The notes below the pieces were generated by a model, which was given only the letters and a program-made list of their open reading frames with translations, was not told the DNA's origin and made no database searches. The position numbers and the translations under genes were made by a program. Positions 1 through 64,000 of a stretch of DNA of 64,000 nucleotides are shown one piece after another (positions within the stretch are counted from its first letter, which is position 1; every line of letters starts with the position of its first letter). Origin of the DNA: Corynebacterium lizhenjunii (lineage in GTDB: Bacteria; Actinomycetota; Actinomycetes; Mycobacteriales; Mycobacteriaceae); the NCBI RefSeq assembly GCF_011038655.2, contig NZ_CP064954.1, positions 1,674,001 through 1,738,000 on the forward strand, written 5' to 3'.

Positions 1-663
1 ATCAACCGGTACAACTACAAGGAAGTTTTTGAAGACACCCCGCCGGCCAACCCCACCCCGCCGGACCAGCCCGAAACCCTGCCGGAGCCCCCAAGGTTTA
101 TGCCCCGGCAACCCACTTTCCCCACCCCCGTGGAACCTGCCGGTGATCCCGTAGAGCCGCCTGCCGATGTCGATCCACAATGGCCGGTATCCTGGTTCGG
201 CCAGGTCAACATCCGCAAAGTAAACACCAGCGGCACCCCCCTCGACGGTGCAGAATTTGCCCTCTTCGATTGCGACGCCAAAGGCAACTACAACCCCGAG
301 AAGTACCTGTGGTCCGAAATTATCCCCACCGAAGACGGCGTGGAGATCCAGCAACTGCGCGTCAACGACTGGGAAAACAATGCACCCAAGGATGCCTCGA
401 ACTCCTTCTACTGCCTGGTAGAGACCAAGGCCCCGGACAACTATGAGCTCAACGCCCAGCCCGTGCGCTTCCAGGTGCTCAAAGGCAACCAGGAAGAAAC
501 CATTGGACTAACCGAAGTGGTCTTCACCGACGTCGAGCGCAACGCCGGTGGCAAACTGCCGCTAACCGGCGGCAAGGGCATCCTCGCCCTCATCCTCGCC
601 GGTGGCATAGCCCTGCTCGTGGGCCGTGGCTACTCCATCTACTCCCAGCGCCGCAGCTCCTAA
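1..663 (+). CDS. LPXTG-anchored SpaA-type pilin/surface protein, 3' part
   Basis: The frame is open from the first base, so the N-terminus lies outside the window. What is seen is a proline-rich linker, then an Ig-like module (FGQVNIRKVNTSGTPLDGA, with FALFDCD further on) of the kind found in SpaA/Cna-B pilins. It ends in a sorting signal: LPLTG (bases 556-570), a hydrophobic segment and a basic tail (SQRRSS). A sortase should cleave within LPLTG and join the protein to peptidoglycan or to a pilus polymer. No sortase gene is visible here; it may lie upstream. The family assignment rests on the C-terminal part only. Confidence 0.85.
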   Translation: MNRYNYKEVFEDTPPANPTPPDQPETLPEPPRFMPRQPTFPTPVEPAGDPVEPPADVDPQWPVSWFGQVNIRKVNTSGTPLDGAEFALFDCDAKGNYNPEKYLWSEIIPTEDGVEIQQLRVNDWENNAPKDASNSFYCLVETKAPDNYELNAQPVRFQVLKGNQEETIGLTEVVFTDVERNAGGKLPLTGGKGILALILAGGIALLVGRGYSIYSQRRSS

Positions 664-678
664 CAGCGGCGCCTGCAC

Positions 679-714
679 CCTCTGACCTGCCTGCTCACGG
701 CGGCGGGTCAGAGG
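679..714. terminator. Hairpin between pilin-like gene and dnaE1
   Basis: Arms CCTCTGACC (679-687) and GGTCAGAGG (706-714) form a perfect 9-bp stem. It starts 15 bases after the pilin-like stop and lies between two convergent genes, so it could serve both. There is no clear T-run. Confidence 0.6.
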
Positions 715-715
715 C

Positions 716-733
716 GGGGGCATCGGCAAGCTC
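716..733 (+). repeat. Intergenic copy of iterated word GGGGGCATCGGCAAGCTC
   Basis: Full-length copy of a word whose 9-base core, GCATCGGCA, recurs about 24 times in this window. It sits just after the hairpin at the pilin-dnaE1 junction. See the finding on this word. Confidence 0.75.
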
Positions 734-781
734 TGGGCTCGGGCCCAGCGAACCAGGCCGGGCCCGGGGGCGCAACCAGAC

Positions 782-3700
782 CTAGCCCAGGATTCCTGGG
801 CCCATGGTGGCCTTCAGATCCCCCATAAGGTTGCCGGAACGCTCCACCCGCAGATGCTCGCCCAGGACCATCAGCGTCGACTCCTGCCCTGCCTGCAGGG
901 TGAGGTAGACGTCTGACTCGCCGTGATTGCGGGCCAAAACTCCCTTGAGCTTGGCAATGCTTTCTGGCGTGCACTGCTCCGTACGCATGAACAGACGCAG
1001 CGGCAGCCCGGCACCGCCGCCAGGGCCTAAATCAGGGACGCGAATATCGGAGCAAAACAGCGACATGCGCTCATCGCGGACCTTCACCGTTACCTTGGCA
1101 ATGATGATGTTATCTTCCACAATCTGCGGCGCCACCAGGGAATAGACCTGGTTAAAAACCAGGAGGTCCACCTGGGCACCATTGTGGTCTTCCATAGTGA
1201 CAATGGCCCAAGGCGAGCCGTCTTTCTTGGAATAGCGCCGGTCCACGCCGGAGATAATCCCACCAATTTCTAGCTCCTGGCCGTTGTGGACCTCGTTGGC
1301 CAAAATCTTTGGCAGCGGGGTGTTGGTCTGGGACTCCAAGGCCTCCTCGAAGCCGTCCAAGGGGTGGCCGGAGACATACAACCCCAGCATTTCACGCTCC
1401 AGGGCCAACTCATGCTTGCGCTCCCACGCCTGGTCCGGGACTTCGATGGCAAAGGCACTCGCCGCGCCACCCTCCTCAGCACCTAAGCCAGCAAAGAGGT
1501 CGAACTGGCCCTTATCCGCAGCCTTCTTGGTGGACTGTACGGAATCTACGGCATCTTCGTGAATGAGCATCAAGCCCTTGCGCGGGTGACCCAAATCATC
1601 AAAAGCCCCGGCCTTGATCAACGACTCCGTCACGCGCTTGCTGCAAGCCACCAGGTCAATCTTGTCCAGGTAATCAGAAAAGGACGCGAACTCTCCCTTG
1701 TCCTGGCGGGTCTTGACAATGGATTCCACCACTTCCGAACCCACGTTGCGGATGGCGCCCAAGCCGAAGCGAATGTCCTCACCAACGGCCTGGAAGTCCA
1801 GCTGGGACTCATTGACAGACGGCGGCAGCACCCGGATGCCCAGGTGGCGGCAGTCCGCCAGATAGATCGCAGACTTGTCCTTCTTATCGCCCACAGAGGT
1901 CAGCAAGGCGGCCATGTATTCCGGCGCATAGTAGGCCTTGAGGAAGGCAGTCCAGAAAGACACCAGGCCGTAGCCGGCAGCGTGGGACTTGTTAAATGCG
2001 TAGGACGCAAAGGGCTCAATGGTTCCCCACAACGCGTCCATGGCCGCCTTGGAATAGCCATTGGCCTGCATACCGGACCAGAATTTCTCATACTGCTGCG
2101 CCAGCACTTCCGGCTTCTTCTTACCCATGGCTTTGCGGAAGCCATCGGCCTCACCGGCGGTGTAGTTGGCCACCTTGCGCGAGATCTCCATGATCTGCTC
2201 CTGGTAGACAATCAGACCATACGTCTCCTCCAGGATCTCTTTGAGCGGCTCCTCAAGCTCAGGGTGGATAGGCACAATGGGCTTGCGGCCATTCTTGCGG
2301 TCCGCATAGTCCCAGTGGGCATTCACACCCATCGGCCCGGGGCGGTAGAGCGCCAGGGAGGCCACGATGTCCTTAAAGCCCGTGGGCTTCATGCGCTTGA
2401 GCAGCTCCTGCATACCACCGGAGTCCAGCTGGAACACGCCCAGGGTATCCCCGCGCGAGAGCAACTCATAGACCTTGGACACCTGCGGGTCATCGGCGTG
2501 CAATTCCTCTAGGTTGAGGTCCTCGCCCCGGTTGCGCTTGATATTGGCCAGGGCGTCGCCGATCACCGTCAGGTTGCGCAGGCCCAAAAAGTCCATCTTC
2601 AGCAAGCCAATGGCCTCGCAGGCCGGGTAGTCCCAGCCGGTGATGTAGGCGCCATCGGCAGGCCTCTTCCACATGGGGATGTGCTCCATCAACGGCACAG
2701 AGGCCATAATCACCGCGCACGCATGCACGCCAGCCTGGCGCACCACGCCCTCCAAACCACGGGCGGTCTCATAAATCCGCTTAACATCCGGGTCCGTCTC
2801 AATCAGTTGGCGCACCTCCGTGGCCTCCGAGTATCGCGGATGCTCCGGGTCGGTGATCCCGGACAGGGGAATGTCCTTAGCCATAATCGCCGGCGGCAAG
2901 GCGCCATTAATACGGTCTGCCATCTGGAAACCCGGCTGGCCATAGTTCACCTTCGCGGAGTCCTTAATGGCCTGCTTGGTCTTGACCGTACCGAAGGTGA
3001 TCACCTGCGCTACTTTGTCTTCGCCCCAGCGCTGGGCGGCATAGGTAATCATCTCCCCGCGGCGGCGATCATCGAAGTCGATATCAATATCGGGCGCGGA
3101 GGGACGCTCCGGATTAAGGAAGCGCTCAAACAGCAGGCCATGCTCAATGGGATCAATGTTGGTGATGGTCAGCGCATAGGCCACCAGGGCACCAGCTGCC
3201 GAGCCACGACCCGGGCCCACCCAAATCCCAATCGAGCGGGCGTGCTTAATCAGCTCCGCCACAATCAGGAAGTAGGAGGGGTAGCCCTTCATATCAATAA
3301 CGTCAATTTCATACTTGGCGCGGTCGATATACTCCTGCGGCACCTCCTTGCCCTGGAAGCGGTCCTGCAGCCCCTCCATCACCTGATGGGTCAGCCACGT
3401 GGTGGGCGTGTGCCCCTCCGGCACATCCGCAATGGGCATGCGGTCATGGGTATGTTCTTCCCATATCTCCCCGTAGTCTTGGACACGCTCGGCAATCCAT
3501 AAGGTGTTATCGCAGCCATCTGGGACCATGTCATCCCACAGCTCGCGCATCTGCTGCGCGGACTTGATGTAGTAGCCGGTGCCATCGAACTTGAAACGGT
3601 CCTGGTCCATCAGCGTCTTGCCGGTCTGCACGCACAGCATGGCCTCATGCGCCTGCGCCTGGGACTCCAACACGTAGTGACAGTCATTAGTTACCAGCGG

Positions 3701-4351
3701 CGGCAAGTCCAGCTTCCGGCCAATCTCTAATAGTTCGCTGCGCACCCGGGTCTCAATATCTAGCCCATGGTCCATCAGCTCCAGGAAGTAATTGTCCTTG
3801 CCGTAGATGTCCTGCCACATGGCGGCAGCCTCTAGGGCCTCGTCGAATTGCCCCAGGCGCAAGCGAGTTTGGACGTCCCCGGACGGGCAGCCGGTGGTGG
3901 CAATAATGCCATCGGCGTGCTCTGCAATCAGCTCCGCATCCATGCGCGGGTACTTACCCAACTGGCCCTCATAGGAGGCCAGGGAGGACAGCTTAAACAG
4001 GTTCTTTAGGCCGGTGGCGTTTTCTGCCAGCATGGTTTGGTGCAGGTAGGAGCCACCGCCGGCGACGTCGTCCCGCTTTTGGTCCGGGTTGCCCCAGTGG
4101 ATGCGCTTTTTGTTAAAGCGCGACTCCGGCGCCATGTAGGTCTCAATGCCGATAATTGGCTTGACCCCGGCCTTGACCATGCGGTTATAAAACGCGTTGG
4201 AGCCAAACATGTTGCCGTGGTCCGTCATTCCCACCGCCGGCATGCCCTGGCGCGTGACTTCTTCCGCCAAAAGGTCCACCTTGGCCATGCCGTCTAGCAT
4301 GGAAAACTCGGTGTGATTATGCAGGTGAACAAAGGAAGAGTTTTTCGCCAT
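782..4351 (-). CDS. dnaE1: DNA polymerase III alpha subunit
   Basis: Catalytic subunit of the replicative polymerase. The 1189-residue length is normal for DnaE1. The N-terminus ([15 protein letters not shown]) is the PHP domain, a metal-dependent exonuclease-like fold. The polymerase core carries the PDIDIDF acidic motif and the [15 protein letters not shown] motif, and an OB-fold region lies near the C-terminus. The ATG at 4351 gives the usual [17 protein letters not shown] beginning. It is divergent from rarD with a 68-base gap. It contains no frame disruption. Confidence 0.97.
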
Positions 4352-4419
4352 GCGGCTATCTTATCCATTCCGTCAAACGGGCCCAGGCCTTCCCGCTTGA
4401 GGAGTACATTAAATACATT

Positions 4420-5298
4420 ATGTTCTTTACCGTTGCTGCTTATGTGCTGTGGGGCCTGTTCCCGGCTTTCTTTCCGCTGCTCGATGCCGCCAGCCCCCTA
4501 GAAATCGTGGCCCACCGCGTGCTGTGGACCGCCGTGTTTGTCACCGGCTACCTGGTCTTTTCTGGTAGCTGGCGCGAGCTGGCCGCCCTGGATCGACGCT
4601 CCTGGGGTTGGCTGGCAGCAGCAGGGTTCTTTGTGACCATCAATTGGGGCACCTATGTGCTCACCGTTAACTCAGGCCATGTTGCCGATGCCTCTTTGGG
4701 CTACTACATCAACCCCTTGCTCTCCGTAGCCCTGGGAATGATCTTCCTCAAAGAGCGCCTGCGCCCCTGGCAGCTAGCCGCCGTGCTTATTGCCACTGCG
4801 GCCGTTGCCTACCTGACCTTCTTTACCGGCCAGGCGCCCTACTTGTCGCTAGCAATTGCGATGAGCTTTGGCATCTACGGGCTGCTGAAGAAGAAAATCT
4901 CCATTTCTGCGGCTGGCTCTGTGGCGGCAGAAACTCTGGTGATGCTCCCCTTCGCCTTGATCTATCTCACCTGGCTAGAACTGCGCGGAGAATCAACGTT
5001 CTACCACCTGGGTGCTAGCCACTCCCTGCTGCTGATTGCCTCTGGCATTGTCACCGCCACCCCCTTGTTGCTCTTTGCCCGGGGTGCGCGCGAGCTACCG
5101 CTGGCCACGGTGGGCATGTTGCAATACATCACGCCATGCATGTTGTTGCTGTGGTCCGTCTTCATTACCCACGAGCACTTCTCTACTCACCGCTGGATAG
5201 GCTTTGGCATCATCTTTGTTGCTGTGACCATCTACCTGGCTGACTTAGCGCGCGCCGGAGCTCGCCGACGCCGCGCCCAGCACCACGCAGGCCCGTAA
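4420..5298 (+). CDS. rarD: RarD-type EamA/DMT transporter
   Basis: A 292-residue inner-membrane protein with about ten hydrophobic segments; it starts MFFTVAAYVLWGLFPAFF, typical of the RarD subgroup of drug/metabolite transporters. The motif around EIVAHRVLWT and the ERLRPWQ stretch after the fourth or fifth helix fit RarD. RarD proteins were named from chloramphenicol sensitivity, but the substrate is generally unknown. A purine-rich GAGGAG lies 15 bases before the ATG, which is far for a ribosome site. The C-terminal tail is basic (RRRRAQHH). Confidence 0.85.
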   Translation: MFFTVAAYVLWGLFPAFFPLLDAASPLEIVAHRVLWTAVFVTGYLVFSGSWRELAALDRRSWGWLAAAGFFVTINWGTYVLTVNSGHVADASLGYYINPLLSVALGMIFLKERLRPWQLAAVLIATAAVAYLTFFTGQAPYLSLAIAMSFGIYGLLKKKISISAAGSVAAETLVMLPFALIYLTWLELRGESTFYHLGASHSLLLIASGIVTATPLLLFARGARELPLATVGMLQYITPCMLLLWSVFITHEHFSTHRWIGFGIIFVAVTIYLADLARAGARRRRAQHHAGP

Positions 5299-5361
5299 CG
5301 GCTCTACCACCCACGACACCCGCGCTCAGGCTTTTTTACTCAGGGCTTTTTGCGCAGGGCT

Positions 5362-5652
5362 TTAGTGTGGGCGCGAGCGCAGCTGTGCCCGGGCCTGCCG
5401 CGCCCGCTCGCGCGCCTGCTGCTCCTTTTCATGGTCCAGCGCCCAGCGCGGGGCCATAAACAACACCAGCGACGCATTAGCCACCACCACGGCAAAAAAC
5501 ACCACGTCCATTCCCATGCGTGCCTCGATCAGGCGCACCACCAGTCCCACCGCGCACAACACCAGGGCGATCCAGGAAGCAATGTAGCCGAACTTGTAGT
5601 TCGGCGCCCACTGGGACCACGGAACTTTCAAAGCCTTAGCTGCAGAACTCAT
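5362..5652 (-). CDS. Small membrane protein, two TM segments
   Basis: A 96-residue protein of unknown function. After a short polar N-terminus (MSSAAKALKVPWSQWAPNYKFG) come two predicted membrane segments (about residues 23-42 and 47-67), then a basic, charged tail rich in R, E, Q and A (residues 72-96), probably cytoplasmic and helical. It is convergent with rarD and downstream of the next gene in the same direction, so the two may be co-transcribed. I do not recognise a named family. Confidence 0.7.
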   Translation of the reverse strand: MSSAAKALKVPWSQWAPNYKFGYIASWIALVLCAVGLVVRLIEARMGMDVVFFAVVVANASLVLFMAPRWALDHEKEQQARERARQARAQLRSRPH

Positions 5653-5714
5653 GCGGCCCAGAATACAGATCGCGCTGACCCAGCGGTGGAGTCGGCCGAG
5701 CAGGCCCCACGGGA

Positions 5715-6311
5715 TCAGCCGACCTGGGGGCGCACGGCGAAGTTGCCCCAGACGGCATCGGCAAGCCCAGGCTCCACCGCTGCCACCAAGGCATGCTTAG
5801 CCACCTGCTCCAACTGGGCGGGCGGGGCATAGACCACCACGGAGCTAATCCCCGGCGTTCCAGCACCGCCCATCGCCGCAGTCAGCCTCCCCAGTGCGGT
5901 GTCAAAGACCTCCGCGCGCTCGCGCCCGGCTACCGGCTCCGGCACGGGCACTGGGCCTGCGCCGCCCACCACCACAGCATTGACCCGCTGCAGCGGGCGC
6001 AGCGCTGCACTAGCCTGCTGCGCGTCTAGCGGATGGGCAAAAGTAACCAAGGCAAATCGCGACTGCGGATCACGCTGCTCTGTGCTGTCACGGGGTCCCG
6101 TGCTGTCTTGGCGCAACTGCTCCAACTGCCCGGCAGCAAAGTCCACATACTCTGCCCGGGTGCGCCCATCCGGGCCCAGCACATCGCCCTGGACGGGCAC
6201 CGTAGGCACCGGGCCCAGCCAACCCGCAATGGCCAACACCACCACGCCCGCTCCCACCAGCGCCACCCCCCGCCGGACGCGGTATTTCAACTCCGGCCGC
6301 GGGAAACTCAT
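5715..6311 (-). CDS. Membrane-anchored secreted protein, unknown function
   Basis: A 198-residue protein with a short basic N-terminus ([15 protein letters not shown]) and one hydrophobic segment (about 16-33), then a soluble domain that should lie outside the membrane. No catalytic motif is seen. The ATG at 6311 overlaps the end of rluD (stop at 6308) by 4 bases, so it is translationally coupled to rluD-lspA. Its 3' end carries a GCATCGGCA word (5755-5763). I do not recognise the family beyond a corynebacterial-type conserved hypothetical. Confidence 0.75.
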
Positions 6312-7234
6312 CCGCGCAACACGCCCAACGCATGCTCCAAATCCTGCGGATAAGGCGCCGTTATCTCAAATGGCTTTCCCGTCCCGGGGTGGATAAACCC
6401 CAGGTTCACCGCGTGGAGCCACTGACGGTTAAGCCCCAGCCGCTTGGCCAGTTTAGGGTCACACCCATACATCGGATCCCCCACGCACGGGTGCCCCGTG
6501 GCCGACATATGCACCCGAATCTGGTGTGTACGCCCGGTTTCTAGGTGGACTTCAAGCAAACTGGCCTCGCGGAACGCCTCCAGCAAGGTGTAATGGGTAA
6601 CGGCGTGCTTACCGCCATCAACCACGGCGAACTTCCACCCAGAAGAAGGGTGGCGCCCAATAGGGGCATCAATGGTGCCCACAATCGGATCCGGTAACCC
6701 CTGGACCACCGCGTGATAGGTCTTGGACACGCGCCGCTCTTTAAAAGCGTGCTTGAGCTGGGAGTAGGCGCGCTCGCTGGCAGCAACCACCATGACCCCG
6801 GAGGTGCCCACGTCCAAACGGTGCACAATGCCTTTGCGTTCGGTAGGCCCGGCATCGGCAAGCTGATAGCCCGCCGCGCGCAGACCCCCAATAACGGTGG
6901 CCCCCTCCCACCCTAAGGTGGGGTGGGCCGCCACGCCCACGGGCTTGTGCACGCAGATGATGTCCTCATCAGCGTGCAGGACATCCATGCCCTCTACCAA
7001 TTCTTCCTTGGGAACCAGGGGCTCTTCCGGCGCAGGCATGACCACATCGATCCACCCACCTGCGCTAAGCCGCTCCGCCTTTCCCACCGCAACACCGTCG
7101 ACCTCCACATCGCCGTCGTCGCAGGCCCTGGCGGCCTTGGCGCGGGAGATGCCCAGTAGCTTGGCCAAGGCGGCATCGGCCCGCATGCCTTCCAAACCCT
7201 CTGGAACCGGCAGCCTACGACTCTCCCTGACCAC
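6308..7234 (-). CDS. rluD: RluA-family 23S rRNA pseudouridine synthase
   Basis: Converts uridines in 23S rRNA to pseudouridine. An N-terminal S4-like RNA-binding segment ([22 protein letters not shown]) is followed by the catalytic domain with HRLDVGTSG, whose Asp is the family nucleophile, and the RTHQIRVH motif. The frame is open further upstream, but GTG at 7234 is preceded 6 bases away by AAAGGAGG and gives 308 residues, the family length. That start lies inside the end of lspA (20-base overlap), the usual lspA-rluD coupling. Which uridines it modifies cannot be read from sequence; the symbol is by family. Confidence 0.92.
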
Positions 7235-7766
7235 GCCCCCTCCTTTCTTCCAGGAACATGAAGACGATAAAGACCACCACTCCGCAGGTAATGGCGGCAT
7301 CCGCCACGTTAAACACGGCAAAGCTGCCCACGGAAATGAAATCCACCACGTGACCGAACCAAAAGCCCGGCTCCCGGAACAACCTATCAATCAGATTGCC
7401 CAGGGCCCCACCGGCAATGAGCGCCAGGCCCACCACCTGCCCGCGATCACGCAGGTGCGGCACCGCCACCGCAGCGCCCAGCACAAAGAGCAACTGGATG
7501 GTGGTAAACAACCACGTGGAGGACTCCCCACCCATCGAAAACGCCGCGCCAGGGTTAAAAAGCAAATAGAAGCGGAACCAATCCCCCAGGACTGGCAGGG
7601 GCACCCCGGGCTCCAGGATGGACAACATCAGCGCCTTTGTGGCCTGGTCTATCACGGCCACCGCGCCCCCTACCGCCGCCAGGGCCCCCAGATTGCGCCG
7701 GGAGGTTGCCCCGGCAGGACTGCCGGACGCGGGTTTCGACTTAGGCTTGTGACTCACTCGTTCCAT
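7215..7766 (-). CDS. lspA: Lipoprotein signal peptidase (signal peptidase II)
   Basis: Aspartic peptidase that removes signal peptides from diacylglyceryl-prolipoproteins in the inner membrane. The protein has 183 residues, four membrane segments and the two catalytic Asp motifs, GNLIDRLFR and [19 protein letters not shown] near the first helix is also conserved. A 30-residue polar extension ([13 protein letters not shown]) precedes the first helix. It is divergent from a lipoprotein gene that is itself a likely substrate. Confidence 0.95.
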
Positions 7767-7798
7767 TGTAGAGAGTGCCCTCCGGTATTTTGGTATGC

Positions 7799-8827
7799 GT
7801 GAAACGTGTTGCTTCTCCCCGCGCCGCCCTAGCTCCCCTGGCCGCCGTCGCTCTTTTGGGCGCAGGCTCCTTGGCTGCGTGTTCTTACTCCCCTCCCGGT
7901 CCGCCGGTGGAGCAGGCTGTGGCCATCGGGGTCGATGCCCCCAGGGTCACCCTCCTTAACCCCGGCACCGGCGCCAAGCGAGTGTTGAATTATCAGGACA
8001 TTGGCACTGAGCATTCTGCCACCGTGGAGGTCAGCGAGGGCTTTGCCCAGGACATTGTGGCCCAGGAGAAAGTGGCAGGCTTTACAGCCTCCCCGGAAAC
8101 GTTTAACACCACGCTACCCCTGGAATTCAGTGTGGATGAGGCCTCGGAGCCAGCCGAAGGCCAGGCCCCGGCCACTAGAAACGTCTTCTTGACTGTGGGC
8201 GAGCCCGGTTTTAGCGGCCCGGAGGACCTCAGCTCTGCCGCTGGGTTTCAATTTGGCTGGCGCGCAGCCGATAGCGGACAGGTAAGCTCCGTGCGCCTGG
8301 CGGCCCCGCAGGCCGCCGGTGATAAAGCACGTGCCCTGACCGAGCAGGCAATCATGGCTGTGCTGGCTGCCCCGGTGGTCTTTCCCGCCGAGGAGGTCGG
8401 TGCCGGTGCCCAGTGGACCGTCGAGTCCCGCGTGGCGGGGCAAAGCACCATGCTGCGCACCACTACCTACACCATCACCTCTCTGGATGACTCCGGGGTG
8501 GACCTGGCGGTGCGCATTGAAGAAAGGCCCTCCCTGGGCGCGTTGTCCCTAGAAGGCCTGGGTCCTGTGGGCGTCGGTCCTGACGCGTCTGGCGCCGAAG
8601 GCTCTGGCTCTGCAGGTTCTGCCCAGTCTGCCGACGCCCCCTCTGGCACCCTGAATGTCCTCGAGTCCACCACCCGTAGCACCGGCAGCCTACGGGTGAG
8701 CTTCACCTCTCCCCTGCCTACCGGCCAGGTGGAGACAACCACCCGGGTGGTCTACGGCCAGGAGGACACTCAAGCCAGGGTGTTGCAGACCACGCAGCTG
8801 GCCTTAGATTTTGCGGACGCTAGTTAG
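7799..8827 (+). CDS. Secreted lipoprotein, unknown function
   Basis: The signal peptide KRVASPRAALAPLAAVALLG is followed by a lipobox (SLAAC), so the mature protein should be lipid-anchored outside the membrane. The remaining 310 or so residues are rich in Ala, Gly, Ser and Thr, with a Gly/Ser/Ala linker (SGAEGSGSAGSAQSADAPSG) about two-thirds along. The start is set at GTG 7799 because it gives a classic signal peptide and because TATTTT lies 7 bases upstream, fitting a leaderless mRNA; GTG 7775 is the alternative. The 3' end overlaps the convergent neighbour by 8 bases. Confidence 0.75.
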   Translation: MKRVASPRAALAPLAAVALLGAGSLAACSYSPPGPPVEQAVAIGVDAPRVTLLNPGTGAKRVLNYQDIGTEHSATVEVSEGFAQDIVAQEKVAGFTASPETFNTTLPLEFSVDEASEPAEGQAPATRNVFLTVGEPGFSGPEDLSSAAGFQFGWRAADSGQVSSVRLAAPQAAGDKARALTEQAIMAVLAAPVVFPAEEVGAGAQWTVESRVAGQSTMLRTTTYTITSLDDSGVDLAVRIEERPSLGALSLEGLGPVGVGPDASGAEGSGSAGSAQSADAPSGTLNVLESTTRSTGSLRVSFTSPLPTGQVETTTRVVYGQEDTQARVLQTTQLALDFADAS

Positions 8828-9410
8828 CGGGGGCATCGGCAGGTGCATCTTCTGCCGAGTCCCCGCCGGGAGCCTGGGCGGCAGTGGGCTGCGCGTTACA
8901 CATGGCCGGGATCTCCTCCGGGCTCACGGTGTTGGAGATCAGGGTGCACGCCCAGGATTGCGACAGCTTCCACTGGCCGTCTTCGTAGACAAACTCCACA
9001 TTCTCTGCGATCTGCGGCTCGGGGCGCTCCGGCAGGCTAAACTGCACCGTCGTTAGCAAAGAGTCCGGGGTAAAGCCCGGCACCACCGGGTCCACGACCT
9101 CGAAAGTAGCGCCAGATTCCGCCTTGGACGCAGCCATGGTGTCAAAGAGCTCCGGGGCAATCTCCCCACCCTGGACGGTCTGCGTCTTTTCTTCCAGCGA
9201 CGCCTCAGGGTCAGTGGCCTTAGCCAGGATCGCGTTGAGCTCAGCCGCCGTGGGCAAGGACTCCGGGGCGGTGGTGTCCCCGCCTGCCTGGGCAGAAGTA
9301 GGCGCGCTGGAGGTCGCGGACTCAGTCTTACCGTCCCCGCCAGAACACGCGGTCAGGGTCGTGGCAGCGGTCAGAGCCATCGCGGCCAGTGCCATCTTCG
9401 GGAAGTTCAC
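8820..9410 (-). CDS. MTB12-like secreted lipoprotein
   Basis: A 196-residue protein with signal peptide and lipobox (TLTAC), a Ser/Thr/Ala-rich linker, and a C-terminal domain resembling mycobacterial low-molecular-weight antigen MTB12: AELNAILAKATDP, VQGGEIAPELFD, then VEFVYEDGQWKLSQSWAC. The family function is unknown. The tail is rich in Ala, Pro and Asp. The 3' end holds a GGGGGCATCGGCAGG copy of the iterated word (8831-8842). The assignment comes from motif resemblance, not a search. Confidence 0.75.
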   Translation of the reverse strand: MNFPKMALAAMALTAATTLTACSGGDGKTESATSSAPTSAQAGGDTTAPESLPTAAELNAILAKATDPEASLEEKTQTVQGGEIAPELFDTMAASKAESGATFEVVDPVVPGFTPDSLLTTVQFSLPERPEPQIAENVEFVYEDGQWKLSQSWACTLISNTVSPEEIPAMCNAQPTAAQAPGGDSAEDAPADAPAN

Positions 9411-9584
9411 TAATTCTCCTTATAGTCAGGTGTGACGGTGGTCAATATACTGTTTAGCTTCAGCCCCCGCGCATACCTTCCCGAGCCTACCGGGGACAAA
9501 ATTCCAACCTCAAGTTTGAAACAGGGTTGTCAGGCAATTCACACACTTCCCCCAGTCCAGACACTGGCGCTACCCTAGGACACC

Positions 9585-10487
9585 ATGACTACTTCCGCTC
9601 CTGCACCCACGGTCCTCATTAGCACCGGCGGGACCATCGCGTGTACCCAGGACGCCTCTGGGGCGTTGGTGCCCACGCTCACTGCAGCTGATCTGGCGGC
9701 CTACCTCCCGCAGGCCGATATTCGCGCCATCGATTATCGCCGCCTGGACTCCAGCGCCATCACCTTTGCGGATATCGATGGGCTTATCGCCCTGGTGGCG
9801 CAGGAGGCAGCTGCTGGCCCGGCGCGCATCATCATCACCCACGGCACGGATTCGCTAGAGGAGACTGCCTTGGCCTTGGCACTCTTCCACACCGGTGAGG
9901 TCCCGGTCATTCTCACCGGCGCACAGCGCAGCGCGGATGCCGCCGCCCCCGATGGCCCTGGCAACCTCGCTGATTGCCTGGACATCACCACCCCGGGGGT
10001 GTGGATTCGCTTTGGTGGGCGCACGGTGCCTGCCTGGGGTGCGCGCAAGCTGCACACCAGCGCCTTGGATGCTTTTGCCGCTGCCGATACCCCCGCACCC
10101 ACCGCCGTGGTGCCCCTGCCGGTGGCTGCCTTAGCCTCCACTAAGGTTGCGGTCATTTCCGCCTACCCGGGCGCAACGCGAGAGCTTGTCGATGCCGCCT
10201 GCGCCGCCGGCTACCAGGGCCTGGTCATCGAGGCCTTGGGCTCTGGAAACATGGGCCCCGACATGGGAGCCGGGGTTGCGGCCGCCTTGGAGCAGGGGGT
10301 ACGCGTGATTATTACCACCCGCGTGCCCGAGGGGGAGGTCTCCTTGGTCTATGGTGGCCAAGGCGGTGGCGCCACGCTTGCCGATGCCGGGGCCCTGGGC
10401 TCCGGCACCCTGCGCGCTGGCCAGTGCCGGGTGCTCCTGGCAGCAGCGCTGGCCACGGGCACTGATCCGGCGGCGTTATTGGGCTAG
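9585..10487 (+). CDS. ansA: L-asparaginase
   Basis: Hydrolyses asparagine to aspartate and ammonia. The 300-residue length fits a type I/II asparaginase. The first catalytic Thr lies in VLISTGGTIACT and the second in ITHGTDSLEETA; both motifs are complete. There is no signal peptide, so it is probably cytoplasmic. TACCCT lies 8 bases before the ATG and may be a -10 element of a near-leaderless mRNA. The 3' end contains CTTGCCGATGCC, a copy of the iterated word. Confidence 0.92.
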   Translation: MTTSAPAPTVLISTGGTIACTQDASGALVPTLTAADLAAYLPQADIRAIDYRRLDSSAITFADIDGLIALVAQEAAAGPARIIITHGTDSLEETALALALFHTGEVPVILTGAQRSADAAAPDGPGNLADCLDITTPGVWIRFGGRTVPAWGARKLHTSALDAFAAADTPAPTAVVPLPVAALASTKVAVISAYPGATRELVDAACAAGYQGLVIEALGSGNMGPDMGAGVAAALEQGVRVIITTRVPEGEVSLVYGGQGGGATLADAGALGSGTLRAGQCRVLLAAALATGTDPAALLG

Positions 10488-10503
10488 CGCTGGGACTGGT
10501 GGG

Positions 10504-11937
10504 CTAGCGCTGTGGCGGGATAAATTCGCTAGCTATCCAATCTGGCCAGTCCAAACTATCGAGGGGATCCCCGTGGCGCAGGTCGGGGTCATCGACTGCA
10601 AAGGAGCGCGTGGGCCCAGGGCCAGTGCTACGGGTCTCAAAACGCACGCTGACTACCCCGTGCCCGGTGCCCTGCACCCAGCCGTGGCCAAACTCGCTAT
10701 GCACAATGTCTTGGGTGGGTTCCCACACTCGCTGCCCACTTACCGGTTCAACGCCCTGCCCGGTGTTGGCTGCTCCAGCGCCAGATCGGGTTCCTGGCAC
10801 GGCGGCCACGCCGGGCTCGTACTCCCAGGAATCTGCCGTACGGTCCGGGGTGCGCACCACGGCGTCGAGTTCCGGAAACAGCACGTCCTGCTGCGCCGTC
10901 TCCAGCCCGGAGTAGCTCACCCCCACCAGGCGGATGGGCCCGAGTTCATCCGGGTAGCGGGCGAGGTTAAGGGCAGTGGCCAGGAGGGTATCGAGGGAAT
11001 CGGTAGCATAGGCCAAGGTCTGCGAGCGGGACTCTATGTGGAAATCTGCCATGCGCAGCTTCAGGGTCACGGTGCGCGCCCCGCGGCCATCGCGCAACAG
11101 GCGGCGGTGGGCGCCCCGGGCGGCGCGGTCAATGGCGGCATCGACAGACTCCCGCGTGTGCAGATCCTGAGCATAGGTGTGCTCCTGGGAGATCTGCTTG
11201 GCCACCGCGCGCGGGGCCACCGGGCGTTCATCAATCCCCTGGGCCATGTGCCACAGCGCCACCCCCACCGTCGAGCCCAAAGTGATCTCGACTTCCTTGC
11301 GGGACATAGCTGCCAGATCCCCAATGCTGTCTATGCCCACCGCGCGCAGCTTTGCCGCCGTCACTGGGCCCACACCCCAAAGCTTATCCACCGGCAAGGG
11401 GTGCAGGATCTCCAGCTGGGTGGCGGCAGGAATGATGCACATGCCATCCGGCTTCGCCAGCCCGGAACCGATTTTGGCAAATTGCTTGCCCGAACCCGCA
11501 CCAATGGACGCCGCCAAGCCCGTGTGCTGGCGGATGTCTGCGCGCAGCTGGGCGCACCACTGCTCCACTGCCGCGGGCTGCGCCCCATAGAGCTCTGGCG
11601 GTTCAAGGAAGGCCTCATCGATGCTAACCTTTTCGACGACATCCACAGCCTGCTCCAGGATTCCGAACACGCGCTGGGAGGCAGCGACGTACACCGTAGA
11701 GCGCGGGCGCACCACCACCCCGCGCATCCCCACCAACTGCTGGGCGCGAAACATGGGCATAGCAGAACGCGCACCGCGCTCCCGGGCTTCATAGGAAGCG
11801 CCCGCCACCACCCCGCGCCCGCTCATTCCACCCACCAAGACCGGGCGCCCGCGCAGGGTAGGCCGTGTCAGCTGCTCCACAGAAGCAAAGAAAGCATCCA
11901 TGTCTATGTGTAGGACCCAGCGTTGCATGCCTACCAT
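10504..11937 (-). CDS. dinB: DNA polymerase IV (Y family)
   Basis: Translesion polymerase. The N-terminal catalytic motif VLHIDMDAFFASVEQ and the second motif VSIDEAFLE supply the metal-binding acidic residues; GVGPVTAAKLRAVGI is the helix-hairpin-helix and the little-finger domain follows. At 477 residues it is longer than the usual 350-400 because of a C-terminal extension of about 100 residues rich in Gly, Pro and Arg. That tail ends DWPDWIASEFIPPQR; no clear beta-clamp motif is seen. ATG 11937 has GGAGG 7 bases upstream. Confidence 0.93.
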   Translation of the reverse strand: MVGMQRWVLHIDMDAFFASVEQLTRPTLRGRPVLVGGMSGRGVVAGASYEARERGARSAMPMFRAQQLVGMRGVVVRPRSTVYVAASQRVFGILEQAVDVVEKVSIDEAFLEPPELYGAQPAAVEQWCAQLRADIRQHTGLAASIGAGSGKQFAKIGSGLAKPDGMCIIPAATQLEILHPLPVDKLWGVGPVTAAKLRAVGIDSIGDLAAMSRKEVEITLGSTVGVALWHMAQGIDERPVAPRAVAKQISQEHTYAQDLHTRESVDAAIDRAARGAHRRLLRDGRGARTVTLKLRMADFHIESRSQTLAYATDSLDTLLATALNLARYPDELGPIRLVGVSYSGLETAQQDVLFPELDAVVRTPDRTADSWEYEPGVAAVPGTRSGAGAANTGQGVEPVSGQRVWEPTQDIVHSEFGHGWVQGTGHGVVSVRFETRSTGPGPTRSFAVDDPDLRHGDPLDSLDWPDWIASEFIPPQR

Positions 11938-11985
11938 CCTAAATCCTCCGCCGCCCTCACTCTTGCGCAGCAGCGCGTGCAGCGT

Positions 11986-12843
11986 CTAGGGCTTGCGCAG
12001 TGCTAGCGCCGCGATAACCAACACGATGCCCACGACTTCACCCCCGCTAAGCCACTGGCGCAGCGCCACCGCTCCCACTAAGGCCGCCACCAAGGGCAAA
12101 ACAGCCTGGACCACCGCGAAATAGCTAGGTCCGGCCATACGCAGCACCACCTGGTCCAGCGAATAGGGAATGGCCGCAGACAACAGCCCCAAGGCCACAG
12201 CGAGGGCAATGAGGTGGCCCGGGCCCATTCCCACCTCCTGCGGCCAGGCGAAGGCCACACATGGCAGCCCGGCAAGGCCCGCGTAGATAAATCCCACAGC
12301 CATGGTGGTGCGCGGGCTGGCGCCATCTTGTGCAATAGCTACCCGGGAACCTGCCATAATGTAGACCGCCCACAAGCCACCGGCAAGCAGAGCCCAGCCA
12401 ATGCCATCGCTGCTATCGTGCCAGGTGGCCCCGGAAATTACCACCACGCCCGCGGCCGCCAACGCCAAGGCCAACCAGTCACGCAGATAACGCGAACCCC
12501 ACGCCGCCACCAGCACCGGGCCCAAGAACTCTACCGCGACGGCAGTGCCCAAAGCCACGCTGTTGATCGCCTGGTAGAAGGCCATATTCATGCCCATCGT
12601 GGCCAGCCCATACACAGCAGCCTGAGCCCCCGCCCGCCCGCGGAAATGCCGGAGGCGCGGCCGGGCGATTAGCGCCAACAACACCCCGGCTGCGGACACC
12701 CGGAACCAGGCCACCACCAGCGGCGGAAACTGCTCAAACAAGCCCACCGCCACCGCCGCGCCCGCATAGAGCGACAGCCCAGAAAAGACCATGACGCCGG
12801 GGGCGCGCCATTGGGTAGCAAGGTGGGACAAGGAAGCTGGCAT
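11986..12843 (-). CDS. EamA-family exporter (RhtA-like)
   Basis: About ten hydrophobic segments with two EamA repeats; AVAVEFLGPVLVAAWGSR and SLDQVVLRMAG resemble RhtA threonine/homoserine exporters. The start at ATG 12843 (PASLSHLATQWRAPG) gives 285 residues. It is divergent from a GntR regulator with 62 bases between the starts, so the exporter is probably regulated from that spacer. The substrate is inferred only by family and remains open. Confidence 0.82.
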   Translation of the reverse strand: MPASLSHLATQWRAPGVMVFSGLSLYAGAAVAVGLFEQFPPLVVAWFRVSAAGVLLALIARPRLRHFRGRAGAQAAVYGLATMGMNMAFYQAINSVALGTAVAVEFLGPVLVAAWGSRYLRDWLALALAAAGVVVISGATWHDSSDGIGWALLAGGLWAVYIMAGSRVAIAQDGASPRTTMAVGFIYAGLAGLPCVAFAWPQEVGMGPGHLIALAVALGLLSAAIPYSLDQVVLRMAGPSYFAVVQAVLPLVAALVGAVALRQWLSGGEVVGIVLVIAALALRKP

Positions 12844-12905
12844 AAAAGAAACCTTAGCCCACGGCCGGTTTGCGACCATGCGCCACGGCCGCCACAATCT
12901 ATTGC

Positions 12906-13556
12906 ATGCCCGCGAAAACCCCCGCCGCCACCCGCGCTTATGACTTGGTCAAACTGCGGATCCTCCACGGCGTTTATGCCGATACCACGTTGCTCTCCGA
13001 AGGCGACGTGGCCACAGAGCTGGGGCTCAGCCGCACCCCGGTGCGCGAAGCCTTTCTCCGCTTAGAGGTCGAGGGATTCCTCAAACTCTACCCCAAACGC
13101 GGAGCCCTGGTGGTGCCCATTCCCCCGGAGGGCATACGGGAAGTCTATGAGGCCCGCGAGCTCATCGAATCCCACAGCGCCCGGCACATCTGCGCCCAGG
13201 ACCAGGACTTTCGCGGGCAGGTCTGCGGGGAGCTCGAAGAACTCATCGGCGCGCAACTAGCCTGCCTGCGTGACGGCGACCTGCAAGAATACACCCGCTT
13301 GGATGCGGCGTTCCACCAGGTCATCATGGACCACGGAGGCAACAGTGTACTGGCCGCTGTGGGGCAGTCCTTAAGGGAGAAACAACAACGGTGCACCTCC
13401 ACGGCCATCGGCCGAAATCTGGATACGGCCTACCATTTTGTAGAGGGGCACCGTCGTATAGTCCTCACGCTACGGGCCGGCGATACCGCCGCCTACGCCC
13501 GCGAAATCCACCAACACCTGGCAGATTCGCAGGCCCAGCTTTCAGCCCAGCGCTAG
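12906..13556 (+). CDS. GntR/FadR-family transcriptional regulator
   Basis: An N-terminal winged helix ([31 protein letters not shown], roughly residues 28-58) with the canonical SRTPVREA recognition helix, followed by an FCD-type ligand-binding domain with conserved acidic and His residues ([21 protein letters not shown]). ATG 12906 gives 216 residues. Its position opposite an EamA exporter suggests it controls that gene in response to a small acid. The last 4 bases overlap the convergent ileS stop. Confidence 0.88.
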
Positions 13557-16500
13557 GCCTTCTCCCCGACCTTCTCCACGGTGGCAGTGACATCCTTGAG
13601 CACTGCATGCGTGGGGCCAGAGAGGGCATCGGCAGTGACGCGGAAGTCTGTGGCCAGGACCTCCGCAGCGATGTGGCTGGCGTGGCGCTGCGCCCACTCC
13701 TGGCGCGCTTGCGGCACGGACAGCTCGACACGGATGCGATCGGAAACCTCGAAACCAGATGCCTTACGGGCATCTTGCAGACCGCGGATCACATCCGCAG
13801 CCCAGCCTTCGGCCTCCAGCTCCTCGGTGACCTGGGTATCCAACACCACCAGGCCCGCCACCGTATTGCCCAAGTCCACCCGGGCAGTCGAGGCAGGATT
13901 GGCCGCCTGCAGACGCTCCGTGTACTCCTCAGGGCTAAGCGTGATGTCGCCATCGACTACCACCTGATCGCCGCGTCGCTGGTAATTGCCTGCCTTGAGG
14001 TTCTTAATCGCGCGCTGCACATCCTTGCCCAGACGCGGCCCGGCCACCTTAGCGTTGCACACCACCTCGAAGGTACCCACCGAATCCACATCATCGGTCA
14101 ACAGCACCTCCTTGACGTTGACCTCATCGCGGATGATATCTGCAAACTCCGCCAGGCGCTGCGAGTCAGCCAAGGCCACAGTCAGCTTGGGCAGCGGCAG
14201 GCGGTTACGCAGCTTATTGGCCTTGCGTACTGACGATGCCGCCGAGGCCACCGCGCGGGTGGCATCCATGGCCTCCACCAGGGCGGCATCGGCAGGATAG
14301 TCTGCCGCCTGCGGGAAGCGAGCCAGGTGAACGGAACGCTTACCGGTCAGGCCCCGGTAGATAACCTCCGCCACGTGCGGCAGCAGCGGAGCCACCACGC
14401 GGGCAACGGTCTCCAGCACCGTGTAGAGCGTGTTGAAGGCCTCCGGGTGCGCATCCTCGCCCGCCCAGAAACGCTCGCGAGAACGGCGCACATACCAGTT
14501 AGTCAGGGCGTCTGCGAACAGGCGCACCTCCTCCGTGGCCGTGGCAATATCCGTATCTGCCAGCGCGGCATCCACCGCCGCCACCAAGTCATGGGTCTTA
14601 GCCAAGATATAGCGATCCAGCACATTAGTAGAGCTGACATCAAAGGAGGCCTCGCGCCCAGCGTAGAGCTGCAAGAAGGTGTAGGCATTCCAGATAGGCA
14701 AGATGGCCTGACGCACGCCCTCGCGGATCCCCTGCTCGGTGACAATGAGGTTGCCACCGCGCAGGATCGGCGAAGACATCAAGAACCAGCGCATGGCATC
14801 AGAGCCATCGCGATCAAAGACCTCATTGACGTTGGGGTAATTGCCCTTGGACTTCGACATCTTCTGGCCATCATTGCCCAGCACGATGCCGTGGGCGACC
14901 ACCTTCTTGTACGCCGGGCGGTCAAAAAGCGCCGTAGAGAGCACGTGCATGACGTAGAACCAGCCGCGGGTCTGGCCGGAATACTCCACAATGAAGTCCG
15001 ACGGCGAGTGGGTCTCAAACCACTCCTTGTTCTCAAAGGGGTAGTGCTTCTGTGCAAAAGGCATAGAGCCGGACTCGAACCAGCAGTCCAACACGTCTGG
15101 CACGCGCACCATCTTCGACTTGCCCGTCGGATCATCGGGGTTCGGGCGGGTGAGCTCGTCGATGTACGGGCGGTGCAAGCTGGTGGGCCGCACGCCGAAG
15201 TCGCGCTCGAGTTCATCCAGGGACCCGTAGACGTCCACACGGGGGTACTCCGGGTTATCGGACACCCAAGCCGGGATGGGCGCACCCCAATAGCGGGTGC
15301 GGGAGATGTTCCAGTCGCGCGCGCCTTCAAGCCACTTGCCAAATTGGCCATCGCGGATATGCGCCGGCAACCACTCGATCTCCTCACGGTTAAGCTGGAC
15401 CATCCGGTCGCGGAAAGCAGAGACCTTGACAAACCACGCCGGCAGCGCCATGTAGATCAGCGGCTCGCCGGAGCGCCAGGAGTGCGGGTAAGAGTGCTCG
15501 ATGGTCACGTGGCGCACCACGCGGCCGGCCTCCTTGAGGTCTTTGATGATGTTCTTGTTGGCATCAAAGACCAGCTGCCCCTGGTATGGCGGAACCTGCG
15601 CGGTGAACTCGCCGTTTTCATCGACCGGGATAACCAGCTCAATGTCATAGGCATTGCAGGAGTTCATATCGTCTTCACCAAAGGCCGGGGCCTGGTGGAC
15701 CACACCGGTACCGTCTTCCGTGGTGACATAGTCCGCCTCAATGACCTGGAAGCCATTGCGCAGCTGCGGGAAGAAGTCAAAGATTGGCTGGTAGCTAAAG
15801 CCGGCTAGCTGGGAGCCGGTGAAGGTTTGGAGTACTTCGACCTCCCCTAACTCCTTGGCTAACGTGCCCACCAGGGCCTGGGCCATGATGAACGTGCGCC
15901 CCTCAAAGTCGCCCGCGGTGGCGCGGATGAGCGCATAGTCCACCTCTGGGTGCACGGCTAGCGCAGAGTTAGACGGCAGGGTCCAGGGCGTGGTGGTCCA
16001 GGCCAGGAAAGCCGCCTGGGCCAGCTCCGGGTGCTGGGCCAGCGTGGATTCTGCGTTGGTGCCTGGCAGGGCGCCAGTGACCGGGAAGGTCACTGTCAGG
16101 GTCGGATCCTGGCGCATCTTATACGAGTCATCCAGGCGGGTTTCCTGATTGGACAGCGACGTGTGCTCCGCCCAGGAGTAAGGCAACACCCGGAAACCTT
16201 GGTAGATAAGACCCTTGTCATAGAGTTCCTTGAAGGCCCACATGACAGACTCCATGAAGTTGATGTCCATCGTCTTGTAGCCGTTGTCAAAGTCCACCCA
16301 GCGGGCCTGGCGGTTAACGTAGGCCTCCCACTCGTGGGCGTACTCCATCACCGACTTTGCGCAATAATCATTGAACTTCTCTAGGCCCATCTCCTCGATC
16401 TGGCCCTTGTCCGTGATTCCCAGCTGCTTTTCTGCCTCCAGCTCCGCTGGCAAGCCGTGGGTGTCCCAACCGAATACGCGCGGCACATAGTTGCCCGCCA

Positions 16501-16756
16501 TCGTGCGATAGCGCGGAACAATGTCCTTGACATAGCCCGTCAACAAGTGGCCATAGTGCGGCAGACCATTAGCAAAAGGCGGGCCATCATAAAAAATGTA
16601 CTCCGGGCACTGCCGAGTCTGTTCCAAAGACGCCTGGAAAGTGTCATCATCCTTCCAGTACTGCTGGACCACCTGCTCCATATCCGGGAACCGACTGGAG
16701 CCTCCCGTCATATCTACCTTGGGATAGACGCTTCCCACCTGTGGGGTTTCGCTCAT
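13553..16756 (-). CDS. ileS: Isoleucyl-tRNA synthetase
   Basis: Charges tRNA-Ile. The 1067-residue class I synthetase has the HIGH-like motif in GLPHYGHL (residues 65-71), [12 protein letters not shown], and the CP1 editing domain between them ([13 protein letters not shown]). The long C-terminal region lacks the zinc-finger ending of the E. coli type and matches the other IleS clade. The start ATG 16756 was preferred to the longer open frame because the upstream part is the T-box leader. The gene holds two GCATCGGCA words near its 3' end. Confidence 0.96.
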
Positions 16757-16960
16757 GCGCGTGCCTTCTTCCTTCACTAAGCGTTCATCTGTTGCAGGGA
16801 CGCGCCTACCTGGCTCGCGGTACCACCCTGCTTGGGCCACTGCGGCCCCGCTTCATTGAGTGAAGGAGATATCGGTCCCACCCGTTTGGTTCTACTGACC
16901 GCTACCGCAGCGTTCTTCCAAAATGCTCCCCGGTGATGGCCGGATCACTGCATACCCGGC
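16757..16960 (-). promoter_or_regulatory. T-box leader of ileS
   Basis: Read on the minus strand, the leader has the T-box signature AGGGTGGTACCGCG (16816-16829) that pairs with the acceptor end of uncharged tRNA. A compact stem I has a CCATCACCGG segment in which ATC is the likely isoleucine specifier. This matches the short, translation-controlling T-boxes of actinobacterial ileS genes: low charged tRNA-Ile should free the start of ileS. Codon reading and structure are inferred by eye. Confidence 0.88.
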
Positions 16961-16964
16961 CAGT

Positions 16965-16970
16965 ATAATA
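16965..16970 (-). promoter_or_regulatory. -10 element of ileS T-box transcript
   Basis: TATTAT on the minus strand, just before the T-box stem I. A clear -35 element is not seen (CTTTCC lies 16 bases further up). The transcript would begin near 16958. Confidence 0.5.
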
Positions 16971-17069
16971 CGCCCGCCTCCCCAAAGGAAAGCCCCCGCT
17001 AGACCACCAGCTCCTGCGCCGTGCCATGCCGTGCCGTGCCTTGCCGCTGCCCCCGGCCTAACGCGTCAG

Positions 17070-17243
17070 CTACCGTCGCGGTTTATCGCGCCGGTGTTTC
17101 GCCAACCAATCAGCGCCAAAGAGCACCAGACCCACCCCCGCCGCCACGAAGACCAGCCAGCTGGCCCATGTCGCGCCAGTGGCCACGAAAGCCACCAACG
17201 CCACGAAGGCAACCAGGGCGCACAATAGCGCAGCAATCAACAT
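17070..17243 (-). CDS. Small membrane protein (57 aa)
   Basis: Two hydrophobic segments (IAALLCALVAFVALVAFVA and WASWLVFVAAGVGLVLFGA) with a basic C-terminus (KHRRDKPRR). The ATG at 17243 has AAAGGAAG 6 bases upstream, which decides the start over the longer frame. It lies between wag31 and ileS in the same direction. The function is unknown; its position after wag31 is only suggestive. Confidence 0.7.
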   Translation of the reverse strand: MLIAALLCALVAFVALVAFVATGATWASWLVFVAAGVGLVLFGADWLAKHRRDKPRR

Positions 17244-17273
17244 CGGGCTTCCTTTCACATTCTCACGATTGTG

Positions 17274-17312
17274 GAGTAACACAGCGGAGTAACACAGAGG
17301 AGTAACACAGCA
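17274..17312 (-). repeat. Three tandem 13-bp repeats upstream of small membrane gene
   Basis: Three consecutive 13-bp units based on GAGTAACACAG (17274, 17287, 17300). They lie between the hairpin after wag31 and the 57-residue gene, where a promoter or operator would be expected. On the minus strand each unit reads CTGTGTTACTC. Confidence 0.75.
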
Positions 17313-17313
17313 C

Positions 17314-17344
17314 AGCGCCCCGCGTGCGGTGTTCACGCGGGGCG
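17314..17344 (-). terminator. Hairpin downstream of wag31
   Basis: Perfect 11-bp arms GCGCCCCGCGT (17314-17324) and ACGCGGGGCGC (17334-17344) with a 9-base loop, 39 bases past the wag31 stop. Strong GC stem; no clear T-run follows. Confidence 0.7.
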
Positions 17345-17383
17345 CCACGGTGGAAACTTCTTCCCAGTTAGTTACGGTGCAGG

Positions 17384-18535
17384 CTAGCTATTTGCCTTAG
17401 TCGCGTCGCTATTTGGGGCAGCGGAGCCACGGGACTCCAGCTCCTCCAGCTGAGACTCCAGCAGGGTCTTCAAGCGGGTGCGGTACTCGCGCTCGAAGGT
17501 GCGCAGTTCTGCAATCCGGGTCTCCAGCGCGGCCTGCTGCTGCTTCACGGTGTTCATCACCTCGGTGTGCTTCTTTTCCGCATCGGCCTGCAGCGCGGCA
17601 GCCTTCTCCTCTGCCTGGCGAACCTGTGCCTCCGCACGAGACTTGGCATCAGACTCAGTCTGCTGTGCCTTCGACTCCGCGTCGGCCACCAGCTTCTGGG
17701 AGCGCGACTGGGCCTCAGCCAGCTGTGCGTCGGCCTCCTTCTGGGCCTGTGCCAACTGAGTCTTAGACCGCGAGTCGGCATCCGCGAGCTGCTTCTCAGC
17801 TGCCGTACGGGCCTCCGCCAGCATGGAGGCGGACTCGTCCTTGGCCTCGCTGGTCAAGCGGTCTGCCATCTCCTGAGCCAGGCCCAGCACCTTAGCGGCC
17901 TGCATGTGCGTATCTGCGGTGGCCATTCCTTGCGCGTCCCCCACCGGGGCAGCGGCAGCGGTCTTGGGCGCAGCAGCTGCGGCCTTCTTCAGGGCCTCGT
18001 TGTCCTTCTTGGCGGCGTCGAGCTCCTTCTTTACAGCCTCCAGCTCAGCCTTGGCACGGGAAGCATCCTCCTGCGCGGCCTTGAGCTCAGCACCCGCGGC
18101 GGGTGCGGCGGCAGGTGCCTTGGCGGCCTCGGCAGCACGGGCCTGGGCCTGCTTGGCGGCCTCCTGAGCCTGTGCGGCAGCGTCCTTGGCCTTAGCGGCC
18201 TCCGCCTTAGCGCCAGCGGCCTCCTGGTTCGCGGCGTTGAGCTTGGAGTCGTACTCCGCACGCAACTTGGACTCAATGTCCTTGCGCAGCGCCGCCTCAT
18301 CTACAGAGTCGGTGGCTTTGCCAGCCGGGCTAACCGAGGAACCAGAGCCAGACTTGGCCTCCGCACGCAGCTGTTCTACCTGGGCGTTGAGGTCATCGTT
18401 TTCGTCCTGCAGCTGGGCAAGAGCGTCTTCAACCAGGTCAAGGAAAGTATCTACCTCATCCTCGTTGTAGCCGCGCTTACCAATCGGCGGCTTGCTGAAA
18501 GCGACGTTATGTACATCAGCGGGTGTCAGCGGCAT
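17384..18535 (-). CDS. wag31: DivIVA/Wag31 polar growth protein
   Basis: Cytoplasmic coiled-coil scaffold that marks cell poles and directs apical wall synthesis in corynebacteria. The N-terminal lipid-binding domain is plain ([20 protein letters not shown], with the Phe and basic residues that insert in the membrane), followed by a short first coiled coil. A low-complexity Ala/Lys/Glu linker and a long second coiled coil end in Arg/Glu heptads. ATG 18535 gives 383 residues, normal for the genus. The Ala-rich linker is the part most likely to vary between strains. Confidence 0.95.
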
Positions 18536-18691
18536 TGACTTGTCTTCCCCTTCGAGTCGGTGCACCCAGGTCACAGCCCAGGACATTACGTTAGTGGCCT
18601 GCGCAGAAGGTCCCTTCCGCGCGGTTCCGGGTCTAAGGTCTAACTATTAAATTACCACCGTGCAGGTTGAGTAATTAGTACGGCTGGTCTC

Positions 18692-18697
18692 ATTGTA
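18692..18697 (-). promoter_or_regulatory. Probable wag31 promoter -10
   Basis: TACAAT on the minus strand with TTCATT 16 bases upstream, in the 261-base gap between yggT and wag31. This would give an untranslated leader of about 150 bases. Nothing else is evident in the gap. Confidence 0.5.
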
Positions 18698-18796
18698 GCC
18701 AAAATTCTCGGATAATGAACATTTACTTGAGGTTCATTGCCCGCGCATTGGCTCCACAGGAGGTCGCGTCGCACCAGCGCAACGCCCCCACAACGG

Positions 18797-19093
18797 TCAG
18801 ATAAAAATGACCCCTACCAGCGCGGCCAACAGGTTGAGCAGCACAAAGAGCACCAGCACGGACACGTCCAGCGCCACCCCTCCTAGCTGCAGCGGCGGAA
18901 TCGCGCGTCGCAGAAGGTGAATGGGTGGGTCAGTCACTTTGAAGATGGGCTCCGCAATCATGCTGAACCACCGCGGCGGGCTGAAACTGCGCGAAAATGA
19001 AGCAATCATCTCCACAACAACGCGGATAATGACCAACAACGTGTACAACTGGATTAATACATAAAGCGCTATGCCAATGTCATTCACGCCCAT
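18797..19093 (-). CDS. YggT-family membrane protein
   Basis: A 98-residue protein with two hydrophobic segments (YVLIQLYTLLVIIRVVVEM and VLVLFVLLNLLAALVGVIFI) around the conserved PIFKVTDPPIHLLRRAIPPL stretch typical of YggT/CcmB3-like proteins. ATG 19093 preceded by AGGAT was chosen over the longer frame. It lies in the standard sepF-yggT-wag31 order, so a division or osmotic role is plausible but not shown. Confidence 0.88.
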   Translation of the reverse strand: MGVNDIGIALYVLIQLYTLLVIIRVVVEMIASFSRSFSPPRWFSMIAEPIFKVTDPPIHLLRRAIPPLQLGGVALDVSVLVLFVLLNLLAALVGVIFI

Positions 19094-19155
19094 CGAGCCT
19101 ATCCTAAAATTCCCTTTCCCGCCCAAGCCTGTGTTTGCGCCAGGCCCCAAGCACT

Positions 19156-19234
19156 GCTTGCCGATGCCCCCTCCCCGCCCCGTTGCTCCCCTGCAGGCGG
19201 GGCAGACGGGTGGCCGGAAGGGGCATCGGCAAGC
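19156..19234. repeat. Inverted pair of iterated word between sepF and yggT
   Basis: GCTTGCCGATGCCCC (19156-19170) and its perfect complement GGGGCATCGGCAAGC (19220-19234) face each other across 49 bases. They could fold as a 15-bp stem in the sepF-yggT message or its antisense. Both arms are copies of the word spread through this window. Confidence 0.85.
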
Positions 19235-19251
19235 TCACAGCAAGAAGGGCT

Positions 19252-19752
19252 CTAGCGCAGGTGGGCCATGCGCTGCAGCTCAGGGTCATCAATATCCACA
19301 CCGGCGGGCAGCAGCGCAAAAACCTTGCGGGAGGTGTCCATCTCGCGCGTCAAATTACGCATCTTGGACCCGTCCACCGCGTAGGCCAAGCCAGCGGTGA
19401 AGTCCACAAGTCGCTTGGCGTGTCCGGGCTCTGCATCCGTAACCTCGAGGATCACCACATCGCCATCACGGAAAGAGTCGCCGATTTTCGGAGCCTCACG
19501 GTAATCACGCAGGGACAGCGGCACAATGGTGGGCTCATACGCTGGGCGGGCAGACTCGTAGCTCGGCGCGGGGGCGGTACGCGGCGCATAGGCGGCAGAG
19601 CCCTTGGACTCGTAGCGGGTTGCGTACTTCGCGTCACGGTCGGCGTCGTGGCCAGAGTCGTAGCGGGACTCTTGTGCGTAGTAGGCGTCCTCAGAATCCA
19701 TGTCCATCGGCGCCAGGCCGAAGAACTCCTTGGTGCGGTCGATAAAGGACAT
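19252..19752 (-). CDS. sepF: Cell division protein SepF
   Basis: Membrane anchor for FtsZ in actinobacteria, which lack FtsA. An N-terminal amphipathic start (SFIDRTKEFFGLAP) is followed by an acidic/Tyr/Arg linker and the C-terminal SepF dimer domain (IVPLSLRDYREAPKIGDSF, VDFTAGLAYAVDGSMRN-like, RKVFALLPAGVDI). ATG 19752 with GGGAG 7 bases upstream gives 166 residues. It is followed by yggT and preceded by yggS, the standard order. Confidence 0.94.
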   Translation of the reverse strand: MSFIDRTKEFFGLAPMDMDSEDAYYAQESRYDSGHDADRDAKYATRYESKGSAAYAPRTAPAPSYESARPAYEPTIVPLSLRDYREAPKIGDSFRDGDVVILEVTDAEPGHAKRLVDFTAGLAYAVDGSKMRNLTREMDTSRKVFALLPAGVDIDDPELQRMAHLR

Positions 19753-19879
19753 GCGTCGTCTCCCTCTGTTCCCCACAATGGGATGTGTTTTCTCGGTGAT
19801 ATCTTGCACCCGCAACTCAAGCCTAAAGTCTTCATTGAGACTTCAGATCTATGCGTTGAGGTGCGCATTTGCGTTGTTC

Positions 19880-20602
19880 CTAAAGTATCGGCCGCGGTCC
19901 CATGATGCCGGTTCCGACACGCACAATATCCGTGCCAGATTCAATCGCAGCGCGCAGATCCGCGCTCATGCCTGCGGAGAGTTTCAACTCCCGTCCCAAC
20001 CGCCCCGCCCACTCGTCGGTCAGGGCACGCGCTGCGCCAAAAACCGCCGCCGGGTCGGCATCGATCGGCGGTACCACCATGAAGCCCGCCAGGCGCAAAT
20101 GTACGGAATCTTCAACCGCTTCCACCAGCTCGGCCACGGCCTGCGGCTGAGCCATGGGCACCCCGCCGCGGGCGGCATCACCATCTGCAGACAGTTGGAT
20201 AAAGACGGGCAGGATAGCGGGGGCATCGCCAGACTCCCGCCGCTCCCCGCGCTCGACGGCCAAGGCAACACCACGGTCGAGGGCGCGGGCCAGCTTGAGC
20301 GAATCCACCGAATGCACGCTGGCCGCCCACCGCGCCACATGGTTAGCCTTCTTAGTCTGCACCTGGCCAATCATGTGAAAGCGCAGTTGCGGCAGCTCCT
20401 CGGCCTTGGCGCGAGCCTCCTGTTCCCGGTTTTCGGCGACATCCGTCACTCCCAACTCCGCGAGCAAGGCCACGTCCGCCGCCGGGTGAAACTTAGTCAC
20501 CGGCAAAATCTCCGGCGCAGGCCTGCCAGCAGCCGCGGCCAACTGGGCCACCTGCTCGCGCGTTGTCTGCAGGCGGTGGGCTAGTTCATCCTTACGACTC
20601 AT
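19880..20602 (-). CDS. YggS/PLPBP pyridoxal-phosphate homeostasis protein
   Basis: Single-domain PLP-binding protein of the YggS family (240 residues). The PLP lysine lies in ILPVTKFHPAADV; the HMIGQVQTKKAN and VRVGTGIMGPR motifs are also family hallmarks. It is thought to keep PLP and amino-acid pools balanced. Its ATG (20602) overlaps the pgeF stop by 4 bases, so the two are coupled. Confidence 0.92.
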   Translation of the reverse strand: MSRKDELAHRLQTTREQVAQLAAAAGRPAPEILPVTKFHPAADVALLAELGVTDVAENREQEARAKAEELPQLRFHMIGQVQTKKANHVARWAASVHSVDSLKLARALDRGVALAVERGERRESGDAPAILPVFIQLSADGDAARGGVPMAQPQAVAELVEAVEDSVHLRLAGFMVVPPIDADPAAVFGAARALTDEWAGRLGRELKLSAGMSADLRAAIESGTDIVRVGTGIMGPRPIL

Positions 20603-21381
20603 GACTGTTGCTCCTTGAGGGTTGCAGGGCTGTTTGCTGCGGGATTGAGCCACACCACCCCGGCCTGGCGGCCCGTGGTGCCCTCGCGGCGATAGGAAAA
20701 GAAGTCCTTGTCTTCGATAGTGCAGCGCGGGTCCGCCTCAATAGCGGTCACCCCCAGGCTCAGCAGCTGTCTGACGATCCCCGCCCGCAAGTCCAGGCCC
20801 ACTGTCCCCTTCGCCGTGGTGGTGCGACTGCCCGGTAACTTGGCTTCCACATCGGCCGCCATCTCAGCCGGCACCTCATAGTTTCTTCCCGATGCCGCCG
20901 GGCCCAACACCGCCGTTATGGCACCGGGGCGTGCCCCCAGGCGCTCCATCTGGGCCACCGTTGCCGCCACGATGCCGTTACGCGCCCCCAGACGGCCCGC
21001 GTGTACGGCCGCGGCCACTCCTGCGCGATGGTCCGCCAGCAATACCGGGACGCAATCAGCCACCAGGACGGCCAGGGCGACGCCAGGGCGCGTGGTTACC
21101 AGGGCATCGGTAGCCTCAATGCGGGTGCTTGAGCCGTCAACGACGGTGACGGTATTGGTGTGGAGCTGCTCCATATACACCACCGTCTCCACACCGAGTA
21201 TCCGCTGCAGGCGCTGGCGATTGGCCGCAACCGCAGCTGGGTCATCGCCCACGTGATCCCCCAGGTTGAAGGAGTCGTAGGGGGACGCCGAAGCCCCGCC
21301 GGCACGGGTGGTAAACACCATGCGGACGGGGCGGTGGCGCACATCAGGTGCGCCGGATTGTGCTTCCTCGTTTATTGGCAT
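20599..21381 (-). CDS. pgeF: YfiH/PgeF laccase-domain peptidoglycan editing factor
   Basis: A 260-residue YfiH-family protein. VADCVPVLLADH and AAVHAGRLGARNGI carry the metal-binding Cys and His. Family members act on purine nucleosides or remove misincorporated L-Ser from UDP-MurNAc precursors. The second role fits its place directly after ftsZ in the wall cluster. Confidence 0.9.
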   Translation of the reverse strand: MPINEEAQSGAPDVRHRPVRMVFTTRAGGASASPYDSFNLGDHVGDDPAAVAANRQRLQRILGVETVVYMEQLHTNTVTVVDGSSTRIEATDALVTTRPGVALAVLVADCVPVLLADHRAGVAAAVHAGRLGARNGIVAATVAQMERLGARPGAITAVLGPAASGRNYEVPAEMAADVEAKLPGSRTTTAKGTVGLDLRAGIVRQLLSLGVTAIEADPRCTIEDKDFFSYRREGTTGRQAGVVWLNPAANSPATLKEQQS

Positions 21382-21412
21382 GCACTCCAGATTAGCGCTT
21401 CAGCGGAGAGTC

Positions 21413-22717
21413 CTAGCGCAGAAAGTCCGGCACGTCGAGATCGTCGTCGCTATCGCTGGCCGGGCGCTCGTCTGCTCGCTGCCGGGAGGTAAACAGCCCG
21501 GCTTCCTCGTTGCGGGGACCACGGTCGCGGCCGGCGTCATGGGTTGCGCCGCGGTCCGGCTCGCCCACGCGGTACTCGTGGCGCGGTTGGTAGCTCTGGC
21601 GCTCCCCTGCTGCGGCGGAGCGATCCTCGAAGGAGCGGTCTTCGAAGAGGGAGCCACGCTCGGCCTGTGGGGCCGGAGTGGCGGCCGGAGCTGCGGGCTC
21701 CTGGTGGTGCACCGGGGAGGGGTTTTCATGGGAGATAATCCCGGAGCGGCCGTCATCGTGGCGGTTCTTCTCCGCGTCGAAACCCGTGGCGATGATGGTC
21801 ACGCGGATCTCGTCACCCAGCGAATCATCAATGATGTTGCCGAAGATAATGTTGGCGTCCGGGTCAGCGTGCTCATTGACCAAGGTAGCGGCCTGGTTAA
21901 TCTCGTGAAGACCCAGGTCGGAGCCGCCAGCCACAGACAGCAGCACGCCCTTGGCGCCGTGCATAGTGGACTCCAGCAGCGGAGAATTAATAGCCTGCTC
22001 AGTAGCGACCAGGGCGCGGTTTTCACCACGGGCGTTACCAATGCCCATCAGGGCCGAGCCGGCATCAGCCATCACGGAGCGCACGTCCGCAAAGTCAACG
22101 TTGATCATGCCCGGGGTGGTAATCAGATCCGTGATGCCCTGCACACCGTTGTGCAGCACCTCGTCGGCCAGGCGGAAAGCCTCGACAATCGGCAGCTCCT
22201 CAGAAGAAAGCTGCAGCAGGCGCTCGTTCGGAATCACGATCAGGGTGTCACAGACCTCAGCCAAGGCGGCGATACCCTCTTCAGCCTGGCGGGTGCGGCG
22301 CTGGCCCTCGAACTTGAAGGGCTTGGTCACCACACCAACGGTGAGCGAACCCTGCTTCTTCGCAATGGAAGCCACCACCGGGGCGGCACCCGTACCGGTG
22401 CCACCGCCCTCACCGGCGGTAACGAAGACCATGTCGGCGCCACGCAGGTACTCTTCCAGCTCGGACTTGGAGTCCTCGGCCGCCTGGCGGCCCACCTCTG
22501 GGTTGGCACCGGCGCCCAGGCCGCGGGTAGCCTCCCGGCCGATATCTAGCTTGGAATCGGCATCACACAGCAGCAGCGCCTGCGCGTCGGTGTTGATCGC
22601 GACAAATTCGACGCCCTTGAGGCCTTCTTCGATCATGCGGTTGACGGCGTTGACGCCGCCGCCGCCGACACCGACGACCTTGATGTCTGCGAGGTTGTTA
22701 TTGCTCGGGGTGGTCAT
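21413..22717 (-). CDS. ftsZ: Cell division GTPase FtsZ
   Basis: Tubulin-like ring-forming GTPase of 434 residues. The N-terminal domain has [14 protein letters not shown] and the GTP signature [13 protein letters not shown]; the T7 loop is [12 protein letters not shown] Gly/Ala/Arg/Glu-rich linker of about 90 residues leads to the conserved C-terminal peptide ([11 protein letters not shown]), which binds SepF. The intergenic leader on its 5' side (22718-22956) should hold its promoters. Confidence 0.97.
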
Positions 22718-22852
22718 GAGAGGGGATTTCGCCTTTCACCTGTGTGTCTAGCACCCGGCTGGGCACCAGACGCACGTCATGTTCTGGATAATGTCTAAAC
22801 GAGGAAGCTCACTGCAACGGGGTGCGGGTGCACTCAATACCGCAGCGATGTA

Positions 22853-22875
22853 GCCCCCATTTTCATGGAGGGGGC
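22853..22875. terminator. Hairpin in ftsQ-ftsZ spacer
   Basis: GCCCCC (22853-22858) and GGGGGC (22870-22875) form a stem. On the plus strand it is followed by a T-run (gtgcttttt). On the minus strand, the direction of ftsQ-ftsZ, no T-run follows, so it may act as an attenuator, an mRNA-stabilising stem or a terminator for antisense transcription. The 239-base gap is otherwise free of genes. Confidence 0.5.
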
Positions 22876-22956
22876 GTGCTTTTTCGTGTTCATTTCTTGG
22901 CGTGTCGATACCCTCAACCTCAGGTTTAAGGATAGCAACCGCCCTGGCCAGCGGGT

Positions 22957-23601
22957 TTAACGGGACACCACCAACTCCGGATTAGAGATATTCCACCGTT
23001 GGCCTTCCATCTTCAACACGGTGGCAAAAGCGCGCGCCTTATCAGCGTTGTCTTCGTTAGCGCCCCACTCCACCACGCGGTCGTCATCTAAGTAGAAAAC
23101 TAGGTTGAAGCGGTCCGCCACGTCCACACTCCTCGCTTGCGCCCGTAACTCCTCTGGCAGAGCTGCAAGCACCTCCACGGCATCGGCGAAATCATCCCCG
23201 CCGACAAGCTCCACCGCCTCTGCCGGTGGCACGTCGATGATGAACTCATAGCCGCGGTCATCTACCAGACGCGGACCCTCCGCGGATTCCACATAGGCAA
23301 CCGCCTGGCGCTCTTCGACCCGAATATGAACCTCACGGGGAAGCACGCGGGCTACTGTCGCGCTGTGCACCCACGGCAGTTGCGCCACCTGGGCAGCAGC
23401 CTGCTGGGCATCAATCCGCATGAGGTTGTCCCCTACAACTATGCCGGCCGCTTGCTGCGCCTCCTCCTCAGTCACGTGGTCTAAGCCCTCGTACGTGAAC
23501 TCCTCGACCTTGAGCAGCGGAAATGCGTAGACTGCCCCCACGGCCACAGCGCACACCGCCAGCACACAGGCAATGGTCGCAGCAATGGCTCCCCGGCTCA
23601 T
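22957..23601 (-). CDS. ftsQ: Cell division protein FtsQ
   Basis: Divisome protein with one N-terminal membrane segment ([20 protein letters not shown]) and an external POTRA domain ([20 protein letters not shown]) plus beta domain ([19 protein letters not shown]). At 214 residues it lacks the long cytoplasmic tail of many homologues. Its ATG overlaps the murC stop by 4 bases. Confidence 0.93.
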
Positions 23602-25145
23602 CGCGTGCTGTCCTCAGCGCCAGCACAGCCAGCACAGGCAGGACCGGCAGAGCTCGCGGCATCGGCAGGCTCCGCCGAGTCAGCATCCGTTGCCAAAATC
23701 TCGGCGGCCAGCATGGTCACAGACCCTGCGCCCATGGTCAACACCAGGTCGCCCGCGCGCGCACAATCACGAACCGTGCGGGGGGCTGCGGAAAAGTCCG
23801 GCTCGTAGACAGCCTTGCCTTGCGGCATCTTCTCCGTGATAATCCGGGAGGTCACCCCTTCAACCGGCTGTTCACGCGCACCGTAGATATCCAACACCAC
23901 GGCCACATCTGCCAACGCCAAAGCCTGGGCAAACTCCTCCTGGAACTCAATGGTGCGCGAGTATAAGTGAGGCTGGAAACAGGCGATAATCCGCGCGCCG
24001 CTTCCCTCCGCCGCAATCTTTTCCCGGGCAGCACGCAAAACGGCGCGCACTTCGGTGGGATGGTGGGCGTAATCATCGTAGACGCGGATGCCATCCACCT
24101 CGCCCCGGTATTCGAAGCGTCGACGCACACCGGTAAATTCGCTCAGCCCTTCCGCTAGCTTGTCCACCTCACCGCCCAGCAGCGCGCCGGAAAGCAGTGC
24201 TGCCAGGGAGTTGAGCACCATGTGTTGCCCCGGAATCTGCAAAATATAGCGCACCTTTACCGCAGCGTGCTCAGGCAACGCCAAGGTCGCATGGACCACG
24301 GTGTATTCCCCCTGCAATTGCGTCGTATCTACCCGCGCAGCATGGGCAATCTCTGGGTAGCGGGCTGCAGCCTCTGCGGTGCCGTAACCTAGCACGCCGA
24401 TGCCGCGCTGTACCGCCCGCACCCCTGTACGCGCAGCCTGGTCATCATCGAGACACACCACCAAGTGCCCACCCGGGCCCACGCGGTCCGCAAAATCATC
24501 AAAGACCTGGTAGTAAGCAGCAGCGCTGCCAAAGTAGTCCAGATGATCCGGCTCAATGTTGGTCACCACCGCCACCGTGGGGCTGTAGCGCAGCAGCGAG
24601 GCATCGGACTCGTCAGCCTCTGCCACAAAAGCACTGCCGGTGCCGTGGTGCGCGTTGGTGCCTGCGCGGTTGAGCTGCCCACCAATAGCAAAGGAGGGAT
24701 CCATGCCCGCGGTCTGCATCGCGGCGACCGTCATCGAGGTCGTCGACGTCTTGCCGTGTGTGCCGGCCAAGAGCACCTGCTGCTGGCCTTCCATCAGCTC
24801 TGCCAGCAAATCCGACCGGCGAATCAGCGGAATACCCGCTTTACGGGCAGCCACCAGCTCCGGATTATCCTGCGGAATGGCAGCAAAGGAGGTCACCACC
24901 ACGGTTGGTTCCTGCCCCAGCTGCTGCAGATTGTCCGCATGGTGGCCAACAGCAATAGCCGCGCCCATGGCCCGCAGAACCTCCACCGGGGTGGAATCTT
25001 TCACATCGGAGCCAGAAACTGCATGTCCTCGCGCCAGGAGGATGCGCGCCAGGCCAGACATGCCTGCCCCGCCAATGCCCACCATGTGAACGCGGCTTAA
25101 GTCATAGGAGCCCGGAGTGTGCGAGCTAGCGGAATGAGTGTGCAC
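23598..25145 (-). CDS. murC: UDP-MurNAc:L-alanine ligase
   Basis: Adds L-Ala to UDP-MurNAc in the cytoplasm. The N-terminal dinucleotide-like fold ([17 protein letters not shown]), the ATP P-loop [12 protein letters not shown], and the C-terminal ligase domain ([17 protein letters not shown]) are all present. It starts at GTG 25145 and has 515 residues, the last 30 forming an Ala/Ser/Pro/Glu tail rich in Cys ([16 protein letters not shown]) not typical of the family. The tail carries a GCATCGGCA copy. Confidence 0.95.
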
Positions 25146-25193
25146 TGTAGTTACTTTCTGTTGACGTTGAATGCAGGCATGCGGACGAAGCCT

Positions 25194-26258
25194 CTACTTG
25201 CCTGGGCGGGCGCGGGTGACAATGCGCCGCGCAATGTTTTCTGCGGCACTTCCCTGTGCGCTAGCGGCGAGCGCGGTTCGCATGGCGTCATAGTTAATCG
25301 GCGTTCCCAGGGTTGCTTCCACCTGTTGGACCAGCACCGGCCCGCAGAAGTCCTCGTCACGCACCTGCACCGCTGCGCCATCGGCCACCAGCTGGGATGA
25401 GTTCAAAGCCTGTTCGCCGTTGCCATGTGGCAGTGGCACATAGATCGCTGGCAATCCAGCGGCTGAGACTTCGGCTACGGTCATCGCCCCGGAACGGCAC
25501 ACAGCCAAATCCGCTATTGCCAGCGCCCCGGCCATGTCCTCAATATACGGCACCGGCACGTATCCTGGCCGGGCCTTGGGGGCCTGATTCTTCTTGCCAT
25601 AAGCGTGCAGCACCTGGTAGCGCGTGGTCAGCTCCTCGATAGCCTCCTCGACCGCAGCATTAATACTCGCAGCCCCCTGCGAGCCGCCGGTCACCAAAAT
25701 GACTGGCCGGTCAGGCTCAAGTCCCCAGCGCTGCCGCGCCGCTGCCTCGTCTGCTACCTTGAGCTCGCGCACGGGTATGCCCACTACCTCACCCGGCATG
25801 CCGGAATCTGAATGAGCATTCATGCCGATTCCCCCTAGACGCACCCCTAGCTTATTTGCCAGGCCTGCCAGCGCATTGGTCTCCAGCACGAAGAAGGGAA
25901 TCCCCAGCGTCTTCGCCGCCAGATAGGCAGGTGCCGCCACGTAGCCACCGGTACCAAAGACCGCGTCCGCGCCCACTTTCTTCAGCACAGCGCGTGTTTG
26001 TTTCACCGCAGTGACCAAGCGGAACGGCAGCTTCAGCAGTTCTACGCTGGGCTTGCGGGGAATGGGTACCGGCTGAATAAGCTCCAGGTCCACGCCGCGC
26101 GCAGGAATAATGTCAGACTCCAGGCCCTTAAGCGTCCCCAGTGCGGTGATGCGCGCACCATAATCGCGAGCCAACACCTCCCCGACTGCCAACGCTGGCT
26201 CAATGTGCCCAGCGGTTCCTCCACCAGCGATAACTACGGAAATTGGCTGCGAATCCAT
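25194..26258 (-). CDS. murG: Lipid II synthase MurG
   Basis: Transfers GlcNAc to lipid I on the cytoplasmic face, giving lipid II. GT28 signatures: VVIAGGGTAGHIEPALA near the N-terminus, ILVTGGSQGAASINAAV in the middle, and PLPHGNGEQALNS in the donor-binding region. ATG 26258 is preceded by GAGGGC. It is normally directly after ftsW; here about 1.8 kb separates them, so it probably has its own promoter in 26259-26672. Confidence 0.95.
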   Translation of the reverse strand: MDSQPISVVIAGGGTAGHIEPALAVGEVLARDYGARITALGTLKGLESDIIPARGVDLELIQPVPIPRKPSVELLKLPFRLVTAVKQTRAVLKKVGADAVFGTGGYVAAPAYLAAKTLGIPFFVLETNALAGLANKLGVRLGGIGMNAHSDSGMPGEVVGIPVRELKVADEAAARQRWGLEPDRPVILVTGGSQGAASINAAVEEAIEELTTRYQVLHAYGKKNQAPKARPGYVPVPYIEDMAGALAIADLAVCRSGAMTVAEVSAAGLPAIYVPLPHGNGEQALNSSQLVADGAAVQVRDEDFCGPVLVQQVEATLGTPINYDAMRTALAASAQGSAAENIARRIVTRARPGK

Positions 26259-26352
26259 GCCCTCTAGGCTAGCAGTAGACCCCTGAAGCACGGCCTAGCC
26301 CCACCACCCAAGTCGCTAAATCTAGCTGGGTCCACCGTCTTCTCCCCTCTTA

Positions 26353-26380
26353 GCTTGCCGATGCCCTAACCTGCCGATGC
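26353..26380 (-). repeat. Two adjacent copies of iterated word upstream of murG
   Basis: AGCTTGCCGATGC (26353-26364 region) and CTGCCGATGCCCCC (from 26371), 16 bases apart and in the same orientation, in the leader between murG and the DnaA-box cluster. Confidence 0.75.
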
Positions 26381-26561
26381 CCCCTTTCCCGCACCCGCTA
26401 CTGCCTACCGCCGGTCCAGACGGAGCCCGTTGCTCCCATGTTTCTCGCGCGCGCCGCAGTCCGCCCGTGCTTTCCACGCAACGCAGTTCGCGCCCCTCCC
26501 GCGTGCGCGCGCCATAATACTCTGGCATCTCACGCGGCGGCAACCACAGATACAGCCAGCC

Positions 26562-26609
26562 TGTGGATAACTCCCCATTCCCGCCACCAGTGTGGACAAG
26601 TTATCCACA
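26562..26609. promoter_or_regulatory. Cluster of three DnaA-box-like sites
   Basis: TGTGGATAA (26562-26570) and TTATCCACA (26601-26609) are exact consensus DnaA boxes in opposite orientation; TGTGGACAA (26591-26599) differs by one base. They lie within 48 bases in the 414-base gap (26259-26672) upstream of murG and of the HNH pseudogene. No other replication-origin gene is near. DnaA binding is inferred from consensus only. Confidence 0.65.
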
Positions 26610-26672
26610 GATTTCGAGTTTTTCCAAAATTCCCCTTGCACACGGTTGCACAATCGCCTTAGCGTCAAAACC

Positions 26673-27819
26673 ATGAACGAGATCAACATAGCCGCCCTGC
26701 TAGGCAGCGTCATCGACGCACTGCCACAGCTAGAGCACGCCACCACCACAGACCTGGAGGGCCTAGGCGTTGCACCAGATACCGCAGAGTTCCTGGTGCG
26801 CCTCTACCGCCTGTACTGCGGGCCCGGCCAGCCTAGCCGTAGGCAAAGGAGTGCTGTTAAAGGCGCCCGCCGCCACGGACACGGGCTTATCGCCATGCAA
26901 GAAATAGAACGCGAAGTCACCAAAACCAAAACCACCCAACAATGGCGAATGCGCCACACCCGCAGGCCAGTTCACGACTGTGGCGCGTAAACTACGCCGG
27001 GAATGGAACCCAAAGGATGACACCCCAGTAGAAAAAGTCTCTATACGCCGCTACGCCAACGGCACAGCCACTATGTCCATTACTGCACGCGATGTCGACC
27101 TTACCGATGTCTACGATGCCATCGACCAATCCGCCCCGGCAGAAAGCTTCTTTAACCTGGTGCGTGGTGAAGGTGGAGCCGGGCGGTTGAACTACATCCC
27201 CATGATCACCCTGCAGCTGGATACCTTCGCCAAACTGCTCGCCGTCTCCGACTGCAACCACACCGGTACCACCGCAGGCGGCGCCGACCCCACGGGCAAC
27301 ACCCGCACCAGTGCCAGCGCAAGCAGCGCCAACGAAGGCAATGCCAACACTAGCGGTGCTAACGCAGGCGGTGTGGGGTCTGCGGGCGACATTATTGTTC
27401 GGGCGAATAATGGGGCGCGGATGACTGGGAAAGAACTAGCTGAGCGCATTTTGTTCAAGCATGGGTTTGTCGCGATCCTAAGTCGGGTGCATGGTCCGGT
27501 GGATGTCTACCGTATGGAGCGCTTTGCCACCGACAAGCAGCGTTTGCTGTTGGCCGCGGAGAGCCCTGAGTGTGCGTGGTTGGATTGTCACGTGCCGTTT
27601 GATAAGTGCCAAGTCCACCACATCAGGTCGTGGGCTGATGGTGGGGAAACCAACATAAAGAACCTCACGGTGCTATGCCCGCACCATAATGGTGCCAATG
27701 AAGACCACCCGCCGGGAGGAATACCCATCCACCGCGGCCGAATGGTAAGGATTGGTGGGCAGGTTGCCTGGCAGTCACCCGGTGGTGGTGTCCCGGTGCC
27801 GACTAGCCCCACCAACTAA
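26673..27819 (+). pseudogene. HNH endonuclease, 13E12/DUF222 type, frameshifted
   Basis: The N-terminal part starts MNEINIAALLGSVIDALP and runs to a stop at 26990; the rest is in the next frame, to 27819. The two parts join naturally (WRMRHT then AGQFTTVARKLRREWNPK) if one C is removed from the CCC at about 26959-26961. The C-terminal half has the HNH core: CAWLDCHVPFDKCQVHHIRSWADGG, ending CPHHNG. A low-complexity Thr/Ser/Ala/Asn/Gly insert (about 27280-27380) interrupts the region before ARMTGKELAERI. Such genes occur in many copies in corynebacteria and mycobacteria and may be mobile. It lies opposite to and inside the dcw cluster. A sequencing error is the other explanation. Confidence 0.75.
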
Positions 27820-28094
27820 CCCCCGCGCCCGCAGCGCCGGCAGCACGGCAAGCGCGGCAAGACAGGTTGCGCAACGAGTAGCGCGGCAAGCAGCGCAGTG
27901 CTCAAGTCCGGCGCCGCGCAACACCCCCAGCCCCACGGCAGCCAAAAACAAGCAGCCGGAGGGGCTAGAAGCGCGGCCACAGAGTCCAATTGGGGGCGAG
28001 CAGCACGAACCGCCTGGCAACTCGCAGTGCAACCCCACGCAAACTAGCGCAGCACCCCAGCACCCACGGTGGCTGGAAATGGCTGATAGAGGGG
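27820..28094. other. Spacer between HNH pseudogene and ftsW
   Basis: 275 bases with no gene. It contains several GCGCGGCAAG-like short repeats near 27850-27900 but no clear hairpin or promoter. Confidence 0.6.
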
Positions 28095-29483
28095 CTAGCG
28101 GCGCGGGGTGGGAACCGAGTGTGGGTGGCCGCTGCGGCGTTGCGTCACGGCAGGGCCAAATTCCGGTTGGGGTCGGCTGGAGCGCGGGCGGCCGGTGCCA
28201 TCGGCGCGGCGGCGCCCGCCCTTGGGACGCGGGGCGTCCTCGATGGGCTCAGGCTCCGGAATCCACAGCAAGCGGTCGAACAGCGGGCGGCCATAATTCT
28301 GCATAGCAGAGACCTGCTCCGGCTCATGGCGGGCAATGTTGCACAAGATACCCATCGCACCGATGGTTACCACGGCAGCTGAGCCACCGGCAGAAATCAT
28401 CGGCAGCTGGATGCCGGTGACCGGCAGCAAGCCAATCACGTAGCTGATGTTAAAGAAAGCCTGCGAGACCACCGCAGTTGTCAGCGTGGCAGCGGCCAAC
28501 GCCTGGAACTGGGTTTGGGCGCGCATGGCTGTGCGAATGCCAAACAGCAGTAACGCGGCAAAAAGCACGATGACCAAGAGCCCGCCCCACAGACCCAGCT
28601 CCTCGCCCACGATGGCAAAGACGAAGTCATTGCGCGCCTCGGGCAGGTAGGACCACTTAGCGCGGGACTGGCCAAGGCCAACGCCGGCCACGCCACCATC
28701 GGCAAGCGAGAGGAAACCTTGGTAGGTCTGGTAGCCGTCTTCTTGGGTATCGGCAATATGCCCGGTCAGGGCATCAAAGAAGGTGTGGAAACGCGCGGAG
28801 CGGAAGCCACCACTGCTAAAAACCCAAATCACGCCAGCCAGCACAAACGGCACCAGGATCAGAAACACTTTCGAGTTGATGCCAGCAAAAAACAGAGTAA
28901 AGCCCGCGACAATCGCAAAGGACGCGGCCATACCCATGTCCCCTTGGGCCACGATGAGGACCAACATCAGTGTCGCCACCGCGCTGTAGCGCACAAACGC
29001 ATCCCGCCAACAACGCTGGAATGTCTGGAAGCCGTGCATGCCAAACCTTTGGCCGGCCAGCACCGCCGCCCCATACAGCGCAATGGCAATGCGGGCAATC
29101 TCTGAAGGCTGAATGCTCACCGGACCAAGGTCAATCCAGGACTGCGAGCCCACGGAGTCACGTCCCGTACCCAACGGAGTAAGCACCACGATCAGCAACA
29201 CGATTGACAGCAGCAAAAACGCGCCGGAGTACTTGCGGATCACGCGCGGCGGGGTCCGCAAGGCTAGCCAGAACATCACCAAACCGAAAGCCACCATGAC
29301 GACCTGGCGGATGGCCTCACCCCAAAACGTGCCACTTTCTGCTTGAGACGTCGCCATGGAGGCCGAAAAAGCCATCAGCACGCCAATGCCAATCAGACTG
29401 AAAATAACAATACGCAGCACCACGTAGTCCAGCCCTGGCGGGGAGTCGTTCGAGAGCATCCATCGGCGGAATCTGTACTTCAC
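28095..29483 (-). CDS. ftsW: Lipid II polymerase FtsW
   Basis: SEDS-family glycosyltransferase that polymerises septal peptidoglycan with FtsI. About ten membrane segments; the catalytic-loop motif (VGLGQSRAKWSYLPEARNDF) with the key Asp and the GIQLPMISAGGSA stretch are clear. The start is GTG 29483 because AAAGGAG lies 7 bases upstream; the gene then begins 22 bases after the murD stop. The C-terminal cytoplasmic tail (about 60 residues) is rich in Arg, Gly and Pro. Confidence 0.94.
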   Translation of the reverse strand: MKYRFRRWMLSNDSPPGLDYVVLRIVIFSLIGIGVLMAFSASMATSQAESGTFWGEAIRQVVMVAFGLVMFWLALRTPPRVIRKYSGAFLLLSIVLLIVVLTPLGTGRDSVGSQSWIDLGPVSIQPSEIARIAIALYGAAVLAGQRFGMHGFQTFQRCWRDAFVRYSAVATLMLVLIVAQGDMGMAASFAIVAGFTLFFAGINSKVFLILVPFVLAGVIWVFSSGGFRSARFHTFFDALTGHIADTQEDGYQTYQGFLSLADGGVAGVGLGQSRAKWSYLPEARNDFVFAIVGEELGLWGGLLVIVLFAALLLFGIRTAMRAQTQFQALAAATLTTAVVSQAFFNISYVIGLLPVTGIQLPMISAGGSAAVVTIGAMGILCNIARHEPEQVSAMQNYGRPLFDRLLWIPEPEPIEDAPRPKGGRRRADGTGRPRSSRPQPEFGPAVTQRRSGHPHSVPTPRR

Positions 29484-29505
29484 TGGGGCGCTCCTTTGCC
29501 TTGCA

Positions 29506-30867
29506 TTAGCTAGCACAGGCAGCAGCGAAGAAGTCGCCGCGCTGCCCCATGCCGGTGTACATGTCCAACGATGCCGCAGCCGGTGCCAAAAGCACGGTAT
29601 CCCCGGCCTCGGCGTGTTGCTGTGCCCAAGCTACCGCTTCGCGCATGGCCGCGGCGCCATCGGTGGATTCGACCTGGTGCACCGGGGTGTGCGGGGCGTG
29701 AAGGGCGAGCGCTTTGGCAAGCAACTGCCGGTCGACCCCCAGCAGAACTGCGGCCTTGATGCGGTGGGCGTGCTCGCGGACCAGGGGCTCCACATCGGCC
29801 CCCTTGAGTTGGCCGCCAGCGATCCACACCACGCGCTCTAGCCCGCGCAAGGAGGCGTCAGCCGCGTGCGGGTTGGTGGCCTTAGAGTTATCCACGTACG
29901 TCACCCCGTCCGCGCGGTGCACCACTGCACCGCGGTGCCCGGAGACGCGATAGCCTGCCAAGCCCGCAGCCACTGAGTCCGGGTGCGCACCGGCGAGGAG
30001 GGCAACGGCGGCGGCTGCGGCGGCATCGGCAATGCCGGCCGGACCGGCGGGTTCAATACCCTCCACGGCGCACAGCCGCACCGGCGTGCCCTCCAGGTTG
30101 GAGACTAGGTGGCCTTCGGCGACTCCCACTTGGCCCCCAGCCGGCGCGCTGCTGGTGAAGCCGTAGCATTTAGCTGGCGCATACGCGGCTAGCTGGGGAT
30201 CATCACACCCAATAACCGCATGGGTCCCATCCAAAGCTTTCGCCTTCGCCGCGGCGTAATGGGCAAAAGATCCGTGCCAGTCCAGGTGGTCTTCAGCGAT
30301 ATTGAGTACCACGCCCACATCGGGGCGCAGCTGCGAGGTCCAGTGCAGTTGGAAAGAAGACATCTCCACCACCAGGATGTCTGCGCGGACCTGGGCCCCC
30401 AGCGCATCAAACACGGAGGCTCCGATGTTGCCCACTGCCACGGCGCGCAGTCCGGTGCGCGCGGCATCCTGGTCCATTATCGCGGCCAACATGCCGGTGG
30501 TAGTGGTCTTGCCATTGGTGCCGGTGACTACCAACCAGCGCCGCGGCGGGCCAAAAACACCTGCCCGGTCAAGCCGGTACGCCAACTCGCAGTCCCCTAG
30601 CACCTCAATGCCAGCGTCCGCCGCCGCAGTCAGCAGCTCCGAGTGCGGAGGCCAGCCCGGGGAGGTGACTACCAGGTTGTAGTCCGCCAGGTTGGCCAGG
30701 GCGGTTTCTACTGGCACAACTTGCGTGCCGATGCCCTCTGCCGCCGCCGGGTTGCCATCCGTTACTGTTAGCCGCGCACCTAGGCGCTGGAGCACTGCGG
30801 CGCAACCACGTCCGGACACCCCGGCGCCGGCGATGAGGATGTGTCCAGAAAACTCTGTGGGAAGCAT
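29506..30867 (-). CDS. murD: UDP-MurNAc-Ala:D-glutamate ligase
   Basis: Adds D-Glu to UDP-MurNAc-L-Ala. P-loop VTGTNGKTTTTGML, AEDHLDWHG and the lysine-containing DNSKATNPHAADASL are all present, and the final domain ends GMGQRGDFFAAA. 453 residues, ATG start at 30867, 3 bases after mraY. It carries two copies of the iterated word (30023 and 30726). Nothing is missing. Confidence 0.96.
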   Translation of the reverse strand: MLPTEFSGHILIAGAGVSGRGCAAVLQRLGARLTVTDGNPAAAEGIGTQVVPVETALANLADYNLVVTSPGWPPHSELLTAAADAGIEVLGDCELAYRLDRAGVFGPPRRWLVVTGTNGKTTTTGMLAAIMDQDAARTGLRAVAVGNIGASVFDALGAQVRADILVVEMSSFQLHWTSQLRPDVGVVLNIAEDHLDWHGSFAHYAAAKAKALDGTHAVIGCDDPQLAAYAPAKCYGFTSSAPAGGQVGVAEGHLVSNLEGTPVRLCAVEGIEPAGPAGIADAAAAAAVALLAGAHPDSVAAGLAGYRVSGHRGAVVHRADGVTYVDNSKATNPHAADASLRGLERVVWIAGGQLKGADVEPLVREHAHRIKAAVLLGVDRQLLAKALALHAPHTPVHQVESTDGAAAMREAVAWAQQHAEAGDTVLLAPAAASLDMYTGMGQRGDFFAAACAS

Positions 30868-30870
30868 GTT

Positions 30871-31977
30871 TTACCTGCCCATCCCGCTGGCCAGCAGCCA
30901 TTCACCGTAAAATAGTGCCACGCCTGCAATGGCGGCCATACCGGCCAACAGCCAGAAGCGCACCACCACGGAGGTTTCCGGCCAGCCGCCGTTTTCGAAG
31001 TGGTGGTGGATGGGGGCCATGCGGAAGAAACGCTTGCCGGTGGTGCGGAAGACCACGATTTGGATTGCTACGGAGGCGACCTCAATAACGAACAGCGCGC
31101 CGACGATGATCATCAGCAGCTCCGTACGCGTGGTCACCGAAAGCCCGGCCACGAGGCCGCCCAGGGCCAGGGAGCCGGTATCGCCCATGAAGATCTTCGC
31201 GGGAGCAGCGTTCCACCATAAAAAGCCCAAGCAGCCGCCCACGCCGGCGGCGGCCAAAATGGCCAAGTCCAGCGGGTCACGAACTTCGTAGCACCCGGCG
31301 GAATAGGTGCCAGTGCAGGAGTTGCGGAATTGCCAGAAGGTAATGATTGCGTAGCCGCCCATGACAAATGCGGTTGTGCCCGCGGCCAGGCCGTCGAGGC
31401 CATCGGTGAGATTGACCGCGTTAGACCACGCTGCAATCAGGATGAACATGAACACCAAAAACAGCACGGTGCCCACCACAGCGGGGCCCACCTGGAAGTC
31501 GATGGTGTCGATGTCGCGCACGAAAGACAGGTGGGTCGAACCCGGCGTTAAGCCGTTGTCGTCTGGAAATTGCAACACCAATAGACCAAAGATGATGGCT
31601 ACTGCTAGTTGGCTTACCAGCTTCGCGGTCTTATTCAACCCCAAGTTGCGCGACTTGAACAGTTTAATAAAGTCATCCGCAAACCCGACCGCGCCCAGGC
31701 CCAGGGTCAAAAACAGCACCAGGAGACCGGAGGCGGTAAAGCCATCATGGCCCGTGGTCAGGCCATACGCGCCCGCCACCACATAGCCCAGAGTGATCCC
31801 GGCCAATATCGCTATGCCGCCCATGGTGGGAGTGCCGCGCTTGCGCAAATGCGACTGCGGGCCGTCCTCGCGAATCTCTTGTCCCTTACCGGCGTTGGCG
31901 AAGTAGCGAATCAACACCGGCGTCAAGAAGATGGCGACGAGGAAGCTGACTGCTCCCGCGATAATTATCTGGGTCAC
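30871..31977 (-). CDS. mraY: Phospho-MurNAc-pentapeptide transferase MraY
   Basis: Joins the MurNAc-pentapeptide to undecaprenyl phosphate, making lipid I. Ten hydrophobic segments; the catalytic Asp residues lie in [17 protein letters not shown] and [11 protein letters not shown], and MAPIHHHFE is the family loop. GTG 31977 starts the usual [14 protein letters not shown] and has AAAAGGA upstream; an in-frame ATG at 32001 adds 8 residues and lacks a ribosome site. Confidence 0.96.
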
Positions 31978-32024
31978 GTCTGTCTCAAATCCTTTTGGCA
32001 TCTAAGCGGATAGGTGGGCGGCGG

Positions 32025-33542
32025 CTAACCCCTGGCAGGGCCGTCCGCGACTAAGGCCTCGGCTACTCGCCACAATTGTTGGACGTTGGAGGCCTTAGTC
32101 AAGACCACATCCTTGGCTTCGCGGCTGGCCCAGTCGGCAACGCCTGCGGGCGCCTGGCGCAACAACTCCCGCACATGCTCGGTGGCTGCCGCCGAATCAC
32201 CGGCAACTATTGTAGCCACGCCCTGGGTGCGTGCCGCGTTAGCCAGCGCCACACAATTGGGGCTCTCTCCCACCACCACCAGATGGTCCACATCGAACTT
32301 GGACAGCTCATGGGCCAATGCTGCGTGGGCGGCGGGGGCGTCTTCGCCCAGCTCACCCATCTCTCCCAGCACGGCAATGGATCGCGCGTCGGGGCGCGAG
32401 GCGGTGGTGTAGCCCAAAGCCGCAATCGCCGCGGCCATGGAGTCGGGGTTGGCGTTATAGGCGTCGTCGATAATCGTCACCCCGTCAGCGCGGGTGCGTA
32501 CGTCCATCCGGTGCGCAGAGGCGTTAGTATGCCCCTCCAACGCGGCAACAATGTCTGCCAGCTCCATGCCGGATGCCCGAGCAGCCGCCACTGCGGCTAG
32601 CGCATTGGAGACCTGGTGGCGGCCAAAGACCCGCAGCCGCACCCGTGTGGGCGCTAAACCTGGGGCATGGAGAACGAAGGTGGGCCGGGCGACATCATCA
32701 AGCTCAATGTCCGTGGCCCGGTAGTCTGCCTCTTGATTGTCAACGCCAAAGGTGACCACCTGGGCGGGGGTCCGGGCGGCCATGGCGGCTACTAGGGCAT
32801 CGTCGGCATTGAGCACTGCGGTGCCATTGGCGGGCAGAGCCTCCACCAGCTCGCCCTTCGCCTGGGCGATATTGGCCCGGGAACCAAACTCCCCCAGATG
32901 GGCAGAACCCACGTTGAGCACCACACCCACCCGCGGCGGGGCAATCCGGGCCAGGTGTGCAATGTGGCCGACGCCGCGCGCAGACAGTTCCGCCACCAAG
33001 TGGCGCGTGTCCTGGGTGCAGCGCAGCGCGGTGTAGGGATGACCAATCTCATTGTTAAAAGACCCCGGCGGAGCCACCGTGGGGCCATCGGCCCGCAGCG
33101 CCGTGGCAATCAAGTCCTTGGTAGAGGTCTTGCCTGCAGAACCAGTCACGCCCACCACATTGAGCTGCGGCAAGCGCTCCACCACTGCCTGCGCCAGGGC
33201 GGACAGTGCCCGCACCACCGCCGCAGCCGAACCATCGACGTCGTGGGCATAGATGTCCGCGTTGGCCTCCGCGCCGGTGGGCCGGCCCGTTGGCTCCACC
33301 ACAATGGCTGGTATCCCCACTGGGCGCGCCGCCAACACCGCCACGGCCCCGGCAGCTACTGCCTGGGCAGCAAAATCGTGGCCGTCCACGCGGGCACCGG
33401 GGAAGGCTACAAACAGCCCGCCGGGGCGCACCTCGCGCGAATCAAACTCCACGCTAGCTGTCACGGTGGCTGAAGGGTCGGCCACGCAGTCCAGATACCC
33501 ACCGGTAATCTGGGCTATGTCTTTCACGCTCAACTCAATCAT
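32025..33542 (-). CDS. murF: UDP-MurNAc-tripeptide:D-Ala-D-Ala ligase
   Basis: Adds the D-Ala-D-Ala dipeptide, the last cytoplasmic step of the stem peptide. P-loop GVTGSAGKTSTKDLI, NVGSAHLGEFGS, and the C-terminal DDAYNANPDSMAAA are present; 505 residues with ATG at 33542. It lies 12 bases after murE. No ddl gene is in this cluster, as usual for the genus. Confidence 0.95.
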   Translation of the reverse strand: MIELSVKDIAQITGGYLDCVADPSATVTASVEFDSREVRPGGLFVAFPGARVDGHDFAAQAVAAGAVAVLAARPVGIPAIVVEPTGRPTGAEANADIYAHDVDGSAAAVVRALSALAQAVVERLPQLNVVGVTGSAGKTSTKDLIATALRADGPTVAPPGSFNNEIGHPYTALRCTQDTRHLVAELSARGVGHIAHLARIAPPRVGVVLNVGSAHLGEFGSRANIAQAKGELVEALPANGTAVLNADDALVAAMAARTPAQVVTFGVDNQEADYRATDIELDDVARPTFVLHAPGLAPTRVRLRVFGRHQVSNALAAVAAARASGMELADIVAALEGHTNASAHRMDVRTRADGVTIIDDAYNANPDSMAAAIAALGYTTASRPDARSIAVLGEMGELGEDAPAAHAALAHELSKFDVDHLVVVGESPNCVALANAARTQGVATIVAGDSAAATEHVRELLRQAPAGVADWASREAKDVVLTKASNVQQLWRVAEALVADGPARG

Positions 33543-33554
33543 CGCAACTCTTCC

Positions 33555-35090
33555 CTATTGTTTCGCCGCACCAGTCCGGGCGCGTACGGCGCGAGCCAGT
33601 TCCTCGCGGTCATCAAAATGAATGGTTTGCTCTCCCACAATTTGGCCTACCTCGTGGCCTTTACCCACCACGATGACGGCATCGCCGGGCTGCGCCCACG
33701 CCACCGCCGTGTCAATGGCCTGGGCGCGCGAGCCAATCTCCCGGATCTCGGCGGCTGTGCCCGCGTCTACCGCACCGGCAACCACTGCAGCACGGATGGC
33801 GGCGGGGTCCTCGCTGCGGGGGTTATCATCGGTGACTATCACCAAGTCCGCCCCACGGGCAGCACCGGCGCCCATGAGCGGGCGCTTGGCCGCGTCCCGA
33901 TCTCCGCCGGCGCCCACCACCACGGCAATGCGGGCCTGCTTTCCTACCTGGCCGCGCAGGGTCTCTAGCACCGCACTCACCGCTGCCGGCTTGTGCGCGT
34001 AGTCCACCACTGCCAAAAAGTCCTGCCCCAGCTCAATGCGCTCCATGCGTCCTGGCACACGTACCTGCTCTATCCCGTGCACGAAGGCGTCGAGGTCCAC
34101 TCCCACCGCGCTGGCTAGGCCGACGGCGACGGCGGCATTAGCAATGTTGAAGCGCCCGGGCAGGGGCAAGCGGAACTCCAGATCTGTGCCCGAAGTTACC
34201 CCGCGCAGCACCACCCGTTGGGCGCCGGTGGCCTCCACGTCCAGCTGGGTAGCGCACAGGTCTGCATCTGTGCTTGCCGATGCCACCGTGGTCAACGCCC
34301 CATCCACTCGCTCAGCCATGCGTTGCCCCCAGGATTCGTCGACGCACACAACGGCGTGCTGCGCGGAATCGGGACCGCTAAACAGCGTGGCCTTGGCGTC
34401 AAAATACTCCTCCATGGAGGAATGGAAATCCAGATGGTCCTGGCTCAGGTTGGTAAAGGCCCCGGCGGCAAAACGCACGCCTTGTACCCGGCCTAGGGCC
34501 AGCGCGTGGGAGGAGACCTCCATGACCACATGGGTAACCCCTTGGGCGCGCATGGTGGCAAAGAGCTCTTGCAGCCGCGGGGCTTCCGGGGTAGTCAGCT
34601 TGGTAGCTACCGGTTCCCGGTTAATCCGGGTGCCCGTGGTACCGATCAGGCCCACGGAATAGCCCGCGTGCAGCAAGCCCTCCTCCACCAAGTAACTCGT
34701 GGTGGTCTTCCCGGATGTTCCCGTAATGCCAATCACGGTCATATCCGCGGTGGGGTGCCCATAGATCTCTGCGGCTAGATGCCCCAACACAGCGCGCACA
34801 TCATCGACGATGAGCACGGGGCGGGTCTCCCCTGCGGAGCTGAGCAGCTGGGCCCCGGCGGCATCGGAAAGTATGGCAGCGGCAGGAGTCTGGGCGGCAA
34901 ACTGGGCGCCATGCACCCGCGTGCCTGGCAGCGCAGCGAACAACCCACCCGGGGCCACCGCAGCAGAATCCAGGGAGATGGAGCTTATCTGAATGGAGGA
35001 GGAATCAACAGCGCCGGAGAGCTGCGCTCCCGCCAGTTGCGCCAACCGGCCCAGGGACACAAACGAAGACGACGTCATAGTGGAGCTCAC
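33555..35090 (-). CDS. murE: UDP-MurNAc-Ala-Glu:meso-DAP ligase
   Basis: Adds meso-diaminopimelate to the stem peptide. P-loop GITGTSGKTTTSYLV, EVSSHALALGRV, and the DNPRSEDPAAIR motif: the Asn-Pro-Arg signature is what selects meso-DAP rather than lysine, matching the corynebacterial wall. 511 residues. A CTTGCCGATGCC word is at 34273-34284. Confidence 0.96.
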   Translation of the reverse strand: MSSTMTSSSFVSLGRLAQLAGAQLSGAVDSSSIQISSISLDSAAVAPGGLFAALPGTRVHGAQFAAQTPAAAILSDAAGAQLLSSAGETRPVLIVDDVRAVLGHLAAEIYGHPTADMTVIGITGTSGKTTTSYLVEEGLLHAGYSVGLIGTTGTRINREPVATKLTTPEAPRLQELFATMRAQGVTHVVMEVSSHALALGRVQGVRFAAGAFTNLSQDHLDFHSSMEEYFDAKATLFSGPDSAQHAVVCVDESWGQRMAERVDGALTTVASASTDADLCATQLDVEATGAQRVVLRGVTSGTDLEFRLPLPGRFNIANAAVAVGLASAVGVDLDAFVHGIEQVRVPGRMERIELGQDFLAVVDYAHKPAAVSAVLETLRGQVGKQARIAVVVGAGGDRDAAKRPLMGAGAARGADLVIVTDDNPRSEDPAAIRAAVVAGAVDAGTAAEIREIGSRAQAIDTAVAWAQPGDAVIVVGKGHEVGQIVGEQTIHFDDREELARAVRARTGAAKQ

Positions 35091-35093
35091 TTC

Positions 35094-37265
35094 CTATTCT
35101 GCCCGCAGCACCAAATGGTCTGCAGGTGGCGAGGTGGGGATATTATCGCGATCGATGAGCCACTGGGCAATGTCGCGGAACACAGGCGCCGCGGACTGGC
35201 CGCCGCTGCCGTCATCATTGACCCCTGACTGCGGGTTGTCCAGCATAATCGCCACGACAAAGCGCGGGTCATCAGCCGGGGCAATACCTGCAAAGGTAAT
35301 CCAATAGTTGGAATTGGAGTACGCGCCGGTGTTTTTATCCACCTGCTGCGCGGTACCAGTCTTGCCCGAAAGCTGATAGCCCTCAATGCTATTGCCGCCA
35401 GCCGTACCGTTATTGATGCCCGCAGGATCCGCCTGGAAGACGGCCCGGAACATATTAACCACCTGGGCGGCAGTCTCCGGGGAGACCACCCGGGTGCGTG
35501 CCGGAGGATCAATATCCAGCTTTTGGCCCGCAGCGTCGGTGACCGAGGTGATGATGCGCGGTTCAATACGCTCACCGCCATTGGCCAAGGTCTGGTAAAC
35601 ACTGGCCATCTGCAGCGCAGTCCAGGACATACCCTGGCCGATAGGCAGGTTAGCGAAGGTGCCGCCAGACCACTGGGACTTATCGGGAACAATGCCTGCG
35701 GATTCATTGGGCAGCTCCACTCCCGTCACCCGGCCTAGACCAAAGGCGTTGAGGTACTCGGCGTACTTATCCTGGCCCAGCTTTTCTGCCAACATGAGGG
35801 TTCCCACGTTGGAGGACTTACCAAAAACACCGGTAGTGGTGTAGGGCTCCACGCCGTGGGACCAGGCATCAGAGACGGTCACGCCCGCCATGTCGATACT
35901 GCCGGGGACCTGGTGGACTTCCTCCGGGTGCGTGATGCCCTCTTCCAGCGTGGCAGCTGCGGTAACAATCTTGGCCACAGACCCCGGCTCGAAGGGGTGG
36001 GAAATGGAACGGTTTTCGAAATCCTTACCTTGCTTGAGCTGCTTGTCAATGTCTCCATTGGGGTCGATTGTCCCACTATTTGCCATGGCCAGCACCTCCC
36101 CAGTGGCGGCGTCAAGCACCACGGCCTCGCCAGACTTGGCCCGCGAATTAGCCACGGCCTTCTCCAGCTTCTGCTGTACAAAGGTTTGCAGGTCCAAGTC
36201 CAGGGTCAACTCAATGCGGTGGCCGTCGATGGCATCGCGCTCATCTCGCAGAGTGCCCGGGATGTGCTGGCCGTTGACGGAGACATCGCCGGTGGAGCGG
36301 CCATCGAGGCCGGACAAGAGGGCATCGGCAGCCGCTTCCAATCCAAACTGACCTGTGCCGTCCATGGAGACCTTACCCACCACATTCTCCGCAATAGCGC
36401 CGTTGGGATACTGCCGGATGGACTGGCGGTCCGGAGCCACACCATGGTAAGTGTCCGCGATTTCTTCCGCGACATCGGGGTCCACGTTGCGCACCAGAAT
36501 CTCATACTGCGTATCTGCCTGCAGCTTGGCCAAAATTTCCTTGGAGTCCACGCCGTTGGTCTCGCGCCCGGCAGCCTTAATCTTCTCCGGAATCCCGCGG
36601 GCCATTTCCTTCAAGCGGCCTTCTACCCGGGCGTCCAGCTCCCGGTTAAAGTCGGCCTCGCCCCAATCAGATGGCGTGTCCTCGGCGTCGAGCTTGCGCT
36701 TTTCTTGCTCGCGGAGCTCATCGCGCAGACGCAGCGGGGACACGGTGAGGGACCGGGCATGCATGGTATACGCCAGAATCTGACCTTCGCGGTCCACGAT
36801 AGCCCCACGACGTGCAGGATCCACGTACACCCGGGTGCGCTGCGCGCTAGCCTGCTGGGCCAAATCCGGGCCCCACACAATCTGCACCCACGCCAAACGC
36901 GCGCACATCACCATAACTACCGCTAACACCACGGCCAGCAGCTTAAACAGACGATCTTGCATCAGCGCGGCCTGCTGCTGCACCGGAGAGCCCTGACGGC
37001 GGCGCTGGGAGAAATCCGAAGAGAACTCCGGGGAGAATTTCGCGTCCCCACCTACGGGCGGACGCGCAGCAGGTTGGCGGCCCTGGTGCTGCAGGTGCGG
37101 CTGGGCGTGTTCGTGGGGGCGCGGCTGGGCTTGTTCCCGGCGACGGGGTTGGGCATGCTGCCGACCACGGGGCTGCCGCTGTGCCCGCGACTGCGCAGGA
37201 GTGTGCGCGCTGCGTCCCCGACGCCCGTGCGCGCCAGTGCCGCCGGCGGAGTTGTGCGGAGTCAC
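35094..37265 (-). CDS. ftsI: Penicillin-binding protein FtsI (PBP3)
   Basis: Septal transpeptidase and partner of FtsW. One membrane segment (LFKLLAVVLAVVMVMCARLAW) near residue 110, a pedestal domain, then the class B PBP domain with SVAK (active-site Ser), SSN and SGKTGTAQ. It has 723 residues because of a cytoplasmic N-terminus of about 100 residues made of Gln/Pro/Arg/His-rich repeats (HAQPRRREQAQPRPHEHAQP). The start at GTG 37265 is uncertain; a much later start would remove that tail. Confidence 0.94.
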   Translation of the reverse strand: MTPHNSAGGTGAHGRRGRSAHTPAQSRAQRQPRGRQHAQPRRREQAQPRPHEHAQPHLQHQGRQPAARPPVGGDAKFSPEFSSDFSQRRRQGSPVQQQAALMQDRLFKLLAVVLAVVMVMCARLAWVQIVWGPDLAQQASAQRTRVYVDPARRGAIVDREGQILAYTMHARSLTVSPLRLRDELREQEKRKLDAEDTPSDWGEADFNRELDARVEGRLKEMARGIPEKIKAAGRETNGVDSKEILAKLQADTQYEILVRNVDPDVAEEIADTYHGVAPDRQSIRQYPNGAIAENVVGKVSMDGTGQFGLEAAADALLSGLDGRSTGDVSVNGQHIPGTLRDERDAIDGHRIELTLDLDLQTFVQQKLEKAVANSRAKSGEAVVLDAATGEVLAMANSGTIDPNGDIDKQLKQGKDFENRSISHPFEPGSVAKIVTAAATLEEGITHPEEVHQVPGSIDMAGVTVSDAWSHGVEPYTTTGVFGKSSNVGTLMLAEKLGQDKYAEYLNAFGLGRVTGVELPNESAGIVPDKSQWSGGTFANLPIGQGMSWTALQMASVYQTLANGGERIEPRIITSVTDAAGQKLDIDPPARTRVVSPETAAQVVNMFRAVFQADPAGINNGTAGGNSIEGYQLSGKTGTAQQVDKNTGAYSNSNYWITFAGIAPADDPRFVVAIMLDNPQSGVNDDGSGGQSAAPVFRDIAQWLIDRDNIPTSPPADHLVLRAE

Positions 37266-37396
37266 CTGCCTAAGTCACCTGTCCTTGTATCTCTTGGCCC
37301 TGAGGCTACACATGGCTCCAGCTCGGTGCCGCGAGCCGATGCCCAGCTGGTTGATGCCCAGTTGGTTGGCACCTCTGCTGGTTCACACCTAGTTGG

Positions 37397-38311
37397 TTAC
37401 CGGTCGGTGCGCGCAGCGTAGGGCATCTGACCGCGTCTTGCGGGATCGGGCCGGGCAATGCCTTGTTCACCCTGTGGCACCGCGTTGAGGTTGCCGGAAA
37501 CATCCGCGACCTCCTTCGGATCGCTAGAGGCTTGGCCAGGACGAACCGGGGCACCATTGACATCGATAATAGATTCAGTTTCTGCGGTTGCCGGGCGGCG
37601 CTCGGCAATGTCGCCATTTTCTTGAACTTCTACAATGCCCGCCTGCACCGGCACCCCCATGGAGGCCTCGGCGGCGCGGCGTGCGACATCGGCAGAAGAG
37701 CGGACGTTTTCCAAGTCGCGGTGAAGGGTCTCTAACTGATTAGTCAGCATTGTTTCCTGCACCGACAGCTCCTGGATGTGAAAAGCCTGTTGGGTAGCCT
37801 GGCCGGAGAACCACATGGAACCACACACTCCAGCTATGAGCAGGCCCACGCCATAGGAGGCCAGCCTAAAGCGCTGCGATACCTGCCGCGCACTGCTGAC
37901 GCGACGGCCGCGCTCGCTGACTACCTGGCGCGAACCCAGGCGTTGTGCCCGCTGGCCGCGCTGCGGAGTGCCCGTGTGGGAAGTTCGCCGTGGCGGCAGT
38001 CCTCGGCCCGGCGCCGAGGGCTCTTCGTAGCCGCGCTCCCGCAAGACGTCGACCTTGCTTGCGGCATAGCTCCCGGTACGGGAGATGGTCGCGGGTCGCG
38101 GTGTCGCCGAGCGCATATGCTCCGCTGGGCGCGCACCCGCAAAGGACACAGCGCGCGGCCGCTCAGCTAGGGCGGTGGTCAGCGAGTGGCCGTCGCCAAA
38201 CTCGTTGCCAGAGGTGTAGTCCCTGCTTGCACCCATGCTCTGTTCCTTTCGTCCTGTTCGTCCTGCCTGTTGCCACCGGGCGCCACCGCGCCCACCACCA
38301 GGGGAGCTCAT
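37397..38311 (-). CDS. ftsL: FtsL-like divisome protein
   Basis: Identified by position (between rsmH and ftsI) and architecture: an Arg/Ser/Gly-rich cytoplasmic region of about 145 residues, one membrane segment ([21 protein letters not shown]), a short extracellular coiled coil ([20 protein letters not shown]) and a Pro-rich tail. The ATG at 38311 overlaps the rsmH stop as ATGA and has GGGAGG upstream; ATG 38236 with AAAGGA is an equally good start. FtsL sequences diverge greatly, so the family call rests mainly on context. Confidence 0.82.
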
Positions 38312-39351
38312 CGCGCTGCCTCCCGTGGGGCGTGAAACTCTACTTGCCCGTGCAAGCGCTCCACCGCACGCACCCTTACCGATGCCGCCCGGGGATTGTC
38401 TGCTACCTCCTCCGCGCTAGCCTTCTCTGCCCCGCGGGTGATCACCTTAAATGCGGCCGCCGTGCCGGGGAGGTCCATGGGCAAACCAGCCGGAGTGGTC
38501 GATGTCGACAGCTGCTTGAAAGCAGCCTTGACTATGCGGTCCTCAAGGGACTGATAGCTCATAAACACCGCCCGACCCCCGGGTGCTAGGGCGTCCGTTA
38601 TCACCGGTAGCACCTGCTCTATAGCCTCTAGCTCCCGGTTGACCTCCACGCGCAATGCCTGGAACGTCCGCTTAGCAGGGTGTCCCCCGCTGCGACGTGT
38701 TGCTGCTGGGATCGTGGCATAGAGCAGCTCCACCAAACGGGCAGAGGACTCAAACGGTTCCACTTCCCTGGCTTTGAGAATTGCCGAGGCAATCTTGCCA
38801 GCAAAACGCTCATCTCCGTATTGCTTCAGGATGCGCGCCAGTTCCCCATGCGAGTAGGTGTTAAGGATGTCTGCTGCCGTCAGCGTCTGACTGGGATCCA
38901 TTCGCATGTCCAGGGGAGCATCTGTCCGGTAGGCAAAGCCGCGCTCAAGCTGGTCCAACTGCATAGAAGACACACCCAGGTCAAACAGAGCCCCGGCCAC
39001 GCCGTGCGTGCGCGCAAGCTCGAAGATGTCGCCCTCGCCGGTCGCGATAGCCGCGCCAACCTCGTCAAAGCGGCGCCCCACGGCCACAAAGCGCGGCGCC
39101 CAAGGGGTCAACCGCTGGCTCGCCTGCTCCAAGGAGCGCGAGTCCCGGTCCACACCAATAACCTTGGCCTTTGGGAAGGTGCGCAGGAAGTACTCCGTGT
39201 GCCCACCCGCACCCAGGGTGCCATCGACAATGACAGCATTCTCTCCCGCAGCCTCCACAGCAGGGGCTAGCAGCTGGGCCATGCGCTCACGCATAACCGG
39301 CACGTGACCGTGATTCGCCGCTACATCAAACGCGGTGTCCTCGTGTGTCAT
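38308..39351 (-). CDS. rsmH: 16S rRNA C1402 N4-methyltransferase
   Basis: SAM-dependent methyltransferase (MraW) of 347 residues. [17 protein letters not shown] is the SAM motif; [22 protein letters not shown] and [16 protein letters not shown] ([19 protein letters not shown]) are family signatures. The start ATG 39351 has AGGGGG 5 bases upstream. The open frame extends further to 39522, but that part lies across the mraZ-rsmH spacer and has no family match. Confidence 0.95.
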
Positions 39352-39551
39352 GTGCACCCCCTTTTGGGTAGAGCTCTGCGGATTCTGACCTCCCATACCA
39401 GCCCTTAGCTCAGCTAAGCCCAAGTCTGGGACAAATAAAGTGCGTATAGGGCCCTGTCCGAGGCAGGTTTCTGATATCGGGGAAGTACACCAGAGCATCC
39501 ACCTCGGGCAGAGTCCATACACGCACTCGCGCTATAGAGTTTTAAAGCCAC

Positions 39552-39986
39552 TTACAGCAGGCCAGCCAATACATCATCAGCATTGCCAGCCGAGTACGCG
39601 TCTTCAGTCTCAGCCTGGTACTCAGCCCACCGGGCTGCGTCCCAGATTTCCAAGAAGTCCACCGAACCGATGACAACACACTCCTTGCTCAGACCCGCAT
39701 ATTCGCGGTGCCCTGCAGACAAGGTGATGCGCCCATGACTATCGGGCCGCTGCTCGTCCGCACTCGCTGCGAGGTTACGGATAAACGCACGTGCCTCCGG
39801 GTTGGTGCGTGATACTGCCGCAGCCTTGCGGGCTCGCGCCGCGAACTCCTCCCGCGGATATACCGCCAAAGAGTGGTCCTGGCCCTTAGTCACCATCAAC
39901 CCGCCAGCTAGTTCCTCACGGAACTTGGCTGGAAGAGTCAAACGTCCTTTGTCATCAAGCTTGGGAGTGTAGGTTCCCAGAAACAT
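39552..39986 (-). CDS. mraZ: Transcriptional regulator MraZ
   Basis: A 144-residue protein with two MraZ repeats, each with the D-x-x-x-R motif: [15 protein letters not shown] and [17 protein letters not shown]. MraZ forms a ring that binds spaced GTGGG boxes and represses the dcw operon. ATG 39986 has AGGAAGGTGG upstream. It is the first gene of the wall cluster, and a matching box array lies 77 bases upstream. Confidence 0.95.
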
Positions 39987-40062
39987 CCCGGGCCCACCTT
40001 CCTGACAGCTTGAGTTCGCCGGTCTCTTGTCAGCCGAGAAACAGAGGGGCACATACTCCCCT

Positions 40063-40102
40063 ATCTCTCCACTGCGCCCCACTCTACCCCACTTCCACCC
40101 AC
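40063..40102 (-). promoter_or_regulatory. MraZ-box array upstream of mraZ
   Basis: On the minus strand the 40 bases read GTGGG, GTGGG, GTGGG, GTGGA at exact 10-base spacing, each followed by 5 unconserved bases. This is the documented MraZ operator form (TGGGN repeats). It lies 77-116 bases before the mraZ start and probably gives autorepression of the dcw operon. Confidence 0.82.
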
Positions 40103-40330
40103 TAAATACAGTCACGCGCCCGAAATTTTTCTCACCAGACCCAGAAACCCAAGGTCATGGTCATATTTTTTCGTGGGAGACCCTCCCATTCACACTCCAT
40201 TTACCCCCACCATGACACCGTTAACACCAACCCCTTCAATCCCTCTAAGACCCACCAGCACGTCCCATACAGCCCGCACCACGCCACCGCGCCCCAATCA
40301 CCTCCACTGCGACACCCTTTTGGCCCCACA

Positions 40331-40374
40331 GTGGGGCAAAGTGGGGAATCGGGTCCCGGGTGGGGCAAAGTGGG
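40331..40374 (+). promoter_or_regulatory. Second GTGGG cluster, opposite orientation
   Basis: GTGGG at 40331, 40341, 40360 and 40370 on the plus strand: two pairs at 10-base spacing separated by 19. GTGGGGCAAA precedes the second box in each pair, so the pair appears duplicated. It lies about 345 bases upstream of mraZ in the 596-base gap 39987-40582. It resembles MraZ boxes but points away from mraZ. Confidence 0.55.
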
Positions 40375-40465
40375 ACCCGTCTCCCGCACCCCGCCACCCC
40401 AGAACTACCCGGGTCGCCACCTCAACACCCCAGGGCCATTCCGCCGCCCGGACCCGAAAACAAGT

Positions 40466-40494
40466 AATGGCCACCCGCACTGCGGATGACCATT
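40466..40494 (-). terminator. Terminator of DUF3040 gene
   Basis: Complementary arms of 14 bases (40466-40479 and 40481-40494); on the minus strand the two differences become G-U pairs. It is followed by a T-rich stretch (ACTTGTTTTC). It lies 89 bases past the DUF3040 stop. Confidence 0.65.
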
Positions 40495-40582
40495 AACTAA
40501 ACAACCTTTACTGGGCACCAACCGTCGCTGCCTGAGCCGACCCACCCTGGTAAGGCCAAAGCCCCTTAACGACAATTGAGAC

Positions 40583-40978
40583 TTAGTTACCCTCAAAGCG
40601 ACGCCGGAAACTATCTTCCAAGTTGGAATTCGCCTTGGACTCTGACCGCGGCGCCCGCTGGCGCTTCGGTGCCGAGCCGGTGGCGGACACTGCCCCACCA
40701 CCACGCAGCATCCATACCCCGGCACCGAACATCAGCAAGAAGCCCGCAATCGATAGCGTGACAAACCACAGCGACTGCTGTGCCAAGGCCACACCGCCAA
40801 GGAGAAGAAGAATACCGACCACCACCAAGGCCACGCCGCGCAAGTTCACTTGCGCGGCACCCGGGCCGGTGCCGGAGCCATGCCCCTGAGCCACGGCCGA
40901 GCCAAATTGCGGATCCTCAGCCAGCAGGGACTGCTCAATCTCTCGAAGAGCGCGCATTTCTTGCTCTGACAGTGACAC
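40583..40978 (-). CDS. DUF3040 membrane protein
   Basis: A 131-residue protein. The N-terminus SLSEQEMRALREIEQSLLAEDP is the DUF3040 hallmark; two membrane segments follow (GVALVVVGILLLLGGVALA and SLWFVTLSIAGFLLMFGAGVW), then a basic tail. GTG 40978 was chosen for GGAGG 7 bases upstream. The function is unknown. It lies upstream of mraZ in the same order as in other actinobacteria. Confidence 0.88.
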   Translation of the reverse strand: MSLSEQEMRALREIEQSLLAEDPQFGSAVAQGHGSGTGPGAAQVNLRGVALVVVGILLLLGGVALAQQSLWFVTLSIAGFLLMFGAGVWMLRGGGAVSATGSAPKRQRAPRSESKANSNLEDSFRRRFEGN

Positions 40979-41137
40979 GGGGCAACCTCCAGCGGTTAAT
41001 GCTCCCCACCGAGACAATCAGGGGAACTGTAGACATTGTTCTAATTCTAATAACGCCCACTGTAGTCTTTTAGTTCCCGACTGAGCCTATATTAAGGCAA
41101 CACTGTTGGACACAACACCCCCGCAGCGGACGAGCAT

Positions 41138-41572
41138 TTAGGCCGCCCCGGCAAATTCAAGAGTATCTGTACCATCAACGCGTGCCAGGAAATCTCCGGC
41201 CAAAGCGATAAGCTCCAGTACAAGCTGGGCTTCTACGCAGTCATCCAAGCCACTCATCACTCGGGAGCGCGTAGTGCCATAAGCCCGGAAACGTTGCGCC
41301 CAGCCCTTCGCTTCGGCACCCACTAACGCCAGACGGTCCCACGCAGAGCTAGGCAGACGCTTGCGTTTAGCCACGGGGCTATCAGCCACCCAGGCACCCG
41401 CGGTTCGCAGCCCTGCCTGGTAGGCAAACTCTAGAGCCTGCGGCCAATCGCCTGCCGCAGCCTCCCGCCGCGCCTGAAACAACAAACCATGGGCTTGCGA
41501 GAGGAAGCGCTGCCGCTTAACAACCTGACCACGACCCATAAACTGTGCATTTGCGGAAATTACCTGTGCCAT
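41138..41572 (-). CDS. SAV_6107-like HEPN protein
   Basis: A 144-residue, mainly helical protein (ARREAAAGDWPQALEFAYQAGLRTAGAWVA, then WAQRFRAYG) resembling the SAV_6107 HEPN family found next to mraZ in actinobacteria. HEPN folds often act as RNases or nucleotide-binding subunits, but the R-x4-6-H motif of toxin HEPNs is not seen here. ATG 41572 has AAAGGAG 7 bases upstream. No antitoxin partner lies next to it. Confidence 0.72.
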   Translation of the reverse strand: MAQVISANAQFMGRGQVVKRQRFLSQAHGLLFQARREAAAGDWPQALEFAYQAGLRTAGAWVADSPVAKRKRLPSSAWDRLALVGAEAKGWAQRFRAYGTTRSRVMSGLDDCVEAQLVLELIALAGDFLARVDGTDTLEFAGAA

Positions 41573-41789
41573 AATCTGGCTCCTTTCTGCCCTGGATGCT
41601 CCAGAAATAACGTTGTTCTTTACTAGTGATGTGAACTCTACTGCCCACCATGGACACTAAAGTCCAGTTTAGTCTATGTGTTCTATTTTCGCAATGGTTC
41701 CCGCAGAACACACGCCCCAGCACCGCACACAGTCCACCCCACATAAACCCGCGATGAATACCGCGGGGCCGTCCGCTAAACTCAGGCCC

Positions 41790-42374
41790 ATGCACCTGCG
41801 CCACCTGCATCCCGCCGAGTTCAGCACTTGGGCCCCCACATTGGTCGAGATCTACATAGACGCCATGGGCTACGACCCGACAGTGAGCCCGCAACGGGTA
41901 CGCACCTGGCGCCGCGACAGCACGGAGGTCGGCTTTCACGCCGTCGCAGCAGAAGATGAGTACGGCGTCCACGGTATTGCTTATGGTTTTCTCGGCGGCT
42001 CGCACACGTGGTGGGACCAACAGCTTCGTCGGGGCATTCGCCAACGCAATCGACAGCCCGGCCAGGCGGTTGGGGAGCTAAAACCTGAGGATCTAGAGCT
42101 GGTACGCAACTATTTTGAAATCGCCGAAATCCATGTGCACCCACGGTGCCAAGGCCGGGGTATCGGCACGCTTTTGCTGCGGGAGCTGGTCCATCTGGCG
42201 CCGGCACGCTTTGCCCTGCTCTCCACCCCGGAGGTCCCAGACGAAGATAATGGCGCTTTCCGGCTCTACCGCGCGCATGGTTTCTCTGACGTGCTGCGTA
42301 ACTTCGCCTACCCCGGCGATGAGCGCCGGTTTGCGGTCCTGGCCGCGCAGCTGCCTTTGCGCCCTCCCGCCTGA
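41790..42374 (+). CDS. GNAT-family N-acetyltransferase
   Basis: A 194-residue protein. The acetyl-CoA loop is VHPRCQGRGIGTLLLRELV (R/Q-x-x-G-x-G/A), with IAEIHVHP before it. The substrate is unknown. ATG 41790 was chosen because the homologous region (HLRHLHPAEFSTWAPTLVEIY) starts there; the frame extends further upstream. It may share a transcript with the prenyl synthase 70 bases downstream. Confidence 0.85.
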   Translation: MHLRHLHPAEFSTWAPTLVEIYIDAMGYDPTVSPQRVRTWRRDSTEVGFHAVAAEDEYGVHGIAYGFLGGSHTWWDQQLRRGIRQRNRQPGQAVGELKPEDLELVRNYFEIAEIHVHPRCQGRGIGTLLLRELVHLAPARFALLSTPEVPDEDNGAFRLYRAHGFSDVLRNFAYPGDERRFAVLAAQLPLRPPA

Positions 42375-42444
42375 CCGTCTGTCCGACTGCTCCCCACAGA
42401 GGCCTAGGCGATTATGTCCAGGCAGGGCTGTATTCTTAATCCTT

Positions 42445-43611
42445 GTGAAGAACTCTGAGGCCTCTTTCCCCACCACGCCCTCCGCGCCGTCTGCCGCTGC
42501 AGCCCAGAAGGCACCCGAGCTTGCCGATGCCCTCCCCACCTTCGCCCAACTTCCCAGCGCCGTGCGTTCCCAGTTAGAGCTATTCATGCAGGCCCGGCGC
42601 GCGGACATCGCTGCGATTGGCGCCCCGGTTAGCGACGCGGTCGGCTACCTGGAGTCATTCGTGCTGGGAGGAGGCAAGCGGATTCGCCCGCTGTATGCCT
42701 GGGCTGGGTTTCTAGGCGGCGGGGGCCTCGAGCGGGGTGAGGAAGACCCCGCCGCGATGTTGCGTGCGGCCAGTTCGCTGGAGTTTATCCAGGCGTGTGC
42801 GCTCATCCATGACGATATTGCGGATGCCTCGGATACCCGCCGGGGTTTTCCCACGGTGCACCGGGCGCTGGAGTCACAGCATCGGGAGCAGCAGTGGTCT
42901 GGGGATGCCGCGCATTATGGCCAGTCCGCTGCGGTTCTGGTTGGCGACTTGGCGTTGGTGTGGGCAGAGGACATGTTCCAGGATTCAGGTTTGAGTGCCG
43001 CTGCCCATGCCCGGGCGCGTGCACCGTGGCGCGGGATGCGCACAGAGGTCATTGGTGGCCAATTGCTCGACATCAATCTGGAGGCTACTGCCTGCGAGTC
43101 GGTCGAGTTGGCTGATAGTGTCAATCGTTTCAAGACTGCTGCCTATACCATTGAGCGCCCGCTGCATATTGGCGCCGCTATTGCCGGTGCGACCAATAAG
43201 CTCATTGCGGCTTTCCGCGGCTACGGCCGCGACATCGGCATTGCCTACCAGCTGCGCGATGACGAGCTGGGAGTTTTTGGTGACCCGTCCGTTACTGGGA
43301 AGCCCGCCGGCGATGATCTGCGTGAGGGCAAGCGCACCGTGCTGTTGTCGCTAGCGCTCCAGCGTGCCGATGCCCAAGACCCCGCCGCCGCCGCCACCCT
43401 TCGCCGACTAGTGGGAGCCACCGATGACCCGGCGGACATCGCCCGCATGGCTACCATCATCGCCGACTCGGGTGCCCGTGAAGACCTCGAAGCGCGCATC
43501 GAGGCCCTCCGTAATTCCGGGCTACAGCACTTGCGCTCAGCGCAGGTTTCCGCAGAAGTCCTTGACATGCTCGAGTCGCTAGCCCTGACCTCTACCGCCC
43601 GCAAGGCTTAA
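42445..43611 (+). CDS. idsA: Polyprenyl (geranylgeranyl-type) diphosphate synthase
   Basis: Trans-isoprenyl synthase of 388 residues, supplying prenyl chains for lipid carriers, menaquinone or carotenoids. First Asp-rich motif HDDIADASDTRRG, second in the QLRDDELGVFGD region (DD-x-x-D form), GGGKRIRPLYAW and REGKRTVLL. Chain length cannot be set from sequence. GTG 42445 begins KNSEASFP; TATTCT is 9 bases upstream, so the mRNA may be leaderless or nearly so. A copy of the iterated word is in the 5' region and another near the 3' end. Confidence 0.9.
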   Translation: MKNSEASFPTTPSAPSAAAAQKAPELADALPTFAQLPSAVRSQLELFMQARRADIAAIGAPVSDAVGYLESFVLGGGKRIRPLYAWAGFLGGGGLERGEEDPAAMLRAASSLEFIQACALIHDDIADASDTRRGFPTVHRALESQHREQQWSGDAAHYGQSAAVLVGDLALVWAEDMFQDSGLSAAAHARARAPWRGMRTEVIGGQLLDINLEATACESVELADSVNRFKTAAYTIERPLHIGAAIAGATNKLIAAFRGYGRDIGIAYQLRDDELGVFGDPSVTGKPAGDDLREGKRTVLLSLALQRADAQDPAAAATLRRLVGATDDPADIARMATIIADSGAREDLEARIEALRNSGLQHLRSAQVSAEVLDMLESLALTSTARKA

Positions 43612-43623
43612 CCCCGTTTGGCC

Positions 43624-45207
43624 ATGAGTATCACTTCCACCCGCTCCACAGCCCGCTCCACAGCCCACAGCGCAGCATCCAAGCTGCCTTCCTGGTTCTT
43701 TAACCCCCTGATCGTTGGCACGCTTGCCTCCGTGGTGCTTTTCTGCGCGTCTTTTGGTGGCGGGGCCACCCGCAACCGCGGCGGCACGCTGGAAGCCTTG
43801 GGATTGTCCTTTATTTCCTTTGGCCACGGCCGCAATGTGTCCATGTGGCTGTATTGGGTGGGAATCTTTGGCCTGGTGTGGGCCTGGGTACTGGCGGGAC
43901 GCACGCTTGCCCTACCTGCATGGCGCGCAAAGGCCCGCACGGCAAACAGTGAGCAAACGGGGGCATCGGCAAGCTCTGCACACGCCTTTGCGCAGATGCG
44001 AAGGGCCTTGGTGTGGTGGCTTGTCCCGCTGCTGGGGGCAGCTCCCCTGGCCTCCCGGGACGTCTACTCCTACCTGATGCAAGGCGCCATGCTGCGCGAT
44101 GGCTTCGACCCCTACACCCAGGGCGCAGCCGCGAATCCCGGGCCGTTTTTGCTAGAAGTTTCCCATGATTGGCGCAACACCACCACCCCTTATGGTCCAC
44201 TGCATCTGTGGACTGGGGAGCTGATTACCAGACTGGTCGGCGATAATGTGGCGCTGGGAATTCTCGCATACAAGATGGTCTCAGTCCTAGGCTTTGCCGC
44301 GATTGCCTACGGCGTGGTGCTCATTGCGCGCTCGTTGGGAACCTCACCGACCTTCGCCCTATGGCTGGGCGTGGCTAACCCGGTCATGATCATCCACATG
44401 GTGGGCGGAATGCATAACGAGTCCGTCATGGTGGGGCTGGTGTCTCTGGGCCTAGCTTTGGTGCTGCGACGACAGGCGGTGCTGGGCATCGGCCTGATTG
44501 CTCTGGCGACATCGCTAAAGGTCACAGCGTTTTTGGCCATGCCGTTTGTGTTGTGGATTATCTGCCATCACTACAGTCCGCGCCCGCAATCTTCCTGGGT
44601 GCGACGCAGTGGTGTTTTCCTAGGTGGTGGGCTGCTAATCCTCGCGGAAACCATTGCCGTTATCGCGGCGGTGACCTGGGCCTCCGGGTCGTCTTGGGGC
44701 TGGCTATCTGAGATTACCGGCAACTCCAAGGTCATCAACCCCCTGGCCGGGCCCACGCTGCTCAGCGACGTACTCACTCCCCTGCTGCAGCTCTTTAGCA
44801 CCGACATCACCTATAACGCGGTGCTCTCCGTTACCCGCACCGTGTCCATGGCCATCATGCTGCTGGGACTGGTAGCGGTGTGGTGCGTATCCTTCCGCTC
44901 CATCCGGACCGCGCTCTACGGGGCTGCGGGGGCCTACCAGGTGGCATTTGTGTTTAACTCGGTGACCTTGCCGTGGTACTACGCCTCCGTGCTTTCCCTG
45001 GTAGGCGCGGCCCAGCCACCGCTGTGGGTGCTCAAGATTGCCACCGGAGCGTCCATCGTGGTTGCAACAGGCTTTTCCGGCGACGGCAACCATCAGTTCT
45101 ACACCTGGTGGTGGATACTCACCGCCGTGGCCGTGGCCTGGTGGGCTACCCAGTGGACTTATGCTGAGGCTACCGAGTCCACGGAGGCTACCCAAATCAG
45201 AATTTAG
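43624..45207 (+). CDS. mptB: Alpha-1,6-mannosyltransferase MptB
   Basis: GT-C membrane mannosyltransferase that uses polyprenyl-phosphate mannose to build the lipomannan backbone. 527 residues with about 12-13 membrane segments; the external loop SRDVYSYLMQGAMLRDGFDPY carries the family Asp, and GGMHNESVMVGL is also conserved. The 3' end lies in the duplicated target of the IS, but the reading frame is complete and ends TQIRI. It contains GGGGGCATCGGCAAGCTC (43961-43976). Confidence 0.9.
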   Translation: MSITSTRSTARSTAHSAASKLPSWFFNPLIVGTLASVVLFCASFGGGATRNRGGTLEALGLSFISFGHGRNVSMWLYWVGIFGLVWAWVLAGRTLALPAWRAKARTANSEQTGASASSAHAFAQMRRALVWWLVPLLGAAPLASRDVYSYLMQGAMLRDGFDPYTQGAAANPGPFLLEVSHDWRNTTTPYGPLHLWTGELITRLVGDNVALGILAYKMVSVLGFAAIAYGVVLIARSLGTSPTFALWLGVANPVMIIHMVGGMHNESVMVGLVSLGLALVLRRQAVLGIGLIALATSLKVTAFLAMPFVLWIICHHYSPRPQSSWVRRSGVFLGGGLLILAETIAVIAAVTWASGSSWGWLSEITGNSKVINPLAGPTLLSDVLTPLLQLFSTDITYNAVLSVTRTVSMAIMLLGLVAVWCVSFRSIRTALYGAAGAYQVAFVFNSVTLPWYYASVLSLVGAAQPPLWVLKIATGASIVVATGFSGDGNHQFYTWWWILTAVAVAWWATQWTYAEATESTEATQIRI

Positions 45208-45398
45208 AAAGCCGCCGCCTGGGCGCGGCGAATAACTTCACGGGCGAGGTGGCCGTGGAGGGCGTCGATGGGGCGGCCAGGCAGGGAGTCGTCTTCGCTA
45301 AACAGGTAGGCGAAGATCTCGGCGTCGCTGTAGCCGCCGTCGGAAAGCACCGTGATGCACCCGGAGACGTACTTGGACACGGCGTCCTTGTCGTTAAA
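45171..45398. repeat. Left 228-bp direct repeat flanking the IS
   Basis: Identical by eye to 47082-47309. It includes the last codons of mptB and the 3' part of the Rv2175c-like gene, and is read as the duplicated target site. Confidence 0.9.
45204..45398 (-). pseudogene. C-terminal fragment of Rv2175c-like gene
   Basis: Encodes the last 64 or so residues (FNDKDAVSKYVSGCITVLS to RRAQAAAF) identical to the C-terminus of the intact gene at 47115-47534. It runs into the IS end at 45399, where an ATG in the inverted repeat keeps the frame open for five more codons (MSQVR). It is a by-product of target duplication, not a functional gene. Confidence 0.88.
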
Positions 45399-47081
45399 CC
45401 TGACTTGGCTCATCAGGGTGTGATTAAATTAACCCTTGACACGTAGGCCTGCAGTTTTGGTCTTGCGGGGTCGGGTTTTTCCGCACTAAGGGGGTAGGGG
45501 GCGGGGTTGGTTGTAATGTGATTTTTGTGAGCCCGTATATTCGTACCGTTACCACCGCCTCAGGTGCTACTGCTGTGCAGGTGGTGTTAGAAGAACGTGC
45601 AGGTAAAAAGGCGATGAAGCATATCGGCTCTGCCCACGATGACTATGAGCTAGCGTTGTTGAAAGCTGAAGCTCAACGCGTGATTGATGGGGATCAACTC
45701 TGCCTCGATTTAGGGCTTGACGATAGGAATGCGCCTGCAGGTAGTGGGTCGAAAGACAATCCGTTACCGGTGAGTTCCCAAAAGGCTGGTGTCCTTTTAG
45801 AGTGCATTGACTCGTGCTACCAGCGGCTTGGATTTGATGTTGCCACTGGTGGCGACCAGGTTTTTGCCAATCTAGTTCGCGCGCGGATTATTCAGCCAGG
45901 TTCCAAGCTGGATTCGATTGAGACTTTGGCCGAAGTTGGCGTGGTAAGTGCCACTTATGCCACAATCAAACGGCATTTAGCCAGCTACGCTACAGAGTCA
46001 TTTCGTGAGATTTTGTCTCAAGCCTTAGCTCGCCATGCTGGTATCGGTGCAGGAAGCTTCGTCTTATACGACGTGACCACGCTGTATTTCGAAACTGATA
46101 CTCCAGATGACCTGCGTAAATCCGGCTTTTCGAAAGAACGCCGAGTCGAACCTCAAATCCTGGTAGGCCTGCTAACCGATGCCACGGGCTTCCCACTACA
46201 TATCGGGGCCTATGAAGGCAACAAAGCCGAAACGCACACGTTGTTACCGATGATCCGGGCTTTTCAGTCTGCGTACAATCTCGACCGCGTCACGATTGTT
46301 GCTGATGCGGGCATGTTTTCAGCCGAGAACAAGACAGCTATCGTTGAGGCGGGGCTAGATTACATCCTTTCTACCAAAGTCCCCTCCCTGCCTGAGGTGA
46401 TCACCCAGTGGAAACAGGAACATCCTGGCCAGGACTACACTCACGGGCAAATATGGTCCCAGCCTTCCTACACAGATCGACGCCATGCCACAACAGGCAA
46501 GCCGGATTCTGTTACTCACTTTCACTACTCCTACGATCGGGCTCGACGAACAGTGCGCGGCATCGACGAGCAGCTAGCCAAGGCTGCCCGAGCAGTAGAA
46601 GGCAAAGTAGCGATCAAACGTAATCGATACATAGATCTCAAAGCCCCAAATAAAAAGGTCAACTACGAACTGGCCACCAAACATAGGGCCTTAGCTGGGA
46701 TTAAAGGCTACGAAACGACGCTCACATCGATGCCCGCACCCGAGGTGCTCCGCGCCTACAGACATCTGCTCAACATTGAAAAATCGTTCCGAATGTCAAA
46801 GTCCGATCTCAAAGCCCGCCCGATCTACGCGCGAACCGAAGACTCTATAAACGCCCACCTCAACATCGTCATGGCCGCTCTAGCAATCAGTCAGATGATG
46901 GAAACGGCCACAGGCAAAAGCATCAAACGCCTGGTACGAACCCTGAAAAAATACCGAACCTTCGAACTCAAACTCAACGGCACCACCATCCACGCCGCCA
47001 CACCACTGCCCCCTGACGTCCAACAACTCCTCAACGCCATCACCCAAGCCTGACTTCCGCACTAAAATGAGCCAAGTCGGG
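45399..47081 (+). mobile_element. IS1634/IS1549-family insertion sequence
   Basis: 1683 bases with terminal inverted repeats: CCTGACTTGGCTCAT at the left (45399-45413) and CCCGACTTGGCTCAT at the right (complement of 47067-47081), one mismatch in 15. It encodes one transposase and is flanked by 228-bp direct repeats. Its codon use is more AT-rich than the host. Long target duplications are documented for IS1549 and IS1634. Copy-to-copy identity suggests recent insertion. Confidence 0.9.
45518..47053 (+). CDS. IS1634/IS1549-type transposase
   Basis: A 511-residue DDE transposase of the IS4 superfamily. Catalytic acidic residues: Asp in SFVLYDVTTLYFE, Asp in VTIVADAGMFS, and Glu in LLNIEKSFRMSKSDLKARPIY. 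The N-terminus SPYIRTVTTASGATAVQVV matches the family; GTG 45527 is a likely alternative start. The frame is intact, so the element may be active. A TTGACA at about 45436 and a GC-rich spacer precede the gene, but I see no convincing -10. Confidence 0.92.
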   Translation: MIFVSPYIRTVTTASGATAVQVVLEERAGKKAMKHIGSAHDDYELALLKAEAQRVIDGDQLCLDLGLDDRNAPAGSGSKDNPLPVSSQKAGVLLECIDSCYQRLGFDVATGGDQVFANLVRARIIQPGSKLDSIETLAEVGVVSATYATIKRHLASYATESFREILSQALARHAGIGAGSFVLYDVTTLYFETDTPDDLRKSGFSKERRVEPQILVGLLTDATGFPLHIGAYEGNKAETHTLLPMIRAFQSAYNLDRVTIVADAGMFSAENKTAIVEAGLDYILSTKVPSLPEVITQWKQEHPGQDYTHGQIWSQPSYTDRRHATTGKPDSVTHFHYSYDRARRTVRGIDEQLAKAARAVEGKVAIKRNRYIDLKAPNKKVNYELATKHRALAGIKGYETTLTSMPAPEVLRAYRHLLNIEKSFRMSKSDLKARPIYARTEDSINAHLNIVMAALAISQMMETATGKSIKRLVRTLKKYRTFELKLNGTTIHAATPLPPDVQQLLNAITQA

Positions 47082-47309
47082 TACCGAGTCCACGGAGGCT
47101 ACCCAAATCAGAATTTAGAAAGCCGCCGCCTGGGCGCGGCGAATAACTTCACGGGCGAGGTGGCCGTGGAGGGCGTCGATGGGGCGGCCAGGCAGGGAGT
47201 CGTCTTCGCTAAACAGGTAGGCGAAGATCTCGGCGTCGCTGTAGCCGCCGTCGGAAAGCACCGTGATGCACCCGGAGACGTACTTGGACACGGCGTCCTT
47301 GTCGTTAAA
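47082..47309. repeat. Right 228-bp direct repeat flanking the IS
   Basis: Second copy of the duplicated target. It continues without a break into the intact Rv2175c-like gene. Confidence 0.9.
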
Positions 47310-47534
47310 AAACGCCGCCGGCACCTGGCGGATGCCCGCAGCATTACGCCAGGCCAGAATCTTACGGGCATGCAACAAGTCATGCACGCGGGTTACAGCA
47401 ATGCCCAGCTTGGCTGCCACGTCCGGCAGGGTCAGCATCTCCTCGTTGGCCAGGAGTTCATTCACATCAGGAGTGTATGGAGCTTGGTTCGTCACAGACA
47501 CCACCATAGACGGTGTGGCTAGCTGCGGGTGCAT
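47115..47534 (-). CDS. Rv2175c-family DNA-binding protein
   Basis: A 139-residue winged-helix protein: LTLPDVAAKLGIAVTRVHDLLHARKILAW is the helix-turn-helix and a conserved dimer domain follows. In M. tuberculosis, Rv2175c binds DNA and is phosphorylated by the neighbouring kinase PknL on its N-terminal arm. That arm is present here (QLATPSMVVSVTNQAPYTPD) with several Thr residues. It is divergent from pknL. ATG 47534 was preferred because TAGTAT lies 5 bases upstream, fitting a leaderless mRNA; ATG 47507 is possible. Confidence 0.88.
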   Translation of the reverse strand: MHPQLATPSMVVSVTNQAPYTPDVNELLANEEMLTLPDVAAKLGIAVTRVHDLLHARKILAWRNAAGIRQVPAAFFNDKDAVSKYVSGCITVLSDGGYSDAEIFAYLFSEDDSLPGRPIDALHGHLAREVIRRAQAAAF

Positions 47535-47539
47535 CAGCC

Positions 47540-47546
47540 ATACTAG
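47540..47546. promoter_or_regulatory. Overlapping divergent -10 elements, pknL / Rv2175c-like
   Basis: ATACTAG serves both strands: TACTAG (47541-47546) lies 5 bases before the pknL ATG (47552), and TAGTAT (complement of 47540-47545) lies 5 bases before the ATG of the opposite gene (47534). Both mRNAs would be leaderless. Start sites are inferred. Confidence 0.5.
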
Positions 47547-47551
47547 ATGCC

Positions 47552-48937
47552 ATGACTTCTTTGGCCGTGGGCGATATTATCGATAACCGCTACCGCATTG
47601 ATAGACCAGTGGCGCGCGGCGGCATGTCAACGGTGTACCGCTGCGTGGACTTGCGCCTGGGGCGCGCCGTGGCCGCCAAGGTCCTCCATGATCACTTAAG
47701 CGCTGACCCGGTCTTTGTGCAACGCTTCCGCCGCGAGGCCCGCGCGATGGCCCAGCTAAGCCACCCCCACCTGGTGGGCATCCAGGATTTTAGCGCGGAT
47801 GCGCAGCCAATGTTCCTCATCATGGACCTCATCACCGGCGGCACCTTGCGCGAGTTGCTGGCAGAACGCGGCCCCATGCCCCCGCACGCCACCGCCGCAG
47901 TTTTGCGGCAGGTCCTCACTGGATTGGAGGCCGTCCACGCCCGCGGGCTTATCCACCGCGACATCAAGCCGGACAATATCCTTATCGATGGGGACCACTC
48001 CATCAAGCTCGGCGATTTTGGTCTGGTGCGCGCTACCGCCAGCGGAGACACCACCACCAGCAATACCATCGTGGGCACCGTGTCCTACCTGGCTCCGGAG
48101 CAAGTCACCGGGGAGGAGCTCACCCCGGCAACGGATGTCTACTCCCTCGGCGTGGTCGCCTTTGAGCTGCTCACCGGAACGGTCCCCTTCCGGGGCGATA
48201 CCCCGCTCAATCATGCTCTGGCGCGGCTCAGCGAGGATGTTCCGGCGCCGTCGTCGCGTATTGCCGGTGTGCCGCCGCTGTTCGATGAGCTCGTGGCCAA
48301 TGCTTGTGCCCGGGACCCGCAGGCTCGGTTTGCCGATGCCGCCGAGTTCCACGCCGCCGTTGCCGACGTCGCCGCTGAGCTGGACTTGCCCGAGTTCCTG
48401 GTGCCCGTCCCCCGCGATTCTGCCGCTGGGCGCACCGCAGCGCAGCCCACGGACTTCAGCGGCCTCCGGGCTGATGACTTCGCTGCGACGTCGGTGCTCA
48501 GCACCGACTCGTCGGCACAAACGCTGGTTTCTCCCCCGGCTGAAACGCGCCCGACTGAGCCACGCCCACCTGAGCCAAGACCAGAGACTGCGCTATTGCC
48601 GCCCTATGAGCCTGCCGTAGAGACGCCTATAGCGCCCGCACAGTCCCCCCGTGAGTACTCCCCAGCGCAGGCGGGCTATAGCCCAGCAGCGGGGCCCAGT
48701 CCGTCGCTCAACCCACCGCACAGTCCAGAGCACATCCCCGAACTCCGCCCGGCATCAAATCCGGTAGCGGCACATTCCGCGCAGGAAGAGCCGCTGCCGA
48801 AGGTGCTAAGCAACCGCTCGCCACTACTGCTCATCGCGTGGATCCTCGCGGTCACAGCGCTGTGCACGGCATTGGCGGTCGGCGGCTGGTGGTTTGGCTC
48901 CGGCAATTATGAGATGTTGCCGCAGCTGTGGCGTTAG
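47552..48937 (+). CDS. pknL: Serine/threonine protein kinase PknL
   Basis: Hanks-type kinase of 461 residues. Gly-rich loop VARGGMSTVYR, Lys in AAKVL, catalytic loop IHRDIKPDNIL, DFG in LGDFGLVR, APEQ and the DVYSLGVVAFELLTG helix are all present. A Pro/Glu/Thr-rich juxtamembrane region follows, then one membrane segment (PLLLIAWILAVTALCTALA) and a short external tail. There are no PASTA domains, which separates it from PknB. In mycobacteria it acts on the adjacent Rv2175c protein. Confidence 0.93.
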   Translation: MTSLAVGDIIDNRYRIDRPVARGGMSTVYRCVDLRLGRAVAAKVLHDHLSADPVFVQRFRREARAMAQLSHPHLVGIQDFSADAQPMFLIMDLITGGTLRELLAERGPMPPHATAAVLRQVLTGLEAVHARGLIHRDIKPDNILIDGDHSIKLGDFGLVRATASGDTTTSNTIVGTVSYLAPEQVTGEELTPATDVYSLGVVAFELLTGTVPFRGDTPLNHALARLSEDVPAPSSRIAGVPPLFDELVANACARDPQARFADAAEFHAAVADVAAELDLPEFLVPVPRDSAAGRTAAQPTDFSGLRADDFAATSVLSTDSSAQTLVSPPAETRPTEPRPPEPRPETALLPPYEPAVETPIAPAQSPREYSPAQAGYSPAAGPSPSLNPPHSPEHIPELRPASNPVAAHSAQEEPLPKVLSNRSPLLLIAWILAVTALCTALAVGGWWFGSGNYEMLPQLWR

Positions 48938-50411
<1,474 letters not shown>

Positions 50412-50921
50412 CTAGATAAGTATTTCATTGCGGCTTCCCAGGGGTAATGCCTGCTCACAGGCACGAAACTTGGCCAGGTTGTGGCGTGCATCCACCAGGG
50501 CGTCGTGGTTTCCCGGTGGCACTGGGGGCAAGACGGGTCGGCCAGCGAACTCCCAATACTGTTTCAGCTCCCGGGTATAGCGCGGCATCTCCCGCGGCAA
50601 TTGGGGCATGTCTCCCCACAGCTGCGCTACCACCACGTGGTCGTAGGCCCCTACCCACGCCCACAACTCAATGGGACCAGAATCCTGCCGGAGGAACTCC
50701 CACAACTCCTTGCGGATGCTTTCGCGCGAGCGCCAGGCCGGGTCCCCCGGGCTGGGAAGTTGGTTTAAGACATTCTCCCGCACCCACGCACCAGCCCGGG
50801 AGCTATCAAAGTCCGTGGACACCGCATAAAACTCACGGCCGTCTTCCGCCACGACGCCGATGGAGACTAACTCTATGGTCTCCCCATCTTCAATAAATTC
50901 GGTGTCATAAAAGTAGCGCAC
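50412..50921 (-). CDS. DEDD 3'-5' exoribonuclease (Rv2179c type)
   Basis: A 169-residue protein: YDTEFIEDG holds the first Asp and Glu, WVGAYDHVV the next Asp, and HDALVDARHNLAKF the final His and Asp. The length and these motifs match Rv2179c, which trims 3' overhangs of RNA. GTG 50921 has AGGA 5 bases upstream. Confidence 0.88.
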   Translation of the reverse strand: MRYFYDTEFIEDGETIELVSIGVVAEDGREFYAVSTDFDSSRAGAWVRENVLNQLPSPGDPAWRSRESIRKELWEFLRQDSGPIELWAWVGAYDHVVVAQLWGDMPQLPREMPRYTRELKQYWEFAGRPVLPPVPPGNHDALVDARHNLAKFRACEQALPLGSRNEILI

Positions 50922-50940
50922 GGTTTCCTAGCTTACTTAG

Positions 50941-50955
50941 CTTGCCGATGCCCCT
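50941..50955 (-). repeat. Intergenic copy of iterated word
   Basis: CTTGCCGATGCCCCT between the exoribonuclease and plsC genes (a 50-base spacer), preceded by AG to complete the 13-base form. Confidence 0.7.
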
Positions 50956-50971
50956 TCCTACTCACCCATGC

Positions 50972-51709
50972 CTAAGCCCGGGGTTGTGCACCCTGCGGGT
51001 AGCCCTGTCCTGCCGCCAAGGATGCCTTGACATCAGAGGCGTAGACATCAACGTAGTCACGGCGAGCCAGGGTGGCCAGGGTGCGCATGAGGGCATCAGT
51101 AAACTCGCGGGCCGTAGCGTGGTCCTGTGGGTCCAAGCCGCGCTGGCGAGCCCACTCATGCGGGTCAATGGGCTTAGCAATGCGCATCCCCACCCGCCGT
51201 GGGCGCAGAATCCAGGAACCAATCGGGTTGGCCTCCCGGGTACCCACCATCGCCACCGGAATCACCGGGTGGCCCGTAGCCATAGCCACCCGCGCCATAC
51301 CCACCCGGCCCTTATACACGCGACCGTCGGGCGAACGCGTGCCCTCGGGGTAGATGCCAAAAAGATTGCCCTCATCCAAAATACGCTGGGCGGTGGCCAA
51401 CATATCGGCCGCTGCGGACTCAGACGTGCGCGCCACCGGCTTTTGGCCTACCGCAGTAAAAAACCACGCCTGGGCGCGGCCCACCGGGCCGGGAGTGACA
51501 AAATACTCCTCCTTAGCCAAGAAGGTGATTTGGCGCGGGCACAGCAGTGGCAGGAAGAAAGAATCCATCACTGCCTGGTGATTAGAGGCCACGATAGCCG
51601 CGCCCTGCTCCGGGATGTTGTCCATCCCCTCTGACCATGGGCGGTTCCACACCCGCAGTAGTGGACCGAAGAAGATGTACTTAAAAGCCCAGTACCATTT
51701 GTTTCGCAT
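50972..51709 (-). CDS. plsC: 1-acylglycerol-3-phosphate acyltransferase
   Basis: Membrane-bound acyltransferase of phospholipid synthesis, 245 residues. The catalytic NHxxxxD motif is NHQAVMDSFF; the substrate motif is YPEGTRSPDGR. It follows glk by 50 bases in the same direction. In this neighbourhood with PimB it may supply acyl chains for glycolipids, but general phospholipid synthesis is the safer call. Confidence 0.88.
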   Translation of the reverse strand: MRNKWYWAFKYIFFGPLLRVWNRPWSEGMDNIPEQGAAIVASNHQAVMDSFFLPLLCPRQITFLAKEEYFVTPGPVGRAQAWFFTAVGQKPVARTSESAAADMLATAQRILDEGNLFGIYPEGTRSPDGRVYKGRVGMARVAMATGHPVIPVAMVGTREANPIGSWILRPRRVGMRIAKPIDPHEWARQRGLDPQDHATAREFTDALMRTLATLARRDYVDVYASDVKASLAAGQGYPQGAQPRA

Positions 51710-51759
51710 GACGTTGCCATCTCCTCACGGTGAACTCCCCGCCAGGTGCGGCAGGCTGC

Positions 51760-52689
51760 TTAATGTAGCGCCAGGTGCGCCACGCCGATCATACCCGCCG
51801 CAGAGCCCAGCTCCGCGCAAGCCACACGCGCCACCGGGCGGTGTCCGGCGCCCACCACGTTGCTTTCTAAGACCTCGCGGGCGCCATCGAGGAATAAGTC
51901 GGCATCCGCAGCCACGCCGCCACCCAGCACAATCAGCTCCGGGTCAATAATATCCGCCACCATGGAGAGACCCTGGCCCAGCCACTGCGCGAAGTCCGCC
52001 ATGACGGCCAGGGCCAAAGGGTCACCGCTGCGCGCAGCCTGGGTGATGGCCTCGCCGGCGGCATCGGCAGGCAAAGCACTCGGATATTGGCCGCGTAGCT
52101 GACGGCAGGTGTCTTCCAACGCCGTGCCAGAAGCGTAACGCTCCAGGCAGCCGCGCTTTCCGCACGAACAGGCCCGCCCCTGCGGGACCACCACCAGGTG
52201 GCCAAACTCCGGAGCTGTACCAAACGCACCCCGGTAGATCTCCCCATGGGCAAAAATGGTGGCGCCAATACCGGTGCCCACCGCAAAAAACACCCAGTCC
52301 TGGGTGCCACGGCCGGCCCCGAAACGCCACTCACCCCACGCCGCCGCATTCGCGTCGTGTTCCAACGTCACGTCCAGGCCCAGGCGCTCAGACAAGATGG
52401 CCTGCACAGGAGCATCACGCCAAGGCAAGTGCGGCGCAAAGCGCACAGTGGTGCACTCCGGGTCCAAAAATCCCGCTACCGCTAGGCCCACAGCGGAAAT
52501 CTCATGACGTTGCCGCAGCTGCTGGACCATTCCCACAATGGCATCTTCCAACTCCGCAGCGGTAGCCGGGGTGGGCACCGCCAGCGAGTCTATAATCTCC
52601 CCCTCCTGCGTGACTACCCCAGCCCGCAGATTGGTGCCCCCAATGTCAAAGCCAACTGAACGCACCGGGCGGGCGGAGAAACTGTGCAT
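51760..52689 (-). CDS. glk: ROK-family glucokinase
   Basis: Phosphorylates glucose. The 309-residue ROK protein has the ATP motif GFDIGGTNLRAGVV, catalytic Asp in EHDANAAAWGEW, and the zinc-binding CSCGKRGCLE. The position between pimB and plsC matches glk in C. glutamicum. No polyphosphate-kinase motif is obvious, so ATP is the expected donor. A GCATCGGCA copy is at 52061. Confidence 0.9.
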   Translation of the reverse strand: MHSFSARPVRSVGFDIGGTNLRAGVVTQEGEIIDSLAVPTPATAAELEDAIVGMVQQLRQRHEISAVGLAVAGFLDPECTTVRFAPHLPWRDAPVQAILSERLGLDVTLEHDANAAAWGEWRFGAGRGTQDWVFFAVGTGIGATIFAHGEIYRGAFGTAPEFGHLVVVPQGRACSCGKRGCLERYASGTALEDTCRQLRGQYPSALPADAAGEAITQAARSGDPLALAVMADFAQWLGQGLSMVADIIDPELIVLGGGVAADADLFLDGAREVLESNVVGAGHRPVARVACAELGSAAGMIGVAHLALH

Positions 52690-52771
52690 GAGGTATAAGG
52701 ATATACGCCGTAGATTTCACTCGCACATCTTGCGCCATCAACGCTCGTGCGCTGCGGTGGGCCTGCCGTGT

Positions 52772-53890
52772 TTACGCCAAAATATCACGCAGACGCTGCC
52801 CCATAATCCCCCACGTCCACTGCTGCTCCACATGCGCGCGCCCGGCCGCACCCATGCGTTGGCGTAGCTGCGGGTCACGCAGGAGCATATCCAGTGCTGC
52901 CAAGAGCTGACGCTCGTCGGTTCCGCTAACTACCACTCCGGTCTCCGGGGTCACCGTCTCCGGCGCACCTCCTGAATCGCCTGCCACCACCGCAACGCCG
53001 GCCGCCTGCGCTTCTAGGTAGACGATGCCCAAGCCTTCCACATCCAAACCCCCGCCGCGGGTGCGCGCGGGCATGGCGAAGACGTCCGCTGCGGTCAGAG
53101 CCCTGTGGAGTTCGGCAGAGCCAGCCGCCTCGTAGAACACGGTGCCCGGGAAATACCTTTGCGCCAATTGCTCCAGGGTGGTCCGGTACCTCCCGCGGCC
53201 CACTAGTAGCAGCTGTACTCCAGGGTGGCGCTGAGTAAGCTCCGGCATGACACGCAACAGCTGGTCTTGGCCCTTGCGAGGGACAAAACGGGAAATGCAC
53301 ACCACCACCGGACGCGCGGGGTCCAGCCCAAAATACTCCCGTGCCGCGGCCACATCCCCGCCCGGCCGAAACTGCTCTAGGCTCACCCCGCTAGGCAGGT
53401 GCGCCCAGCGCGGTCCAGACCCAAAGGCGCCGCGTAGACGGCCCAGGGTGTAGTACGAGATATAGGTCAGGACATCCACATGCTTGCCGATACCCCTTAG
53501 CACCTGCCGCGCACCCGGCAGCATGGCCCACCCGACCTCATGTCCATGCGTAGACGCGACAATCTTGCGCGCCCCTGCCTTACGTGCGGCGGGGGCTAAT
53601 AAGGCCAAAGGCGCCGCAGCCCCGAACCACACCACATCGATGTTATGGCGCGTAATTGCCTCGCACATTGCCCGCCGGGTACCTGGAGTGGGCAACAACA
53701 CCCGCTGCGGAAGGCGGATGACGGTATAGGGCACGGAGGCATCGTAAAGCTGTGCAGCTTGCGCGTCTTGCGTTGAGCACAGCACCACCACCTGCGACGG
53801 GTCCAAGGTGTCCACGAAGTCCCGCAAATAAGACTGGATGCCGCCAATGGTGGGCGGGAAGTCATTAGTCACTAGCAATACGCGCGGCAT
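52772..53890 (-). CDS. pimB: PimB-type phosphatidylinositol mannosyltransferase
   Basis: GT4 glycosyltransferase with a GT-B fold, 372 residues. VTNDFPPTIGGIQSYL is the N-terminal acceptor region; VCISRFVPRKGQDQLL and EGLGIVYLEAQAAGVAVVAGDSGGAPE are donor-binding motifs with the E-x7-E pair. It adds the second mannose to phosphatidylinositol mannoside. ATG 53890 was chosen; GTG 53899 adds three residues. Confidence 0.9.
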   Translation of the reverse strand: MPRVLLVTNDFPPTIGGIQSYLRDFVDTLDPSQVVVLCSTQDAQAAQLYDASVPYTVIRLPQRVLLPTPGTRRAMCEAITRHNIDVVWFGAAAPLALLAPAARKAGARKIVASTHGHEVGWAMLPGARQVLRGIGKHVDVLTYISYYTLGRLRGAFGSGPRWAHLPSGVSLEQFRPGGDVAAAREYFGLDPARPVVVCISRFVPRKGQDQLLRVMPELTQRHPGVQLLLVGRGRYRTTLEQLAQRYFPGTVFYEAAGSAELHRALTAADVFAMPARTRGGGLDVEGLGIVYLEAQAAGVAVVAGDSGGAPETVTPETGVVVSGTDERQLLAALDMLLRDPQLRQRMGAAGRAHVEQQWTWGIMGQRLRDILA

Positions 53891-53997
53891 ATCCACCACT
53901 CTACTGAGTCTCCCGTTTGCCGGTGCCTAGGGTGGCAAAAACGCCAAAAGCCCGGCCTTCAGCAGGAGAAGAACCGGGCGCTAGTTCGCGGGGCGAA

Positions 53998-54630
53998 CTA
54001 GAAGCGAACTACGGAGTGGATGGGCATGTAGTGCAGCGGACGCTCACCCACGGTAGAACCGCTATTGAGGGCGTCGATGATAACGCCATTGCCGGCGTAG
54101 ATGCCAACGTGGGAGGCACCACCGTAATAGGCCACGATGTCACCAGGCTGAATCTGATCCAGAGGCACGCGCTGGCCAGCAGCGGCCTGCGCCTGAGACG
54201 TACGCGGGATGGACTTACCCACCTGGGCATAAGCCCAGGAGGTCAGGCCAGAGCAGTCAAAAGAGCTAGGGCCAGCTGCACCCCAGCCGTAAGGCGCACC
54301 GATAGCGGAACGAGCGGCGGCGACCACGCGCTCACCCGCGGAGGAGCCCACAGCAGGTGCCGGAGCCGGAACAGTAACGTTCGCGGTGTAGTTGGTCTGG
54401 GCAGCACCCTGGCCAGCCAGGGAAGGAACATAAGCCTCGATGCCCGGCAGATTACGGATACCCGGGACGTTCTCTACACCCTGAATGTGCATAGAGAAAT
54501 TGGTGTTGGGGATGACCACCTCAGCGCCTTGGGCAGTTGCCGGGACGGTTACTGCTGCGGTTGCAGCCAGTGCTGCGGTGGTGGCAACACGGCGGGTATT
54601 GCTGGTTGCCTGACGACGGTGCTTAGCCAC
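53998..54630 (-). CDS. Secreted NlpC/P60 peptidoglycan hydrolase
   Basis: A 210-residue protein with an N-terminal signal (basic start, then TTAALAATAAVTVPATAQGA), a linker and a C-terminal NlpC/P60 domain. Catalytic Cys in FDCSGLTSWAYA, His in ASHVGIYAGNG; the third polar residue lies in YMPIHSVV. It cleaves stem peptides between D-Glu and DAP in related proteins. GTG 54630 with GGAG 8 bases upstream sets the start. C. glutamicum has two such genes at this position; only one is here. Confidence 0.9.
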   Translation of the reverse strand: MAKHRRQATSNTRRVATTAALAATAAVTVPATAQGAEVVIPNTNFSMHIQGVENVPGIRNLPGIEAYVPSLAGQGAAQTNYTANVTVPAPAPAVGSSAGERVVAAARSAIGAPYGWGAAGPSSFDCSGLTSWAYAQVGKSIPRTSQAQAAAGQRVPLDQIQPGDIVAYYGGASHVGIYAGNGVIIDALNSGSTVGERPLHYMPIHSVVRF

Positions 54631-54900
54631 GAATAAATCTCCAAATCTTCCTTCGCGCCCTGTCTCACAACTTTCCTCGATTCCGTCTTGCAGACCAGAC
54701 AAGAAACGACACGAAACGAGGTTCGCAACGAGTTGGCGGCTCCCACTGATGGCCCGTCCGTGGACGAGTGCCTTGCGGGGGCCGGAACCACAATCCAACA
54801 ACTTCCAGTGTTCTTCGACCGCCCTTTCTGAAGGGCCGTCTCCACCGAAGCTCACCCACGCGGGCGAGGATTGCAGTTAGGCGCTAATGTTCATTTTTCG
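54631..54900 (-). promoter_or_regulatory. Long structured leader of NlpC/P60 gene, possible ydaO-type riboswitch
   Basis: About 270 bases of GC-rich sequence with several stems precede the gene on the minus strand, for example GGCCCTTC/AGAAAGGGC near 54825-54840. The stretch TAACTGCAATCCTCGC, GGGTGAGCTTCGGTGGA resembles the conserved start of actinobacterial c-di-AMP (ydaO/yuaA) riboswitches, which commonly control NlpC/P60 and Rpf genes. The assignment is by resemblance only. Confidence 0.5.
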
Positions 54901-55000
54901 ATTGAGCGCTCATGGTCAGCGCTGCAATGTCTCAAACAGGTTACGAAATCATCACGAAGCCTGTCCACTCAGCGACCTGATCCAGTTCGTTATCTGGCCG

Positions 55001-55017
55001 TTATCATCCCGTGATAA
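55001..55017. promoter_or_regulatory. Palindrome TTATCA-N5-TGATAA
   Basis: Perfect 6-base arms around 5 bases, 371 bases upstream of the NlpC/P60 start. An operator is possible; no regulator can be named. Confidence 0.4.
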
Positions 55018-55265
55018 TTCAGAGATTCTCAGGATGTCAGTCTGAAGCTTCTTTACGCGACACCCGGAAAACCGCGACTAAGCTGCCAATATGGAATACC
55101 CGAGCGGGCCAACCAGGCCACCGCCGGACCTTAATGTCGCCTGAAGTTCTCAGCTTGTGAGCTTCAACACATTACTGTAACGTCTCCGCCGGGATAATCA
55201 CACCAGCCCCAGGAACCACCTCGCAGCCTCTCGTATGGGGCACGTTGCAGCCCCCAGGCCGGACC

Positions 55266-55426
55266 TCCTGCCTTCGGTTGCCCGGCGGGCGGGAACCTGC
55301 GGCCAACCGCCGGGCAAGAACCTTCAGCCGACCAGCAGGCGGGAACCTTCGGACGACTGGCGGGCGCCTTCAACATTGTCAGCCCGAGTTGGCGCCTTCA
55401 ACATTGTCAGCCCGAGTTGGCGCCTT
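55266..55426. repeat. Tandem repeat array: four ~25-bp units then two 28-bp units
   Basis: Degenerate units start at 55266, 55291, 55316 and 55341, each close to GGAACCTTCGGCCGACCGGC plus GGGCG. They run into two perfect 28-bp units (55363-55390, 55391-55418) and a partial third. There are no unique spacers, so it is a minisatellite and not a CRISPR array. It lies in the gene-poor stretch 54901-56033. Confidence 0.8.
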
Positions 55427-55587
55427 TTAGTCCGGCACCTGGCCTACTACCAATAGCCCCGGCAGCTGATGGAACCCGTTGGTTCCAAGTTGGACCAACA
55501 TAGTGCAGATGCTGGTTCTAGCATGCGTAGCAAACTAAACGAGCAGCTGAGCCGTCCTGGGAGTCAGTCCCCAATCTCCCGCGCAAT

Positions 55588-55709
55588 ACCTGTATATAAA
55601 ACTGTCCCTCGATATATACAAGTAGCCACGAGCGCTCTGTGCGACCAGGGAAACGCAAGCGCCTGCGGGCCACCTGTATATGAAACAATCGGGCGATATA
55701 TACAAGTAG
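55588..55709. repeat. Two 38-bp palindromic repeats 84 bp apart
   Basis: Copies at 55588-55625 and 55672-55709 share ACCTGTATAT-x-AAAC and CGATATATACAAGTAG; the middle differs. The arms TGTATAT and ATATACA are complementary in both, so each can form a hairpin or bind a dimer. AT-rich arms stand out from the surrounding GC-rich DNA. Confidence 0.8.
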
Positions 55710-55842
55710 AGCATATTCCGATGGCGCAGGGCGGCGCGCATTGTGAGTGCTTCCCCACGTACTGTCGCCCTCGCCTTCCCGGCACTGAGTCACCCGCTCC
55801 CGCCTACTGAGCATTAAGAAGACGTTGTCTTATCGCCCCCCC

Positions 55843-55870
55843 TTGACACACCTTCGAGCAGACCGATAAC
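55843..55870 (+). promoter_or_regulatory. Candidate plus-strand promoter
   Basis: TTGACA (55843-55848), 16 bases, GATAAC (55865-55870). No gene follows on this strand before the hairpin at 55969, so it would make a short RNA of about 120-130 bases. Confidence 0.35.
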
Positions 55871-55968
55871 CCCATACCAAACTGGTGATAACAGCACTAT
55901 GCCCCTTCCTCGTTGACGTTGGCGGCACGGTGATCACAAGTCAATCTGAGGCGCGCGGCAAAAGACGA

Positions 55969-56003
55969 CACCGCCGCCGCCCCACTGTGGGGCGGCGGCG
56001 GTG
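55969..56003. terminator. Hairpin downstream of qcrB
   Basis: 17-base arms (CACCGCCGCCGCCCCAC and its complement) around one central base; the real loop opens to several bases. It lies 31 bases past the qcrB stop, and on the minus strand is followed by a T-rich TCGTCTTTT. Confidence 0.8.
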
Positions 56004-56033
56004 CGGTGACAGTTTCAGTAAAGGGTGGACTAC

Positions 56034-57656
56034 TTAGACGCGTCCGTTGTCCTGGTCGTCACGCCAGTTAGCCTCATTGAGACGGCGGAACATCTCGGCC
56101 TCTTCGGCCTGGTTCTCAGCGTGAATCTCGTGCACCTTATGCATCAGAGCTTCATCGTCCGGGGAGAAGATGCCCTGAGTCTCAGAGTCAGCCAGACCAA
56201 GATGGTTGAGCTGCTTCGGAACCACAGCACCGGCGTAAGGCAGCGGCACAGGGTGACCGTGCTCGTCCACAGGACCCAGCGGCTGGTGGATTTCAATGAA
56301 GGCACCATTCGGCAGCTGCTTAATCACACCGGTCTCGATACCGTGCTCCAGCACCTCGCGGTCGGAGCGCTGCAGGCCAACGCAGATCTTGTAGGTCAGG
56401 AAGTAAGCGATCGGCGGCACAACAATCAGACCGATACGGCCAACCCAGGTCATGGCGTTCAGCGAGATCTGGAAGAAGTGGGCCACGTGGTCGTTACCAC
56501 CGGAAATGGTAACCAGCACGAAGAACGAGATGGCCATTGCGCCGATACCGGAGCGAACCGGAACATCGCGCGGACGCTGCAGCAAGTTGTGGTGGGCGTC
56601 GTCGCCGGTGACCTTCTTCTCGATGAAGGGGTAGGCCATCAACAGGACCACCATGGCGCCTGCAACCAACATCACCCAGAAAGCACCCGGGATGGTGTAG
56701 CCGAAGATGTAGAGCTCCCATGCGGGCATGACACGTGCCAGGCCGTCCGTCCACAGCATGTAGATATCCGGTTGAGAACCAGCGGAGACCTGGGACGGGT
56801 TGTAGGGACCAAGCAGCCAGATGGCGTTGATAGTCAGCAGACCAGACATCAGAGCCAGAACACCGGCCGTCATCAAGCCCATACCAATGGCCTTGGTGGC
56901 GAACACCGGCATAATGCGAACGCCTACAACGTTGTTCTCTGCACGACCGGGGCCGGGGAACTGAGTGTGCTTCTGGAACCACACGATGAGAACGTGAGCA
57001 GCAATCAGGGCCAGGATGATGCCCGGGATAACCAACACGTGCAGGATGTAGAAACGGTCCAGCATCAGGTCAGACGGGAAGTCGCCGTCGAAAATGGCCC
57101 AGTGCAACCAGGTACCGATCAGCGGCAGACCGAGGATGATGGCGGACATAATGCGCAGACCCACGCCGGAGAGCAGGTCGTCCGGCAGGGAGTAACCCAG
57201 GAAGCCTTCAATCATACCCAGCAGGATGAGGGTGCAGCCGATGATCCAGTTTGCCTCACGCGGACGACGGAAAGCGCCGGTGAAGAAGATGCGCAGCATG
57301 TGCGCCACCATGGACATCATGAACAGCAGGGCAGCCCAGTGGTGCATCTGGCGAACGAACAGACCACCGCGAACCTCGAAGGACAAGTCCAATGCCGATG
57401 CGTAGGCGGAGGACATCTCCACGCCGTTGAGCGGGGTGTAGGCACCGTCGTAGATCACCTTAGTGATAGACGGGTCGAAGAAGAGTGCCAGGTAGATACC
57501 GGTCAGCAGCAGGATGATGAAGCTGTACAGCGCCATCTCACCCAGCATGAAGGACCAGTGAGTCGGAAATACCTTGTTCAGCTGCGGGCGCAGAGCACCA
57601 GCGGCGCTGAAACGGCTGTCGACATTATTGCCGATCTTTGCGAGTTTAGTGCTCAT
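56034..57656 (-). CDS. qcrB: Cytochrome b subunit of bc1 complex
   Basis: Membrane core of menaquinol:cytochrome c reductase, 540 residues. Heme-ligand helices include [27 protein letters not shown] and a second His pair, [49 protein letters not shown] is the Qo region. The long C-terminal extension of about 120 residues (after [12 protein letters not shown]) is typical of actinobacteria. Its ATG overlaps the qcrA stop as TAATG. Confidence 0.96.
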
Positions 57657-58876
57657 TAGGATTCACGCTCCCAGAATGCAGGACCAACAGGCTCAATGAA
57701 GTTGCCCTTGGCGATGAGGTAGCCCTCTTCATCCACCGTGACCGGCAGCTGCGGAAGCGCGCGGGCAGCCGGGCCGAATACAGGCTTACCGTACTGCAGA
57801 GCATCGAACTGCGACTGGTGGCACGGGCACAGAATACGGTTGGTCTGTGCCTCATAGAGGGAGGTCGGGCAACCAATGTGCGTACAAATCTTGGAGTACG
57901 CGTAGTAGTCGCCGTAGTGGAAGTCTTCCTGACCCTCGCGCTCGATAACCTTCTTGGCATCAGAGTTACGCAGGCGGATCAGCATGACAGCGTTACGGTT
58001 GCCGTGGATGGAGTGCATGTGATTCTCATACACGTCCTTCTGCGGATCGTAGAGATCACCATCGTTGACGTCAGACTCGGCCAACGGGAATACGGTCTCC
58101 ATACCGCCGGCAGCCAGATCCTCAGGACGCACGCGCACCAAACGGGTGACACCCTGGGTGGTGTAGTGCGTACCGGACTCACCGGCGTGCTTCTCAGCGA
58201 TAGTACCGGTGTCACGGGCAAGATAGAGCTTGACGCCCTTTTCCACCAGAGTCCACCCGGAGGTCCACAGGGTGCCATCACCCATGTAGTTGAGCTCGTG
58301 GCGAACCTTCCACGGATTCTTAATGGCGCCACCCAACGGGGCAACCACAGTAAGACCGAAGACGACTGCCGCACCACCAAGCAAGCCCTGCAGCGCCTTG
58401 CGACGGCCCAGGGTGGACGTGCGCCAAGAGTCGTTCAGAAGGGCAGTCAGCGTGCGGCGATCCAATTCGTTGGAACCACCGTCATGACGGCGCTGTACAG
58501 AAATCTCTTCCGGCAGGATTCGCTTGACGTACTGCACAATGGCGATGCCGAAGGAAAGGATCGACAAACCAGAGAACAGGCCCAGCAGCGGGGTGTAGAA
58601 GAGGTGCCATGCCAGGCCCTCATCGCCGTGCGTCTTGAACTCCCACGGCCAGAACAGGTAGACGCCCAAGAATGCGATGCCGGAAACAATGGCAATTGTT
58701 GCCCACACGCCAACGTTGGTGGCGGCTCGCTTCTCCGCCGGGTCCCCTGCTACGGGGAAACGCTCCTTGCGGAAGGCAACAGTGACATCGTCAAGCTCTG
58801 CGCCCAGGGCGGTGAGCTCAGCATCGGTCATCTTGTTGAGCTCAGCTTCAGTGTAATTCTTATGTACGTTGCTCAT
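57656..58876 (-). CDS. qcrA: Rieske iron-sulfur subunit of bc1 complex
   Basis: A 406-residue protein with three N-terminal membrane helices, as in actinobacteria, then the Rieske domain. The 2Fe-2S ligands are in CTHIGCPTS and CPCHQSQFD. It transfers electrons from menaquinol to the diheme cytochrome QcrC. ATG 58876 overlaps the qcrC stop by one base (TAATG). Confidence 0.96.
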
Positions 58877-59775
58877 TACTGACGCGATCCAATCCACATA
58901 GCGGCAGCACACAAAGCAGTGATGCCGATGATCCACATTGCGAGGCCTTCAGCGACGGGGCCGAGACCGCCGAGGTCCCAGCCTGCCGGAGAAGGAGTCT
59001 CGCCTGCAGACTTGATGAAAGCAATAATGTCCTTCTTCTCATCAGCGGTTAGCTGACGGTCAGAGAACTTAGGCATGTTCTGCGGGCCGGTGAGCATTGC
59101 CTGGTAAATCTCCTGCTCGTTGGCCGGAGCCAGCGGCGGGGCGTACTTACCGGAGGACAATGCACCACCCTTGCCGGTGAAGTTGTGGCAGGAAGCGCAG
59201 TTCATGCGGAAGAGCTCAGAACCCTTGGCCACGTCAGCAGCCTGGATCTGACCGTTGTAGTTGGCACCACGCAAGGACTCCTGCGCGATAGTGCCGTCCT
59301 CGTTATACACGATGTCTGGGCCACCGCCATTGGCAGCTACGTAAGCTGCCAAAGCCAGGGTCTGCTGCTCGGTGTAGCGCGGGGTCTTGCGCTCAGCCTG
59401 AGCGTCGTTGGACATCATCGGCATACGGCCGGAGTGCACCTGGAAGTACACGGAACCGGCACCAATACCCACCAAGGAAGGACCGCGGTCCTCGATTCCC
59501 TGCAGGTTAGCGCCGTGGCAGGTGATGCAGGCGACATCATAGATGTCCTTGCCCTCTTGGATCAGAGCTTGGTCATCCTTCTGGGCCGTTGCCACCTGAG
59601 CGTCCGGGCTCAGGGCGGACGCCAACACGCCAGCACCGGTCAAGCCAATGCTCAAGGCAAAAGCGCCCGCCAACGTGCGCTTCGCCTTGCGGCGGCGACG
59701 GGTCTTCTTGGCTGCCTCAGCCGTGGAGATGGACTCCACGGGGTTTACAGCGTTGTTCGGATTGGTATCCATCAT
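58876..59775 (-). CDS. qcrC: Diheme cytochrome c subunit of bc1 complex
   Basis: A 299-residue protein with an N-terminal membrane anchor ([20 protein letters not shown]), two heme-binding motifs (CITCH and CASCH) and a C-terminal membrane helix. In corynebacteria, which lack a soluble cytochrome c, it passes electrons straight to the aa3 oxidase in a supercomplex. A polar N-terminal stretch ([11 protein letters not shown]) is probably cytoplasmic. Confidence 0.96.
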
Positions 59776-59845
59776 TTTCCTTTGAAGTTACTGTTATTCG
59801 GAAATACATGGCTGTGGACCGAGAAGCTCTCGGAGGTCCTACGGC

Positions 59846-60457
59846 CTATTGGACGAGGTAGATGACGACGAAGACGCCGATCCAGACAACATCCACGAAG
59901 TGCCAGTAATAGGACACTGCCATCGCAGCGGTAGCTTGTGCCGGCGTGAACTTGGACTTGGAGATACGCAGCAAGATAACCATGAAGCTCAGCAAGCCTG
60001 CAGTAACGTGGGCCGCGTGGAAGCCGGTGAGAATGTAGAACACCGAGCCAAAGACGCTAGCCTGCGGGGTTACCCCGTGGTGCACCAACTCGAACCACTC
60101 GAAGGCCATGATGCCAAGGAAGACCAGGCCCAGGACCAGAGTTATCGAATACCAGAAACGCAGCTTATATACGTCACCCCTTTCAGCGGCGAAGACGCCG
60201 AACTGGGAGGTCACAGAAGACGACACCAGGACTGCGGTGATGATGAAGCCCATGGGGACGTTGATGTGCGCGGTTTGGTGCGCCCAGTCACCTTCTTGAC
60301 CATTAGCACGCGAGGTGAACCACATCGCGAACAGTCCGGCGAAGAACATTAATTCCTGAGACAGGAACACAATGGTGCCGACGCTGACCATGTTGGGTCG
60401 GTTCAGCGCGGCAACACGTGGTGCTGCCATACCTTGATTTGAAACTGTGCTCGTCAC
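59846..60457 (-). CDS. ctaE: Cytochrome c oxidase subunit III
   Basis: A 203-residue protein with five membrane segments. LSQELMFFAGLFAMWFTSRA and SYYWHFVDVVWIGVFVVIYLV match subunit III. GTG 60457 begins TSTVSNQGM; TACTAA lies 5 bases upstream, so translation may begin on a leaderless mRNA. It leads the ctaE-qcrCAB operon. Confidence 0.95.
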   Translation of the reverse strand: MTSTVSNQGMAAPRVAALNRPNMVSVGTIVFLSQELMFFAGLFAMWFTSRANGQEGDWAHQTAHINVPMGFIITAVLVSSSVTSQFGVFAAERGDVYKLRFWYSITLVLGLVFLGIMAFEWFELVHHGVTPQASVFGSVFYILTGFHAAHVTAGLLSFMVILLRISKSKFTPAQATAAMAVSYYWHFVDVVWIGVFVVIYLVQ

Positions 60458-61136
60458 GCCTATTAGTATGGCCCGTTAGCAGCCCTAAGTCATCTCAGTC
60501 CCCCCGCTTTTTGCAGGCGGTGCCCAGGTTTTTACAAGACCAATGTGTTCGAAACACCACTGACGGCCACACAAATATTCCTCAGCGCCTGACGGGAACT
60601 TTTCCCGGTTAAATCCGACTACTTATATGCGCAGGTGGGCGATTGTTTTCGCCAGTCAGCAATGCCTACACTCTCTCCACCCCCAACAAGAGACCACGGG
60701 TCGACCTCTTCCCGCAATATACCGCGCGAAAATCATATGAGAGATATATCACCACCCTACGCGTCCCATTCTCGGCCGGTTCAAACTTTCGGATGACCCC
60801 CGTATATCAACCGCTCTTGCCACCGCTACTCCCCCGGGCAATTTGGTGCACCAGCCCTTTTACCTGGACTTTTGCCTGCACCTCGGGGAACCCGAGTTGT
60901 GTACGGGCTGCTATAGGCGCTCTACGCCAGGACCCCCACCGCCACGGCCCTCCCCCGCCGCTAAAAATTTTTTGGAACTGCGGGAACTATTCGCGTCACC
61001 CATCCGACACGGGCACCATAGCTCTTCGCTGCCTACTTTAGAGACACCAAACCCCGGCCACCGCAAGGTGCCGGGGTTTGGTGTGTGGGCCAGGCGGACA
61101 GAGAGCCCAAAGGCTCTCTTCCCGAAGGCTGAAAGT
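60458..61136. other. 679-base gap between ctaE and ctaF
   Basis: No gene is supported here. The ctaE end holds TACTAA (complement of 60463-60468) as the likely -10, and a near-palindrome GTGTTCGAAACAC (60545-60557). AT-rich ATATAC and GATATATCAC blocks lie at 60715-60755. The ctaF end holds two hairpins listed separately. Confidence 0.6.
61044..61118 (-). terminator. Two hairpins downstream of ctaF
   Basis: CACCAAACCCCGG (61045-61057) pairs with CCGGGGTTTGGTG (61071-61083), a perfect 13-bp stem. GAGAGCC (61101-61107) pairs with GGCTCTC (61112-61118), 19 bases past the ctaF stop. Together they should end ctaCF transcription. Confidence 0.75.
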
Positions 61137-61568
61137 TTAGTGCTTTTCCTTAGGCACACCGTACTGCAGGGACAGCTTAGTGGTGGACCACACCAGCATG
61201 GCAGCGCCGAGGACGATCAACCAGTAGTACAGGAAGATGACACCCAGGCCAAGGACGGCCACAGACATAGTCATCGCGAACGGCCAAATGGAGCCTGGGG
61301 AGAAGAAGCCCAGGATACCTGCGCCGTCCTCAGTCTCAGCCTCTTCCCAATCCTCCGGAGCCAGGTCAGTCCGGCTGTCGGTGAAGTGAAGGTAGACGCC
61401 CAGCATCACACAGAGCAGAATGGCCAAGCCCATACCGACAATGCCAACCCATTCCGGGCCGTAAAGGTAGCCGTCGTCACGAACCAGGTTTACACCGAAG
61501 ATGTAGACCAGCTCGGAGACCAGAAGATAGATGGCGATTCCGTAAAAGACGTTTGCACCAGCACGCAT
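61137..61568 (-). CDS. ctaF: Cytochrome c oxidase subunit IV, actinobacterial
   Basis: A 143-residue protein with four membrane segments; it starts RAGANVFYGIAIYLLVSELVYI and belongs to the actinobacterial-specific aa3 subunit IV family. A polar loop near the middle (DSRTDLAPEDWEEAETEDG) is characteristic. It lies 30 bases after ctaC in one operon. Confidence 0.93.
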   Translation of the reverse strand: MRAGANVFYGIAIYLLVSELVYIFGVNLVRDDGYLYGPEWVGIVGMGLAILLCVMLGVYLHFTDSRTDLAPEDWEEAETEDGAGILGFFSPGSIWPFAMTMSVAVLGLGVIFLYYWLIVLGAAMLVWSTTKLSLQYGVPKEKH

Positions 61569-61598
61569 AATTATTCTCCTTGAATCCTTGAGGTCCCT

Positions 61599-62687
61599 TT
61601 ATGCGGCTTCTTCTTCAACGAAGTTCTGGCCGTCGCGAGTATCGCGCAGGGAGTTGAACGGCTGAGTGGTGACTGCGTACGGATCCTCACCAATGGCAGC
61701 CAGCGCCTCAGAGTTCGGGGCGTCCGGGTTAGCCAAACGGAACTGCATGTAGTCAGTGAACTTCTCCGGGGAGACGACACGAATCTCGAAGTTCATCATC
61801 GAGTGGTAGGTACCGCACATTTCCGCACAACGGCCGACAAAGGCACCTTCCTGCTCAATCTTCTCGATCTGGAAGCGGCGCTCCTGCTGGTTGTTCTCCG
61901 GGTGAGCGTAGACGTCGCGCTTAAACAGGAACTCCGGCACCCAGAAGGCGTGGGAGACGTCGCCGGAAGCGAGACGGAACTCGATCGCGGTCTGCGAAGG
62001 CAGCACCATCACAGGGATTTCCTCCGTGGAGCCCACGGTCTCAATCTTGTTGTAGTTCAAGTAGGAAAGGTCACCCATGGACTTACCGTGAATCGGGTTC
62101 GGGTACTTCATATCCTCCGGGTCAATGGCAGACTTCTCAGCCAGAGCGTGACGCTCCTCGTCGCGACCATCGTAGTCAGCACCAGTCGGGGACAGCTCGC
62201 CCGCTACGTTGGCGTAGCCGAACTTCCAGTTCCACTGGTAAGCGGTGACATCGACAGTGACCTTCGGGTCCTTATCCAGGGCCACTACCTTCTGCTGCGC
62301 CTGCACCGTAAAGAAGAACAAGCCCATGATGATGATGACCGGAACAACGGTCAGGCAAATTTCGAGCGGCACGTTGTACTGCAGCTGCTTGGGGAATTCA
62401 CCCTTACCTTCCTTCTTGGCACGCTTTGCGCTCCAGCGGAAGATAGCAGTGAGGAACAGGCCCCACATCACGAAACCGATGAACCAGGCAACAACCCAGG
62501 TCCAAATCCAGAAGTTATACATCGACTCCGCCTCAGGGGTAATACCCTTAGGCCAGCCGAAACCGAGGATGTTTTCCACAGCCTCGGGTGCCTGCACATC
62601 ACAGGCGGCTAGGGCGGTTGCACCTAGAGCAATAACGCCAGCTAGGCCCGCCTTGCGGGCAAAGTTGCGTTGCTTTCGCTGTCCCAC
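61599..62687 (-). CDS. ctaC: Cytochrome c oxidase subunit II
   Basis: A 362-residue protein with a lipobox (ALAAC), two membrane helices and an external cupredoxin domain. The CuA site is CAEMCGTYHSMM, with the other His in VSHAFWVPEF. A charged insert (PTGADYDGRDEERHALAEK) precedes the CuA region, as in corynebacterial CtaC, and may help dock QcrC. GTG 62687 gives the lipoprotein signal. ctaD (subunit I) is not in this window. Confidence 0.95.
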   Translation of the reverse strand: MGQRKQRNFARKAGLAGVIALGATALAACDVQAPEAVENILGFGWPKGITPEAESMYNFWIWTWVVAWFIGFVMWGLFLTAIFRWSAKRAKKEGKGEFPKQLQYNVPLEICLTVVPVIIIMGLFFFTVQAQQKVVALDKDPKVTVDVTAYQWNWKFGYANVAGELSPTGADYDGRDEERHALAEKSAIDPEDMKYPNPIHGKSMGDLSYLNYNKIETVGSTEEIPVMVLPSQTAIEFRLASGDVSHAFWVPEFLFKRDVYAHPENNQQERRFQIEKIEQEGAFVGRCAEMCGTYHSMMNFEIRVVSPEKFTDYMQFRLANPDAPNSEALAAIGEDPYAVTTQPFNSLRDTRDGQNFVEEEAA

Positions 62688-63155
62688 GTGTGTTCTGCCT
62701 TTCTGTCCACACAAACTTCTCGAATACTCTCAGAGCATTCCTATCCATTCAGGATAGTCCATCCAGCAAGTGGCCCCACCCCGCCCCCAGAGGCAGAATC
62801 GGGCCAACTAGCACGATGGGCTGTAGTCCGTAGGGGATATTACAGTTCAACCTTGGAATTTACCCATTTGCGGCCTCCAAGCCATTAACATCACCGCTGG
62901 TACGCGTGTCTCAATTCACACGGAAAACTGTCAATACCATCCGAAAGTTTGAACCCCGCTAGGGGTCTACAGTGGCACTTGTGCCCCACCCGGCCACCAG
63001 GAACCCCGCAAGGAGATAGACGGCCTGCTGGGGAGGGCATCGGCAAGCTCAGCCCAAACTTGCCCCGCGCCGACGTTACACATTGCCAGCCAAGCGCCGT
63101 AAGGTGGGAGGGCAGACAAAAGCACCGCAACGCCACAGTCAAGGAGATTTACTAG
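62688..63155. other. 468-base gap between ctaC and ltsA
   Basis: Divergent promoter region. It holds an 18-base palindrome CGTGT-N8-ACACG (62905-62922) that partly resembles the CRP-like GlxR site, and a GGGCATCGGCAAGCTC word (63035-63050). A clear -10/-35 pair was not found for either gene. AAGGAG lies 9 bases before the ltsA start. Confidence 0.55.
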
Positions 63156-64000
63156 ATGTGCGGACTTCTTAGCATGCTGACCACCTCCGGCAACGCCGAG
63201 GACTACGTGCCAGCCCTCGAAGCTGCCCTACCCTGCATGCGCCACCGCGGGCCCGACGCGGCCGGAACCTGGCATGATGATGACGCCGCATTCGGTTTCA
63301 ATCGCCTGGCAATCATCGATATTGAACATTCCGACCAGCCGCTTCGCTGGGGCCCTGCAGACAACCCGCAACGCTATGCCCTGACCTTCAACGGGGAAAT
63401 CTATAACTACGTAGAACTGCGCGAAGAATTGCAAGCCGCCGGATATACCTTTAATACCGAAGGCGACGGCGAGCCAATTGTGGTGGGTTACCACCACTGG
63501 GGCGAAGACGTAGTCAACCACCTGCGCGGGATGTTCGGATTTGTCATCTGGGACAGCGAAACCCGCACCATGTTCGCCGCGCGCGACCAATTCGGTATTA
63601 AGCCGCTGTACTACGCCACCACGGCCGCCGGTACCGTCTTTGCATCGGAGATGAAGTGCATCCTGGAGATGGCCGACGCAATTGGTCTAGACCTGAGCCT
63701 TGATAAGCGCGCCATTGAGCATTACGTGGACCTGCAGTACGTACCCGAACCGGAGTCCCTGCACGCCAATATCCGGCGTGTGGAATCCGGATCCACCGTC
63801 ACGTTGCGCCCAGGCGAGCAGGTCAGTTCGCAACGTTATTTCACGCCGCGCTTCCCCGTCCAACACGTGCCGACCGGCCAGGAACAGCAATTGTTCGACC
63901 GCATCGCTCGCGCACTGGAGGATTCGGTAGAAAAGCACATGCGCGCCGACGTTACTGTGGGCTCCTTCCTTTCCGGCGGCATTGATTCCACAGCTATCGC
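63156..64000 (+). CDS. ltsA: Glutamine-dependent asparagine synthetase-like LtsA, 5' part
   Basis: Class II glutamine amidotransferase: Cys2 of MCGLLSML is the nucleophile, followed by HRGPDAAG, FNGEIYNYVELREEL and the synthetase P-loop SFLSGGIDST. In C. glutamicum ltsA, next to ctaC, amidates cell-wall DAP and its loss gives lysozyme sensitivity. The frame is still open at the window end, so about 280 residues of some 640 are seen. Asparagine synthesis is the alternative role. Confidence 0.92.
   Translation, partial: MCGLLSMLTTSGNAEDYVPALEAALPCMRHRGPDAAGTWHDDDAAFGFNRLAIIDIEHSDQPLRWGPADNPQRYALTFNGEIYNYVELREELQAAGYTFNTEGDGEPIVVGYHHWGEDVVNHLRGMFGFVIWDSETRTMFAARDQFGIKPLYYATTAAGTVFASEMKCILEMADAIGLDLSLDKRAIEHYVDLQYVPEPESLHANIRRVESGSTVTLRPGEQVSSQRYFTPRFPVQHVPTGQEQQLFDRIARALEDSVEKHMRADVTVGSFLSGGIDSTAI

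Follow-up and report, generated by a model that had tools for sequence, protein, structure and literature searches.

The word iterated in the genome of Corynebacterium lizhenjunii is this species' spelling of C(G/A)TCG-NN-AAGC, a word found genus-wide that probably serves as a DNA uptake (self-recognition) sequence. The spaced word is abundant, strand-neutral and free of codon or protein constraint, it is kept by point-level constraint, and it occurs in species dialects, one shift between which was carried out site by site.

An iterated word in the C. lizhenjunii chromosome

In the window, i.e. the whole 64,000-nt stretch of DNA that was analyzed, GCATCGGCA has 25 exact matches on the two strands together, compared to a mean of 1.09 and a maximum of 5 in 100 dinucleotide shuffles, close to the count in the initial annotation (24 or so copies, with about one predicted). 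Words overlapping GCATCGGCA head the window's rankings of 8-, 9- and 10-mers under Markov models of orders 2, 3 and 4, with GGCATCGGCA observed 24 times where 0.33, 0.45 and 1.16 copies are expected, respectively. The 13-mer GCATCGGCAAGCT is contained in 8 of the 25 copies and was found, to within one base, at all eight positions at which it had been annotated.

By simple gene calls, 18 of the window copies are genic and 7 lie across 5 intergenic gaps, as had been claimed (many genes and at least five gaps). Intergenic copies of GCATCGGCAAGCT are found at 720..732, 19223..19235 and 63037..63049 on the forward strand and at 26352..26364 and 50939..50951 on the reverse strand. The reverse-strand 9-mer at 19159..19167, also intergenic, forms an inverted pair with the copy at 19223, and that at 26372..26380 (reverse, intergenic) stands in tandem with the copy at 26352; among word copies there are some tandem pairs and a few inverted ones. 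Genic copies of the 13-mer lie at 6852..6864 (forward; CGTCGGCAAGC is the aligned CGTCG-dialect sequence at this site), 42518..42530 (reverse) and 43963..43975 (forward). The other genic copies of GCATCGGCA are at 5755..5763, 8833..8841, 13626..13634, 14286..14294, 23659..23667, 30023..30031, 36322..36330 and 52061..52069 on the forward strand, and at 4683..4691, 10379..10387, 30726..30734, 34275..34283, 43365..43373, 48331..48339 and 57393..57401 on the reverse strand.

The enrichment extends well beyond the window. The whole genome holds 244 copies of GCATCGGCAAGCT (121 forward and 123 reverse) and no copy of its reversed control. In a genome sample of 20 evenly spaced 20-kb stretches, 400 kb in all and about 15% of the chromosome, we counted 153 copies of the 9-mer (77 and 76 by strand), where 7.7 copies are expected at Markov order 3 and 29 at order 5, so that the counts exceed the third-order expectation in the sample as in the window. 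Conserved sequence around the copies ends by about 18 bases. Spacings below 100 bp are about twofold more frequent than at random (0.115 vs. 0.053).

In the window and the sample together, 146 of 178 copies lie within genes. The initial annotation had placed them in different reading frames, which is correct, but there is a strong frame preference, with Ala-Asp-Ala being read on the opposite strand at 101 of the 146 genic copies. The excess survives a codon-aware null model nonetheless: 143 coding copies are observed where shuffles of synonymous codons give 16.3 (sd 3.8), and the same null yields 41 vs. 3.0 and 165 vs. 16.1 in two other sets. Word density is about equal in coding and intergenic DNA in two of the three sets. 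Hence, the proposal of a genome-wide, DNA-level word of the uptake type, as opposed to a coding bias, is supported by the third-order Markov, codon-aware and out-of-window tests, which the initial annotation had named as able to refute it; uptake is the probable role. Two of the roles proposed at the same time fared less well. With 146 of 178 copies being genic, terminator arms can be a secondary role at most, and a polar chromosome signal is disfavoured by the replichore split, since 63 of the 121 forward copies of GCATCGGCAAGCT fall in one half. The GC skew of the chromosome changes sign near 1.3–1.4 Mb.

A gapped word with dialects across Corynebacterium

The true unit is gapped and reads C(G/A)TCG-NN-AAGC, spelled GCATCGGCAAGCT in C. 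lizhenjunii; a fully conserved 13-mer is ruled out by the free NN in relatives. Across 36 loci (485 kb), a spacer of 2 gives 192 matches and every other spacer from 0 to 10 gives 4–25. The word is asymmetric, gapped and non-palindromic. It characterizes Corynebacterium as a genus, most species bearing hundreds to nearly two thousand copies: as read from the table of counts, about 169 of 242 genomes have at least 250 copies of CGTCGNNAAGC each, with a maximum of 1,964. The frequency is about one per 2 kb or so, and forward and reverse counts are near equal genus-wide. Among 185 genomes representing 30 further genera of the family, not one is comparably enriched. Many Corynebacterium species are word-poor.

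Species spellings differ, with CGTCG and CATCG dialects sharing a common core, and one genome (G012) is marked by an unrelated word, TGACGNCGCGG, in 539 copies. The counts had at first suggested that the CATCG form spread horizontally in a patchy manner; this was rejected, as most of the apparent negatives carry the second spelling instead. In a DnaE tree with named species, two CATCG lineages each adjoin CGTCG ones; the single CATCG clade seen in TadA and ComEC trees came from a sample without close CGTCG relatives and disagrees with the DnaE tree. No strong substitute word was found in nine Tad-positive word-poor genomes (40 kb each). G043 and G206 have candidate other words.

The word is depleted on mobile elements and largely confined to the chromosome. 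Seven plasmids, four of which were examined for 50 kb only, carry 15 copies of C(G/A)TCGNNAAGC in 277.5 kb, compared to about 127 from host counts, and several of them encode methyltransferases. Three corynephages have 1 copy in 123.6 kb, host density being measured for the host of EmiRose only; a DnaE-based phage search returned no corynephage.

Retention of copies and a site-by-site dialect shift

Copies arise and persist through point change rather than insertion. In close pairs the differences between copies are point changes and gaps amount to 0–1%, and in pairs at 85–90% identity the word is retained at 0.81, compared to 0.36 for permuted words (pairwise rows not independent). Between distant species (75–80% nucleotide identity), word positions turn over, 15% being identical vs. 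18% for the control. The comparison of C. lizhenjunii with C. phoceense comprises 3 aligned sites only. In C. macginleyi, the word is kept at 10 of 24 sites and is eroding like control words.

Between C. tuberculostearicum and a relative with the CATCG spelling, the identical G-to-A change is found at 28 of 41 orthologous sites. In the sampled regions, the eight remaining word positions are intact at 35 of the 41, and 28 of these 35 have A for G. Permuted controls are intact at 38 of 121 and 30 of 123 sites, with A in 0 and 1, respectively. The change is located at a CpG; permuted words that start with CpG show it at 1 of 30 otherwise intact sites, whereas the word shows it at 28 of 35. Of 43 converted coding sites, 37 are synonymous (rows partly redundant).

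Competence and Tad genes

C. lizhenjunii has a comEA-comEC-holA cluster. Among 41 genomes, ComEC was found in 40 and T2SSE/TadA in all, and TadA profile matches occur in 236 of 242 Corynebacterium genomes. The word-poor C. spheniscorum, C. marambiense, C. otitidis and C. uropygiale also have comEA, comEC and tad genes, so the presence of ComEA, ComEC and TadA does not discriminate word-rich genomes and was rejected as a marker of them. TadA profile scores are low in 33 genomes, with 1 more lacking a match, all word-poor; G014, G075 and G095 score low yet are word-rich, and the tadA genes of the latter two look split or broken. Loss of tad as the explanation of word loss was discarded, since the low scorers among named genomes have full-length, divergent TadA and form a single clade; we read the low scores as divergence, not loss.

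Discussion

Under the uptake reading, a surface DNA-binding protein of the competence machine (Tad/Flp pilus, ComEA and ComEC) would favour word-bearing DNA, and recombination of the preferentially imported DNA would create and keep copies where the protein sequence tolerates them. If the preference of the receptor were to drift, the entire set of copies would follow. We lean, with somewhat less assurance, towards the fuller proposal of a genus-wide uptake language with a Gram-positive reader of the Tad/ComEA type, which would be the first in Actinomycetota, having undergone at least two independent CGTCG-to-CATCG changes, one of them site by site, and in one species a swap to an unrelated word. 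Weighing against an uptake role are the erosion of the word in C. macginleyi, the machinery in word-poor species and the lack of strong substitute words in those searched; methylation-driven mutation could also contribute, the G-to-A shift being at a CpG. The literature searched contained no account of naturally transformed corynebacteria.

Among other explanations, the word may be the binding site, some thousand times repeated, of a nucleoid-associated or chromosome-organising protein. A non-palindromic motif with a fixed spacer, a density of roughly one copy every 2 kb on both strands, and residence on the chromosome rather than on plasmids or phages would all suit such a protein; we nevertheless consider it unlikely, given the absence of polarity, the turnover of positions between distant species and the difficulty that a cellular protein would have in going through a site-by-site respelling when some thousand sites depend on it. 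A methylation or repair bias at a methyltransferase site, comparable to HIP1, the highly iterated short palindrome of cyanobacteria, would turn the CGTCG-to-CATCG shift into deamination of a methylated C. The altered base does lie within a CpG, converted coding sites are mostly synonymous and plasmids encode methyltransferases, but the word is non-palindromic with a free NN, CpG-starting permuted words hardly change, and mutation alone leaves the intactness of 35 of 41 sites unexplained when controls stand at 24–31%. We regard this bias as quite unlikely, and a methylation-linked role explains less than the uptake reading does.

Recombination hotspots of the Chi type and FtsK-orienting signals of the KOPS type are also short, over-represented and non-palindromic. 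Such signals are strand-skewed along replichores, and the strand neutrality of the copies in each half, together with the close forward and reverse counts genus-wide, makes this role very improbable. It is harder still to credit a dispersed mobile repeat (REP, MITE or insertion remnant): the tandem and inverted pairs and the excess of short spacings would fit one, but close pairs show point differences with hardly any gaps, most copies are genic and conservation does not pass about 18 bases. Lastly, codon usage, a protein motif (Ala-Asp-Ala or Gly-Ile-Gly-Lys) or ordinary composition could draw on the single frame common to 101 of 146 genic copies; it is refuted by the synonymous-codon shuffles (16 vs. 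143), and with intergenic density near that of coding DNA in two of three sets and one spacer length only, we leave it practically no chance.

To our knowledge, uptake sequences have been described only from the Gram-negative Neisseriaceae and Pasteurellaceae, and we know of none in Actinomycetota. ComP is reportedly the receptor of the Neisseriaceae DUS. According to PMC3630211, DUS are short, non-palindromic, high-copy and family-limited, with phylogenetically ordered dialects around a common core, and PMC7371117 describes their distribution on mobile elements as atypical. The Corynebacterium word is likewise non-palindromic, taxon-limited and present in many copies and core-sharing dialects. 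Unlike DUS, it is bipartite with a free NN and belongs to a different phylum and cell envelope; furthermore, its dialect shift is visible site by site and the genus includes many word-poor species. In Pasteurellaceae, the core of the uptake signal sequence, or USS, is present some thousand times; it sits within an extended consensus that is longer and softer, and it has two main spellings. The Corynebacterium core word resembles it in abundance, in its extended consensus and in having two main spellings, but the two are unrelated, with no common sequence, and the USS machinery is a Gram-negative T4P. The USS is treated in PMC12616744. HIP1 is similarly iterated in genes and gaps, but it is a palindromic octamer, whereas our word is asymmetric and gapped. 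REP, BIME and MITE repeats are longer, inserted and mainly intergenic, unlike this short, mostly genic word with gaps of 0–1%. Closer in lineage, the actinobacterium Micrococcus luteus undergoes natural transformation that depends on a Tad/Flp pilus (PMC4322843), and its tad, comEA and comEC genes are the set also found across Corynebacterium; the term ‘uptake sequence’ is absent from the main text of that paper, which apparently claims no sequence preference.

Uptake sequences are a classic case of self recognition at the DNA level. If the reading is true, natural transformation would probably be common throughout Corynebacterium, whose members include major bacteria of skin, airways, food and industry, and the spelling of the word would set which species exchange genes. 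The word would also offer a handle for DNA delivery and a flag for foreign DNA in Corynebacterium genomes, and its dialects would be among the few known traces of how a recognition code is rewritten site by site. Should it not be an uptake word, a respelled word in a thousand copies throughout a genus would be at least equally surprising.

Copies of the word in the C. lizhenjunii chromosome

The 9-mer GCATCGGCA occurs 25 times in the window (strands summed), compared with a mean of 1.09 in 100 shuffles, and words overlapping it head the lists of over-represented 8-, 9- and 10-mers at Markov orders 2-4. By simple gene calls, 18 copies lie in genes and 7 in five gaps; eight copies extend to the 13-mer GCATCGGCAAGCT. 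The window is C1:1674001-1738000 of a genome in a single contig of 2.61 Mb, whose nearest named relative by DnaE, with its own genome left out of the search, is C. phoceense (91% identical). The 13-mer is found 244 times in the chromosome (121 forward, 123 reverse), its reversed control 0 times. In 400 kb of spaced stretches, 153 copies of the 9-mer were seen where 7.7 are expected at order 3 and 29 at order 5; the extended consensus is roughly GGGGGCATCGGCA(A/G)(G/A)CTC. The extended word shows two 3′ endings in this genome: AGCT (45) and GACT (18) are the most frequent sequences 3′ of GGCATCGGCA among the copies of the window and stretches L001-L020.

GC skew is positive in the stretches lying between 1 and 1.30 Mb and negative from 1.43 Mb on; the first gene appears, from its C-terminal sequence, to be dnaA. 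On this map, the first half of the chromosome holds 63 of the 121 forward 13-mer copies; therefore, the word has no replichore polarity.

A gapped unit with two spellings

In stretches from several relatives, the strongest pattern is CATCG-NN-AAGC, in which the two central bases are free. The spacer length is strict: in 485 kb from 36 named word-rich loci, a spacer of 2 gives 192 copies, while spacers of 0, 1 and 3-10 give 4-25. Word-poor loci (11 loci, 149 kb) have 2 copies. The position that best tolerates a single-base substitution is the second A of AAGC, and a G two bases upstream is common (77%).

Of the 242 Corynebacterium genomes, 14 have at least 100 copies of the CATCG form, CATCGNNAAGCT (range 104-397; reversed controls 0-18 per genome). 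Most sampled genomes that had looked negative for this form contain CGTCG-NN-AAGC instead, which reaches at least 250 copies in about 169 of the 242 (count read from the table; maximum 1,964), with near-equal strands and reversed controls of about 20 to 120 per genome. One genome, G024, is rich in both spellings (397 CATCGNNAAGCT, 352 CGTCGNNAAGC) and is possibly intermediate between them. No comparable enrichment is seen in 30 other genera of the family, represented by 185 of the 201 genomes surveyed; their highest count is 373 in 4.5 Mb, where the control gives 143.

Copies of C(G/A)TCGNNAAGC were counted in 50 named genomes. Word-rich species include C. xerosis (1973), C. lactis (1669), C. 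vitaeruminis (1657), C. glaucum (1599), C. striatum (1262), C. aurimucosum (1259), C. silvaticum (1162), C. tuberculostearicum (1039 and 1009), C. phoceense (694) and C. flavescens (629). The word-poor ones are C. falsenii (60), C. dentalis (76), C. spheniscorum (86), C. suicordis (93), C. sp. ACRQK (98), C. glyciniphilum (106), C. jeikeium (107), C. variabile (143), C. otitidis (161), C. uropygiale (172) and C. marambiense (183), and two genomes are intermediate (277 and 284). These 11 word-poor rows require 4 changes on a quickly built DnaE tree, in which seven of them form one clade. In that clade (C. jeikeium, C. variabile, C. glyciniphilum, C. falsenii, C. suicordis, C. dentalis and ACRQK), TadA is full-length but divergent and ComEA is lower-scoring.

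Other words were found in single genomes. G012 (loci L136, L137), which has no CGTCGNNAAGC enrichment, carries 539 copies (270 + 269; control 10) of the unrelated TGACGNCGCGG, present at most 87 times in every other genome of the 242. The palindrome-like TCATCGATGA of G043 (L138, L139; 10 in 40 kb vs. 0.3) is possibly another spelling, or something else. CCTCGNCGACG of G206 (L154, L155; 16 in 40 kb vs. 0.8), a genome of 72% GC, may be codon-driven, and TACCCGGACGG of the word-rich G053 (L123, L107; 14-16 in 32 kb) may be a local protein repeat.

Coding constraint does not account for the word

In the window and the 400 kb sample, 146 of 178 copies are genic, and 101 of these 146 lie in the frame that gives Ala-Asp-Ala on the opposite strand. 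A coding origin, through codon usage or a protein motif, is nevertheless ruled out by synonymous-codon shuffles: shuffling per gene leaves 16.3 copies (sd 3.8, maximum 26 over 60 runs) vs. 143 real genic copies. The corresponding figures are 3.0 vs. 41 in genome G010 and 16.1 vs. 165 in the 36 named loci. Intergenic and coding densities are alike in two sets (0.40 vs. 0.38 and 0.38 vs. 0.40 per kb); in G010, a small set with 3 intergenic copies, the density is lower between genes (0.35 vs. 0.65). The 13-mer copies are more often intergenic (17 of 46).

Retention of copies between relatives

Retention was measured by aligning 52 DnaE loci pairwise, which yields non-independent rows. CGTCGNNAAGC is unchanged at a fraction of 0.92 of sites at 94-97.5% identity, 0.87 at 90-94% and 0.81 at 85-90%, vs. 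0.72, 0.49 and 0.36, respectively, for permuted words, and gaps at its sites amount to 0-1% in these bins. Thus, constraint at the level of point changes keeps copies in place between close relatives. At 80-85% identity the values are 0.34 vs. 0.24, and at 75-80% they are 0.15 vs. 0.18, with gaps at 25% vs. 9%. So over longer times the positions of copies turn over, while copy numbers remain high.

A shift from CGTCG to CATCG

C. macginleyi (G101) and genome G001 use CATCG, and C. tuberculostearicum uses CGTCG. The shift was examined in one genome pair, C. tuberculostearicum FDAARGOS_993 (G105, assigned, like G101, by identical TadA coordinates) vs. G001, plus the C. macginleyi DnaE locus (81.2% identity). 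The other eight positions are intact in 35 of 41 alignable CGTCGNNAAGC sites of G105, and these read CATCG in 28 cases and CGTCG in 7. Permuted words with G at the same place are intact in 38 of 121, with A in 0, and CpG-starting ones in 30 of 123, with A in 1. In the reverse comparison, 34 of 49 are intact and 28 of them carry G. The corresponding counts of changed sites in a wider set, which is partly redundant, are 43/67 and 40/63. Among the 64 genic sites of this set, the change would be silent at 45, of which 37 changed, and would alter an amino acid at 19; at these, 6 changed, each time from Val to Ile. The 3 intergenic sites are all unchanged.

On the DnaE tree, C. phoceense and C. lizhenjunii adjoin CGTCG species, as does C. 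macginleyi; hence CATCG arose at least twice by parsimony. Of the 21 CGTCG sites that could be aligned in the C. phoceense/C. lizhenjunii lineage, just 4 are spelled CATCG; most have turned over. C. macginleyi (L102, L299, L300) retains 10 of 24 G001 sites, a share similar to that of permuted words (32 of 86), and 10 of its 11 sites are also present in G001. The word thus seems to be eroding in C. macginleyi.

Plasmids and phages

Seven Corynebacterium plasmids (277.5 kb in all; four of them truncated at 50 kb) hold 11 CGTCG and 4 CATCG forms, whereas host-species densities predict about 127 copies. Without pCha1, whose host count derives from a doubtfully labelled strain, the prediction is about 97 and the plasmids hold 13. 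On pTP10 (L279), five of seven copies lie within 9777-13119, where the surrounding genes, mshC for example, are normally chromosomal; a segment of chromosomal origin should show this. Among the corynephage records, which include about 18 others, the three examined (BFK20, phi674 and EmiRose) have 1 copy in 123.6 kb, with a host count measured for EmiRose alone.

Competence genes and a proposed mechanism

ComEC was detected in 40 of 41 genomes and T2SSE/TadA in all 41. TadA profile matches cover 236 of the 242 genomes, the six misses being 53-95% complete. All 50 named genomes have TadA (split or partial in two), and ComEA is clear in 48. ComEA of C. phoceense (L115) reads as a fragment of 121 residues whose sequence includes an ambiguous base, so that either the assembly is at fault or the gene may be broken; the sole ComEA match of MAG SUG2093 resembles another helix-hairpin-helix protein. 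In C. lizhenjunii, comEA (SLBB and HHH_3), comEC (PF03772) and a gene read as holA are consecutive. Since comEA, comEC and tad genes also occur in word-poor genomes, their presence does not discriminate; they fit an uptake model rather than prove it.

We found no report of a Corynebacterium uptake sequence or of natural transformation in the PMC articles searched, a collection with few subscription journals or preprints. Published work describes eight DUS dialects ordered by phylogeny (PMC3630211), mobile elements detected through atypical DUS distribution (PMC7371117) and tad-dependent transformation in Micrococcus luteus (PMC4322843).

By analogy with DUS and USS, the word most likely works through an uptake-type mechanism, a reading that we hold with reasonable though not high confidence. 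A surface receptor would prefer word-bearing DNA, imported self DNA would recombine into the chromosome, and copies would build up where proteins tolerate them, above all at silent Asp codons. The shift fits a receptor whose preference drifted from G to A; the copies would then have followed, less readily at sites where the encoded protein would be altered.
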